Assembly: GCA_031763025.1 (NCBI GenBank)
Contig: JASSKH010000003.1
Span: 4,640,718 to 4,704,717, forward strand
DNA: 64,000 nt
Direction of reading: 5' to 3'
Source: Macrocystis pyrifera
Lineage: Eukaryota; Sar; Phaeophyceae; Laminariales; Laminariaceae
Positions 1 through 64,000 of this stretch are shown here, piece by piece. Below the pieces are notes generated by a model. It was not told the origin of the DNA. It made no database searches and saw only the letters and a list, made by a program, of their open reading frames with translations. The number at the start of each line of letters is the position of its first letter. Position 1 is the first letter of the stretch. The position numbers were made by a program, and so were the translations under genes.

Positions 1-233
1 CACTCTGACGCCGCCGCCGCCGCTTTACGACTGCGCAACAGCTTCGGTACTCGAGCGCTTGGCGAAGCGGTTCGCCCCGAGCCCGAGCGATCTCCAGGAT
101 CTGGCCCCCTTGGTTCTCTCGCCACCCCTGCCCCAGGTGATGCTGCCCAGTGGCTTTCAGTTCGACATTTCTCAGCGGGTCGCGGTGGCCCAGGTGCTAC
201 GGCAGAAAGTTAGCGTTGTCCAAGGACCTCCAG
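1..233 (+). CDS. Exon 1 (partial): helicase N-terminal edge and first half of Walker A
   Basis: Open from the window edge in the frame beginning at base 2. It contains [13 protein letters not shown], the Q-motif-like lead-in of UPF1-type helicases, and ends VSVVQGPPG. The donor g|gtaggt at 233/234 leaves phase 1. Motif I (GPPGTGKS) is therefore split by the 4.3-kb intron 1. No start codon is claimed, because the protein must begin upstream. Confidence 0.88.
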
Positions 234-3200
234 GTAGGTGTTCAACCGCTTGTGCTCGTTTTTTAATAGTATCAAATAGTCTATGTACGGTATCGACTTT
301 GAACTTTGCGCGATACTTATGAATAGTTGAAGGCAGATCGTTGAGCCTAGGATTCTCCCCTCGCGCACACAAACTCTCAAACGCGTGTATTATCTTGTAC
401 GTACCGGTAGTAAGTTTTTTTCGTGGTTGAAGATTCGAAAACAGAAATCGGAGAGAGCGTGTGCGGCGGCATAGTCCAAGTTTTCGCGGTTGTTGTTGTT
501 GTTGTTGTGGTTGCTGCTATTTTTGTGATGATGAAGGGTGTGTGTGATTGCGAAGTGTTTGGAGGAAAACCAAGGTTTTAGGGCCGTGGTATTATCCAAT
601 AATATTTTCTCCTGAAATCTCCTGTTTTTCCCGATTTTTTTTTATAATGTATTCCTGGTTTTGTTCCCCTTTAAGAGAGAGGAATGTATGCTACGTACTG
701 TAAGCGTCCCTGATTTTTTAGCCCTCCCGTCAATTTTTGCTGACTTCAGCAAACTTATTTCTCTTTTTCTTCTTCTTTTTCCTGTTTTTCGTTTCGAGAA
801 ACAGAGGAGAACCAAGAAAAAACATATACTAACAGCCCTTACACGAAAAAAAAAAAGAGACCAAAAAGGCACGACATTTGTCAAAATGGTCAGAATTAGT
901 AACATGCCAGAGTGGAGATGGGGTTTACGGACGAGCTGAAACAATATACCTGGTAGTATTTATTTTTCTTTGATTTTTTTCTACTTCATTCGGGTTTAGG
1001 TAACCCCCCCCTCCCCCCGCTATATTATATACCTGGTTTGACTATGGGTTAAGTTGGCGTCGGTTGGCGACGACGCTGTAAAACACGCCTCTCACTGCGT
1101 GAGCTAGACACCCAGAGTACCGTTTTTTTTTTTTTTTTTTTTTTTTTGCGGTTACCACGGCTGGCGGTCGAGTTAGATCATTTTTGTGCGGGGAGAACAA
1201 ATACTCCGCGCAAGGGGCATGATCGTATCAAATAATGTGTATATGGCGAGGCACTCACGAGGTAGTTGCATAGTCAGCCCATTGTTGTCCCTGGAGGTGG
1301 CCACACCAGAAATTAAATTAATGCATTGATTGTGTCATCCATGCGCCAAAAAATCCGCCTCTAAAGCGGTTCTTAGTAGGATGCAGCTCACCCTTCATGA
1401 GAATCGCCCGATACCTCACGGCGCTTCGCGCTTGGTGCAAGCAATGTCTGCCTGGTCGGTGAAAACCCGACGTGCTCCGTCCCGGCATCGTAGGGGTGCA
1501 AGGGTATATGATCATACGACTACCCCCCTAGCCCTCTCCCCACCCCCGTCGGGATCTGAACAGAAAAACGTGAGGTGTGGCGAGGGCGCCGGGACCAGTC
1601 TTTTTTCGACACATCACACGAAAAAAAAACAGAATAAAAAGACAAACCGCAGTGCTGTGATCACAGGACAATTTACGACATTTTTTGTTTCATTTGTTTT
1701 TTTTTCACGTCTGGATCACTTGGTTTTTAGCGCCCCTCCTCTGCACCTCCCCCCTCCTGTCTACGGAGGCTCTAGAACAAAGTAATCCAAACAGTGGAAA
1801 AAGGAAGAGATACAACATGGTGTTGAATCGCTCTGTGATGATCACAGCGCTCCGGTTTGTTTCATTCTGCCATGTTTTTTTCATGTGAGGTGGTCGAGAT
1901 AAGAACTGTTCCGGGAACCACTGAGCAGTCCCGGCCTTTCGTGGGTATATTGTTTCCTTCTCTGCGTACATATATCTACACTCCCCGGGGCCAACGACTA
2001 AAACAATCTTCGGGTTCTTGAGTTGGCGTCGAAGGCTGAAATTACAAATTTCAAGTACATACGTATATAGCTGTTTTCGAGAAGAACCGGCGGTAAGAGA
2101 TGCCACCCACTCTGTCCTATTTTACAGGGACTGTTCGGACATTCATGCTACAGCAGTAGCGTCTTGGCGAAAAAAAGGGAACAGTCGGGGTTTTCGTTTC
2201 TTGTTTTTTTTTTTGACTGCTGTGTTTGCGATGAGCCAGCGCTCTAGAGCAACTCGAAAACCTCAGGAACGCCATTAAAATAACCTTCGCACAGCAGTCT
2301 CACTAAGCAAGGGTCCTCCGGGCTATTTAGCCTCATGTTTGCGCCCGTGCAAGGTACTTTCGTTGCTATTGCTGTTGTTGTTTTCTGACACTGAATTAGA
2401 ATCTTTCTCGTCGATCCAAACAGAGACTGAACAAAAATGTTCATTAAAAAACTGCATCCGCACCACAGGACAAGTCTTGTGAATGGTCGAGTCAGTCTTC
2501 GGTAAAGCGAGTTTGACTGCAGGTAGTCCAGTGAGTTTTCTGAGCTTGGTCAACACCTATAACTACGGTATTTTATGCTGTTCTGTCAATTGCTATGCTT
2601 AATTCGTTTTCGGGATAATCGCTTTTGTTTTCATTTTCTGAAATTAAAATCGAACGAAAATCGAAGGAAAACCCGGATACTTCATATTTTGTTTTCCCTG
2701 CGTAAGCTACAGTATGTTCTACGTACTTCCTTACAAAACAAATACATAAAACAAAATATAAACATGACTCCCAGGATGTATTCTACGTGGTATCAAGCAG
2801 GACAAGAAATTTCGAACCCTACGGTCCCTGTTCAGCGGGACAAAGTGCCCTATATAACGGTAGAAAGCGGTCTACGGTTCTTCTATAACGGTAAAAAACT
2901 GTGTATAGGGTAAGTTTACGGGTCTCTTGTCAAAAATCAGACCTTCAAGAAATCTGCATGCTTTTTAGCCCAGAAATATTTTGATTACTTTTCACTACGC
3001 ATGCTCGGCCTGTTTAGGCTCTCGTCGTCTACAGGAAATAGTGAGAAGTCTTGTCCCTTTTCGCTCTGACAGAAATATAAGGGCCGTTTGTACTAAATTT
3101 TAGTACACAACTCATCGTCTTATTTTGGGACGGAGTGATACATCAGTCAGAGTATCAGTTGGGACAAGGTCTCCGAGGTGCAAACCTCGGGGGTTTTATC

Positions 3201-6200
3201 ACTGAATGTACTGGACGTAGTACCTGTAACTGTTTTCCAGTATCGATCGCGGCTCAAGGTGGTTTTTAGTTTGTTGCCATACCCCGGGGTTTAAGCGTTG
3301 GGCCTTACTATCACCGCCCACTGCGTGAGAAAGAAAAAAAGCAGTCTGGTTTCAGACCACAGCCCCTAATGCGTTAGCACACCCTTGTTAACGCACCCCC
3401 TTGTTGCCCCCCCCCCCCCCCCCCCCCGCCGCCTTACCGGTACACCCCTCCCCTTTTTATCACACCCCCTGAAGTCTGCTGATATCTGTTCACACTGCAT
3501 AGCAATCAAAGATGCCGCTATATAGCACACCCCCTCCCTGCCATCTGACCGAGCCTGTTGGCACTCGTTAGCAAGCGATGTTTCGATATATCACACCCTC
3601 GCTATCACCCCCCCCCGCAGATACGGGACTCCCGTGCATGGTGCTCATCACCGAGGGGGGGGGGGGGGGTACTTGAGATAGCATCCCCCACACAACAGCA
3701 CACCCGGTGATAACACTTCCAGCCGGGTCTAAAAAATATCACCGGGGGGGTGCTTTCATGCATCTCATATACATTGCCGGTATTCATGGAGAGACTAAAA
3801 ACTACCGCCGTACAAACAAACAAGTGTGGCTGCAGTTACAGCAACACTGCATCCGTGAATCCGCTTACGACGACACTCCCTTTTTGGAGACAAACTACTT
3901 AGGATTAGAGTGGTTTGCCCCCAAAAGGGGACTGCAGTCCTGAAAAAATAAATCAAAGTAACGCCCGCCCCCCATCCCCGATCCCCCCCGCTCTTCTGGG
4001 ACGAATTTTCCGGGCCTACTTTCTCCACATCCTCCAGGGAAACAAAATAGTCGAAAACATGACTGACCAAAATGGTGGCTGTGCACTGATCTCTCGACGA
4101 TATCATTCGGTAGACGCACCGCTCGCTTGGAGCTTCGTTTGTGACCTTCCTCGTGGTTGTCGCGAGAAAATCAGTTTCGAAAGCAAACCGTCTGAACGAG
4201 GGTGCCATTTTAATACGACTCCTACTACGAGGAGAAGGGAGTTTTGATTAGACTTTGTGCATGAAAAATCGTCCCCCCCGCCCCTCCCGTGGTTTTCTTC
4301 TTCCGGAGTGCTTATATAATGAGGGGTCAGCAAACGTTGAAGCTCATACTGCACAACGTCAATGGCAATTTAATGCTATGAATACTTGTTTCTTCTGCTA
4401 CTTCTACAACTGCCGCTGCCGTTTCCCTCTTTGCTGCTTCCGTCACTACGAGTATCACAGCTCGTGTACGGTCCGTGGCAAAACAGACCGAACCAAGACT
4501 GTTCACCTCCCTCCCACCCTCCCTCCCTCTCTCAATGCCCCCTGCTACTTTCTATTTTCCAGGCACAGGAAAGAGCTTCCTCGGCGCGTTGCTCGTTCAA
4601 ATCGTCCTCTCCATGACCAGCGAGAGAGTCCTGGTCGTCTGCTACACCAACCACGCCCTCGACTCCTTCTTAGAAGACATCCTGTCGAAGGGCATCGATA
4701 GTATAGTGCGTATCGGCGGGGGCAGCAAAAGCGCCAAGCTCGAACCGTACCAGCTACGGAACAGGCCAGACTCTAAGTTCACCACCGTGCAGAGCCGGCA
4801 ATACGGCCACCTCAAGAGTGAGTTAGAGACGTCGCAAGGGGGGATCGACGCGGCGCAGCTCCGACTTAACCGCAAACCCACGAACAAGGAGATGTTGGAG
4901 TGGTTGGAGGATGAGGACCCGGCGGCTTTCGAAGAGCTGGAGATGCCAGAGGCGTTGGGGCTGGGCGGCGACACTGTCGTCGGCAGGAAGGTACAGCGGG
5001 TAGCGGCGGGTGTATGTAGTAGAAAGAGAGAGTTGCGGTGGCGTGTGTTCGGTCAAGTTTCGAGTACATGTTTACCGACACTTTTCTAGTTTTGTTTTGT
5101 CAGCTTTTCCCATAATCTGGAATCGATTTTGCCCTCGTGCCATGTACAGTAGTAGGTGGAGAGTTGTGGTGGTGTGCTTGCTCAATCAACTTTCGATACC
5201 AATTTATCGACACGTACGTTGCTTTCTTTGTCAGAAGCTTTCCGGTTATACACCCGGTATTTTTATCGTACACGCATTTACTAAATAATATGTACCGAAA
5301 CCGTCACGAAAAGGACAATGGTGTTGTTCCGTTCCATAAACTGGAATCCCTTTCGCAGCGGTACGTTTACCAGTACTACTGCTGCTCTACCATGTTGGGG
5401 AGGAAACCATTGACTGATTAATTTTGTTGAGTTTTTTCCTTCGTTCGGGAAACGTTTTTGAGTGATAACGGTCAAGCTCATGCAATTAATACTAGCGCTG
5501 GGCATTGGCTCAATAAGTCCGTATCGATTATACTGTCATGGAAATCAATCAGTATACCAAATTGAAGCAGTATACTGTTTCTCCTCGGTACTCTTTGCCC
5601 TCAGATGAAGTGGGTTTACGCACTAATGTATGGCGTGCTTCTTGGGCGTACGTCAGACAAAACTACTGGCGAATATACTGGCCAGGTCAATCAGTATATT
5701 ACTACTGCCAGTACATTCTGTACCAGTGCCCTGTCCTAACTAATACACATTATCGGATGGCGAATGCCCATAAGAAAAAAAGGTGAAAATATTTGCAAGG
5801 CGTTCATTTACTAAATAGTGAAGGGGACGTGGTGCGTTGTGTTTAGAGAGGCGGGGGGAGAGCTTAAGGCTAAACAGTTGCGCGATGTGCTGTGGAGCCG
5901 GCCATGTTATCGGGTAATTCGACTACGTACGATCAAAACCGTGTATTTTTAATTATTTACAGACAGTCTCCTCAATAGTTTGGCATAACCATGACAAGTT
6001 TTCGAATAACAGTAGAAAAGAAGAACACAATTTCGCACAGGTACACACTTTCTGTTATATACCTGGCGCACATTTTTGGATGTACTGTGCCTGCAGCTGA
6101 AGAAGAATGGATGAAAATCTAACCTGTACATGGGCGCCGTTCCTTGGAGTCCATAGCCACTTTCGGGGCCCTCGACGACGAACGGCGACGAGCAATGAAC

Positions 6201-9200
6201 TAACAGCAGGTCCTTCCTCTGTACTCACTATATTACACTTGGTAGTCTCTGTGACTAAACCATGCCAGCCCCCGCACTCGCTCCCCTATAATTCCCCCCT
6301 TCCCCCCCTCCCCTCTCTTCTCCCCCTGCACTCTTCCCTCTCCCCCTTCCACCTCCCCCCCCCCCCCCCCCCCTTCTCCCCCCTCTTCCCCCCCTTGCCC
6401 TTCTCCCGCCTCTTCCCTGTGCTCCCTTCACAGGGCCGAGTCCTCACAAGCGCGTCCATATTCCAAACCTGGCTGGACGGCAAGCCCAAGCCTTCGGTCC
6501 TCAACTCCAGTCCTAACGACACGCACAGTACCACCGCCGGGACTAGGGCGCGCGGAGTAGATCAGCAGCGGCGGCGGCGGCAGAAGCATAAACAGCAGCA
6601 GTCGGAGGATTCCAGCATCTGGACCCTCAGCCGGGAGCGGCGCAAGGCGACGTGGGACGCGTGGGAGGTCTCCCTGAAGAAAGAGGTGGCCGCACACGTC
6701 GCCAGGAAAGTCGAGGACCACAACATGCAGGCGGAGGAGCTGTCGCAGCTCCAGCTGCAAAGGAACATCTCGCGCATGCGCGGGGCGCGCGTGGTAGGGT
6801 GCACGACGACGGGCGCGGCCACGCACCATGCACTGCTGAGCGAGGCCGGCTGCGGGCTGGTGGTGGTGGAGGAGGCTGCCGAGGTGTTGGAGGCTCACGT
6901 CTTGACGGCCCTCGGGCCTTCCACGAAGCATCTCGTCATGATAGGTGAGACAGGCCTTTAGGGCAAGCAAGGAGTATCGCAGCGGCAGCGGCAGCATGGA
7001 GCGGAGTGTTATCTGGGTATGTAGAAAAAAAACATCGTAACGCTTGTATTAATAGTATGTGCTGCGAAAGACAATCCACCCCGATTCCATGTGATGCGCT
7101 CTACCGTCAAAGGACGTGCTTTAGTCCCGAGTCAGGTGCTCTGCAGTAATTCCACGTAATTTTGTCTAATTCCAAGTATTCTACTGTAATTCCAAGTAAT
7201 GTACTCTACTTCCACGTAAACGTACATAAAATTCAAGCGCTGTACTGTAATTCCAAGTTGTGGACTCTGATTGCAATTACTGTACTTTCAATCAACTCTA
7301 CCTTCCAAGCAAAGCATTCTAAATTGAGGTGTAGTCAGATCCCAAGCGATATACCATGACTCTGAGTGATGGTAATCCAACTTCCAAGTGACGCGCTATA
7401 CTTCCAAGCGATGCACTCTATTTCCAAGCAACGTAGTTGTCGCTTCCTCCGTTTCGCGCTCAATACGTACGTACGTCAGTCACGAGCAAAACATGTTTTG
7501 GTTTAGGAGGTGTCGGGCTATGATTATGTTGCTTCGCCATCGACTCATGTCCAGGAATCACATACCAGGCCCTCCTCCCCCGGTTCTTGCCTTGCACTGT
7601 GCATCGCGATAGGACTTCAGCCGTTTCCTCCCTAACGTCGAATTGTATGTGGAGCACGTTTTGACCATATTTATATTTTTTCTTTTCTGATTAACAAGGA
7701 ATCTCAACGGAGGAACCACCTACTCGATCTCGTTTATGCTTAGCTAACAATACTTTTCGAAATCCACCTAAGGCCAAATATATTCACTACCAGGTGTACT
7801 GGTATATAGCAGGTCGGGTTGACCTTTTTTTTTTCGTTCTTAAAGCCAGTTTTTTTGGTGAAGTAGCGAGTCAGCTTCCTCGAAAAGGAAAACCAAAAAA
7901 GAAGAACCCCAGGCGCATTCCTATGCAGCACCGTAAACACGCGTGCATCTACAGACAAACAGTTCGCTACTTGTGTTGGGGACCAATATTAAGCGTTGCC
8001 TGACATTAAATAATATATGTATACTTGTATAGCTGCGACGAACATGTTCTAAATAGAGTAGTAGCCCACTTGAAGTTGCCCGGTCGGCCGCCAAAGCGCG
8101 TAAGAAGAAGAAGAAGAAGTGCCTCTATCGCTTTTAGGACCGCAGTCCCGTGCAGGGGATTAACAAGTCAAATTCCAAGTAATTTGGCCCCAAAACGGGA
8201 CTGCAGTACTAACTAAAAGGGGTTAACCGGCCCACCCGCCAATAGAGGCAGCGATGTACGTCAGAAGAATCGTTTGTTTTCGTCAAGCGTTCCGGTAGAG
8301 AATTGACAACCTCCAAAACTCTTGTCGTACATCGACACATGCTAGGTATGTATATACATAAACTCTCAGGTTCGAACCATAAAAAAAACAGGGCACGGGC
8401 CTCAGGTAAACAACAAGCGAAAGACTCTTTGTACGCTGCACTATACCCCTCTCCTTTGCAACCTGCAACCCCCCTTTGCATCCTGAACTATGTCGCTTTT
8501 CGCTGGCTGGGTGTTTTGTGCTTTTTTGTGAACAGGCGATCACAAGCAGCTGCGGCCGAAGGTGGAGCAGTACAGCTTGCGCGTCGAAAGCGGAAGGGGC
8601 TTCGACCTGAACGTCAGCCTGTTCGAAAGGCTCGTCAACAAAGGGTACCCGCACACCACGCTCGAGCTGCAGCACCGCATGCCCCCCGAGGTCAGTTAGT
8701 CCGTCAATCAGCCAGTCAGTCAATCAAGTGACTGCTATCCACTGCCTGCTCCGCAAATATTGACTTCGGGCATATACCAATGTGAAACACCGTTCTAGGC
8801 CAAACTGTACTCCCGCTTTCGGGACTAACCAGTTTTGTTTATACTGTGGAGCGAGGGTGACGAAACGAGGGTGTATTACGTAGCCGCTGTCAAATGATTT
8901 TCAGGGCTCTTGACGGATCATGACCCAACTCGTGGATCGAGTCAGGGAAGTATAGAAATCTTACACGAGTCGGGTCGGGTCGGATCGGGTCGAGCTTCGT
9001 AGGAGCTTTTCCAAACTCTCCCGGGTCGGCTCGGGTCACCCTGTACCTTTGATCTTACCCGAATCGCGACCTGACACGTCCCGGCCCGCGAGATCTTACC
9101 CGGCCTGTGAACGGCCCTAGTGACTCTTTACCCGCTGCACCCGCTCGGCGTATACCTAGTACCTGGAGGAGGCAACGCGCCGCCATGAGAGAAAGCCTTT

Positions 9201-12200
9201 CACCGCGACTTATAATACTGATCCATGGTTGACGTATACAAGTACAGGGGGAAAAAAGCACGCACACACAGGCACGCACGAAACGTCATACTGGTATATA
9301 TTATATCGCTTGCTCCTTCCTTTCCTTCATAGGTCCCGAGGTCGCGTTGTTTCCGCCGGGTTTCTTGTTTTATTCTTTTCACAAACAGTTTCTGTGTTGT
9401 CCTGCCCCGTATACACATTAAAAATATATCCCTCTGTCCGGAAATATAGGGACGGTCCAAGTATAATCACGAAAAGAAACGGGCCCTTACATTTCTGGAC
9501 AGAGTAGACCCGTTTCAGGGACACTCTGGCATTACGGGGGACCATAGTAAATAGGACCAAGTATTGTTTGTAAAAATAGGTAAATTTGTAGGTTTTTATG
9601 TATACCATAGGTCCTATTAACTATGGACCCCCGTAACAGAAAATCAGAGCCGGGGAAATGTTGCCCAGCGTGTTCCCAACTCTCCAAAGGCGACTCCATA
9701 CTGACCAAACCCTAAGCAAGTTGTGTCCTAAAAAACATCGAGTGCAGGTTTCGAGCGCGGGGGGGTAACTACGAGCAATCCTGTCCTGTACAAAAGCTAT
9801 GTGTGTGTTCGTTTTTTATCCTTTTATTTTGTTGTTTTTCTTATGTGTGAGTAGTGTTAGATATATAACACACGAAAAAACTAACCGATACGATATCGTT
9901 GAGCTTAAAACGTGATCGATACAATTCAGATAAACTAAAAACACAATAAATGCGATAACGACAAATACATATATATATATCGATATATCGATATATCGAT
10001 ATATCGATACGTTTTCGATATGTGATATACATGGACCCTTTCCTTGAGTATCTGCATGAAGATCACGGGGAGACAAGGCAGACGCCAGTGGACGGAGGGG
10101 AAAACACGTACTTGGTACGATCTTTGTGCAGGATAAGCCGAACGATTTCGATATTTATCGAAACTTTCGACGCGATATTCAGCGCTACTGGATACTCGGC
10201 ACCACACCCGCCCCGTCCAGAGGGGTTTGCCCAAAGCTTTGGCACTATTATATCGTTTATGTACGTACGATAACGAAAAAAACACACACGTTTTGAGCCG
10301 TGCAATGTCAATGGCTGCGCTGCGAAGGCCACGCTCTCACACGTGTCAACCTCAAACCTCGTTCATCCGCCGCCGCCGCCGCACCGCCACCACCGCTGGT
10401 CGCCTTCGGACCTCCTCGTCCTTCGCCGTAATGCACCACTCTCCAAGATCTCCGCGTTAGTGAGAGGACTCACCTACCCTGGCCTGCGCGACGGCCCAGG
10501 AACCCTCGGCCGGCCCGGCGTGCGCGGAGTCCGCGATCGCGTGTGCTTCGTGGCGCACAGGCACAAGGAAGACACGGCGGCCTCGATGCGCCAGAAGCAA
10601 GACGACGGAGGAACTGCCTCCAAGGTTAACCAGTACGAGGTCGGCATGGTCGTGAAGACCGTGCGGTACCTGCTGCTGCAGGGGTACAAGCCGGATCAGG
10701 TGAGAGACATGAACTATGTCCGTAGTCCCGCCATTCTATGTTTTGGGTGTACTGCTTCACCAGTTTCCGCCTTCGGCCACGACAGTCGATCGACCTATGA
10801 CAGATATTTTCGGTAGGGTAGGGTAGGGTATTATTCATCTGCACCAACGTGCTGTGCAAAGCTCTGATGCTTGTTTGGGAGGAGGACGCCGAGTTCTGGT
10901 TTTGGCGCGAGAGGCCATTTAGATGTCGTGTTTTTTCGCTAGGTAGGCAAGACCAATACAACTCGGCTCAAACATGATCGGAATTTTATCGGCAAGCCCT
11001 GCTGTTTTTCGATTCCCAAAACAAGAAAGGAAAATCGGCTTCTTTCCCCCCCCCCCCCCTAAGGCATTACAAGGCCCAGCCTATTTGCCACCCCTTGCTT
11101 CGGGGGCAGAATCGTTAGTATGAACCCTTTCAGGGGCTGCAGTTTCGTTTCAGACACAAAACCACACAAATCCTAAAAATAGTTTGCCCCGAAGATGGTA
11201 CTACCGAAACGTCCACAAAATTCGTCCCTCTTCCCGCCGAAACACGGAGACGGGCGCAAAAAAAAACATTTTGCCGCTAATCGCTCGACCCCCCCAAACC
11301 CGGGTTTTTGTACTACTGCGCATGTGTGACTGTGTTCTAAACGTCTACCTCCTTTCCTCTCCCCTGCCCTGCCGTCCTCAGGGCGCTTCGCGCTTGTTTG
11401 GTACAAGCAATGCTTATGCCCGGTCGGTAAAAATCCAGAGGGTTCCGTTCCTCTCCCGCTGCTTTCCCTCCTGGCATTGTAGAGATGCGAGAGTCTATGA
11501 TTTCACGACTAAGGCCACGCATGACAATAATGATGAGTATACCCCCCCCGCCGGTGCTCCGTCTCGAAAGAGACGCGTTGCCAATGGTCCAGTGAATAAG
11601 GCAAGCAACAAATTAACACGTCCATCCCCCCTCGCCCCCCCCGTTTATGGTCCCTCACTTCCTGAAAACGGAGCTCAGATCGTGGTTCTCACCCCATACC
11701 TCGCCCAACTCATGGAACTACGAGACAAGTTGGACGGCACCATCAGCGACCAGGACGCCTCCGACCTCGCGGTTGCTATCAAGCAGGGCGGTGATGGGGG
11801 AAGCGAGGGTCAAGGCAGCGGGGGCGGCGGCAGCGGAGGCGGAAAGCAGGGCAAAAAACAAAACGGACCCGGGAACAACGGGGGCATCAAGACGGGGAGC
11901 GGCCATGCCTCCTCCGGGCCTGACTCGGGGCCGAAGGTTCGAGTGTCGACGGGTGAGTTTTTTTTTTCAAAATGATTTGTTGTACCATATCATTCGCGAC
12001 GTGAGGCCAAAGGTTTTAGAGGGTGTGTGTGTTGAGAGGCGTTGTTTTGTTTTTTTTCCTGCACCTCTAGCGATCTTTGGCTTAATTGGATGGCAGTTTT
12101 CTGCGGATTGTGCGGAGAACTTAGACTAATGAATGCGCAGTCGAATGTCGCTCTAAAATCAAATTCGAAACAATGCGATAGTGCATACGACATGTAACGA

Positions 12201-15200
12201 TACGATGTTCGATATTGAACATGTGTGTGACTTGATACGGTTACGGCGCTTCCGCGTTCCAAAGCGGGAATTCCATCGACAATGCGGCGACTTTTGTCGA
12301 ACTGCGGCAAGTCTTGTCGAAACACGGCAACGTTTCGGTCGAAACGCGCCGCACCCACCAGCCGGCACCTCACGTGTTTTTTTTTAGTAAGGTTGGCTAT
12401 CGTACCGCATGCATTTTGAGTAGGGTTCGCCATCGTATCGCAAGTTTCGATTTATCGAGATATCGATCTTTCGAAATACCGAACCTCTTTTCGCTACATC
12501 TCCTGGCAGCCCCCACGTTTACACAAGCTGATACTTCTGAACGAGCAATTCGACGTAGAGTCAGACGTCGTAATCGTATGGCTCTATCGATTAGCTTTTT
12601 CTATATAGTCTTGCACTACAGCAATACTGACAGCAAGTTCATATCAGGTATGTCGTTGTTTGCAAGACTCCGACCATTGGTAGTGATTAATGTCGTCCGA
12701 GAATCTAACTCGATACGATATAAAATGATACGATACCGAAACGATACCGATACGATACCAAACCGAGACCGATACGATACCGATATGATACCGATAATAT
12801 ACGATGTATATACCGATACGATACAGATAAGATACGATGTAGGTACCGATACGACATCGATACGATACTGATACCGATACCGATACCGACACAGACGAAA
12901 TGCACATGTATCAAGGCGAATCGGTTTGAGTTCCAATGCGTGAGCAGCTGTTCGCGGAAAATTCCCAATGCTACCGTTATCTCAGCTATATTTCAGTTAT
13001 CGCATTGACCCCGAGGATGTTCGTCCCTTGTCGTTTCGGCGTTTACACTTTTTTTTTTCCCCCTCGAAAGTGTTGTCACCCCCCGCTGCTTAGCCCTGCC
13101 GCTTCTTATGCCACCGCCAACGCTGCCGCATGTTTGATGGTTTTTCAAAGTCAGAAACCAAAACGATGTAAGCTATGGCGCAGTGGTATCGCGGCGAATG
13201 CTTCCGACAGCCCTCCTTGCGAAAACCACCCCGGTCTGGTATCCTATTGATAATTATTACCCTATTGATAGTGAAAGCTTGCAAGGCTCGCACGACAGGC
13301 CCGGAGTAGACAATACGTGCACCCGATATATATATATATTTAATAATCTAATACCCGAGTCTCTTCAAACCAGGCAAGAAAATCAGTACCCCTGCTGGCT
13401 GTGCCCAATAGCATCCATCGCTCATCTCAGTGCCACGACTACGGCCGTGACGCGCTTGCTCTCCATTTCGGGAGGATCGTCAGCCTGAACCACAGCATTC
13501 TCTGAACAACTGGTTTGTTTCTGTCTGTTCGGACCATCATTTTAATTTCAACACAAGAAGCGCTCGTTGCCAATATTCGCCCGCCGCCCGCTCTCTCTTT
13601 CTCTACCGTGATCGTGCGCCCCCCTGATCGATACTAAAATGTCTCCAAGTCGATAACTATCAGGGCGAGGAGAGCGACTTGGTTGTCGGGTCCTTCGTTC
13701 GCAGCAACGACGTCGGGCAGATGGGCTTCGTCGGAGATGCCAACAGGCTCAACGTCGCCATCTCCCGCGCCAGGTAAGTGCACTTTTTTTTTCGGCCACT
13801 CAAGGAACACTATCACGGGGAGGATGTCTTTCGCGTCACGGAAGGGGGGAGGGAAGGAGGGAAGGAAGGGTAGGTATCACCGATCGGCCGCCACACTCAA
13901 CTCTCACAATTATAACCTCCTGAAGAATATCGTGTTGGTTACTTTTACTGAACCGCTGTGGTCCCAACTCTTCTCGGTCATCCATCTGCCGTTCGTCGTC
14001 TTTGGTTGAGCTCTTTACGGTTCTCGTGTCAGGAGCCGGGAAGAGGAGCAGGAAGAAGAGGAAGCGTAAAAAAAGAATCTCAGCTGGCAAACGGATAGTG
14101 GGGTCGGCCTGCGCAGGAGGGTGTTTTTGCCACCCGCTCCCTCGACCGTTTGGCAGTGTCTACCTAGCTAGCGGAGCGGTACCATGGTGTGGGTGTTATT
14201 CTCGCTTCAAACCGTTACATCTATCCGTCAACACCCATCCAGCACATCCGGTGTTCGTGGCGATTCTTCCAACCCTAGATAGAGACTATGTATCGCAGGC
14301 ACGAGACATATCTCTGCGAGACAGAGAGAAAATATGTGGCAAATGCCGTCAAGGAGGTTAAAAATATAGACTCCGCGCGTCAATCCACGAACACAGAATA
14401 CCGCTGCTAATGGCAGCGTATACCCGCCGCATCCGCCCCTCCTCGGCGGCCCGGGGGAGGTGCGTATAGACCGCTCTGTCCACAAATAGGACGGATGTTT
14501 CTGCACTATTACGGGGGACCATAGTTAATAGCACCTACGGTACACACAAAAACCTATATATTCCTTTTTTTTTCTAGCAGTATTTGGTCCTGTTTACTAC
14601 GGCCCCCCGTGATAATATATAATCAAACCGCATTTATCTTTATGGACAGAGTGTGGTACGATACTATAATACGACCACTCTGATGCGGGGGAACACAAGT
14701 GATCAGGACCAAATATTATTGGTAAACATACTGAAACATGTAGGTTTTGGTGTACACGATGGGTCCTGTTTACTTGTGCTCCCCCGGCGTTAGCAGTAGT
14801 GCAGGAGACGTGACGGGTGCGCTACGTGAGGGGTACCCGGCAATACGGGGGACCACACAGTAGTAAATGGGACCAAGTATTGTTATTACGGGGGTCCACA
14901 GTTAATGGGACCAAATTTTGTTGGTAAAAATAGGTAAACTCATAGGTTTTTATGTATACCGTAGGTCCTACTAACTATGGACCCCGGTGATAGTACGAGT
15001 AAGAATAGGGAAATATTTAGGTTTTTTACTGTGCCGTATTAATATTGGTGGTTTTTTGGCCAACCTACGTTTCGGCTGATGGGGGGCTTCTCAACTGGGT
15101 ATAACTGCTACCCGCACAATTGTTCGCGTTAACTATATCATATATATATATATATATACATTGATATAAACCTACCAGGTGGAGTTTGGTAGACTACGAG

Positions 15201-18200
15201 ATTTGGTCACACGGGTTGATGACCGTACAATTGTTCCCAAATATCGTTTTTTTTGGGTAGGTACACGGAGGTCCTGTACTGTAATCAGGTGAGGGGCCCC
15301 AGGAAAAAACTGCCCGTGTATCTCACCCACCGTACGCAGCATTCGTCATGTTTCGTCTCTACATAGGCGTCAGAGTTCCGCGGGGGTCGCACGGCATACC
15401 TGGTGCGTAAAAAACACTCGTCAAGCGCGACATTCGGGAATAAACCAATCAACTCTACCATCTACTCCGGTGGCCTCAAGAGGCGTTTACTTCTTTCAAC
15501 ACCACGTGTTTCAGCGCATCACAACTCCTCTAAACACGACCATTAACCAGCCCCGGCCTTCCCTTCTACCCCCCACCCCCTCCCCCTCCCTTCTCCCTCT
15601 CCCCCCTCCCTTTTCCCCGCTCCCGACCCCCCCCCTAATGCGTATTAAACTTCCCAAGGGTCGGGATGATTCTGTTCGGCGATATGGACTTCTTCACCTC
15701 GGACTCGGTGAGGAACAAGCCCGGCCAGCGCCTGTGGCTGGAGTTCCTGTCTCTTCTCGAGGCCGGGGGGCACGTCTACCGCGACGGGCTGCCGGTGGTC
15801 TGCGAGACGCACGGGACGCGGGCGGACCTGTCGTCTCCGGAGGCGTTCGACGAGTACGTGCCGGACGGCGGCTGCCGGGTTGCGTGCGGGGCGACACTTG
15901 CTTGCGACGGAGGTCACCCCTGCCCCCGCAGGTGCAAGAGGGCGAGGTTGTGTTACTTGATTACAGTGTGGGCCCACCAACACAAAATGCCCCTTCATAA
16001 TCCGAGCAAAGGTTTGTGAGCCCTAATACGACAGCATCCCTGAGCAACCTCCTCGAGCGATAGTACGCTGCTCTACACCTTGATACAAGTACTCCAGGAA
16101 GCGCTCGCCGCTGAGCCGATTTTCTGATATTCCTTTTCATTTAAGCAGCTCTCTTCCACGCTCCCGAAAGTGAGTCTTATGTTCTCGTTGTGTCAGTAGT
16201 AGGCTATTTCATACGCGCGTGGGTCTGTACCTGTCTGACCCGAAATGTAAGGTACTTTTCGGCATTTCGTTACCATCTGATCGTCCCTTATGTTTACGAC
16301 CAGACCGGCACACCGCAATAAGGGTAAACATCATCCTCAAATAAGGCAAATGCCTTGCCTTGTCCCCCCTACAAGACATGCCTTGTGTGACATGTGCCTT
16401 ATCACCCAACAAGACACGCCTCATAAGGCATGTGCCTTATCACCTATTGTTTTACGAAGCAGCAAGACATGCGTTAGCACCAGAAAGGCGTGCTTTGTCG
16501 TTGAAGTTTGGTCACGCATGAAAAACGTTTTACGATCTGTTCGGTCAGGGCAGCACAGCTTGGTCGCAATGCTTCTGGCTGACGGGACATGCCAGAATAA
16601 GACACGCCCTTTCGCCCAATAACGCGAGCCTTATTATTATTACTGCTACTATTACGCTTGCCATCCGTCAATGACAATGTGCAGCCCATCCGTCAATGAC
16701 AATGTGCAGCATGAACTTCACCGTTGATCAACCAAAACATTCCTGAAAGAAAAAATACCCGGATACAAAAAAAAACTACAGTATGCAAAAAAAGGTCCAT
16801 CTATCTTCTCATGTCCACTTCCTTTTATGCTTTATGTACGATACTCGTATGTGTTGTCTTTTACTCCTTCCTGCATCTTACTGTCTATGTACTCGCTACT
16901 TTCTATTGATAGTGGGATTTTTTTTTCCGGTGTGTGCTTTATACCTGAAAATGTTACGACGATATATACGATAGTACTACGTACAACTACCTTACTACCT
17001 CTGTAGCTTTCACTGCTGTGCGGTACGTTTTTTTTTTTTACGGATGAGGCGTAGGACTTCTTCTTTCAGGGATGTTTTGATTGATCAACGGTGAAGCTCA
17101 TGCTGCACATTGTCGGATGGCAAGCCTAACAATAATTATTATTAAATCCAAAAAATAACCCGCACAGCACCACACCCGTAAAAAAAAAAACACCCCGAAG
17201 TGCACCGCACCGCTCGACCACATCATATTGCAGTAAAACGGTCTTATCTGAACAGTATGTATAACCTTTATAGCGTATAACCATTGTAGCGTGAGGTTGC
17301 CAATTTTGACTCGAGTCGGCGAGTGAATAAACGATGCTGAAGTCTCCCTGCCATTAGAAGACGCCTTCCACGATATAGAGGTAGCACATTTCCGCTGAAA
17401 CGTTTTCTGAATGACGGGGGTCGTTATAACCCGACATCGTGTAAACGCCAATCTTGGTTCGAAAAAAGAAGCTTTCGTACAGTTGGGCCGTGGGATTATT
17501 CATCGGCACGCAATCTGATTTCGGCTCAAGTTAGCTTTCGGGTGAGGTATTAGAGGAGCTCCTTAAGGTCAAGTGAGGAGCCTCAGAAAATTTAATGTTA
17601 ACTTCTATCGCAGAACGCCTCAAAAGCAGGGCACGAAGCGCGGTGGGGGAGAGAGAGGGGGTAGGAGCGCCCGCCATGTGACCCCCCGGATTAGAGTTTC
17701 TACTGGGAGAGAGCGGGAGAGTGTGTAGGGTGAGGATACTAGGAAAAAAAGAAGGAAGAAAAAAAAAACTTGCGCAGTTCCTCATTGCCCTTGAGGAGCC
17801 CCACCTGAGCTGCACTGCCCACGAAACACAAAAAAAGTCCCGACAACAAAGCCAATGGAAGCACGTCTGCTGCCGTTTTTTTTTTCGTTTTTTTGCTCCA
17901 GTTCCGAACGTTTCCATCGAGCCAAAATTTGGACAGGGCAGATATGAGCTCCTTGGTGTGCTCCCGCGAGTGTGCCTTAAGCGACATCACTTTTGGTGTC
18001 CTCCTTCGGGGCGGACCTCGTCGCTGAAGTTTGAAAATGTGGTTCCAGGCGTCTGAATTTCCAGTTTTCTTAATAGTAGCCAAGTGTTTTTTTTTTTGTT
18101 TAGAACGACCAGGAGAACCCAGAAGCTGCGACGTTTCTCCTTCTCGTTCTACACCAGAAAAATAAAATACTTGGCTACAGTACAAGAAACCGAAAATTCA

Positions 18201-21200
18201 AGCGCCTGGAACTACATTTTCAAATTTCAGCGGCGAGGTCCGCCCCGAAGGAGGACACAAAGAGCGCTGTCGTTTAAGGCACACTCGCGGGAGCACACCA
18301 AGGAGCTCATATCTGCCCTGCCGAAATTTGGCTCGATAAAAAAAACGTTCGGAGCTGCAGCAGAAAAAACGAAAAATCCTCGTAACAAAAACGGCGGCAG
18401 AAGTGCTTCCACTGGCTTTGTTGTCGAGACGTTTGGCAATACCAGTTTTTTTTTGTGGGTCGGGTGCAACACAGGTGGCGCGGCCCCCGCCCATCCTAAA
18501 TAAAATGGCTGAAAATAGGCCGCACCCCTAGCGTAAAAACACCTCCCGGGGCACTAAGAGAGCGGGCTGCCACCACGCGATATGCCCTGCGCAGCGGGTG
18601 TGCTCTCGGGGGGGCGCCTCAAAACAAACTTTCAACTATTGGTTCCTTGGATTGGGTCACGATTTTGCTACAACGATCATTCAATGCAAGCATTGGATTG
18701 GATGAGGCCTCCTACTCCAGTCGGTGGTCCTATCCAAACTTCCGTCTGTTTCTTTGTTCGTGATTGGCCACCTACCGGGCGCTGAGTTGTCTCACTCAAA
18801 CTTGCTTCGTACCGCTGGTAGATTTTAGTCCCAGTCCTCTGTCGACATCCGCCCCGCCCAGTCCTGACTCAAGCCTCCTCGCCGCTACGAGTATATAACC
18901 GCTCTTCCATAGGTGTCAGCGTGTGGTGGACCAGACTTTGTTTTTATCAACGTAAGAGTTTTCTTTCTTTTTTTTTTTTTCCCGGAGCAACGAAAGTGTG
19001 CTCTTAAAACTCGTTTTGACTGCTGCAAGAATGATCCCACACTAATTCCAGGTAATTTTTCCCTAAAGCCGGGGGTTAAGTCGTGATGGTCCGTAGCTAA
19101 AAGCGATTGTTTTGGGTTGTCACGCGGTGCTCTTGGAGCGGGGTATCCACTGTATTGGTACAGGCCCGGCTGGACGAATGATACCAGCGAAAAGTGCGTA
19201 TGTAGCAGTGAAAGCAGGTCAACCAAACAGTGAGAAAAAACGAACGTGCTGTAGTTTGGTTTTTCCCGTCGAGCGTGGTAGACGTGTACTACAGTACATC
19301 ACTAACGCCTCCTGGGGTTTTGCAGAACCGCGGTCAGCCCATGTTGTTGGTTATTTTATTCGGTCCCTCCATGTCTATGTGGAGTCGGTACTCGTACATA
19401 CCTACGAGGGAAATCCTGGGGGGTTAGATTTTCCCCAGCCATACTAATATCGTTTCGCATTTGGAGAATCACATCCACGTTCTGTGGAAAAACTACTTGG
19501 AATTAAAGGGGAACACATTTTACAGAGTCAACAGGGTTAAACGAAGCGGATTTTTTAAAAGTTAAGTCGTCGATGTCAAGTAGCGTGTTTTTATCCAGGC
19601 AATGCTGCACTTGTTGGGGCCGCGGTGATCGTACGCCTTTTGGTAGCACAAACTGCCCTCGACTCGATCGAGTCGCGGGGGTGTTGCTGTGTCCAGTTCG
19701 TTTTGTTGGCGTCACTCAACGCCCACGCCGTCTCCGTCAGCCCCTTGCACCCACCGACGTATCAGCGAGTTTTGTCGGAAACCTCACGTTCTGTATCGGC
19801 ACATCTTGTTTTCGGTTGCCACAACGTGCCACGCTTGCTATTTTATGTTCTCTCCAGTTGGTGTTTCATGTCTCCGTTATCCCCCTGTTTCTGACCCCCC
19901 CACTTCGAACCCCTCCCCTCCCCCCCGGACCTTTCCATATGCGCTCCAGGTGTCACCCTGGAGACGACCAAAACCACGAAAGTACTGACTGCAGAGCAGT
20001 CATAGAGGAAGTCTGCCGCAAAGGCCACGTCTCCAAGCGGCAGTGCACGAAGGATCCCGCGGGGCTTCCCTGCAGGCCGTGCGAGCGCGAGGCCGCCGCG
20101 ATCGCCCGGGAGGTCGCCCGCCTGGCGGAGTCTAAGCGCCTGCGAGAGCAGGAGCGCGAGGCGGCGTGCGCGCGACTAGCAGAGGCACGGCGCACCGCTG
20201 TGTCAGAGCGGGAGAGGCTGGCCCACGAGATGGATCTGCTGCGGATGGAGCGGGAGACGCAGCGGGAGGAGCTCGACGCCGAGAGGACGAGATATTCGCA
20301 GCAGAACGCGCGCGCAAAGCTGGACCAGAATCGCGCCGCCGCCTCTAAGAGCTCCGCCGAAGGGTCAAGCGGCGGCGGCGGTGGTAACGCATTATCGGGT
20401 GTCACCGACGGCTCGAGATCGGCCGCATCGTCGTCTTTAGGAAACCAACACAACCAATCGACGCAGCAACCGACAAGCATCGTGAAAGGGAAGGACAAGA
20501 AGGGTGGCAGGGTACGCGACGGGGACGGGGTCAAGACTACTCCTGAGGGCGAAAACGACATCAACGTTCCTAGCACGAAGGGAGGAGGGAATCAGCTAAA
20601 GAAAAAAGGCGGCACCATGGGCATGATGGGCTCCTCCACCCTTCTTCTTGTCGCGACGGCCGCGGCGACAGGAAACGCTGGCGGCATCGTCGACGCACTC
20701 CATGCGATACCGCCGGCCGAGCGGGAGAAGACTTCTCACGAGCTGGCGGCGGCTCTGGGGGATGCGGCGTACGAGTGGTTTCCTCCCTCCAGCGGAGGTG
20801 AGCCCATCTTTTCTCCGCCTCCCGGAGCGCGCACCACCCAAGCGCTGGGGCTTATGGGCAAGGGGGAGTGGGTCAAGGCCCGCGTCACGCTCGCGGCGGC
20901 CCTCAAAGACGACGCCGGGGGCTCTTCCAAGAAGCCATCAAAGAGGGACCCGTCCGCCGTCTACGCGCTCGCGCTTTGCGACCACCACCTCGGAGGCGGG
21001 ACGGAAGCCGCAAGACAGCTCTCCGAGCTCGCGACCGTGGACCAAGGTTTCTGGTCGGGCCCTCCCGACGGCCACCTACCTCCCGACGCGCGGGCTTTCC
21101 CCCTCCGAGCACTCGTGCGCGCCCACCTTGAAGCCAGTGCGCCTCCCACAGTTCCTTCTGGAGCTAGAACTGGCGACGAAGTTGGAGCTCGAGATAGACC

Positions 21201-24200
21201 AGGGGGTGGAGTTGGTGATGGGGCTGGAGAGGGAGTCGGAGCTGGAGAAGACGTAACTGTAGGTGACTCCAGTGATGGAGCTGAAGCAGGAGCTGGGGGT
21301 GGCGCTGATCGACACACTTTCTACGACGACGACGACGACCCGAAGCTGCGAGCGTGCCTGCTTGCCGTCTCCTTCCTTCGAGCGCCCGCCCACAACCTCA
21401 AGGCTGGGAAGGTCGATTCTTCGGGATGGAAGGAGGCGGCGGAAGCGGTGGTGAGGTCGACGGGCGCGGCGCTATCTCGAGCCCTCTGGGGCCCCGACGC
21501 CGCCGGCAGCAAAAACGACGACTGCGAAGGCGGAGGCGACGGTGGCGGAAAGAGGGCGGGCGACAAGGTGAGACAGCAGTGGCGGGGTCTGCGGTCGAAG
21601 TGGGGCGTTTCTAGCGAGGCGATGGACGACCTTCTGAAGATGTCGGGCCTCGACTCCATCAAGGCCGACTTTCTGAGCGTTGCGAAGCTGGCAGTGATCG
21701 ACAGGGAGCGCGGGTTCGACTTGTCCGCCAGGTCGTTCAACGTCCGCCTCGAGGGCAACCCCGGCACAGGTAAGCTTCGTTAGACTTGTGTGGTCCGCTG
21801 GGTGTTGCCGTACAACACGTGCGATGGGGCAACACACCCTGCCGGACCATTTTTGATAGCGAGCAGGGACACGTCGTTGGAAATATATCGACGATGTTCT
21901 TCCATTACCGCCATGTTTTGGAGCAAGTTCGGCTCTGCAATTGGCCCCAGCTTGGGTGTGCGCGGCAGCCCATATCATATACGTATGTATGTTGTATGGT
22001 ACGATAGAGACAACATGTCACGGCCAAAAGTTGTTTTCCGACGGGAGAGAGCGAGGAACCATGTACGAAGCTATGCCCAACATCGTTCGAGCGCTATAGA
22101 TGTGTTATTGTTCCGCTCTCTATTGCTGTTTCAAATCGTAGCCAGGCCGTGAAATCGTCGGTCGCTTTTCATTTTGAATTGTCCTCACACGTCCTCACGT
22201 GAGGGGGCTCCAAGGCGTTGGGTCCACTCCTACACTAGAATAGACGTCCTACACTTGCGGAGTGGTATGGCACGGTGGCGTCAGTTCTTGGGGGAAAACA
22301 AAAACATCGGTCGGTCCCCGACAACCTTCCATAAGATGCGCTCACCTCCCTCCCTCCCTTTCTGCCTCCCCCCCTACAAGAAATCTAGCCGCGATCGGGC
22401 GGGTACTGGTACTACAGCAAGATATACAGCGTACATAGGTTGGAGGTATAGTACTTTCATTCATCGATTTTAGTCTTGTGCAGTATTATAGCTGCGTTCT
22501 CTTGCTTCGTCGCGGCCCCCCATACAGGCGGTTCGTTCTCACCACTCCCCCTTCGCTCCCCTCTGCCGTTCTGCTACGTATCCCCTCCCACCCACCAACC
22601 CATCCATCTTCCACACGCTTTTGCTATTGTCCCTCCTTGTTTTGCACGCCACGTCACGCTAGGGAAAACGACCATCGCCAGGCTGTACTACCGTCTGCTG
22701 AAGGACATCGGAGTGTTCGCTTCCGCCGAGCGGCGGGCGCAAGACCTTCAAAATGCCGCCGACGCCGAGGCTAGGAAAAAAACTCACGACAAAGAAAAAC
22801 GTAGGGTTGAGAACGAGCGCAAGGCATTCCAGGCCGCCGGCCTTCCCTACAACAACGATCCGCCACCAGCAACGCCGGGCGGGGCTAACACCACTACGAC
22901 CGGCACCCTCGCTGCGAACTCCGGGTCGGCGGTGGGAGCAGGGGCGGCAACCACGAAAGAGGAAGGTTTCGTCGAGACGACCGGTGCCGCCCTGGCCGAC
23001 CGCGGCACAAAGGGCCTTCAGAACATGTTGACAAAGATCAAGAGCGCTGGCGGAGGCGTGTTGTTTGTTGACGAGGTGGGTGGGTGCGTGGTTGGTGGAT
23101 TTTTTGGTGCTTGGGTGGGTCGGTGGTTGGGGGTCTGAGTTGCAGCAGAATCGCACTGTCAAACGTTTAAAAGCGAGGGTGTTGGTTGAATCGGATTCTC
23201 GATCTTGCCTTTAGAAAATCTTAAAAAAGAGTGATGCCGTGCCGTGCAGTAGCAGTAGCCCCGATCGTTCATATTCGGGAGGCAGGACCCGGGGGGCGGG
23301 GGCGGAGAGAAGATGAGATACACCAATGCTTTTGAACCCCGTTCAAACCCACTTGATTTTCCACCACTACGAAGCATTGGCTGACAGTAGCAGTATCCTG
23401 TCTGCTGGTAGTCCGCCAGACATCTTGTAAGCATTTACTTTAGATGCAGCTCTTCACACCACTCCCTCCCCCCCCCCCTACTCAATGCCATCAAAGGCCT
23501 ACACTCTCGAGCCGCAGGGAACCACAGGAGGCCAGGGAGAGCAGGTGCTAAACTTCCTGCTGGCCGAGATCGAGAACCGCCGCGGGGAGTTGGTGGTGGC
23601 CTTCGCCGGATACGCCAAAAACATGGAAACCCTCTTTGAGTTTAACGAGGGACTGCCGAGCCGTTTCCCCCCAAGATCTTCAAATTCGAGGACTACAGCG
23701 ACGAGCTCCTGCTCGAAATTTTCTTGGGGCAAATGGCGGGAAAAGAAGGACTGGGAACCTTGCGGCTGGCACCGGGTGCGGGGAGGGCACCCGTTGGGCA
23801 AAGGTTGCTATCGCTCGCCTTGGGCGGCAACGGGGGATGCGCGGTTTCGGAAACGCCCGGGCTGTTCGCGGGTTGTTCGACAAGGTCATGCAGCGCCAGT
23901 CGGACCGTCTCAGCGCGGGCGACGAGGCCGCGGACGATGCCGATCCGTACGAGCTCGTCAAGTCTGACCTCCTGGGTGTGTCCATCACGAGCCTCGAAGA
24001 CTCGGCCGACTGGAGGACGCTCCGAGACATGATCGGGCTGGGCAGCGTAAAAGAGGCGGTGCGCGCGCAGGCCGAGCTGGTGAAGACCAACCTTGTGCTC
24101 GAGGAGGCGGGCAAGCCTCCCAGGGGAGTCGCGCTGAACCGGTGCATGATCGGGAACCCGGGCACGGGTGAGCGATGCACGTTCATGTTGTTTTTTAGAA

Positions 24201-27200
24201 GTTTGTCGGTAAGAGTAGTTAGAAAATACGCTACGTCGTCAAACAGCAGACCGTCATGCTGTACTGCTGTTAGCTTGTGCCGGGTATCGTACGTCCCGCT
24301 GACGCCAGCACGCGGCTCAGCAGGCTGTCCGTTCCTAAAGCGAAAGTATTACACGTATACATGGATAGCTCTGCAGTACGTACAGTAGCTCCACCCAGCA
24401 AACGCTTCTGTTGTACCCTGAACGGCTCTTTATCCCACGCTCCACCACAGGCAAGACTACGGTGGCCAAGCTCTACGCTGGGATTTTGGCGGACCTTGGC
24501 CTCCTCTCGAAGGGCGAGGTGGTGCTCAAGACCGCATCGGATTTCATTGGGCAGCACATCGGCGAGAGCGAGGTCCAAACTCGTGCCATTCTTAAAGCAT
24601 CGGAGGGCTGCGTTCTTGTCATCGACGAAGCTTACTCCCTGCTGGGTACCTCGCATTCGGCGGACCCCTTCCGAGTGGCCGTCGTGGACACTTTAGTGGA
24701 GCAGATCCAGAACGTCCCCGGCGAGGACCGGTGCGTGTTGCTACTGGGGTATCGCGCCGAGATGGAGGAGTTCATGAGGAAGGCTAACCCCGGACTCGCT
24801 CGCCGCTTTGCGATGGACAACGCCTTCAACTTCGAGGACTACACGGGTGCGTTAACCATACATATTGTGCGATCCGTTTGGCGTTGCGTCATCTGTTGCA
24901 GGCGTCAGGGCTTGCTTCGGTTGCTCTAGTTTTAACGCCTGCTTTGAAAAATATTTTCACCCTTGCTACTCCAGCGGATCCATTGAATCAATGCAGCAGG
25001 AAACACAATACACAGAGAGCGCGCAGCGTTCATAGCACCTGTTGTCGCGCTGAGAATCAAACCCAAAAGGTAGGCCACATGGCCCAAGTAAATAGTCTTG
25101 AGCGTGCATCCACGCGTCGCGCCGCCTCGAGTATGTGTCGTTGATCACTACAGTACATTCACAGCTATCGCGGCAGCCCCCAAACAAATGCCCTGACACG
25201 AAACGATTATTCAACCTTTCCTCTTCTTGTCACCGACCCCTCCTGTGGCTGTGGAATACACTGTAGATGAGGACCTTTTGTCCATCCTTCGCCTGAAGCT
25301 GAAGAGCGAGCAGCTGACGGCAGGGGTGGACTCTCTCATAGCCGCCGCTGCCGTGCTGAGGGAGAGCCGGCTGACGGCTTCGCATTTCGGAAACGGTGGG
25401 GAGGTGGCTAACCTACTGAGCGAGGCCAAGCTCCGGAAGGAAAAACGCCGGGGCGATGGCTCGATAGAATCCAGGCAAGCCGTCGGAAGGCACACCATGG
25501 TTGGTGGTGGACACGTTGCCGTGATAGAGGTGGTAATACTTTGTTGCCTTGCAAGGCAAATATTTGTGCCTGATGGAGGTTACCCAACCGAGTAAATCAC
25601 CCAATGTCGCTGGGAGCACCATTTGTGTTGCACAATATTCTTGAGCTCCTACCGTAAGCTTATGTGGAACAGTGCCGCGGTTTGGGTTTCACTTTTGTTT
25701 TCCTTCTGAGGCAATATTCTCCGACCGGTTGACCTTCTAAAGTGAACAACTGTTAGTGTACCGGCTAAAACGATAACTCGACCGCAGTCGGATGTTCGTT
25801 TTAGGATTACTACTGTAGTAGCGTGTATATGTCGGTAGGGGTTGCGCAAACAAAACCTCTCCGAAGTCATATTTTGGGGGTCCAGACCCACGCACATATT
25901 TGTTCACAAGTCAGTTTGGACTTGCTGCAGGTGTTGGTCCTACTTACTTGAGGAGCCTCAGGAACAAGTACAGTAGGTGCTACGTGATACCCCCGCTTCA
26001 GCAGTGGTTGATACTGCTGTAAGGTTTTCCAAAGGGTGGGGAATACGCGATACCAGTGGCACGGTCTTTCGAGAGGAAAACCCAGATACGAAGAGGTCGT
26101 GGTCTCTGCGTTGAGAGAGGGAGTAGCTGTGGACACGGGTTATCATACGTTGGTTCTATTTTTTTGCCATTTATTTCCTGGGCGTATTGATTGTATATGT
26201 GCGTGCTTGCGTTTTTTTTTCTTGGTTTTCTTTCTGAGGCAGTAGTAGTGCTCTGTCGTGGACGGCGCTCTCTGTGTTACTCCCCCGCTGACTCTGCTGT
26301 AGCGAAGACGATAGAAGAGAGAAGGCGAGCCCTGCCCCACACAAGGTCATTCAAACAACCTGACTCGCCCAATACCAAATATTCGCGAGCAGTGGCAAAA
26401 CCATACTTAAGGTATTATACCGGCATATGCTATGGTTTTACATCTTTGCAGTAGTTGATCACCTCGCCGTGCGCATCGCACTACGTACCGCGCGACAGGC
26501 TCGACCCGGAGATCTTGCCTCGTGACTTCGACCCGGCATACGGCGACGCCCCCCCCGACGGTGCGACGCTCGAGGAGGACTTGTTCGGGGACCTCATCGG
26601 CTGCGACGCTATTAAGATTCAGCTGAGGAGAATCAGGTCCACTTTTGTACACGCCGAGAAGGTTGGCCGCGATCCTCGTCAGGTGGGTGCTCCGTGAAAT
26701 AAGTCTTGTCCACATTGTGTTGGGTTGTTGACACCCGCCCGGCTGTAATGTTTGTTTTAGTCAGAAAAGCACCCTGTACAGCAAAACGTGCAAGCAAGCA
26801 TGCGGGCGCGCAACTATCTCACCGCCCCTCCCACCAAAGATCTAAGATGGCACCCAATGTCTTTCGGAAGGGTCTCTGCCGCTACAGCTTCGCCGCACTT
26901 GGTTTTCGAACAGCTTTGTCGCTACGGCGTTAGAGCCTATCGTGTAGCCCAGACCAGAAACACAACGAACGCAAGACTCCGGAACAGCTAGTCGCGGTTC
27001 CGAACGGTTTCTTACACGGGAAACAACCCGAGGAACCAAGTGGACCACATTCATCGTCAGCCGCTATGTTTCTCGAACACACGAACAGCATTAGTGTTAC
27101 GGTACGTAACCTCAACAATGTCCGCTTCCGCCCAATGCTCCGATTGCTCCCTCCCGCTCACGCTCATCGTCAGCCTCTATGTTTCTCGAACGCACGGACA

Positions 27201-30200
27201 GCATTAGTGTTACGGTACGTCACCTCAACAAATGCCCGCTTCCGCCCAATGCTCCGATTGCTTCCTCCCGCTCACGCTCTCTCAGACGTTGAATCTGAAC
27301 TTTCGGTTCACAGGCGCCCCGGGCACAGGCAAGACCACGATTGCCCAACGCCTCGGTCGCATGTTCAAGCAGCTACGCCTTCTCGGTTCGGACGAGGTGG
27401 TGTCCTGCTCTCCGTCTGACTTTATCACCGGGTGAGTGCTTGAACTCAACCACCAAATTGGGGGGGGGAATACTATTCGAGTGGCACGGCCCTGATGGGG
27501 TCCAGTGCTGCAAGTGGGGCACTGCTGTTGTCGGTTGCTCGAAGCCAAATCTGAGCTCGGAAACACGAGGTTTGCGCCCACCGTTGGTTGAGTCTAAGAC
27601 CATAGTCTAAGACTATCCCCGCGTGCAGTTCCGTTATGTAACCATACGGCCTGCTGCATATACAGTACTACTTGGTGCCTACGACGTGCGCTTCTTCTCT
27701 TTCGTGTCCGATTTAGCAACGGCTAGAACCCACAGACAAACATGACACCACATCGAATGCATCCTCCCATGCGGTGCACACATCATGAACTCGGTTGCGC
27801 TTTTGTTCGTTCTTTGGCGCTGTCGCGAAAACGCACGGCTGGGGTTTGTAGCTACATCGGTCAAGCCGCCATCAAGACAAAGGGGATGATGGACAAGGCT
27901 ATCGGCAAGGTCCTCTTCATCGATGAGGCGTATGGCCTGAACCCCCACCAAACCGGGTCGCACGGGGCGACCTTTATGCAGGAGGTGCGAGGGTGATCGA
28001 CGTTTTGTCGGGCGTAGCTTTAGACCCGTGACATGCACGATATAGAGGTACTGTGGCACGTTTTTTGCCATATCAACTTCGACTCATGGGGCTCCTTAAG
28101 GGCACCGAAGATCCACTTAGTAAGGCCTTCCCCATTGAGGCATAAGCCTTATCATATTTATACCTAGGCCATGGCACTGCACATGTTGACTCATGATCGG
28201 TCAGGACTTGGTAAAGATATAGAACCTCCCCCGTCCAGAAACCTCAGAAAAACCCAGCGTCCCTCTTCCGTAGCGATCGGTATTTGGTCACCGAGCACCC
28301 ATAAAAATCCGCGGCCAGGCCTTCCAGGTCAAACCCGCGCTCTGCACCCCCCCCCCCGCGCCGCCCCCCCCCCCTCGGCTCATCTGCCTGCCTGCAGCCC
28401 TGCGCAGCCAGCTCGCTCGGGTGAATATTGAACTCTCAAAGACAACGACGTTCGTGAGTCGACCTGGTGTATAGAGGCTTTGCTCCACAAGCGTTTCTCC
28501 CGCTCCCCCCCCGTTGCATCCTATATCGTCTGACCTCCATTTCAGGCTGTAGACCAGCTGGTCCAGTGTCTCACGGACGACAAGTACAAGGGGAATATGG
28601 TGGTCGTCGTGGCTGGGTACGCCCATGACATCGACGGCCTCATGCAGTCCAATCCGGGACTTGCCAGCCGCTTCCCGGAGACGTTGCACTTCCCAAGCTT
28701 CGACGTGCAGGACTCCAGCCGCTTGCTCGAGGCCGCACTGAAGAAAGGGTTCAACACGGACTTTACGCCCGACGCTGCGGCCACGCTGCCGGAGTTGCTA
28801 CCACCTCTAGTGCAGGTAAGAGCCAGTCATAGCCAGCCACAGAAGGAGCGATCAGGACAAGTTCCAAATTCCGTTTTCGATGTATGTCAGTTTGTCTCTT
28901 GCTTTCTTCTCTCCATCTTAATCTTCAACTCTATCTCTCTTCCTCTCTCTCTATTTCAATCTTCAACACTATCTCTCTTTATCTCTCTCCCTCTCGCCTC
29001 CGGGGTTGACAAGAAGCGTCTGTCCAGGCACTACTCTGTCTAGACACCAAGTGAAACGTTGTTCTAGACTTTTAACAGCCAGCCCTTGGTCTGGTTTCTT
29101 CGGGCCCTCCAGCAATCTCCTCTTGGACACGAACCGGTACCATGCCGTACCTCATCAGCAAGTTGCCTTAAAACTATCGCACGTCTCTAACTTTACTAAT
29201 CGCTGTGAAGATCGAATGCCATTCTGCAGGCGCAGAATTACTCGATAGGGGGAGGGAACGAACGGTTGAGGAACCGCACTCACCTCGCGATTTGTCTTCA
29301 CCAAAACCCCCGTCGATGCCCACGCGCAGGCCCCTCGCTTCGGCAACGGCCGCACCATCACCGACCTGGCCAAACGGATCTTCACGGAGGTCGGGATGAG
29401 GGTGGGCGACGAGGGCGGTGGTAGCATCGGCGGGCGAACACGTAAACACCGAAGCGACCCAAGGGCTTCAGTCGACGACGTTCGCCGTTCTGCCGACGCC
29501 GTCCTAGCTCAGATGACCGATGGTGGTGCCGGCGACACGCCCACCGCCCAAGGCGCTAACGGCAGCAGCGCTCCCCCGGTTGCTTCGTTCAGCACTAGAA
29601 GCGAGGCACCCAAAACAACGACCACGACGGCATCGACAGCGACGTCGCCTCCGGAGGAGATGGCGTGCGACAATTCCTCCGTGGAAGAAGGAGAGGGGAA
29701 GGAAGACTACAAGGAAGTTTTTCAAGACCTGGACCCGTTTCAAGACCTGGACCCGTTCCTTAACGAGAAGGACGCACAAACCCTGCAAAGAGCGTACGAG
29801 ATAGCGGGCATTCCCGACGATAGCTCCAAGCTCAGCAAACACGTCGAGCAGGCCACCGAGGACCTTCGGCGCGCCCTCCTCCTCCCCCCCTCGTCGAACG
29901 GAGGGGTGGGCCTCTCCGCAGAACAAGCGCGGGCGTTTCTGCAGAGGGTGGGCACCGACAGAGCGGCACTATCGCACCTCAGGAAGGAGGCCCTCGATAC
30001 CGTGGCGAAGCATGATTCTGACGAGGTTGACGCCAAGCGCGCGGCGGAAGAGGCGGGCGCCGAGTTCGACGAGGCGGAGTCCTCCGGAGAGTTCGACGAT
30101 GACAAGCTCGCCCTCCTGCTACTGGCCAAACGAGCCAAGGAGGAGGCGCTGAGGAAGCTCGAAGAGCAGAGGAGGGTAGAACTAGCGAAGGAAGTGGCGG

Positions 30201-30373
30201 CACAGACCGCTATTCAGCGAATGGGAAAGTGTGTAGCAGGCTTTAAGTGGCACCGGGTGGGGAGCGGCTGGAGGTGCGCAGGAGGCACTCACTTTCTGTC
30301 GGGCAATGCTGTCGCTGTTGAGATAGCTCGTGGGAACATATCGTATCTGTGTGAGTCGATGCGTTGGTCCTGA
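1..30373 (+). CDS. Giant fusion protein: UPF1/ZNFX1-like SF1 helicase + NF-X1 zinc finger + three CbxX/CfxQ AAA+ modules (5' partial)
   Basis: Eighteen exons can be joined with matching phases: 1-233, 4563-4990, 6434-6944, 8536-8690, 10448-10699, 11679-11952, 13650-13773, 15659-15931, 19950-21769, 22663-23075, 23497-24167, 24451-24846, 25267-25474, 26499-26682, 27286-27431, 27852-27984, 28546-28815, 29330-30373. They give about 2,510 residues; the N-terminus lies before the window. Residues 1-720 (counted from the window start) form an SF1 helicase with motifs [65 protein letters not shown] and [10 protein letters not shown]. An NF-X1 type zinc finger follows, then a coiled coil, then AAA+ modules with GNPGTGKTT, GNPGTGKTT and GAPGTGKTT Walker A motifs. 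Known family facts: ZNFX1-like helicases act on RNA in silencing or antiviral defence, and CbxX proteins are AAA+ remodellers. A joint RNA-surveillance or defence role is inference. Exon 11 shows two frame changes, so the gene may be damaged or misassembled. Confidence 0.9.
1005..1530 (+). repeat. Dispersed repeat family R, copy a
   Basis: About 520 bp that recurs inverted at 38085-38610. Shared landmarks in order are an outer poly-C tract, ctctcactgcgtgagc, a poly-T tract followed by gcggttaccacggctgg, and gtcggtgaaaacccgac near the other end. Shorter copies lie at 11374-11525 and 40785-40872. No coding or clear terminal repeat was seen, so it is probably a non-autonomous element. Confidence 0.8.
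1600..1895. repeat. Foldback (inverted repeat) in intron 1
   Basis: The left arm around 1610-1690 and the right arm around 1815-1895 are imperfect reverse complements. They share cagaat..aaacaaaccg and gctgtgatca..acag segments. The arms are about 75-80 bp with about 125 bp between. This is MITE-like, with no coding. Confidence 0.6.
4563..4990 (+). CDS. Exon 2: second half of Walker A, motif Ia
   Basis: The acceptor tttccag| is followed by gc aca gga aag, which completes GPPG|TGKS in phase 1. The exon then shows [19 protein letters not shown] (motif Ia) and [10 protein letters not shown]. An acidic segment [15 protein letters not shown] lies near the end. The donor is taken at AAG|gtacag (4990) in phase 0; a second donor about 9 bases further, cgg|gtagcg, is also possible. 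Confidence 0.88.
4991..6433 (+). other. Intron 2
   Basis: Right after the donor lie two diverged copies of a ~130-bp unit (5011-5142 and 5143-5275). The middle (about 5495-5775) is AT-rich with short inverted motifs. The 3' part (about 6280-6430) is a long C/T-rich tract ahead of the exon 3 acceptor. Confidence 0.7.
5011..5275. repeat. Diverged tandem duplication, ~130 bp x 2
   Basis: Both units follow the order gtagtag..agagttg.ggtgg, then a 'tcaa.tttcga' block, 'tttaccgacac' / 'tttatcgacac', and 'ttttgtcag.agctt'. Identity looks roughly 70 percent by eye. Confidence 0.6.
6434..6944 (+). CDS. Exon 3: helicase insert domain and Walker B (VVVEEAAEV)
   Basis: The acceptor cttcacag| starts phase 0 with [20 protein letters not shown] Gln/Arg-rich stretch of about 25 residues follows (absent from the duplicate at 61.0 kb), then a helical segment with [19 protein letters not shown], then [17 protein letters not shown] and the Walker B region [15 protein letters not shown]. 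The donor atg ata g|gtgaga splits the glycine of [10 protein letters not shown] in phase 1. Confidence 0.9.
6945..8535 (+). other. Intron 3
   Basis: It contains the 'ttccaag' minisatellite (7135-7440). Near 8130-8210 there is a short inverted motif, gaccgcagtcccgt and aacgggactgcag. Nothing coding was found. Confidence 0.65.
7135..7440. repeat. Degenerate ~22-bp minisatellite
   Basis: About twelve to fourteen spaced copies of a unit like 'gtactctaattccaagtaat', each with the core ttccaag or ttccacg. The spacing is near 20-25 bp and copies drift toward the 3' end. Confidence 0.7.
8536..8690 (+). CDS. Exon 4: helicase motif III region (GDHKQLRP ... QHRMPPE)
   Basis: The acceptor gtgaacag| is followed by [19 protein letters not shown], then [20 protein letters not shown] and LQHRMPPE. 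These are the conserved segments linking motif III to the second RecA domain in UPF1-like helicases. The length is 155 bases, ending in phase 0 at GAG|gtcagt. The 61.98-kb copy is 154 bases and frameshifted. Confidence 0.92.
9432..9504. mobile_element. Short Stowaway/mariner-like MITE
   Basis: A 73-bp segment with inverted ends ctctgtcc / ggacagag. The left end continues ggaaatatagggacgg, the familiar Tc1/mariner-type MITE terminus. It lies 27 bp before a P-family MITE. Confidence 0.6.
9532..9636. mobile_element. P-family palindromic MITE, copy 1
   Basis: About 105 bp that reads from ttacgggggaccatagtaaa inward to aataggtaaa and out through ataccataggtcctatt to ggacccccgtaa. The whole unit is a near palindrome with no coding. 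At least ten relatives lie in this window. Confidence 0.85.
9965..10012. repeat. (ATCGAT)n microsatellite
   Basis: A run of tatata followed by repeated atatcgat units. It is low complexity. Confidence 0.85.
10448..10699 (+). CDS. Exon 5: helicase domain 2, first part
   Basis: The acceptor ctccaag| begins [18 protein letters not shown], continuing the MPPE|I sequence of the family. [15 protein letters not shown], a short disordered stretch and [24 protein letters not shown] follow. The donor CAG|gtgaga is phase 0. The exon is 84 codons with no internal stop. Confidence 0.9.
10700..11678 (+). other. Intron 5
   Basis: It contains a C-homopolymer near 11048-11060, a shorter copy of repeat family R (11374-11525) and C-rich sequence before the exon 6 acceptor. 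No coding sequence was recognised. Confidence 0.6.
11374..11525 (+). repeat. Dispersed repeat family R, copy d (partial, diverged)
   Basis: It shares 'gcgcttcgcgctt', 'acaagcaatg', 'ggtcggtaaaaatcc' and 'gcattgtagagatgcgag' with the copy at 1.42-1.52 kb in the same orientation. Only the inner end of the family is present. Confidence 0.65.
11679..11952 (+). CDS. Exon 6: helicase motif IV (VLTPYLAQL) and Gly-rich insert
   Basis: The acceptor gagctcag| gives [20 protein letters not shown], the motif IV region. A Gly/Ser-rich low-complexity insert of about 45 residues then leads to PKVRVST. The donor acg g|gtgag leaves phase 1 and splits the TVDNYQGEE motif. In the copy at 63.67 kb the AG of this acceptor is missing at the matching place. 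Confidence 0.87.
11953..13649 (+). other. Intron 6
   Basis: It contains a long gatacc microsatellite (12700-12895) and short 'gtcgaa' motifs near 12290-12345. The last ~180 bp (13470-13649) are conserved in the minus-strand fragment at 42.27-42.44 kb. A box-A-like string lies at 13174-13188. Confidence 0.6.
12700..12895. repeat. (GATACC/CGATAC)n interrupted microsatellite
   Basis: About 195 bp of gatacc, gatacg and gatatc hexamers. It creates spurious open frames rich in Tyr, Arg and Ser on both strands, which I do not treat as genes. Confidence 0.9.
13650..13773 (+). CDS. Exon 7: helicase motifs V and VI ([10 protein letters not shown] ... NVAISRAR)
   Basis: The acceptor tctccaag| is followed by tc gat aac, completing [39 protein letters not shown] follows, carrying the arginine of motif VI. 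The length is 124 bases and the donor cag|gtaagt is phase 2. A 124-base copy of the same exon lies at 42145-42268 on the minus strand. Confidence 0.92.
14474..14651. mobile_element. Stowaway-like MITE carrying a nested P MITE
   Basis: The outer ends ctctgtccacaaatagg and tttatggacagag face each other across 178 bp. Most of the interior is a P-family MITE (14508-14611). With the insert removed the outer element would be about 75 bp, matching the one at 9432-9504. Confidence 0.65.
14508..14611. mobile_element. P-family palindromic MITE, copy 2 (nested)
   Basis: It starts attacgggggaccatagtta and ends ctacggccccccgtga. It is inserted inside the Stowaway-like element. Confidence 0.8.
14684..14790. 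mobile_element. Diverged relative of P MITE
   Basis: It has ends gcgggggaacacaagtgatc and acttgtgctcccccggcg, with the internal aggacc..tattattggtaaa and gggtcctgttt blocks of family P. The terminal 15 bp differ from the other copies, suggesting a subfamily. Confidence 0.65.
14841..15036. mobile_element. P MITE interrupted by another P MITE (copies 3 and 4)
   Basis: An outer copy begins caatacgggggaccacacag and stops at about 14883. A complete inner copy runs 14884-14991 (tattacggggg ... ggaccccggtgata). Outer sequence resumes (aagaatagggaaatattta) and fades by about 15036. Confidence 0.7.
15659..15931 (+). CDS. Exon 8: end of helicase and first half of NF-X1 zinc finger
   Basis: The acceptor cccaag| gives [18 protein letters not shown], the usual strand after motif [28 protein letters not shown] follows, then [18 protein letters not shown], which matches the NF-X1 finger pattern (Cys, then GHPCPRRC). 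The donor cgcag|gtgcaa is phase 2; the next exon supplies RCHPG. Confidence 0.9.
16632..17148. mobile_element. Long-TIR non-autonomous element
   Basis: The left end (cttgccatccg ... gcagcatgaacttcaccgtt ... cctgaaag) and the right end (ctttcagg ... aacggtgaagctcatgctgc ... cggatggcaag) are inverted copies over about 85-100 bp. The interior is AT-rich with no recognisable transposase. The left TIR contains a 25-bp tandem duplication (16661-16710). A related fragment lies at 4334-4372. Confidence 0.75.
17790..18490. repeat. Large inverted duplication (foldback), ~300-bp arms
   Basis: The left arm 17790-18090 and right arm 18160-18490 are imperfect reverse complements around a ~70-bp loop. Shared blocks include ggagctcatatctgccctg, gggagcacaccaaggag and cgccccgaaggaggacac. 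Both arms translate, on opposite strands, to related peptides ([14 protein letters not shown] and [13 protein letters not shown]). This could be two head-to-head fragments of one old element, or a hairpin RNA source. The peptide family was not recognised. Confidence 0.8.
19950..21769 (+). CDS. Exon 9: NF-X1 finger second half, coiled coil, linker, start of AAA+ module 1
   Basis: The acceptor gctccag| continues RR|CHPGDDQ, then [11 protein letters not shown] and LPCRPC complete the Cys/His pattern. About 100 residues of Glu/Arg-rich coiled coil follow ([17 protein letters not shown] onward), then Gly/Ser/Lys-rich linker. A helical region resembling repeat helices ([35 protein letters not shown]) comes next, with a Gly/Asp-rich spacer. 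The exon ends [17 protein letters not shown] and [10 protein letters not shown], the N-lobe of a CbxX-type module. The phase-1 donor lies inside the last glycine of the Walker A motif. Confidence 0.9.
21770..22662 (+). other. Intron 9
   Basis: It lies inside the Walker A motif of AAA+ module 1 (GNPGTG|K). No repeats of note were seen. A C/T-rich stretch (22540-22620) precedes the acceptor gctag. Confidence 0.75.
22663..23075 (+). CDS. Exon 10: AAA+ module 1, Walker A lysine to Walker B
   Basis: The acceptor gctag| gives [19 protein letters not shown]. An unusually long charged and Thr/Ala/Gly-rich insert of about 85 residues sits between the Walker A and B motifs, then [22 protein letters not shown], the Walker B. 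The donor GAG|gtgggt is phase 0. Modules 2 and 3 lack the insert. Confidence 0.88.
23076..23496 (+). other. Intron 10
   Basis: It splits FVDE|AYTL of module 1 in phase 0. It is G-rich near the donor, with a g/c-rich patch at 23289-23306 and a C run ahead of the acceptor. Nothing else was recognised. Confidence 0.7.
23497..24167 (+). CDS. Exon 11: AAA+ module 1 C-half and module 2 N-half; two apparent frame changes
   Basis: It begins [19 protein letters not shown], then [16 protein letters not shown] and GLPSRF (arginine-finger region). Homology then moves to another frame after a run of six C near 23666-23672 ([19 protein letters not shown]) and moves again before about 23800, where [20 protein letters not shown] and [11 protein letters not shown] resume. 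Each step is what one missing base would give. The rest reads cleanly to module 2: [19 protein letters not shown] and MIGNPGTG, with a phase-1 donor. Sequencing or assembly error, true frameshift, or an unseen tiny intron are all possible. Confidence 0.75.
24451..24846 (+). CDS. Exon 12: AAA+ module 2 core
   Basis: The acceptor ccaccacag| gives [36 protein letters not shown] follows, then [14 protein letters not shown] (Walker B), [16 protein letters not shown] (sensor 1 area) and NPGLARRF (arginine finger). It ends FNFEDYT with donor acg g|gtgcgt in phase 1. All motifs for ATP hydrolysis appear intact. Confidence 0.92.
24847..25266 (+). other. Intron 12
   Basis: A phase-1 intron between FEDYT and DEDLL. 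No repeat or coding signal was seen. Confidence 0.75.
25267..25474 (+). CDS. Exon 13: AAA+ module 2 lid domain, probable GC donor
   Basis: The acceptor actgtag| completes [19 protein letters not shown] and runs to [16 protein letters not shown], the C-terminal lid signature of CbxX proteins. The only donor whose phase (2) fits the next exon is tccag|gcaagc at 25474/25475, a GC-AG intron with the usual GCAAG context. A GT donor further on would give the wrong phase. Confidence 0.75.
25475..26498 (+). other. Intron 13 (probable GC-AG)
   Basis: The donor is ag|gcaag and the acceptor cgacag|g; phase 2 on both sides. The interior has no recognised feature beyond short T-rich tracts near 26160-26230. 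Confidence 0.6.
26499..26682 (+). CDS. Exon 14: N-terminal part of AAA+ module 3
   Basis: From acceptor cgcgacag| it reads [17 protein letters not shown], then [18 protein letters not shown] and [11 protein letters not shown]. This is the lead-in helix region of the third module. The donor cag|gtgggt is phase 0. The start rests on phase agreement with exon 13 and on loss of the open frame further upstream. Confidence 0.78.
26683..27285 (+). other. Intron 14
   Basis: Its last 235 bp are two tandem copies of a ~113-bp unit, described separately. Nothing else was recognised. Confidence 0.7.
27051..27280 (+). repeat. 113-bp tandem duplication at the 3' end of intron 14
   Basis: Unit 1 is 27051-27163 and unit 2 is 27164-27280. 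Both begin tcatcgtcagcc and share ctatgtttctcgaac, agcattagtgttacggtacg and cccaatgctccgattgct. They are over 90 percent alike, so the duplication is recent. It doubles the branch-point/pyrimidine region before exon 15. Confidence 0.9.
27286..27431 (+). CDS. Exon 15: AAA+ module 3 Walker A
   Basis: The acceptor ctctcag| gives [18 protein letters not shown], then [20 protein letters not shown] and SPSDFITG. Unlike modules 1 and 2, the Walker A motif is not interrupted. The donor acc gg|gtgagt is phase 2. The intron just upstream carries a 113-bp tandem duplication that includes this acceptor's upstream sequence. Confidence 0.92.
27432..27851 (+). other. Intron 15
   Basis: A phase-2 intron between FITG and YIGQ. 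No repeat was recognised. Confidence 0.75.
27852..27984 (+). CDS. Exon 16: AAA+ module 3 Walker B
   Basis: The acceptor tttgtag| completes [19 protein letters not shown], followed by [15 protein letters not shown] (Walker B) and GATFMQE. The donor GAG|gtgcga is phase 0. The next exon continues AVDQL, as in related modules. Confidence 0.92.
27985..28545 (+). other. Intron 16
   Basis: A phase-0 intron with C-homopolymers around 28350-28372. No coding or repeats were recognised. Confidence 0.7.
28546..28815 (+). CDS. Exon 17: AAA+ module 3 sensor and arginine-finger region
   Basis: The acceptor catttcag| begins [18 protein letters not shown], then [33 protein letters not shown] and [13 protein letters not shown]. 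It has exactly 90 codons, phase 0 at both ends, with a strong donor CAG|gtaaga. Confidence 0.93.
28816..29329 (+). other. Intron 17
   Basis: It contains a (ct)n-rich tract with a small internal duplication, atcttcaac..tatctctctt, at 28918-28995. Nothing else was recognised. Confidence 0.7.
29330..30373 (+). CDS. Exon 18 (last): module 3 lid, disordered linker, coiled coil, Cys/Trp/Gly C-terminus
   Basis: The acceptor gcgcag| gives [20 protein letters not shown] (lid of module 3). A Thr/Ser/Ala-rich linker follows with a small internal duplication (QDLDPF twice). A Glu/Ala/Lys-rich coiled coil spans about 29990-30200, then [20 protein letters not shown], a short motif often found at the C-terminus of CbxX-like proteins. 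The frame stays open to TGA at 30371-30373. Confidence 0.9.
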   Translation, partial: APRFGNGRTITDLAKRIFTEVGMRVGDEGGGSIGGRTRKHRSDPRASVDDVRRSADAVLAQMTDGGAGDTPTAQGANGSSAPPVASFSTRSEAPKTTTTTASTATSPPEEMACDNSSVEEGEGKEDYKEVFQDLDPFQDLDPFLNEKDAQTLQRAYEIAGIPDDSSKLSKHVEQATEDLRRALLLPPSSNGGVGLSAEQARAFLQRVGTDRAALSHLRKEALDTVAKHDSDEVDAKRAAEEAGAEFDEAESSGEFDDDKLALLLLAKRAKEEALRKLEEQRRVELAKEVAAQTAIQRMGKCVAGFKWHRVGSGWRCAGGTHFLSGNAVAVEIARGNISYLCESMRWS

Positions 30374-31140
30374 TTCGACATACACAATTTTTGCGTATAG
30401 CAGAGTCACCGGGCCAGACATTCATATTTAGAGGCGCCCGTTTATTCAACAATACATCGATAGCGGTGCATGCCTGCAGAGCATCGGGGTGGACAACATA
30501 AGAGAAGCAGGGCTCCTAGCCATATAGCACAGACAGTGGCAGGTACCGTGGTTTTCCATGGAGAGGAGGATATCAGCCGTTTGAACAGGGTGCCTATCCA
30601 CTTCAAGCGCGATGAATATGCGGCCTAGCAGTGGCTGGATTTGGCATCGAAAACACTTGCCATAGAAACACGCCGCCAATATGTCAATTCGTGCTGGGGG
30701 AAGAACCAGACCACAAACGCGCACGGCGGGGGGGGGGGGGCTGCAGTACGTTCGGTGGTGCACTCGCACACCACTTGTTTTTTTTCTCCCGCGAAGGAAA
30801 GGTTTTTGCTGTCGTCTCCACTACAGTGAAAAAATGAATACTTTGCGGTGTGCCCCACAGTACCCTGTCCTTTATGTCTTTAGGTATATATATATGTGTG
30901 TATATACACATCTATTCTGGATGAGTTCCGGCAGGGCATCGCGGGTAAATTGTCCGTGCGGGAGCTATTACGGGGGTCCATAGTTAACGGGACCAAATTT
31001 TGTTGGTAAAAATAGGTAAATATATAGGTTTTTATGTATACCATAGGTCCTGTTAACTATGTACCCCCCCCGTAATAGAGCCCCGGCTTCATAGTGGACG
31101 CTCACAATCGCGACAGGGTACCAGTGAGCCTCGCGAAAAG
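30374..31140. other. 3' flank of the fusion gene
   Basis: No gene was seen. It holds a G-homopolymer (30727-30740), a short palindromic tatatgtgtgtatatacac at 30890 and one P MITE (30967-31075). Confidence 0.55.
30967..31075. mobile_element. P-family palindromic MITE, copy 5
   Basis: It runs attacgggggtccatagtta to actatgtaccccccccgtaa. It is a full-length near palindrome. Confidence 0.85.
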
Positions 31141-32275
31141 GAAATCGTAGCGGTTTTGTTTCCCGGGAAATATGGCTATGTCGAGTTGGCTATCGCCTGA
31201 TTTTATCCTCCACTTGTGTTTCGATGTTGACTGGCCTATCGGGACGTGTCCGGCGATTCGCTTGAATAGTCGTCGGTTGTATTCATTAAATGTGTGGGGT
31301 GCCGTCCCTTCGGTGACGCTTGCGTATGTTCTCGTCTGCTGTCGGTTTCAAAGACGCTTATACATGTGCTCGGAAATGCGTTTGTCAAGTTCAAGCACTT
31401 CACTACTGCTTTGCTGCACGTGGCGCAGGCCTTGAAACAGGTTGACGGTCCCTCGCCTTACTCACGGCGGCGGGCCAGGAGTGGTTGCGCCCTGCGCGCC
31501 TAAACCCAGCACTCTACGAGAGCACTCGGTACAACGGCGGACGGATACACGCAACGAGGCTTGCGTGTTATAGGGGTTGGCTAGCCGCTTGCTACGCCGT
31601 ACCTGGCCTTATTTTGACCTCGGCTTGTTGGCGGTATGCATTGACTGCTTGTTGTGCCGAAAGAAGCGTACGGCTTCCTAGATCGCGACAGCAGTGTACT
31701 AGGATGTTTTTGAGGAGGGAGTCGCATTGAGTTTGTTTCCCGTCACCTGCACGCGTGCCTGGTCTCGTCAGGACAAATGCTGCGCTGATCGACGGCAAAC
31801 ATGGCCATCCTCATCTGTAAATCGCCTGGGTCCGCCTCCGGTCCTTTGATGTCGATGGGCGCATCGTCATGTGTCCGAGGGTTCGCTTGGACAGTTGTCC
31901 TACGCACATAGCCATTTTTTGTTTTGTGCGCGCGTTTTTCCTTCTGTGACATTGGGCGTTTTCTCGTGCGGCGTTGGTTCAAAGGCGGTTCTTGGCGCCT
32001 GGATATATGGTGCTTGCCATGTTCAGCTTATGAGGTGCGGCACGAGCTACTAGTTTGCCTTACGAGCCGCAAGTGGTGGAAGGTTGACTGTCCCACCCCA
32101 TGCGCCACGGTCGCGGACCAGGAGTGATTGAATCCTGCTCGCTTAAAACCAGCACTCTCGAAGAGCACACGGTACGACCGCGGACGGGACAATGTAGCTT
32201 GTGGCTTGCGTGTTGTATGGGTTAGCTGACTGCTACGCAGTATCGGGCTCATCACCTCGGCGTTCGTTTTGGATA
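31141..32275. repeat. Two diverged direct repeats of ~500-540 bp
   Basis: Unit A (about 31141-31625) and unit B (about 31735-32275) align in order. Shared blocks are gttgac.gtcc, ccaggagtg.ttg, accagcactct..agagcac, cgg.acgg.aca, ggcttgcgtgtt and ttgacctcggc / atcacctcggc. Identity is only moderate. The origin is unknown; no ends, tail or coding were recognised. Confidence 0.6.
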
Positions 32276-33575
32276 GGTTGTCTGCTGGTGAAACGTCGTA
32301 TCAACGTACGACCGAACACTACGACGCATCTGCAGTACGTCGGAGAAGGACAGTAGTGGGTGCGGCATGTTCGATAACCTGTGCGTCTTCTTTCCGGACT
32401 GGAGGTTTCGAGACCTTCACGTTTGTACGACGAATCATAGCCCGCGCGATCTGTGAGACACAACAGCCGCGGTCACCTTCGTAGGTCATGCCTGGAGGAG
32501 CTGCATAATTCACAAAACCGTAATTTAGTACAACGATCACGGCGGGGTAGTTCGGACTGCAAATGCTGCTGTGGAGCCAGGAGACAGAACCAAGCAGGGA
32601 GTAATCACCGCTGCACTCTGTGCAAAACATCACACGTATAGCACTCGTACAGTATCGTCATCATGGGAATTGAGGTTGATTGGTGCCGATAGCGAGAAGG
32701 AGAAGACGAGAAAGGCTCTGTTACGGAAGCAACCCTGCCTGGTAGAGCAGGATAGGGGGGGTGCCAGCGCTTCGTTGTGGAGTTCGTCCATACGGTACAC
32801 ATTAGCAAAATACAATCCTCATGCACCTGTTACTATTGTCTACGCCTGCTAAGCATTTATTGGTACATATATTGGAGTGCCTTGGTCCATAGTACGGGAC
32901 GCCGACTTTTTTATTCTTCGGCCCAGCCAACCTGGCGGCATCAACCCGAACGGGGCACACATTGCATGGACAATCGAATATACGTGCATGCATGCTTCAA
33001 CGTACAAGTTGCAGTTCAGCGCTCCTTCCGAGATGTGGTTTCAATGTTTCAAGCTATGACACTATCAACACGACACTTATGCTGTTCGGTTGACATTATC
33101 GTGGTCCTTTATCTTATTCGGTAGGCTCGGGTAGTTAGAACACCGTGATCGACGAGCGGGCTGAATCCGTGCGACCTCGAGACGATGACGATAACGAAAC
33201 CGACGGAATTAAAGGAACTCACCTGCCCGACGAGTATGCGCCCGAACTTGTTTACGGCGGGGAGGTGTACTACTGTACGAATACTTTAAAAGTAACCACA
33301 GCGGGAGTTTACATTTACAAAGCCTTCTAGGGGAGCGGCCGCTCTCCCGTTGTCAGGCCGTGGCTTCAAACGTATTCGAATATTTCAACGTAGTACGCGA
33401 CGAATTCGATACCGTGCGCGCAGTTGATGCCGAGTTCTCGACCCAGAAGATTCTGCACTCGTACGACCCTGTCTTCGTCGAGCTATACCTATGGTGCCTG
33501 TCTACGTGGACAACTACTGTGCATCATTCACAGCAGACGGGAATCCATCCCGCAATGTTGCGATTCGATCCAACC

Positions 33576-33615
<40 letters not shown>

Positions 33616-33730
33616 CGTTATGTAAAAATTGAATGTTGCGCCCACAATCGTTGGAGATTTACGGAAACAGTTGGTCGACTCCATACTACAACATGTCTAA
33701 AGGCTTTCATCTCTACTACTACTACTACTA
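32276..33730. other. Intergenic, short unidentified open stretches
   Basis: Short open runs at 33145-33330 (with YAPELVYGGEVYYCTNTLK) and 33360-33632 have protein-like composition, but I do not recognise them. A long C-homopolymer interrupts the second at about 33578-33613. No gene is claimed. Confidence 0.3.
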
Positions 33731-33836
33731 TTACGGGGGTCCATAGTTAATAGGACCTATGGTTTACATAAAAACCTATATATTTACCTATTTTTACTAG
33801 CAATATTCGGTCCTATTTACTATATGGTCCCCCGTA
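33731..33836. mobile_element. P-family palindromic MITE, copy 6
   Basis: It lies in a (tac)n tract. It runs ttacgggggtccatagtta to tatatggtcccccgta. Confidence 0.85.
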
Positions 33837-33845
33837 GTACTACTA

Positions 33846-33950
33846 TTACGGAGGACCATAGTTAATAGGACCTACGGTACACACAAGCACCTATATATTT
33901 ACCTATTTTTACTAACAATATTTGGTCCTATTTACTGTGGTCCCCCGTAA
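33846..33950. mobile_element. P-family palindromic MITE, copy 7
   Basis: It starts ten bases after copy 6 and is separated from it by tac repeats. It runs ttacggaggaccatagtta to ctgtggtcccccgtaa. Confidence 0.85.
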
Positions 33951-34088
33951 TACTACTACTACAAATACTGTACTGCTGCTGCTACTACTACTGTATACCA
34001 GGTACAATATATTACAGTATTCATGCAACTACACGAACCCGAACGAAAAATGCTCTGCATCATCAGTGTTCTGCTGTGAGGGCCCTGG

Positions 34089-34814
34089 TTGTTGTCATAC
34101 CACTCTTCCAGTGAGCTCGGTGTGGTACATGATGGCATAAAACTCATTACCTACCTCCGAAGCGCGCGTCTGCTGAAGCGGAAGGTGCAACTGCTTGAAG
34201 CCAAACGCCGAGAGACCCTTTTGTACGGGAGCATGGAGCGGATTGAGTCCGAGCAAAGCCCGCCGCGACTATCCAGCGTAAAAAAATACAGTCCATCAAC
34301 GTGGATACATCTGCTGGAGGAAACGGGAGCACGACGACCACATACACCGATCAATGTCTTGCGCGCCCTCGCCATAAGCAGTAATTCGTACTGGTACAAC
34401 AGCTGCAAGACGACAGAGACGGTGGTTGCCTGTAAGGGGTTGTATTACACTCCCGGGGCAGGAGAGCCCGGCATAGTAAAGTGGCACTTTTCGGAAGCTG
34501 GTACGTGGCAATGCTACAGTTTTCTTCTGGATGCCAGGAAATATCCGATCAGGAGTGTACGGCATCAAGGTCGAACTGTTTGCGGCCCGGAGCAGCACAA
34601 CAGTCGGGGCATTCACACTGTCGGCGGAAAAAAGCTTGGAACTGGAAGACTACCCGAGCGTGAACCTACAGCGCGTATTGTTCGGATGCTAATACCAATC
34701 CGCGGCAAGCCCACCCTTTCTTGTTTTTTTCGATGCATCGGTTGGCAGAAAAAAGAAACCTATCGACCAAACCGTGTTATGCGCCGACTTTCACTGAGAC
34801 AAGGTCTAGGATAG
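34089..34814 (+). CDS. Unidentified open frame, 241 codons
   Basis: This is the longest open run on the plus strand in the intergenic region apart from the retroelement. It includes basic helix-like sequence (LLKRKVQLLEAKRRET) and no motif I can name. Another frame over 34260-34680 also reads as protein-like in pieces, so the true coding frame, if any, is unsure. It may be chance or the remnant of an older gene. Confidence 0.2.
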   Translation: MLSYHSSSELGVVHDGIKLITYLRSARLLKRKVQLLEAKRRETLLYGSMERIESEQSPPRLSSVKKYSPSTWIHLLEETGARRPHTPINVLRALAISSNSYWYNSCKTTETVVACKGLYYTPGAGEPGIVKWHFSEAGTWQCYSFLLDARKYPIRSVRHQGRTVCGPEQHNSRGIHTVGGKKLGTGRLPEREPTARIVRMLIPIRGKPTLSCFFRCIGWQKKETYRPNRVMRRLSLRQGLG

Positions 34815-35167
34815 AGCATTGAAGCAAAGGAGGACATCGTCGGTTTCCTTTTTGTCATACGCATAGGAGAATAGGGTGCATACCAATGGCTACCAATGGC
34901 AAGGCCTTCCGGTATAAGTGCAGTCATAACGTTTGGTGGATAGCAGGAACGTCGGCGGTGCCGCGTCGTCGGTGGCCATCGGACACAAGTTAGAACCTGG
35001 GAATAGGACTGACGTGCGATACATTGACTGCTAGTCTGCTTCTACTGTACTCCGCAACCTTTGCCTTTGTCGGGTATTTGTACGAGTACCCCCATTTTGC
35101 CTTTCGAGGTGCTTCTCCCACCGAATCAGTAAGGCTGTGCAGTCGCACAGGAAGGACATCATTGACT
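34815..35167. other. Nothing recognised
   Basis: This stretch has no open frame of note and no repeat I could match within the window. Confidence 0.5.
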
Positions 35168-35274
35168 ATTACGGGGGTCCATAGTTAACAGGACCAAATA
35201 TTGTTAGTAAAAATACCTCGATATATAGTTTTTCATGTATGACATAGGTCCTGTTAACTATAGACCCCCGTAAT
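35168..35274. mobile_element. P-family palindromic MITE, copy 8
   Basis: It runs attacgggggtccatagtta to aactatagacccccgtaa. Confidence 0.85.
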
Positions 35275-35318
35275 AGAATATACCAAAGGCATACCACCAA
35301 GATATTGGTTCGACAGGT

Positions 35319-35426
35319 ATTACGGGGGTCCATAGTTAACAGGACCTATGGTGTACATAAAAACCTATATATTTTCCTATTTTTACTCACAAAATTTGGT
35401 CCCGTTAACTATGAACCCCCTTAATA
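35319..35426. mobile_element. P-family palindromic MITE, copy 9
   Basis: It runs attacgggggtccatagtta to aactatgaacccccttaa. It lies 44 bp after copy 8, in the opposite internal orientation. Confidence 0.85.
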
Positions 35427-35794
35427 GATATTCGCCTCCAGCACGAGTCTACACCATTTATATAAATATCACTGCGGGAGGAGTGTTACGAGGTCCACAG
35501 GTGAGATGTGCACTGGCCTCGATCCAAACCTCGACGGGACACTCTGTGGCAACGCGTTCAAAAGGCAATGTCGGTCTAAAACACTATCGCCAGCTCCATG
35601 TCGGTCTTGATAGGTTCCCCTGAAAGGTTCTTGTCGGGTGAGAAGGCAGCGGTCCGCGGCATAACCTGACTGGTCTCTTTTCTGGCCGCTTCCACAGTGT
35701 TGTCGTTGAGGTACCTCCCGAAAGGAAGCGGAAATGAGGTGTGAGGAACCCCCCCCCTCAGGCACATCCCCGCCACGTGGACAAGCCTCCCGCC

Positions 35795-36751
35795 CTACAA
35801 GTGCCTGGGGTTGATGCAGAGCACGGGCTGCTTCCCGTCCAGGTCTGACCTAGATTGTTTCCGCCAACCCACCACCTCAGAGAATAGTGAACAGGGATTT
35901 ACCACGGAACCGTCCAAAATTCCATTTTTGTGCCGGGTGCGTGCAGTATCCGCAGCATTGGTTAGTACACCCCGTGCTGGCCCTGTTGAATAAGAGTCAT
36001 GTGAATAAATTTTGCTGCAGACATCGACCCTGCTGTCTTCAGTATGTTGCTCGCAGTACACGACTGGCTTGATGCCCTCAATACTAAAGGTCGGGTACTT
36101 CGCACACAACACATGCGAGCAGAGTTTCTTTAGGACATTCACCGTACCGCCCGCAACGCGTTGCATGCAGTCCGTTGCTGTCATGCCGCCCTCAATGCTA
36201 TCCCTCGCCACGGCATGTTGCTTTGCTGTACATCCGTGTCTCGCTTTCCTCGAAATGAAAGATCGGCTGCTTCGTGCAGGGTCTATGTGCGCAACGCTTG
36301 CTAATGACGTTCCCCATGACTTCCGCCGCATGTTTCTTGCAGCATACCGCTGCCCGGCTGCCTTCCACATGACAGCTCGGCCGCGTCGTGCAAGACTCAT
36401 GTGAGCAACGTTTGTTGTGGACGTCGACCATGCTGCCCTGGGCATGTTCCTTGCAGTACACACCTGTCCTGTTGCCCGCCACATCACAGACGGGTTGTTT
36501 CCTACAGGATCCATGGGTGCATCCCTGCTGGTGACGTTCATCATGCCATCGTCAGCATGTTGCTTGCAGTACGCCACTGCCCTGCTGCCCTCCAAATTAT
36601 AGCTCGGGTACTTTGTGCAAGATCCATGTGAGCAAATCTTACTGAGGACGTATACCATACCGTCCTCAGCATGGTGCTTGCAGTGTACCTTCTTCGCGGT
36701 GCCGCCCTCGATGTTAAGGTCATATTCTGTGGGCACTGGTGGTACCGGCAA
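35795..36751 (-). pseudogene. EsV-1-7 type Cys/His repeat gene, apparently broken
   Basis: The minus strand carries about five to six repeats of a ~35-residue unit of the form C.H..C...P....G...YC..HA..GMV.V. Examples are KICSHGSCTKYPSYNLEG followed by AYCKQHADDGMMNV, KRCSHESCTTRPSCHVEG, and KLCSHVLCAKYPTFSIEG with VYCEQHTEDSRVDV. This matches the EsV-1-7 repeat, known from the Ectocarpus virus EsV-1 and from the expanded brown-algal family that includes the developmental gene IMMEDIATE UPRIGHT. The open frame is 318 codons, but recognisable repeats do not all lie in it, so the copy looks broken in a few places and fairly old. Function of the family at the molecular level is unknown; zinc binding is inferred. 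Confidence 0.7.
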
Positions 36752-36966
36752 CGCCCCAAATCCGCCACAGAGTGGGATAGCGATACGACCAAGGCGGTGC
36801 TACTGGGACAGCCAACACAGCTGGGAGTCTCTCGTCCGGCCTAAGCCCACCTATCCTTCGTAGAAGCGGTGTCGGCATAAAGCTTCAGGGTCTCGTCAAG
36901 CACAACGCTCGGTAATTTACATGGCTTTTCTTGTCGCGTTAGGGTAGGGTTAAAACATTACTTCCG

Positions 36967-37460
36967 TCATAAGGATGACTGAACGGTTCTGGAAAACAAA
37001 CTACAAACGAAAAAGAAACAACGGGACACAAGCGGGACGGCCTTCCGCCCTACCGTCGAACTGGACATACAGCGGGAAACAGCGAGAGTCTTTTGTTCAA
37101 TCGTGGCACCGCTAGACATCGCCAATATGTCTGCACGGTGACGAAACATAGGATATTTGTTGTGTGATAGGCGTCCACTGTCCCTACCTGATGAACAGAC
37201 TACATCAATATGGACATTCGTCATGACCAGCACGCCCAGCTCTTTCCCGCAAAAAAAGCTGTCATTCATCGTGGACGTCTAGTCGTGAGCAACCTTATAT
37301 GAAAACATACCCCCTTCAGTGCTTCACGAGCTGCCGTTGCGTATGTCACCACATCGTCCCCGTTTCGCTTCCGCGTGCTGGACGACGGGCTTTGTGAATC
37401 CTCGTGCTTTCGCCGGTTAGCGGTTCTGTCGGCGGCATTAAATCTGGGGAGATTGGGCAC
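36967..37460 (-). CDS. Unidentified small open frames upstream of the EsV-1-7 repeat gene
   Basis: On the minus strand, 37266-37460 opens MPNLPRFNAADRTANRR and runs to REALKG. Then 36967-37269 contains KELGVLVMTNVHIDVVCSS. The two could be exons (gtatg after REALKG, ctag before the next) and might be the 5' part of the neighbouring repeat gene. That is a guess from position only. Confidence 0.2.
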
Positions 37461-38084
37461 GAAACATCATCGCGGTAGCCGAGACCTGACTGACGGCTTC
37501 ACACGCTGAAGCTGTAGACGCGTGCGTGTCCCTCGAGCATGCGGTTCCGTCGCACTCCTAGTGTGCGGCTTGGCACTAACTGTCGGTGGTCTACGACTCC
37601 GTTGCTAGGGCAAGCTTACCAAAGGTCGCCTTCTCGGCTCAACTACACCAGGTATATTAACACTACTGTACGTGCATGATCTGGTTGCAACAAGTATTGA
37701 TAGTGCCATTTTTAGCTGAAATTGAGCAAACATTCTGATAAACAGGCATCTCATTACTCCAGTCCTTTGGAGGTAGGACACGTCATATTCGTAACCGAAG
37801 CATCGTGAAGTAAAAAAAAACACGCGCATGGATAGAGGGAAAAATGGAGGCCCTCTTTCCCTGACCTTGATTCCTGATTATTTTCTTTTGTTGTCCTCAA
37901 ATATGATTTCTGTCACGTATATACCGGGTATATTGCTGCCTCGCCCATACGTATACTTACTCCTGCCCGTCTCTGCCCCCACAACAATGTGTCCTTCGAT
38001 TTTTTTCCAGCCTCCCATTTCGTTTCGGAACTACTGCAGTATCATACATGACCGTACCTCCGTGGGAACGGGCGGAGTGTACTC
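37461..38084. other. Nothing firmly recognised
   Basis: Only short open runs and a T/C-rich patch near 37860-38000 were seen. Confidence 0.45.
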
Positions 38085-38610
38085 ATTATCATGCATGGCC
38101 GTAAGTCGTATGGCCATAGACCCTCGCATCCCTACAATGCCGGGACGGAGCGCGTCGGGTTTTCACCGACCAGGCAGACATTGCTTGCGCCAAGCGCGAA
38201 GCGCCGTGAGGCTTTAGGCGAGTCGCATGAAGGGTGAGCTGCATCCTACTAGGAACCGCTTTAGAGGAGGATTTTCTTGCATATGGATGACAGCATCAAT
38301 TAGTTTATTTAATTTCTAGTGTGGCCACTTCCAGAGACAGCAATGGGTTTACTATGTAACTGCCTCGTGAGTGTCTTAATATATACACATTACCTGGTAC
38401 GTGATACCATCATCCCCCTTGTGCGGAGTAAAGGTTCTCTCTCACAAAAATGATCTAACTTGACCACCAGCCGTGGTAACCGCCAAAAAAACAAAAAAAA
38501 CGGTACCCTGGTTGTCTGGCTCACGCAGTGAGAGGCGTGTTTTACATCGTCGTGGCCAACCGACGCCAGCCCAACCTATACATAACAGGTATATAATATA
38601 GGGGGGGGGG
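38085..38610 (-). repeat. Dispersed repeat family R, copy b (inverted relative to copy a)
   Basis: It is the reverse complement of 1005-1530 over nearly its full length, including gtcgggttttcaccgac, ccagccgtggtaaccgc, the A-rich tract and an outer poly-G run (38601-38618). Many substitutions show it is not a recent copy. Confidence 0.85.
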
Positions 38611-40574
38611 GGGGGGGGCGTTTAATTCCTGATAGCTTTTACCCGGTGCATGGGCAACACGGGGCCTTTGGCAACCCTTTCAACTGCTAGGGGTTTCTTG
38701 AAGGGCGATGCTTCACGAGGAAAACGACCGAAGACACGTGATTTGACCACTTTTTCATCACGATATTTTGGCTGCATTAAACCGTAAAGGGTTTCCGACT
38801 GCCGACAAACAAGAGCGCGACTACACGCAACTCGTTCGTTAACCATGCGGTTCAGACGGTGTACAGCACGCCATTGACTGGGCTACGAGTAACGGCGACA
38901 TCGTGGAGTAGTTGGCAGCCGAGTGAGAGGTGCCTGTCTGCGAGCGGTCACAGTTCACAAAGTGCAGCTCTGATTGAACGAAAGGTTATTTGTTCAATAA
39001 TGACCGTGCGTTCGTGTTCCATGCAAGTCGGCGGGCACTGTATCGCTGGGCTCAAGACAGAAGCGTGAGAATCCCCTACAATCGCGGCTGAAACCATGTT
39101 GCTGTGCCGTCTACCAGACGTTTTTGGGCAGTACCTATAGCGAGTATTGTAGGTCGCGTTTGCGATCACGATATATTCGCGATATATGATAATCGAGATC
39201 GCGGAAATATCGCCGGCGATCACGATATATTCAAAATGCTAAAACGCGTCCGAAACCCTATTGTGAAACACTGCAGGAACAACGTTACCCACATATCGTT
39301 TCCAATTCCATCTTCCAATCCAAAAGTTTCATTACTCGCATTTCTTGCACATTCTTAATTCAGACCCTGTTTCAACTTTTTCAGGGTCGACAGTTTTTAC
39401 GTTGTGACGGTTGCCTTGCTAGAGCACCACGTTTTGCCCGTCTTTCGCGATTAATCGCGGTATGATGATATGTTTCGCTGCCGATCTTTATAGCGCGATC
39501 AAATAAACAGAAAAACAGGTTTATCGCATGAATCATATCGCACTTTTCTTGGCGCGATTTCCAAAACCGGTAACACCTCATATTTGCGCGCGCACTCCGA
39601 ACTCAACACGGGACCGTTGGGAGTGAAACGACGTGTGTTTGAGAGCACATAACCTCTGGCTTCTGGTGCGCTATAACACATTTTCATCATTATCGGTCTT
39701 GATGATACACACTCAGACATTGGTTCGAACAAATGAATAAGGAAATAAGACGTAACACCATACATGACTTACTGCTCCAGCATTTCTGCGTCACGATTCT
39801 TCTTGTTGTCGTCGCCCGCAAGAGGCTGACTACAAAATAGGTGCAGAAGTGTGTGTCTTAATAAAGCAACCGTTATTCCTACCCCATGCCATCAATTCAC
39901 CCAGTGTCCGTCCTGATTCGTCATCCTAGAGAGAAACGTAAATGTTAAAAAGTATGCGGGTATCATACCGTGAGACCAGAGAAAACAAAAACAATCGCAC
40001 TTGGAGCCTAGGTGAGTAAACTGATATGTCAAACGTGTCGGGTGCGATGACACAAAAAAATTATAGACAACCAAGAACCAGTAATCGACCAACGAATATC
40101 AGTATTAATAGAGGAATGTTGAAATGAGAAAGTTTGACGAGTGTGGCGCAAGAGTCTTACAAAACGCTGCGCAAGAGGAACAGGTACGTGCTGAATAGGA
40201 GCCCAAAACAAGGAAAGAGAGAGCAAGCGCCCTGAACAAGGATGTAGAGGAACCTTGGTACCATATCTACTCGAGACTACGCGCGTATACGCAATATGCA
40301 TAGGGTTATTTGGGCCCTCGAGGAAAATCCAATGCGCCGGGACAACTCCAAGGAAATTGCTGCCCCCAAAGCGTTTGCGATACTGCTGATTCGCACGCTA
40401 AATAATTAAACAAATCGGACTGCTGTCCATCGGTTTTAGCCCGAACATTTTCTCGACGTCAGTTTTGTGAGGTAGGCAAAGAACACCTCAAGTGTGAGGA
40501 GACCCTGAACGAGTCGGTGCCATATGACGGTATCGTTGCGCCCGTCGGCGGTACTATTAATAAGAGGACGGGCG

Positions 40575-40606
<32 letters not shown>

Positions 40607-40784
40607 ACTTGTTCGTTGCTTGCTTTAAGTCATTTGACCATTGACCACCTATCTCTTTCGAGATGGAGCACCGTCAATACTCCCAATAGAGAGACACATC
40701 CGATATTCGGGCGCTCATTAAGTTGTTTCCATATGTTTTAAAGGGGGGGGGGGGGGGGGGCACTCGATATCATGCATGACCGTA
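38611..40784. other. Intergenic; ankyrin-like scrap and homopolymers
   Basis: A plus-strand piece near 38870-38925 reads VQHAIDWATSNGDIVE, like part of an ankyrin repeat, but stops follow. An open run of 74 codons (38622-38846, minus strand) is unidentified. 39150-39240 has short 'gcgatcacgatatattc' repeats. Long G-homopolymers lie at 40578-40605 and 40743-40760. Confidence 0.35.
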
Positions 40785-40872
40785 ATCCTGTGACCATATG
40801 CTAGATCCTCCCATCCCTACAATGCCGGGACGGAGCACGTCGGGTTTTCACCGACCAGGCGGACATGACATA
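40785..40872 (-). repeat. Dispersed repeat family R, copy c (fragment)
   Basis: It shares catccctacaatgccgg, gacggagc.cgtcgggtttt and caccgaccaggc with copy b in the same orientation. It ends abruptly at a tgacatag / G-run junction. Confidence 0.8.
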
Positions 40873-42144
40873 GGGGGAGGGGGGGGGATTACTGCAGGCG
40901 ACTACCTGCGGTACCTTTTTTAGTATTGAGGAGTGGGGCGTCGGCGGTGCCTTATTTTCCGAGCTCATTAGCGCAACCCGACCAATAGCCCTGGGCAAAA
41001 CAAAACCACTGACAACATTATCACACCACTAACAGCATTATCATACCACTAACAGCATCTCGTACCGCTGGGTTGTTTCTTCGCGCGAGGAGCTCCACCA
41101 TCGTAACCACTCGGTAGTTTCTTTGTTTGAGGAGCTCAACCATCGTAACGAAAAAGTGCAAAAGCTCGGCGCCGCTCGTCTCGTACGTACATCAGACGAT
41201 AAGCAGCGGCCGACGTCAAAAACGACAGAACAAAACAAAAACGTTCGTTAACGTTCACGAGCAATTAGTTCGGCGTATGCTCCCCACCCAGATTCAGGCG
41301 GAGATCAAGCGAATACTCGGCATGCCCATGATAAAACGCGGGTTTCTTATGAGGCAGGGTGCGTGATGGTTGTTGAGCGTGGGAAAACGATTTATTACAG
41401 GGGCTCAGGTTTAGAACTTACGGGAAGTCCGATTGGCATTCGGGGAATATCTCGTGACAGGGTATTCACTGCGGGTTTCCTCGCCCAACGAGGCGGGAAA
41501 CTCGCGGCCGGATACAAGAATAAAGCTCACCAGTTGCGCGGGCGTATCCACAAGCACCCATCATTGGCGGGCTCCATGCCAGTCTTCTCGAGTCGTGCCA
41601 ACGTCAAAGCTGCGCTCCGAATGTCTAGTGTACACTTTTAACGTGTTCTGCGGGTTGGGTTTATTGTAGAAATTGACCCAGGCGACTTTGCCCTTGCCAA
41701 AACCGCTGCTCGATTTACAGCAGGGGGATTTCTGGCGTGGGTCCGACAATAAACATTCCCATTGATAGGTTACGCACAGCGGCTCCACGCAAATGTTGTC
41801 AACTGAAAATGAAACCAGCGTCAAAGTCTCGCTCCAAACATCCGCCATACGCTTTTAACGTGTAAATTGCGTGTGTTGAAACCAAGTTTTGTTTTGGCCG
41901 TTTACGCTTGCCAATCGTAGAAGCTACACTGCGTTTATATCTACCGTGTGATTCCAGCGCCCACTGGTGATGCGGGCATACCTTATAGCCAGAAATACCC
42001 CCACTGTCGCGGGGCACGTGACCTGTCCCACGGATCCGACAGGAGCGAGGAACCTATGGACAGGTCTAGTCCCGCTTGCCAACCGAGCCGTCTTCTTGTT
42101 CGACGATAAATTGACAACGTGTTAGCTTCAGTCCAAGAACACAC
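40873..42144. other. Intergenic, unidentified
   Basis: Open runs at 41127-41366 and 41363-41641 overlap slightly but match nothing I know. Blocks at 41595-41660 and 41815-41870 look like diverged copies of each other (cgtcaaag.c..cgctcc.a, cttttaacgtgt). Confidence 0.3.
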
Positions 42145-42268
42145 CTGGCGCGGGAAATGGCGACGTTGAGTCTGTTGACATCTCCGACGAAACCGATCTG
42201 CCCGACGTCGTTGCTGCGAACGAAGCACCGGACGACGAGATCGCTCTCCTCGCCCTGCGCGTTGTCCA
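42145..42268 (-). pseudogene. Isolated copy of helicase exon 7 (motifs V and VI) with intron flank
   Basis: The minus strand reads [20 protein letters not shown] and [16 protein letters not shown], 124 bases, the same length and frame as exon 7 of the main gene. Its upstream flank (42269 to about 42440) matches the end of intron 6, including ctctctctttctc.accgtgatcgt and aaaatgtctccaag. That shows a DNA-level duplication rather than a copied mRNA. The bases after CGCGCCAG differ (gtgtgt). No other exons were found nearby, so it is a fragment, although the exon itself is uninterrupted. Confidence 0.85.
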
Positions 42269-42440
42269 CTTGGAGACATTTTTAATATCGACCTGAGGGG
42301 GGGCGAACGATCACGGTGGAGAAAGAGAGAGCAGGCAGGCGGTACGGGTAGCAAGGGCGTCTTGTGGCACATTAAAGTGAAGAGGTGAACAGCCAGAAAT
42401 AAAACAGTCGGGAGAATGTTGTATGCTCCAGGACCACAAA

Positions 42441-45400
42441 AAGCCTACTGAACGTTGAGCAAAGCGCTGCACGGTCGCGACACGGTCGACTCTTGAAGCC
42501 ACCGGATGTCCCTCATTACTGTATACAGCGAACCTACGGCAGGACTAAGTGATAGAAGAACTTGTGATGCCGTCACGATTCCGACAGGCGACCTCGCCAC
42601 CCCCCGGAGAAGGGGAGGGCGTGCCGATGCCTCATCGTCGAGTTCGGAAATCTATTACGAGTGACTGTGTTCGGCTCTCTATGAAGTGCATTCCTTTGTA
42701 GCAAACCACCAACGATTTATTTTGAAATACTATTTACTGTGCCATTCCGGAGTGGTTGCTGGCGTCACTACCGCACAACCAAATCGGCGAACTGAAACCA
42801 ACATTGGGCAAGTTTTTTTTGTTTGTTTTTGTTCGCCCTTGGTTTTTTCTTTCGGCAAAATGGTTGATGTAATAAAACTTCGAAGCTCAGCTTGTTGCAC
42901 CTTAAGGCCGGATGGCTAACGCAGCAATAGCCTCAGGTGAACCAACAATGCTGTAGTACTCATAATGCATGCATCAGATACGTCACGACGAGAAACTTGC
43001 GCAAAAATATACTTTCGACCCGTCTGCTCTGAACGGCCGATTTTCCTGTTTGAGAATCGTTCTTCCGATGGGAGCAAGAGTCGCCACCATGAGGATTTGA
43101 TTAGTGAGAGATGTATTTCCCTCGCAGTAAAAACCCCACACAGTATACAAATTGTTTCCATTTGTGGCAGCCGTCGCTGAAACCTGAAAGACAAAACGGC
43201 GTTGACAGTAGTCTCAAGATATGGAAGAATGATCCAAGATAGTCGGGAGTTGTGGGTGAGAGGCGCCTCGCCCATAAATACATTGTTTCTATCGTCTGTT
43301 TTACGAGCCTGTCAAACCTGGTTGTGAGTTTTTTTGTGGTTCAATATCTTCTGTTCTTCAAGCTACTGTGAGGGAGTTACAAGTAATAAAAACACGAAAA
43401 AAAACGGAAATCGATTCTCGTTTTCATCGAAAAGGCAATTAGAAAATCGGCTGTTTCTGGCTGTATACTCGTACTGCCTGTCTGCCCGCCGTCGACGTTC
43501 CGTGCCACACGTCGAGCTTCAATAATATTCATGCCTGCATCTCCCTAGGATCTCCTCCGCCTTTTGCGATGCTTCGGGACGCTCCGCAAACCGCACGTCG
43601 TACACTTCGAACCATATACATTCGAGTCCGTGCCGGTTTCGTTTGGTACTTCTTTGTCCCAACTGACTGTCGCACAGGTGGTCGAGACCCTCCCCTCACA
43701 CGATGTGGGTGTAAAACATCCTTGTGGAGGCATTGGACAATGTGTCGAACCCGAGAAGGTGTTGACAGCCTCTCTCCGATCGGTACGCCTATTCTACATG
43801 GCTCAACGTCTCCGTAAGGATGTTTTTATGCCCACATCGTGCAGGGGCTGGGGATGTTTTGGAAAATGTCGCTGTCCGTAGCAGGAGAGACAAGAGTGGC
43901 CTCGTGGTAGTGTGTACTAGTCCCAGGACTACAGCAACGAATGTTGGCGTCCAACCGCAGGGCAACTATATTGGGAAGAGGAAAACTATATTGGCAGACG
44001 CGTGCTCTACGTACTACTACTGTATACCAGGTATGGTAAGAGGATAAATATTTGGCCAAAATAGTTTAGACTGACCGGCCTCCTTAACCCAACCTTGTTG
44101 GGAGTGTTTCACAGTATGCACGCGTTGAGACTGTTCGACGCGTTGCCCTTTTTATTGTTTTCAAAATCAGTGCATGGGTGGCTTGCGACTGGCAGATATA
44201 GTAGTATTATAGTACACAGCTCCTCGAGCGAAGGTTCTAGGGAAGAAATGAAGATATAGCGCCGAGCGGGACGATCGCCTCATCCGGGAGCTTTGAGTAA
44301 AATCGTTAAATACGCAGCAAATCACTAAGTCGCCGACCCTGCACGACTGATGTAGGCGGTGCGGACGAACTCAGAGTATGGCCTCCTTGCAGGCCGCTTT
44401 ACGGCCGCCCGTCTGTAGGTACTACGAGGAAGATGAAGGTATCCGTACAGTGGAGAACCGCACAGAGACTGGGCCTGACGACCTCCCGACTACACTCTTT
44501 GAGATCCTGGCTGATGGCAGGAGACCCACAGACGCCCTCGGAATGCTTTACCAGGGCGTTGTCGCCAAGTGAGGGAGGGGACAAATCCGCAACTGATCGC
44601 TTGGAACGAGAATGTTTCCCGCCGGAAGCACAGTAGTGTGCCTTTTCACCACGGCACTCGGTGTTGGTCGACATGATTTTCGTGGTACCACGGCGCCTGC
44701 AGGAACCGGTCAGATCGAAGGACAGACCATCGGTACGTGTATGACGCGCTGTCGACGGCACATTCCCGCCGATTGTTCTACGGACCGCAGCCCGCAACGG
44801 GGAGGCACCGAGAACGCGCGCGCGACGAGCTTTCGCCAATCCCACGACGATGGACTGCAAGCCACAAAAAACTAGAGGGGTGATTCCTTTTTTTCTGACG
44901 CTCCTCGCCTGAGGAGCTCCACTTTAATAGCAAGTCGTTTGTGCAGCACACCATTATTCTAGCCACGCGAAAACAGGCCTCGAGAAAATACGTACGCTTT
45001 ACGTACCCGACGAACGGACCCATGGCCTACGTAGTAGGTGCTATCGACGTATCTTGTGCAACTGTAAGGTATGCCTTACTGGGTAGCTCCCCTCAGTTGA
45101 GGGGGGTGAGTGCGGTCAGTCTCAGTGACACAAAATTGGCCGGAGCCTGCCACCCCTGTCGCGGCACGTGTCATCGCATACTGCTGGATGGCGTAGCGAG
45201 TGCTCGGCGCCAAAAAGGACCTTCGGCAAGAGCGTGTGTGCTCGCAACCCTGATGTCCAGGATGTCACATGTCTTTGCGGCGGTGTTTCCCATGGACATT
45301 AAAGCACTCCCTCGATGATACATCCACCCATAGACTAAACACATGGTGCAACTCCATCGAAACCATGAGAACGGGCGGGGGGGGGAGAGCGGGACAGTAA

Positions 45401-47321
45401 GCGAGCCGGCAAAGTCGATGGGCACACGAAGAGGAGACAGAGGTCTCGTAGACACGCTGTGGGGGCTGTTGCATAGGCTGCATCGCGGCCGCCTACCGCA
45501 AATACTGTCGGAGAGCATGCTGGTGGTGTGACCGTCTTTGATTCCCCAAGGCGTCCGGGCTTTCACGGTCTCGGAGGTCAAAAGGGAGGTCATGTGTCTG
45601 CCAACGAAATACACGAGTCCCTTTCAGGTGACGTTTACTCTCGCTGCAGTCGAGACGTGTGTTCGCCTTATAGGGCCAGCACCTAATGTTTGCCTTATAG
45701 GGGTAGCACCCAAAGTTGGCATCGAAACAGTGTGTTGGCTTAACCCGTAGGTTGCTCTGAAAAAAAGAGATATAACGACCTACATTTCCTTCCCAGAGTT
45801 AACGCGAACTAACAAACCTGTGCGTTGAGATTTGTGGGCACGACATTACGTAAAAACGTTTTTTTTTTTTTTTTGTTTCATAAATGTATTTTATTTGGCT
45901 GTAGTACACTCCTCACCAACATGGGTCTCTCAAATGGGTGGTGGGGTGTCGGGATTCGCATACCTCGACGAAACACAAATGGGATACATCGTACAGCAGT
46001 AGTTCCTCAGTTCCCACCAGGAGCTTGGTCAGTCAGAAATGTTGCCTCACAAGGGGAAAAAAAAAAAAATGCGACCCTATCGTAGCGCACGCCTCGAATA
46101 CACATTCCACAGGCAGACGATCGAGACCGCGTATACTTGTGCGGGGCTGCCATTGTCCGCTCAGCAGCAAGGTCGTGCGGCATCTGCAGCGGAACCCAGG
46201 GCCCTCCTTCCGGCGATATATCATGGGGCCGTATGACCTCCCAGGCGTGTGTTTTTTCCTGCTGAGGCTGCGGATGCTGAAAGTCGAGGTACGTAGTCGA
46301 ACTCTCTGCGGGACGCCGAACCCCAGCAAGACATACAACGACAAGCTGCGGCAGGCCCGCCTCTCCAGGGCCCTTTTGATGCCTCGGCTGGAGGCAACTG
46401 GAGTGCCAGCACAGGACTGTTCGTTTATGAAGTATAGACCTCTGAACTACTCAGTCAGTGCCGCTTGAATCGCTCAGTGACTTATCCTTCATATACGAAA
46501 ACAAATCTTCGAGTTCCTCGAAGATCGCCCACCTAGTAACATTGATCTCCGGGGCACCTCCCTCACCGCGTACTAACGTCCAGGAGCACACCGGCACACA
46601 CATTCCAAATGTCTCGAGCGCGCACGCTCGAAAGTGCCAGCTAACTAATATGAAATCGTCCAGAATTGAACTCACGACCTTCACTTGGTGGCTGGAGAAT
46701 CGAACTCGCGACCCTTCACTCTGGTGGTTATGTAACACTATATCCCCTAGCCTACTTAGTCACCGTGACTCACTACCGGCCTATTAATAGTTATTAATAG
46801 TTATTAATAGTGCTATACATTACCAACAACAGAAGGACTAGACTACCTGTTAACCCACTGCTGTAGCAAAATGGATGTTATATTGCGCAGTGGTGAATCA
46901 TTTACAAACGAACAATCGAAAGCCCGGGTTCGAATCCCAACACTGCCGCCTTTCCGCTTTTTGAATCGCCTTGCGAACGCGTGGCCCCATCGCAGTGGGC
47001 CAAGCTCTTCTTCAGCGCCAGCGACTGCTTCTACCGATACTCAAGGCTCGATCACGTGTTTTTTTTAGGACAACCGCACCTACCTGTGCCTCCTGCTGCG
47101 GTACAGGCCTACTGAACACCTCACCGACAAGCAAGCGCGAGCATCTGCCACCAAGGCTCCCACAGCAGAGCCTACAAACAAGCCAGGAATCCGCTGCTGA
47201 GGCCCTCGCAACAGGCGTGCAAGCTGGCAGCAAAGGCTCCAACCTCCGCTACCACACCCTCCTTGTTGTCACACCCTTTTGGCGCCTTCCTGGAGTGTGG
47301 CAGCATATCCTCCGACCACTA
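42441..47321. other. Intergenic, no recognised gene; tRNA-like pieces near 46.7-46.95 kb
   Basis: Several open runs (43564-43881 plus; 44399-44860 minus; 44941-45318 plus; 45938-46468 plus) have no motif I recognise. 45655-45715 holds a ~32-bp tandem repeat (ccttatagg..agcacc). Poly-T lies at 45860 and poly-A at 46060. Three 'ttattaatag' copies lie at 46785-46815. Confidence 0.35.
46675..46950. repeat. Two tRNA-like (Pol III box) fragments in opposite orientations
   Basis: On the plus strand, 46889-46950 has ttgcgcagtggt (box A-like) and gggttcgaatccc (box B). On the minus strand, 46680-46775 has tgactaagtaggctagg and gcgagttcgattctc. Acceptor stems do not pair, so neither is a working tRNA gene. 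tRNA-derived SINE remnants are likely. Confidence 0.4.
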
Positions 47322-47429
47322 TTACGGGGGACCATGGTAAAAACAGGACCAAATATTGTTAGTAAAAACAGCGAAATATATAGGGTGTTGTGTGTACCGT
47401 AGTTCCTATTTATTATGGTCCCCCGTAAT
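47322..47429. mobile_element. P-family palindromic MITE, copy 10
   Basis: It runs ttacgggggaccatggtaaa to ttatggtcccccgtaata. Confidence 0.85.
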
Positions 47430-48650
47430 AGGTGCAGCCACACTCCTTTGATTGCGCCCCTTCGTACGTGCTGTAAGACGCAAGACATAACAGTTGTTCA
47501 CAGCCGCGCAAATGTCTGATGCATTCCGATTGGCTGTTTGGTGTGGTTTATATTTAGCTGCAAATTGCCCTGCGGGAGTATGCAGTGGGTTTTGGGCTTT
47601 CCCGAATAGGTTGCGTAAAAAATTATTTGGATGGCTCTCCAGGGTCATGGGGAAGAGGGATGAGAGCCGCATTGACCTCAGTACACTACTGGACAATAAT
47701 ACAAGAGCAGCAACACCATCTCTTCTTTTGCTCCCGCGCCTCGTGGCAAGGTTGAGCGGCGCCACACCCGGTGCACGAGTTATCCCCTTACGCTAGCGTA
47801 AGGTAGCGGTCGAGGATGACCCGACCTTTCTCGATCCCGTCGCGCTAGCGAGACCTATAAGTCAAGATGACCCGCGCCTGAGGGTGAGTTCTAGGGATGG
47901 ACAACTACTGGAGGCCGTGCTGAGGGAGACCCGGTGAGAAGTTGACAAAATGGCGTATGTGGTGCCTGGTGACGCAATAGACGCCATGGACAGACCGACA
48001 AGGAACGGGCCGACCTCGGGGTATAGGGTATTGGCGTGCCGATGAATGGAAAAATCTCCAGGCTATAGCGGAACGCCGCTAGCAGGAGCAGCGTTATCGC
48101 CAGTGCCACCAACAGCAGCAGCGGCAGCAGCAGCACTATTGTAATTCCCAAGGTCTTAAACATCAGTACAGGGATCTATACTACCACCTCCAACAGAGTT
48201 ACTACCAGCGAGATTATCACCACCACCAGGAGCAGCAACAACATGCATTCAGCGAGACATGGCCGACGCTAGTTACGCACAACAAGTAGAAGGTGGAGCA
48301 GATGGGAGAGGAGCATCAGCCCAGGAGAGCAACGCCCTACCATCAAGCGCAACATCCTTGATTGCGATTCCGTCGAGCGAAAAATCCGCGGTTTGGTCAT
48401 GTACAGCAGCCAGAGCAGGTGGTCAGTAAAGGTCGCGATAGGAAACAGGAGTAGCAGGTGATGAACGTGGATTTTTGAGTGCATGAAGGAAGGAATTTTT
48501 CAGCAGCTTCGTGAGCTGGCGGACGGAGCCGGGACGTCAGCATCTTACGCGGCCGAGGAGGACGCGGGTACGCGAGAAGGACCAGGCCACCGCCTACAAG
48601 GTAAAGTAAGGAATGTATTCTTCATTTTTTCTCATCTGATTTTCGTGTTG
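47430..48650. other. Intergenic with CAG-rich Gln/His tract
   Basis: At about 48085-48295 the plus strand reads a Gln/His/Tyr-rich run (CHQQQQRQQQHYC onward) from cag/cac repeats. 48483-48600 is a short open run, MKEGIFQQLRELADGAG. Neither is recognised. Confidence 0.35.
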
Positions 48651-48813
48651 GGAATAAATTCGACAATCAATAGAACCAGGTTCACCAAGGATACGATGTG
48701 GCTCCAGTACTTCGATTGGAATTGATTTACTCAAAGACTGCACGCCCCATCATTGCTGATTCAGAAGATCCAACGCCAGATTTTAGAAGTGGGGAGAGGG
48801 CCAAACATTGAGA
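48651..48813 (+). repeat. Repeat family B, copy 1
   Basis: About 160 bp that recurs at 60590-60752 in the same orientation. Both carry an open segment reading YSKTA followed by IIADSEDPTPD. The family is unknown. Confidence 0.8.
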
Positions 48814-49680
48814 GATAACGAAACGATGTCGTCGTCTTCGAGGCTCACGCGGTCATCGGGGCAAGGGCGTACCGCCCACGCCACGGCCAATAGTACCCCT
48901 CGGACGCCGACGGTGACTTCAACGGCGCCACCACTGTCGGCGGCGGCTTCGTCGCCTTCACCCAGAGACCCACCTAGCCCAGAGCTCGGCACGGCGACGT
49001 GCCTGTCTCTAAGCGCGGCTTTGGGCGACCTTTCCTGCATGTCGGAAGGGAGCTTGGGAGCCGCCCCATTCTGTGACCCTGCCCGCGTCTTCACGGAGGA
49101 TGGGGTGCCGTGCAGCTTGGGTAGACACGGGTAGCTGTCGACTCGAGGGGAGCTATCACTCCGGTTAGCCCCACTTGCCACGTCGGTCGCGCCTCTGCCA
49201 GGCGTGCCAGACTTCACGGAGGTCCTCGAACGCACGGAGGCAACCGAGACCTCGACTATCGGGTCATCAGCTTTTAGGAGGGTTATGGCGCTATCCGAGC
49301 TGGTGGAGAGCGCAGCTAGATTGGCGCTTGCCGCAAGCCTACTCAAGGCCTCGAGCGGATGTGTCATCCTCCCCACCATCGAGGAACTGCGGGGCTCCGC
49401 TGGGGAGGGACGGTCGAGTCAGCGAGAGGAGAGTGTAGCGGAAGCAGGCGCGACGAGCGCTACAGCAGCGGGAGACATGAGCGGGTCCACACCCACCGCC
49501 GGAGATAGCGTGGCGAGGCCGAGCGCAGTCGATGGCGAACAGGATAGCAGCGCGATCAGCCCCGACAACGCAGCATTTGTGGACATTTTCACGTCACCCC
49601 ATCAAAGCCACGAGGTGAGCATACAGTTGACAGTCTTTCCTTTCCAGGAGAGGGACGCGCGAGGAACGTGCGAGCGGTAG
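48808..49680 (+). CDS. Unidentified Ser/Ala/Thr-rich open region in two parts
   Basis: Two open stretches in the same frame (48808-49134 and 49204-49680) give about 265 residues. The first is Ser/Thr/Pro-rich and disordered (SRLTRSSGQGRTAHATANS); the second has helical sequence (FTEVLERTEATETS, ALSELVESAARLALAASLL). GC content and codon balance look coding-like and unlike the AT-rich DNA on either side. It is not recognised; it could be the disordered N-terminal part of a gene or element protein, now split. Confidence 0.3.
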
Positions 49681-50209
49681 CAAACAGCGTGGGGCGGCTT
49701 GGACGCGGTCGAAGTTGCGCAACTGACAGCTTCGAGGTTTGAATGTACTGGTATTTAGTGGGCGGAAATATTTATTGGATATTGCAAGCAACCTGGCGTC
49801 GTTCTATAAATAGTGGGGAACGAACAGGACCACGGGAATGGGTTGGGAGCGGGATGTGGGATAATTAGTTCACCTTCCTTACATGTATCACTCACAATCT
49901 GACACGCGCAACCGCTTATAGGACCTATATGAGTTCATGTACATGTAGAAGATAGATCCAGGTACGGCGAGGATGCTTGACAGTATCGGACAGGGCTTCT
50001 GTGGCGGGCGGCGTCTGCCCGCCAGCAAGACAGCACGACCAACTGGTACTTCTGTAGGTGAACAACGTAAATTCGGATGCCCTCACAAATAGGCCACATC
50101 GCGTAACATGTCATAGCTCGTTGCAATGGTACGCCGAGGTCGACGATGATGAATAATCACGCCCTGGACAATTCCTATTTCAATAGGCTATCGTGTCTAT
50201 AAATTAATT
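49681..50209. other. Nothing recognised
   Basis: There is no convincing open frame or repeat before the minisatellite. Confidence 0.45.
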
Positions 50210-50700
50210 CAGGAGGCTGTGTGTTACTTGGATTTGTCTTGACAGTTGGTTTTGGCGACTGTCTATTAATTGAAATGTCCATACAATTGATTTCGGCGAT
50301 TGTCCATTAATTGAAATTGGCCAGACGAATGTTTTCGGCGATTGTCTATGAATTGGAATTGTCCAGGCAACATATTTCGAAGACCATCGATTAACGGCAA
50401 TTGTGTGAGCAGTAGGTTTCGAGTGTTGTCTATGAATTGGAATTGTCTGAACGACTGATTGCGGAGAGTGGTAATTAATTGGAATTATCCAGCAAATTGA
50501 TTCCGGTGCTGGCCCAATAATTGGAATTGTCTGGACAATTGGTTTCGAGTGTTGTCCACTAACTGAAACTGTCCGGACAATTGCTTCCGGGTGCTGTGAA
50601 TTAATTGGAATTGTCCAACGGACTTCGGCGATTGGAAAGTAGTTGGAACTGTCCGCACAATTCATTTCAGATGCCGCGCAAGAAATCAATTGGTCGATAA
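50210..50700 (-). repeat. Minisatellite block 1 (~58-bp units, minus orientation)
   Basis: About eight units, each with ttaattggaattgtc(c) spaced near 58 bp. Read on the minus strand the units stay open and give a ~20-residue repeat like TIPIHRQSPK..V. The open frame is a product of the repeat; I do not claim a gene. Confidence 0.85.
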
Positions 50701-50935
50701 ATGTCATGGCCGTGTACCTATTTATTGTATTATGATAGACACGCCCTATTGAATTGACACTGCTCGAAATATGATAAAGCGAAGGACCTTGTATATGATT
50801 GCGTATACAGAGAAGTTCCGATCCAGTTGTAAAGGCAATACTAGTATGGTATTGTTATGTACTGATCAAATCAACTGTAGTTCTACAAGTAGCTGCCGGC
50901 CTTCAAATAACACAGCCCTCTTAAACTCGATAGCC

Positions 50936-51425
50936 ATGACAATTCCAATTAGGAGATCGCTTCCGGAGCCGATTGTCCGGACAATTCCAATTAGTGGACG
51001 GTCTCTCAAAGCAGTTGCCCCGACAAGTTCACTTCAAGCAAATCCCCCGAAATCGATTGTTAAGCAATTCCAATTAATAAACAGCCTGTGAAGTCATTTG
51101 TCAGCACAATTTCAATCAATAGGCAGTCTCCGAGTTCATTTGTCTGGACAATTCCAATTATTTAAAAGCACCAAACATCAATTGTTCAGACAATTCCACT
51201 TGATGGACAGTCTCTGAAATCAATTGTCAGGGCGATTTTCGATTGATAGAGTCTCCAAAATTATTTGTCAGGACAATTCCAATTGTTAGGCAGTACTCGG
51301 TATCAATTGTCCGAACAAATCCAATTAATAGACAGTATCCAAGATCAATTGTCTAAACAACTTCAATTGCTAGACAGTCTTTGATATCACTTGCCCGAAC
51401 AATTCCGATTAATGGACAACCTTGT
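50936..51425 (+). repeat. Minisatellite block 2, flipped orientation
   Basis: The same unit as block 1 in reverse complement (gacaattccaattaatgga), about eight units. The first few are open on the plus strand (PIRRSLPEPIVRTIPISG). Confidence 0.85.
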
Positions 51426-51669
51426 GACTCTGCTGCAGGGGCAATAGTCTATTGATAGTCTATTGTCCTGGGTCAATAGTCTATTGATAGGTCTATTGTC
51501 CAAGGCATGAGCAGAAAAGGGCGGGACACCTCAATTTTAACTTTGTACTTTGTTTCCGCACGTAGGACGTTTTGATACCGCTTAGCCCGTATGCTCAGAT
51601 GTAATTCATAAGAAAAAAAAATCGCTTCAGGAAACAAAATATTCCGTATGCACTGATATTTTGAAATAT

Positions 51670-52200
51670 ACGGGTAATTGATTCAGGAGACTGCCTACCA
51701 ATGACATTGTCTGAAGAAGTGACTTTGGAGATTTTGTATTAGTCGAAACTGTCCGGATAGTTGACTTAGTATACTGTTTATAAATTGGAATTGTCCACAC
51801 AATTGATTAAGAAGGCAGCGGGCTAATTGAAGTTGTCCGGACAATCGATTTTGGGGCCTGTGTAACTTGGAATTGTCGGGGCAATTGATCTGAGAGACTG
51901 TCTATTAAATGGAATTATCGGGACAAATAATTTCGGCGGCAGTCTATGAATCGAAATTGTCCGGACAACAAATTCGGGGGGGCGTCTGTCAATTGGAATT
52001 GTCGGGACAATTGACTCAAGAGACGGTCTGTCAACTGGAATTGGCCGGACATTTTATACAGGAAAAGCCCCATTAATTGGAATTGCCCTGACTATTGACT
52101 ACGGCGACTGCCTATAAAATGGAGTTGCCTGGACAACAGGACCAGGTAGGGGTCATTCAATAGAAATTGCCTGGATAAGAGAGCTCGATGCCTTTCAATT
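51670..52200 (-). repeat. Minisatellite block 3, same orientation as block 1
   Basis: About nine units with aattggaattgtccggacaa and 'gactgtctatt'. Blocks 2 and 3 are separated by about 240 bp containing 'aatagtctattgatag' repeats and unrelated sequence. Confidence 0.85.
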
Positions 52201-53312
52201 AACTGGAGTTAGGGACCACAATAGACAGTAGTCAACTGCAACAGGAAGCTATTAATGGATACTCTTGGACTATTGTCTATTGTCCAGGGTGTTTGAAACT
52301 CCGCTGTGCAAGCGAGCCGGGGGGTCGCCACGACAGCGAGAAGACACGACTATTTCCCCCCCGTATACATGTATCATACTCAGCGGTCCCCAGCGCTTTG
52401 AATCCAACGATTGATACATTTCTTGAACGAACAGGCATGCGAGAGGAGTTTAGGTCGGGTGTTTATTATTATAATATTAATAGAATCCCCGCGCATGAAA
52501 AATACAGGGATAGACAGACACCTGACATTTTATGGGCATGATGTGCAAGACGACTCTTTGATTTGATTTTAGATTAGTTTAGTTTATTTCTTTATTATTT
52601 CATTTTGTCAATTCATCAAGAAATGGTGCCATAATACACATACTGCGGCTTGTGGGTTCGATTGCTGACCATATTGACATCCATTGATGTACGTGGTATA
52701 TATTTATATATACAACGTTGATATATTATATACGTGGTATCTGGTACTGGAATATATTTATGAGGTCACGTTCATATATATGTAAAAGATATACCTGGTA
52801 TAGCCGTAACCCGGTATGTAATATATAAATAGACTGGCATGTTCGGTTTTGCCGACTAAATATATACCAGGTATGCATTTATTGATAGACTATTACGGGG
52901 GACCATAGTAAATAGGACCAAATATTGTTAGTAAAAATAGGTAAATATAAAGGTTTTTAGTGTATACCATAGGTCCTATTAACTATGGATCCCCGTAGTA
53001 GGTATATATTTATATTATTACGTTAATATATACTATACCTCGTACCTCGTACCACGGTATATATTTATTATGAAAAATAATAAGAATAAATATATATTAA
53101 AAAAAACGCCAGCTGTGAGTTCGAGGAGTTAGTCGAAACTCAACTCTACAAGCTACCTGGGATATTTCGATCGCGCGTGCGACGTGCTTGACATGGTCTC
53201 ATGAAGGATAGAAGATAAATGATTGAATAATACATAAATATGTATATGGACTACAGTATATAAGAGATGGGTATAACGTCTTCTTTCTCTCTCTTTCTTT
53301 ATATAATTTTAA
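52201..53312. other. AT-rich intergenic
   Basis: It is rich in tatata and in the recurring tataccaggta motif (52786-52800, 52860-52874). It includes one P MITE (52891-52999). No gene was recognised. Confidence 0.5.
52891..52999. mobile_element. P-family palindromic MITE, copy 11
   Basis: It runs tattacgggggaccatagt to aactatggatccccgtag. Confidence 0.85.
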
Positions 53313-53640
53313 GATGGACGAACGATAGTTCGCTTGTGTCGCGGCTGCTCGCCATTCCCTTGCGAGGGGTAGAAATCATATTTGGTGGAGATGGACGGAT
53401 GATTGTTCGTTAGTGACGCGGCTGCTCGCCATTCCCTTTCGAGGGAGAAACCATCTTTGTTGGAGATGGACGGATGATTTTTCGCTAGTGACGCGGCCGC
53501 TCGCCATTCCTCCTGCCCGGGGCCCTCCGCTCCTTGCGAGGGGTAGAAATCATCTTTGGTAGAGATGGACGAAGGATTGCTTGCTAGTGACACGGCTGCT
53601 CGCCATCTCCCCTGCCCGGGCTCTCCTCGGGTGGTTCGTT
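53313..53640. repeat. Four-unit tandem repeat (~75-100 bp)
   Basis: Units start with gatggacg at 53313, 53390, 53464 and 53564. Each contains gtgacgcggctgctcgccat and 'gagggg.agaaa.cat'. Unit 3 has a 25-bp insertion, cctgcccgggg. The minus strand is open through all units (53309-53593) with a repeated EWRAAASLxNNHPSIS, which may be incidental. Confidence 0.85.
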
Positions 53641-54309
53641 TACTTGGCGTGATTGCTTGCTTGTTTTTTGGTTTGTTTGTCAGTCAGTATGTTTTTTGGC
53701 TCCGCTTGCTTGCTTACTTGCTCGCTTGTTTGTTGGTTGCTTCGTTGGATCAGACCGCTGAATATTGCACGAGAGCGTGATCGACATGCCCGGGGCCCTA
53801 CTAGCTAGGCCCTACATTGTTTATTCGTTTGTTTGGTTGGCTTGGACAGCGAAAATACGCACGACAGAGTGATCGACGTGCGGTATTTGAGCTTGGTCGA
53901 TCCGCATTGGTCTAGTTTGCGGAGGGTTTCTTTATGTTCGTCGACGCAGTTGAAAATGCGAAGCAGACGCCGGGCGGTCAGGCCCGCAATACAGTTGCCG
54001 TGAACATGCGCGAACGAAGCTGCGCTACGCTTTCTTACTCCGGTGCCGTTGCTCCTTCCCCCTGTTTCTTGTCCGCATGCGGTGACAATGATTGTGCAGC
54101 CGTTGATTCTCGACGCTCTTCATGTCCTGAGAAACGAGTAAGGTGATTGCTCGTGGTATGGTTTTGACCCGGCGTGAAAATCGATTATCTCCAAGACAAT
54201 CACACTTAACCTCGGGCGGGACAGGGAGGTACTCGACAAGACCCTGCACCGGGGGACCGAGCTCCTTCGTAGTGGGTCGGACCCAAGACACGTAATATGA
54301 AGGTTCACG

Positions 54310-54960
54310 GCTCTGCTCCCCAACGCGCGCGGGGTGTTTCGAGCGACCCTGGCTAGCGACGCCGCGGCGATGAAGGTGATCTTCAAAGCAAGCGCGGGGG
54401 GGGGGGAAAACGGTAGTGGGAGGCAGCGCTCGGGGAGCTCCAGCGGTGAGTAAGGCCTCGCGCGGGGGAGGCGGGCATCGTCTACCCGTGGGCCATGAGA
54501 TCTACCTGTCAATGGCCCCCAGCCCGGGCCCCCTCCCTTTCGGGGCGGGCATATATACGCCGCCTGGTCTGTACACCCCAGAGGGGGGAGCTAGGGCACC
54601 GCGCCCCCAGGCCTGGTTCGCTCGGGGCAAGGTGCCCGGCGGCTTCGCGCAGAGCGGCGCAGGAGGCAGGGGGGCGGGTGGTGGACGTGGAGGAGACCAC
54701 GGCCTTCCGGCCCCTCCTGGCCCCCTGTTTGTTCAGGCGGCAGCGGCGCGCCGCGACTATAACGCTATGATACAGGCACAGTAGGAGGTGGCTCCGGTCA
54801 GCTCGCAGGGTCATACCTGCCAGGATTGTGTGGCAGCGTCACGCAACCCGCACCATTTCTTTCGAACCTGTGCCCTGTGCCGAGTGTCGTCACTGCAAGC
54901 GGGGCGAACACCGCGCAAACAAGTGCCCTTTCCCCGCGTACCCTTAGGAGGGAAGATATG
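54310..54960 (+). mobile_element. DIRS-like element: gag-like region with zinc knuckle
   Basis: It is Gly/Pro/Arg-rich sequence (GIYTPPGLYTPEGGARA, FARGKVPGGFA) followed by a CX2CX4HX4C zinc knuckle at 54885-54926. These are typical of nucleocapsid-like regions. It is part of the fossil element. Confidence 0.55.
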
Positions 54961-56612
54961 CAAGCGCGAGTAGGGCGCATTCGCCGCGGAGGGGTCAGGG
55001 GAGGTGTACCAGTGGGGGAGTCGCGCGGGTTAGAAGCAGCTCTGATAAGGGGCGGACATCGTGAGAGTCCGGGGCGCCGCGGGGTTGTCCTTTCGATCGC
55101 AGAGACGTGTCTCGACTGATTCTACTAGCTGGGTGGGCCTTGTCTTTCATTCGGTCGGCCTAAGCCGATGGAGTGGGATAGAGGTCGGTTAAAGGGTACT
55201 AGCTACGCGAAGCGGGACAGACAACCGCGGTAAGTATAGACTTGAAAGCGTTACCGACGACATCGCAAGGACGTAATTCTGGTTCCCCCCTCCCCCTTCT
55301 TTCTTTCGCAGGTTTGCGAATCATTCTCAAGCAAGCAGGTTTGTTGGCGTTTGCACGACGTACGACAGGAAATCGCCATACATAGAATGTCGTCGACTGC
55401 GACGCACTAATGACACGCGGGTCTCTCTTTCTATTGTCTTGTATCCATACATCCAGCGGGGTTTGGCAGCGATGCTGGCCCCCGACTCCATTTGGAGCTC
55501 TGGAGTATGGGGGTAGTCCTGTCAGGGCTTCGCCGCTCCGGCCACCACGCACTAGGTCCCGGAGGCGGGGTGCGAGATGCGCCGGCCCCGGTTGAGTCAT
55601 TCCTGATGCGGGCTAGACTCTTTTTCTATTGATTTATTGATTTATTGATTTATTACTTATTTCTTTAGTTATTTTATTTATTTTGTCTTTCAGTTATTTT
55701 CTGCTCTTCTCTTTTCTGTCCCTTCTTTCATTTGTTACGCACGTATCCGGATGCCTCGCGTCGTTGGGTCCGGTCGACGTGGCTGGGCGAGGACCCAGGG
55801 TATAACTCCCCGGGGGGTAGATCGTACCCGTGACCGTACCATACGCTACTGAACAGCAAAGAAGAATTGCACATCATATGTCCGAACCGAAGATGTTGTG
55901 GCTGCTGATCAGTTGATGGGTTCCCTGCTCAGCATTCACCCATTGGCACGTACCGCGGGCCTCGACGGCCGAGGCTGCTCGGAGTCAGCGGCGATTGCCT
56001 ATCTATAACCACATGTGCCGGCGGCCACAGATATATACCAGGTTTGGAGGTCAGCCCTTAGAACATGTCGATCAACTTTAGTCAACCCCAACATCGGCAC
56101 GGGGTGCTGAGGAGCATTCACGCTTGAGGCACTGGGAGGAAATATCGAGAGTCGGCCTGCCCGGCCCTCCTAATGTATTCGGTTGTTGCTCGCGCAAAGG
56201 TCCAGGGGAGGGGAGATCACAAAATCTTCCTCAGCGCTCACAATAATTTCGTTGTTTATTGATCATTTCATTCGTTTTCGCCATTTCGCACAGACACAAA
56301 CACGCGACTCATCGCGCCTAGCTCCTATAGTTATAACATCCCTATTGAGTGGTTGTGTAGGTAGGAGTGGTCACGAGTCGCGTTGTTGCTGTCTGTGCTG
56401 CCGGTACCTTATCTTGACGGCTTCCCTGGACTCACAGCATCGCTTCGACGATCACTTTGCGGATTTGCCGCACGGACGAGGGCACTACCATACCACAGCC
56501 CCTCCGCCAAACATACGAGGCTGTGTATTAACCCCCAGACTTTCTGCTCACGTACATGCGGTAGGTCGATTCCGACGCATGGCTTCTGCACCTTGACCGG
56601 CATCAGGCCCGC

Positions 56613-58330
56613 GTGCGACCTATCTGGTCCGCGGTGCCGGTGTTTTCCGCGGAGGAACGCGAGTATCTTGACTCGGGAGCTATGCCATCCGGCCCAAACA
56701 CGATGCCTTCATGGGAAGGCGTCATCTGCGACCCGATGCAGGGACCGTTGCGGTGGTTGCCATGGCAGGCGCCCGCGTGGCACGCGGGGGAGGGGGGGAG
56801 CGAGTTTGTACCGGGCCTTGTGCGAAGACACGTGGAGGTTTGGGACCGTGTCGTTCTGCAGGACTACCCGCTCCGCGGAACGCTGGGGTCTTATTTGCGC
56901 GAATGGGTTAGATTACACGAGCTCCTTATCGCCTCGCACAGGCGGGCGTCGGCCGGATCTCCTTACAATGTGGATAGGTTCCCGGGAGCGGTGTTCGCTA
57001 ATCGCATCCCGCCAGCGCATGCGAACTTTGTCGATACCGAGATGCGCTTCCTCATTGCGCGAGGGTGCGTCGTGAAATGGGCAGACGTTCGAGGTCACAC
57101 CGGCCCCGCACGACCGCGGCTAATCCAGGCGTTGTCGATCGAAGAAACAAAGCCACGGCTGATTTACGACGCCCGACCACTATATCAGTGGTGTCGGCGG
57201 ATCCACTTTACAATGGACACAGTAGCACGAGTGCCGAGTGTGGTCGCGGAGGGTTGTTTTCAAGGTTCGCTCGACGATAGCTCGGCATTTCACAATATTA
57301 ATATTCTGCTGCACCCGGCCTCGTGGCCGCTATATGGGCTGGCCTACCGGGGTGTGGATAACGTTTAGTGTGTGCTGTCGTTTAGATTTTGCAGAAGCCC
57401 ACACGTTACGTGAGGCGAAGGCATCTTATATTCGTTTTAAAGGGATACCCTCGCTGGCGTACCTGGAGGGCTCATGGCTGAGTAACTTTCAGTCTACTCA
57501 GGTTAAAACCGCACGACAACAATGGCTCGCGGCGGCTGAAGTGATCCATGTTGCGATGTTGGTATCGTTTCGTGCGGATATTTCTTGTCCATTAAGAAGT
57601 GCGACTTGCGGCCGACACGGATACAGCAATATTTGGGCATGCAGCGATATTTGGGCATGCTGTGCGACTCGGAAACGGCCACGTTTCGGGTCCCCGAGGA
57701 CAAGCTGGACAAGCTGCAGATTCCACTACGCACCGACCTCGACGCGGGCGAGTTGTGGTTTCGTACCCTGGAACTGGTGGCGGGGAAATGCAGGAGGTTG
57801 ACCGTAGCCATCCGCCCAGCAGCGTTGTGGACCCATGCCATGTTTGCGGTACTGTCGAACTTAGAGAGGGCAGGCGTCAGAAGAATCGACCTGACGCACG
57901 ATTCGCACGCGGACCTACTGGGCGAGCTCAAGCAGTGGAGGCGCATTGTGGCCGCTTCGCACGAGGGACCACGGCGACGGGCGCGACACTTCACAGCCGT
58001 CCTAACGGATGGAGCGACGGACGTGTCCTCTACGGGTTGGGGAGGGGTCGTCAATGCCGGCTTGGACCCATTTCGGGCAGGGGGGGTGTTGCCACACGAG
58101 TGGTTGTCACGGCATATTAACACCAAGGAAACGTACGCCCTGTATCACGTGCTGCGGTAATTTTGTACGCGGCACCCGGAGGCCTTGCGACGGGCCCAGG
58201 GTCGGATTGACGTCGACAACCAATCAGTGGTAGGCGCGTTCAAGGGAGGGCGCGTAAAAGACCCCGTAACACACGCGTTGCTGATACAGCTGTTCGATCT
58301 GCAGCTAGCGCACGGCTTCTTGCTAACACA
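56613..58330 (+). mobile_element. DIRS-like element: reverse transcriptase and RNase H
   Basis: Reverse transcriptase landmarks are KPRLIYDARPLYQW, GSLDDSSAFHNI and LLHPASWPLYGLAYRGV. RNase H is indicated by DGATDVSSTGWGGVV and HINTKETYALYHVL. These match DIRS/Ngaro-type polymerases. It is part of the fossil element. Confidence 0.8.
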
Positions 58331-58335
58331 CTGAA

Positions 58336-59230
58336 ATGGATCCCACGGGCGTCCAACACCGTCGCGGACTCTATCTCGCGGCCATCGCATGGGTCGATCA
58401 TTCGACTACACCCCGATGCATTCCAGGCGATGTGGAACGAGCTAGGCCCGTTCACCACATGGCATGCGCAGCATCCGCCCAGCTTAACCCCCTGAGCGCC
58501 CATATGTTTCCGTTTTTCTCGCCGTGCGATTGCGCGGGGTCCTCGGGGCTGAATGTGTTAGCGCAAGACGTATCGCGCATCCCGGGTTCTGGCGAACCGG
58601 CTTTTGGCTTTTGCTTCCCTCCCCGATTCATGGCAGGTCACATCGTACAGCACCTGTCAGGGTGTGAGGCGCGCGCGGTGATTATCGTGCCGGATACGCG
58701 GGCGTACTGGTTCCCCTTAGTACAGGGAGCTACGGTTCGCTCTCTCGAGGTGACTCCTAAGGCTGCAGCGGGGAGCTTTCAGAGCCCCGTTTCGGACGGG
58801 ACACTTCAGGAATGGCGGTATCCCAAACAGGCAATGAGGGCGTACGAGGTAGATTCCGTAGGCCTAGCGTATAGCTTCAGCCGAGTCCGAACGCTCCGGC
58901 GCGTTAGTGTCAGAAACCACTAGACGCGTGACCTTTTTCCAAATTCCGTCGTACGTGCAGGGCCGTACAGTCCAAGCTTCCCGGTGGAGTAGATTATTTA
59001 TTGAATCAATAGACGCGCGACCTTTCCCTATTTTGTCGTACGTGCAGGGCGGCGCAAGTGCCCCCGGAACGGTCCCCCGCATGGCCGGTCTCGTTCGAAG
59101 TGTGCTCTGCTCAGCGTGTCGAGTCGAGGGCACTGGGCCGTCCAACTACTGCTGGAACTGTGGTACGCGACCATACCGGGGGCAGCCGATACCTCGCGAT
59201 CCGACGGTGCCGATAGTTCGCATCGACGTT
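58336..59230 (+). mobile_element. DIRS-like element: region between RNase H and recombinase, with zinc ribbon
   Basis: FMAGHIVQHLSGCEARAVII and PDTRAYWFPLVQGA match the conserved block that follows RNase H in this family. A CSAC...CWNC zinc ribbon lies near 59105-59160. It is part of the fossil element. Confidence 0.65.
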
Positions 59231-59289
59231 GAGAAACTCAACGCCCGTCGTGCGAGCGTTCTGGCCACAATGGCAGGTCGTCCTGGTCA

Positions 59290-60416
59290 GCGACGCAAGA
59301 GTAAGATAGCGGACGAGTTTGATGCGTTAATCCGGGCTCGTTCGGGTGGAGGCTGTACACGAGTATGTATTGGATTGGTGCTGCTTCTTGGACTCACAAG
59401 GCAACGGCACTACTTGGGTGCATGCCCCGTCTTGCCCGGGCGCGGGCCTCGCACACGGGTCCTCTTGTCTTCTCGAGAGCAGTTGTGCAAAACGGTAAGC
59501 GGCTCAGTCCATGGACAAACGTTTCGTGTCAAGGCTGCGGATGGCCTTCCGAGAACAGCTCGGAAAAGGGGAAGCATGGGATCCCGTTGAGAAGAAAGGA
59601 AACCCCTGTTCGAGCGTGCTAGTCCAATCCTACCTTACATTCGTTACCGAGGAGCAAAAGAAAGCGGGGGGTACCAGTTAAGCAAGCGGCTCCGATGCTG
59701 GCTCATACACTAGCGGCAGGACATGCGGGTACGGGCGCACCTTATGCCGTCGGTCTCCGATCGAATTGCTATCACTAGAGACATCGCATTGTACTCCTCG
59801 GCATTTTATTCCACGAGGCGCGGATTCGACCAGTCGTTTTCGTTGGGGTCGTAGCTTTTGCGGCCGCCAGAGGCGGCCGGCCTGATTTTTAATTTTTATT
59901 TTGGTAAGACACTACGGAAATCTGTCCGGGTAGTGGTTGTGTGGCGGACACAGAAGGTCCCGAGACCTGCGCTTTCCGCGGAGTCACCGAATATATCGCC
60001 GCCGCCCTCTACATCGGGTGGGACTTGGCCGAGGGCTACTTGTTCCCGGTTGTTGAATCTGACGGGACACGCGGGACGGTAGCGGTATCGGCGTCTCAGA
60101 TGACGGCGGGGTTGCAGATGCACCTGCGCGCAGCGAGGCTGCCCGACCACTACTCAGTGCACTCGTTTCGGGTGGGGGCCTCGCTTAGCAAGTCGTTGGC
60201 GAGGACGGCGGTAGATGAGATCATGAAGATCGGGGGATGGAAGACGGAAAATATTGCGCGGTACTACATCGGGGCGGCCACTAGTGCCCCCCCCGGGGTG
60301 GGGGGAAACGCACGACGGGGGCTCTAAGCGAAATCACGACAGCAACTATCCGACGGCAATGGATTTGCCGCTTTCCCCAGCCTTTCAGCAAGACTTTGCG
60401 GCGTGTACGAAGCGAT
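59290..60416 (+). mobile_element. DIRS-like element: tyrosine recombinase
   Basis: The C-terminal catalytic part reads YSVHSFRVGASLSKSLA and DEIMKIGGWKTENIARYYIG. It carries the H-x-x-R and final Tyr pattern of tyrosine recombinases, with LHMHLRAARLP-like sequence ahead of it. It is part of the fossil element. Confidence 0.8.
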
Positions 60417-60503
60417 AGATCAGAGAGACACAGCATGTTTGTGTGAGCCAACCGACCCAAGCCAGCGGCCATAGGCGGAGGGACAGCGAAGTAAGGAAGT
60501 AAA

Positions 60504-60942
60504 GGTAGGACCGTCGACTGGGGCAGGAAGTCGGATCTAATCCAATACATACTTCTAATAGTCGGTGAAGGCGTAGAAGAGTAGTGTAGTAAAATCGACA
60601 CAATCAACAGAACCAAAATCACCAAGGATACGAGGTGGCTCCAGTATTTCGATTGGAGTTTATTTACTCAAAGACTGCACACCTCATCATTGCTGATTCA
60701 GAAGACCCAACGCCAGATTATAGAGGTGGGGGAGAGGGCCAAACGCTGACCATCCCACCTACCCAGATTAGCGTATCAGGGGTTTGGCATGTACCACTTC
60801 GGAACGGGAATGTACCGGGCTAAAGCCGAGTTTTAGCGCGGGAAGATATCCCAAGGTAGGACCACCGACTGGGGCAGGAGGCCTCATCTAATCCAAAACT
60901 TACTTCAAGTAGTCGGTGAAGGCATAGAAGAATAATGTAGTA
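60504..60942. repeat. ~88-bp direct repeat pair flanking repeat B copy 2
   Basis: 60504-60591 and 60855-60942 share ggtaggacc..cgactggggcagga, tctaatccaa and agtcggtgaaggc.tagaag. Between them lies the second copy of repeat B (60590-60752). Confidence 0.8.
60590..60752 (+). repeat. Repeat family B, copy 2
   Basis: It matches 48651-48813 (tcaccaaggatacga.gtggc, tttactcaaagactgca, gattcagaaga.ccaacgcc). In this copy the frame reading APVFRLEFIYSKTAHLIIAD is open to 60823. Confidence 0.8.
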
Positions 60943-60999
60943 CATCTTCCCATTACGCATGTAGAAACCCTTGGACGCCAAAATCTGCTGCCTTCGCAG

Positions 61000-63908
61000 G
61001 GTCGAGCCGTCACAAGCGTATCTATCGTCCAAAGCTGGCTGGATGGTAAGCCCAAGCCCCTGGCCCTTGGGTCTGGCGGGACCGCATTGGACGTGAACGG
61101 TGAGCAGCTACCGGAGAGCCGCAGCATATGGGCATTGAGCCTGGAGTTGCGGAAGCCAACATGGGACGCATGGGAGATCGCCTTTAAAAAAGAGGCGGCC
61201 GAACATTTGGCCAGGGCTGTCGACAACCTCGACATGTGCGCACGACAGTTGTGTGAACGCCGGCTTGAGGGAAAGCTCTCACGCATGCGCGGAGCGCGTG
61301 TGGAGGGATGCACTATGACGGGTGCAGCTATGCACCACGCACTACTGAGCGAGGCCGGCTGCGGGGTGGTGATGGTCGAGGAGGCTCCAGAGGTTCTCTA
61401 CGTCTTGACTGCTATCGGTCCACGAAACATCTCGTCATGATAGGTGAGACAGACGGGCTATAGTGAGCAGACAACCGGGTCGTGTCGTAGAGCAGAAATT
61501 AGTCAGGGTAGAAGCTCACGTGCAGAAATGCGTCTTAAGGCGCAACCTGGCCATCGGGTTCCGTTTGAAATTTTGCAGATTCATTGCTTCCCGGGAGTAG
61601 TGTGTATGTGTTCGTACCGCGGTTGTACTGTAGGTGTGCGTTGTGAACCAGCTATCTCTACAATGTCTGCGGTGGCAAAGAAGGTGTTGAAGAGGTTCAC
61701 AGCACGGCCACAGCTGCGGTCACCGAAGAGTTTAATCAAACCTGGCAGATGGTCGACCACCCGATCGTGCAGCCGTGCGTTCCGTCGAACTTATACTGGA
61801 GCAGCGTGATGAACCCGACGTCTTCGATCTTGCCGCTCTGCCTGCCGTATCGTCTTCATCCTGGAAACCAAACGTTCCTCTCTAGATCTTTTCTATCGTG
61901 TATGGCACGCCTAGCCTCTCGATCCCCGCCCTCTAACTGGTGGTATATCAATTTTCTGTTTTCTTCGTGAACAGGCGATCACAAGCAGCTGCGGCCGAAG
62001 GTGGAGCAGTACAGCGCGGCGTCGAAAGCGGAAGGGGCCTCGACCTGAACGTCAGCCTGTTCGAAAGGCTCATCAACAAAGGTTTCCCGCACACCACGCT
62101 GGAGCTGCAGCACCCCATACCCCCCGAGGTCATTCGGTGGCTGCTGTCCATCGCTCTTTGCCTGCTATATATACTTCCCTGCAGCTCTCTGCACGTAGCA
62201 CGGCCTCGGTGTAAGGAGAGAAAGAGCATGGTGACCGCCTACGCGATTGGTTTCATCTCCTGTCTTTTGCATTTTCCCACCGTTTGAAGGGGGTCGCACC
62301 GCAGCAAAAAAACTAAGTTCGTCACCACGACTCAAAGACGGGCCCACCGCAGTCTACAATAAAGGAACAAACCCCTCAGATGTACTCGATCTCACAATAT
62401 TTTGACGGAATTCACTGCTGTACTTATTTTCATTGAATAAACTGGCATCCGACTTCTATTAGGGCAGGCCGCAAAGCACTCTATCGAAATTCGCCTCGCT
62501 CGGCCGCTGTTCCCCTCGGGTCTCACGCTTCGTGATGTTCGTTCTCTCTAAGATATCCGCGTTAGTGAGAGGACTACCCTGGGCTCCGCGACGGCCCCGG
62601 CACGTTCGGCCGCCCCGGCGTGCTGGGGTTTCGCGATCGCGTGTGTTTCGTGCCGCACAACCACAAACAAGACACGCCGGTTTCGACGAGCCAGCGCCAG
62701 GACGACGGCGAGGAACTCCCTCCAAGGTTAACCGGTACGAGGTGGACATGGTCGTGAAGACCGTGCGGTACTTGCTCACCTCCAGGGCTACAAACCGGAC
62801 CAGGTAATCGTGCGTTCCTGTTCCGACGATTTTTCGGTCGCGGTGGGGTCATCCGCCTCGTCGTTCGATCGTCGTATATACTGTGGGCACGACGGTTAAA
62901 ATAGCATGAACTCGTCTACAACTTGTCCGTCGTCCTTTTTCCTTTCACGAACAGCTGCCGTATTGTTGGTGCGCTGCCGAGGCTTCTTCCCACCACAATG
63001 TTGCGGCAATCTACGGGGGATATCGAAGGGTCTTGTCGAGTCAGCAAACCAGACGTCCAGGTTTCGCCAAGACCGGGGTGGGGTCGATGTGTAATCCATC
63101 GCTGAGCTCGTTTTCACGTAGGGTGGTAGCCGTACCTTGTCCTCTCTTGCTTCCGCGTTGTCAGTCGTATTTATTTTGCGGAGAGCTCATCAGCGTGAAC
63201 TACCCCCGGCTATAGTGGGTCTCGATAGACGCGTTCGGGCGAGCTGCATATGCGCAATGCTCCACTTGGTGGCGCGTATCACCCGGACGGCCGACACAGC
63301 AGCAGTGCTTCCTCCTGCAAGCGTACGATGGCGATCCAAGAAAGCTGGCAAGGTTTTCTCGGAGAGGTTACTGGCGCATGCCCGAAGGCGTTGCGGTGCT
63401 AAAATAGCGGCTGCACCCCTCCCCTCAATGATGTACTATATGGACCGTTGAAACGCCTTTGTGGCGCATTTGGTGTCGAGACGGTTCCCGCCCGCAGTTG
63501 GTGCCACTGCTCCTTTCGTTCAGCGCACTGCTTGCTGTATAAGTCGACCCTTTATCTCGCCCACCAATCGACTCAATTTATGTGATCGGACACCACCATG
63601 TCCTTCGTGCATCGCGTTCCCTCATCTTGTTGCTGTGCGATGTTTCACTCTCGAAACGGGAGCCCATATCGTCGTTCTCACACCCTACCTCGCCCAGCTC
63701 ATGGAGCTGCGAGACGTCCTGGACGGCACCATCAGCGACCAGGATGCCGCCGACCTAGCGGTTGTCATCAGGGAGGGGGGCGGAGGTAGAGGGGGCGGTG
63801 GCTATCGATGCGAAACTCAGGTCAAGAGCGGACCCATCAACGACGGCTACATACGAGAGAGCCCTGCCTTCGGCACCGACCCTAAGCCAAAGATCCGAAT
63901 CTCAACGG
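61000..63908 (+). pseudogene. Partial duplicate of the helicase half (exons 3-6), frameshifted
   Basis: The exon equivalents are 61000-61443, 61975-62128, 62553-62803 and 63668-63908, in the same order and orientation as exons 3-6 of the main gene, with shorter introns (531, 424 and 864 bp). Exon 3' keeps VVMVEEAPEV but loses one base before the donor. Exon 4' is 154 instead of 155 bases, giving an early stop after KVEQYS, and reads QHPIPPE where the main copy has QHRMPPE. Exon 5' carries several indels. Exon 6' lacks the acceptor AG seen in the main gene, though [15 protein letters not shown] stays open to a gtgagt donor. No copies of exons 1-2 were seen upstream; DIRS remnants and repeats lie there instead. 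Exon 7 would fall beyond the window. Confidence 0.88.
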
Positions 63909-64000
63909 GTGAGTGGTCGAAATGCCGACGTTTATACAGGCGCCTCAGCTAACTGAGAGCGCACGTATTTTTGCCTTGTGTAAAAAGGTCCCCGGCACTC

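What the first reader, a model, noticed from the sequence alone, without database searches (positions are those of the whole stretch)
1..30373. One gene joins a ZNFX1/UPF1-type helicase, an NF-X1 finger and three CbxX AAA+ modules
The motifs of both enzyme classes are seen in a single phase-consistent exon chain of about 2,500 residues. ZNFX1-like helicases are tied to RNA silencing and antiviral defence, and CbxX/SpoVK proteins are AAA+ remodellers. I recall large fungal proteins with a similar layout but no settled function. A stramenopile version suggests an old or horizontally shared machine that couples RNA-helicase and ring-ATPase activity. The functional link is inference.
Basis: partly seen in the sequence, partly recalled or inferred. 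Interest (0 to 1): 0.75.

Follow-up and report, generated by a model that had tools for sequence, protein, structure and literature searches.

The report
Kelp RNA helicase fused to AAA+ motors
A kelp gene appears to encode one very large protein that joins an RNA helicase of the ZNFX1 immune type to three ring-type protein-remodelling motors, a combination whose function has not been tested.

Summary
The gene starts 1.8 kb before the window (ATG -1819) and ends at 30373: 18 exons, about 3,118 codons, 17 introns (16 GT-AG, 1 GC-AG), phases matching. The helicase is ZNFX1-type (human ZNFX1 E 1.6e-86). An NF-X1-like finger is split over exons 8 and 9; exon 9 then runs without a stop into the first CbxX Walker A, so both halves share an exon. 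Three CbxX AAA+ modules follow, each with Walker A and B.

Correction: as assembled, the window copy is frame-broken inside exons 1 and 11. An inverted copy (66.1-97.5 kb, about 98% identical) is open through exon 11 but broken elsewhere. Assembly error and early decay cannot be told apart.

New: the genome also holds a canonical ZNFX1 with NF-X1-pattern fingers and the only RZ finger found, with no CbxX detected. The fused gene lacks the RZ finger. None of 158 prokaryotic/viral CbxX loci had the fusion. The similar fungal layout is recalled, not tested. The function, RNA-guided protein remodelling in RNA surveillance or defence, is inference.

The parts
1..233 (+). Exon 1, 3' part (the exon begins at ATG -1819, outside the window): N-terminal region and the start of helicase motif I
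   Evidence: frame breaks at about -1773 and -1274 relative to the inverted copy
4563..4990 (+). Exon 2: rest of helicase motif I and motif Ia region
6434..6944 (+). Exon 3: helicase motif II (EEAAE)
8536..8690 (+). Exon 4: helicase motif III (GDHKQLRP)
10448..10699 (+). Exon 5: helicase
11679..11952 (+). Exon 6: helicase
13650..13773 (+). Exon 7: helicase motifs V and VI
15659..15931 (+). Exon 8: end of helicase and first half of the NF-X1-like finger
19950..21769 (+). Exon 9: second half of the finger, charged stretch, linker, start of CbxX module AAA1 (first part of Walker A)
22663..23075 (+). Exon 10: AAA1 Walker A to Walker B, with a long low-complexity insert
23497..24167 (+). Exon 11: rest of AAA1 and start of AAA2; frame broken here in the window copy, open in the inverted copy
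24451..24846 (+). Exon 12: AAA2 core
25267..25474 (+). Exon 13: AAA2 lid
26499..26682 (+). Exon 14: start of AAA3
27286..27431 (+). Exon 15: AAA3 Walker A
27852..27984 (+). Exon 16: AAA3 Walker B
28546..28815 (+). Exon 17: AAA3 continued
29330..30373 (+). Exon 18: end of AAA3, charged region, Cys/His tail, stop
60970..63916 (+). Fragment C: relics of helicase exons 3-6 of an older copy
42143..42342 (-). Relic of helicase exon 7 of an older copy

Best explanation
A single nuclear gene of a kelp encodes a giant two-motor protein. From N to C terminus it has an N-terminal region, a ZNFX1-type superfamily-1 helicase, one NF-X1-like zinc finger, a charged linker, three CbxX-type AAA+ modules and a Cys/His tail. 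Shown: gene structure, homologies and ATPase motifs of all four motors. Inferred: helicase and finger bind double-stranded or aberrant RNA, as is proposed for ZNFX1. The three linked AAA+ modules, perhaps a hexamer from two chains, pull on or remodel a protein partner recruited to that RNA, as CbbX remodels Rubisco. The protein would couple RNA recognition to remodelling of an RNP in RNA surveillance, silencing or antiviral defence. It would be the CbxX-bearing counterpart of the canonical ZNFX1 that the same genome encodes elsewhere with an RZ finger. Confidence about 0.9 for the single fused gene and 0.35-0.4 for the function.
For: 17 introns with consensus ends and matching phases, the same six bases at each end in the inverted copy. 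Human ZNFX1 aligns across exons 3-6 and across exons 6-9, including the 8/9 join; the finger alone E 1.8e-4. CbxX-class models align across exons 11-13 and 14-18. Exon 9 carries the second half of the finger and the AAA1 Walker A start in one frame. Walker A, Walker B and the RF pair after it are invariant in the three modules. Helicase exons 4-7 against relics C: dN/dS 0.26 over 193 codons, p 9e-8. The helicase matches the anti-phage MkoA model at 4.3e-68. The human ZNFX1 literature points to RNA sensing and immunity (PMC11959080, passages).
Against: No transcript data. The window copy is frame-broken in exons 1 and 11. pN/pS between the two copies is 0.92, no different from neutral (p 0.75). 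No selection test was possible for the AAA part. Pfam zf-NF-X1 does not match. The CbxX modules match no PADLOC defence family strongly. The MkoA match may only reflect the shared SF1 core. The linker model is unusable (mean pLDDT 40.5). Exon ends were chosen by me to fit frame and homology.
Confidence: 0.4

Rival explanations
1. Two neighbouring genes, a ZNFX1-like helicase and a three-module CbxX protein with an internal start in or near intron 8, read as one.
For: The open frame of exon 9 extends 443 nt above its acceptor in both copies, with ATGs, and is not significantly more diverged there. Intron 8 is 4,018 nt. Helicase-only ZNFX1 (C213) and CbxX-only proteins (bacteria) exist.
Against: The finger that human ZNFX1 has in one piece is split over exons 8/9 with matching phase, so each half-gene would carry part of a finger.
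Confidence: 0.07
2. The locus is a recently duplicated, decaying gene pair: the fused protein existed but neither copy makes it now.
For: 9 frame-breaking indels in exons between A and B, each copy broken somewhere; pN/pS 0.92. Relics C and exon 7 show decay of an older copy.
Against: 8 of the 9 indels lie in homopolymer runs, and the matching assembly is PacBio, Canu and Racon (PMC10498591, section), prone to such errors by general knowledge. No substitution stop in the codons compared (to 30336). Coding divergence (53 of 9,270 sites) is lower than intron divergence (284 of 20,439, two poorly aligned blocks left out).
Confidence: 0.3
3. The inverted duplication is an assembly artefact and there is one gene copy.
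For: About 98% identical inverted arms of 32 kb are a known hazard for assembly (general knowledge).
Against: No N in the window or the adjoining fetched stretch between the arms; intron lengths differ, e.g. intron 1 is 4,329 against 3,360 nt; flanks differ. The matching assembly is from a haploid gametophyte, so the arms are not two alleles (PMC10498591, abstract and passages).
Confidence: 0.12
4. A house-keeping RNP-recycling or mRNA-decay machine with no role in defence or silencing.
For: UPF1-type helicases serve mRNA decay (general knowledge); UPF1 matches at 3e-33.
Against: ZNFX1 fits far better than UPF1.
Confidence: 0.3

Closest known systems
Human ZNFX1 (PDB 9q9z)
   Same: Helicase core and one NF-X1 finger align (E 1.6e-86)
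   Different: Human ZNFX1 has six NF-X1 fingers and a C-terminal RZ finger (PMC11959080, passages); here one finger, no RZ match, and three CbxX modules
Canonical ZNFX1-type gene of the same genome (C213:3258027-3317600, -)
   Same: ZNFX1-type helicase exons
   Different: Several NF-X1-pattern fingers, an RZ finger, and no CbxX in the 70 kb fetched
CbxX-class AAA+ ATPases: CbbX, SpoVK, EccA
   Same: All three modules match; the solved-structure matches at 1e-6 were EccA1 and two CbbX sequences
   Different: Scores of 102-141 bits against equivalog cut-offs of 423-467; here fused to a helicase and three in one chain. Two or more modules in one frame also occur in bacteria
Mokosh helicase MkoA (PADLOC)
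   Same: Helicase core matches over 628 residues, 4.3e-68
   Different: AAA2 gave no PADLOC match and AAA3 only weak non-Mokosh ones; the partner gene of the system was not sought
Large fungal helicase-CbxX proteins (recalled)
   Same: Recalled layout: helicase, finger, three CbxX modules and a similar Cys/His tail; from no call
   Different: Could not be compared; no eukaryotic proteome was at hand

Membership tests
ZNFX1-type helicases (core family) | SF1 helicase core (AAA_11 and AAA_12) | tested here: met
   4.7e-26 and 9.5e-37, over cut-offs
ZNFX1-type helicases (core family) | Closer to ZNFX1 than to UPF1, SMUBP2, SEN1, aquarius | tested here: met
   6.8e-73 against 3e-33 for UPF1 and weaker for the others
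ZNFX1-type helicases (core family) | NF-X1-type finger after the helicase | tested here: inconclusive
   Aligns to the human ZNFX1 finger; the Pfam zf-NF-X1 model does not match it, nor the C213 fingers
Canonical ZNFX1 (animal layout) | C-terminal RZ finger | tested here: not met
   No match in exon 18; the only genome match is on C213
Canonical ZNFX1 (animal layout) | N-terminal ARM-type region | tested here: inconclusive
   No Pfam match; one weak stretch aligns to human ZNFX1 (9.7 bits)
CbxX-class AAA+ ATPases | Walker A and B in each module | tested here: met
   Invariant across the three modules; AAA1 aligned without its insert and with exon 11 of the inverted copy
CbxX-class AAA+ ATPases | AAA_lid_6 lid | tested here: inconclusive
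   Two stretches for three modules
SpoVK / CbbX / EccA orthologues | NCBIfam equivalog cut-offs | tested here: not met
   102-141 bits against 423-467
Mokosh (MkoA) | Profile match plus partner gene | tested here: inconclusive
   Profile matched; partner gene not sought
Fungal helicase-CbxX giant proteins | Orthology along the whole chain | not testable with these tools
   No eukaryotic proteome available; layout recalled

The most novel reading that the evidence does not exclude
Brown algae keep two ZNFX1 branches with exchanged C-terminal effectors: one with the RZ finger, proposed as a ubiquitin-transfer element, and one where a covalently linked triple CbxX module takes that place. The second is a dual-motor machine that reads aberrant or viral RNA with the helicase and dismantles or re-models the bound protein with the AAA+ ring. 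It would be shared with fungi and would be an uncharacterised arm of eukaryotic RNA immunity.
Probability: 0.2. Interest if true: 0.8.

Novelty: new variant of a known kind. Interest (0 to 1): 0.52.

Why it matters
ZNFX1 is an immune helicase for which several functions have been proposed (PMC11959080, abstract start and passages). A natural fusion of its core to protein-remodelling motors suggests what kind of act may follow RNA recognition, and RZ and CbxX branches side by side in one genome allow a clean comparison. If the recalled fungal layout is orthologous, the fusion is old and can be tested in genetically easy fungi. Ten literature searches listed no paper on such a fusion. Only asked for CbxX or CbbX; I saw listings (titles and abstract starts), several of them cut to the top 6-25 rows, and the library holds open-licence papers only.

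Tried and rejected
Generic UPF1 helicase: rejected, ZNFX1 fits far better. Canonical ZNFX1: rejected for lack of an RZ finger. One locus (L164) had a weak helicase match in another frame; L010 was not in that scan. Tree of CbxX modules (64 rows, a selection): kelp modules on very long branches, placing unresolved. Viral-collection scans with the helicase or AAA3 alone: no relative; an AAA1-AAA2 query: one short match, L010, not followed. Linker structure: unusable. Solved-structure search of the tail: best E 1.4, chance. Rfam (gathering scores) and tRNA scans of the window: none. Conservation test for a start inside intron 8: not decisive. Exophiala and Magnaporthe papers naming SpoVK or ZNFX1 give annotation labels only (passages). 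PHROGs: three weak families, no name of use.

Full report
WHERE. The window is C211:4640718-4704717 of a genome of 537,376,219 bases in 223 contigs. The published giant kelp (Macrocystis pyrifera) assembly is 537 Mb in 223 contigs, from a haploid female gametophyte, by PacBio, Canu and Racon (PMC10498591: abstract, passages and the assembly section seen). I take the two to be the same; that is inference. A gene with the EsV-1-7 motif (2.5e-22), which I recall as typical of brown algae, lies at 35798-36799 (-).

GENE MODEL. Stop-to-stop frames and splice sites give 18 exons from ATG -1819 to the stop at 30373, 9,355 exon bases. An in-frame stop lies just above that ATG, though a further 5' exon is not excluded. 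Of 17 introns, 16 are GT-AG and one (intron 13) GC-AG, and all phases fit. I chose boundaries to fit frame and homology, so consensus ends alone prove little. Independent support is that homology alignments run across joins: human ZNFX1 across exons 3-6 in one stretch and 6-9 in another, and CbxX models across exons 11-13 and 14-18. The six bases at each end of all 17 introns are the same in the inverted copy, but that copy is young.

THE FUSION. Exon 8 ends in the first half of a finger and exon 9 begins with the second half. Human ZNFX1's finger aligns over the join. Exon 9 then continues to its end, 606 codons without a stop, through a charged stretch and a linker to the first part of the AAA1 Walker A motif. 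The chain from exon 1 (after its frame breaks) to exon 10 is 1,918 codons without a stop. So the finger of the helicase part and the start of the AAA part share an exon.

DOMAINS. Pfam gives AAA_11 4.7e-26, AAA_12 9.5e-37, AAA 7.5e-41 in three stretches and AAA_lid_6 2.1e-18 in two. Of solved structures ZNFX1 leads (6.8e-73) before UPF1 (3e-33). For the AAA part only EccA1 and two CbbX sequences match at 1e-6. The three modules match SpoVK, EccA and CbbX models at 102-141 bits, far below their equivalog cut-offs of 423-467: same class, not orthologues. Walker A, Walker B and a later RF pair are invariant in all three; that the R is the Arg finger is established knowledge of AAA+ proteins, not a test. 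AAA1 has a long insert between Walker A and B. The Pfam NF-X1 model matches neither this finger nor any finger of the C213 gene, so it is insensitive here. The N-terminal region and the exon 18 tail have no Pfam match, and the tail has only chance matches among solved structures. The single-sequence model of the linker is unusable (mean pLDDT 40.5).

COPIES. An inverted copy B lies at window coordinates 66087-97520 (outside the window), 97.0-98.6% identical in its three long blocks. It reaches from 84 bases before the ATG to about the stop, so the duplicated block is almost exactly the gene, introns included. B's own stop comes 9 codons earlier than A's. Fragment C (60970-63916, +) keeps pieces of exons 3-6, and a relic of exon 7 lies at 42143-42342 (-). 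A close AAA1-AAA2 query found only A and B in the genome (5 rows), and AAA_lid_6 likewise (2 rows); only scored candidates count in such searches.

FRAME AND SELECTION. A and B differ by 9 frame-breaking indels of 1-2 bases in exons, 8 of them in homopolymer runs. A is broken in exons 1 and 11. B is open in exon 11 but broken in exons 1 and 9 and shifted over a short stretch of exon 12. In the codons compared (to 30336) no stop appears in either copy. pN/pS between A and B is 0.92 (39 and 14 changes, p 0.75). Coding divergence (53 in 9,270 sites, 0.57%) is below intron divergence (284 in 20,439, 1.39%, two poorly aligned blocks left out). Outside exons there are 52 indels of 1-2 bases in about 20.7 kb, with the same blocks left out. 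The A-B data alone therefore do not show selection on the protein. Against the older relics (C and exon 7), dN/dS is 0.26 over 193 helicase codons in ungapped stretches of exons 4-7 (p 9e-8), so the helicase evolved as a protein for a long time. No such test was possible for the AAA part.

A SECOND ZNFX1. A helicase query also hit C213. The 70 kb fetched around it shows ZNFX1-type helicase exons and NF-X1-pattern fingers. Four pattern matches were found, one of them in a frame that soon stops, and one more finger was seen by eye. It also shows an RZ finger, the only one found in the genome (23 candidates scored). A search with the fused protein found no CbxX there. Human ZNFX1 has an ARM region, helicase, six NF-X1 fingers, coiled coil and RZ finger (PMC11959080, passages). 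The RZ finger of RNF213 holds a Cys/His pair for ubiquitin transfer that human ZNFX1 shares (PMC12075652, passages). The kelp therefore has a canonical ZNFX1 and a second branch with no RZ match and three CbxX modules.

OUTSIDE. Of 158 CbxX loci from the viral and prokaryote collections (3,922 open frames of at least 150 codons), none has the helicase in the same frame, one has a weak helicase match in another frame, and 32 open frames carry two or more CbxX modules. Tandem CbxX is thus not rare among these loci; the helicase fusion was not seen. A tree of 64 modules does not resolve the origin of the kelp modules. The helicase matches the anti-phage MkoA model at 4.3e-68, which may only reflect the shared SF1 core.

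MECHANISM. Shown: gene, domains, motifs. Inferred: helicase and finger grip RNA, and three AAA+ modules in line, from two chains, could make a hexamer that pulls a partner protein, by analogy with CbbX (general knowledge). Alternatives are general RNP quality control, two neighbouring genes, or a decaying locus. I put the single-gene claim at about 0.9 and the surveillance or defence role at 0.35-0.4.

Noticed in passing
-1903..30364 against 66087-97520 (window coordinates; the second lies beyond the window end): An inverted duplication of about 32 kb whose edges nearly coincide with the start and stop of the gene; why the block is gene-sized is unexplained.
   Followed up: partly
C213:3258027-3317600 (-), loci L011-L016 and L175: A second, canonical ZNFX1-type gene with NF-X1-pattern fingers and the only RZ finger found in the genome.
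   Followed up: partly
35798-36799 (-): Open frame with two EsV-1-7 cysteine-rich motif stretches, 2.5e-22.
   Followed up: partly
56174-60327 (+): Open frames that look by eye like a retroelement with a tyrosine-recombinase-like end (DIRS-like); Pfam found nothing in the four frames tested.
   Followed up: partly
9531-9641, 14505-14627, 14884-15001, 30965-31079, 33720-33962, 35161-35431, 47318-47437, 52878-53008: A dispersed repeat of about 105-120 bases in both orientations, some in the introns of the gene.
   Followed up: no
25475-26498: A GC-AG intron (donor GCAAGC) whose ends are the same in both copies.
   Followed up: no
1004-1521 and 38104-38617: An inverted repeat pair of about 520 bases, 84% identical, one arm in intron 1.
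   Followed up: no
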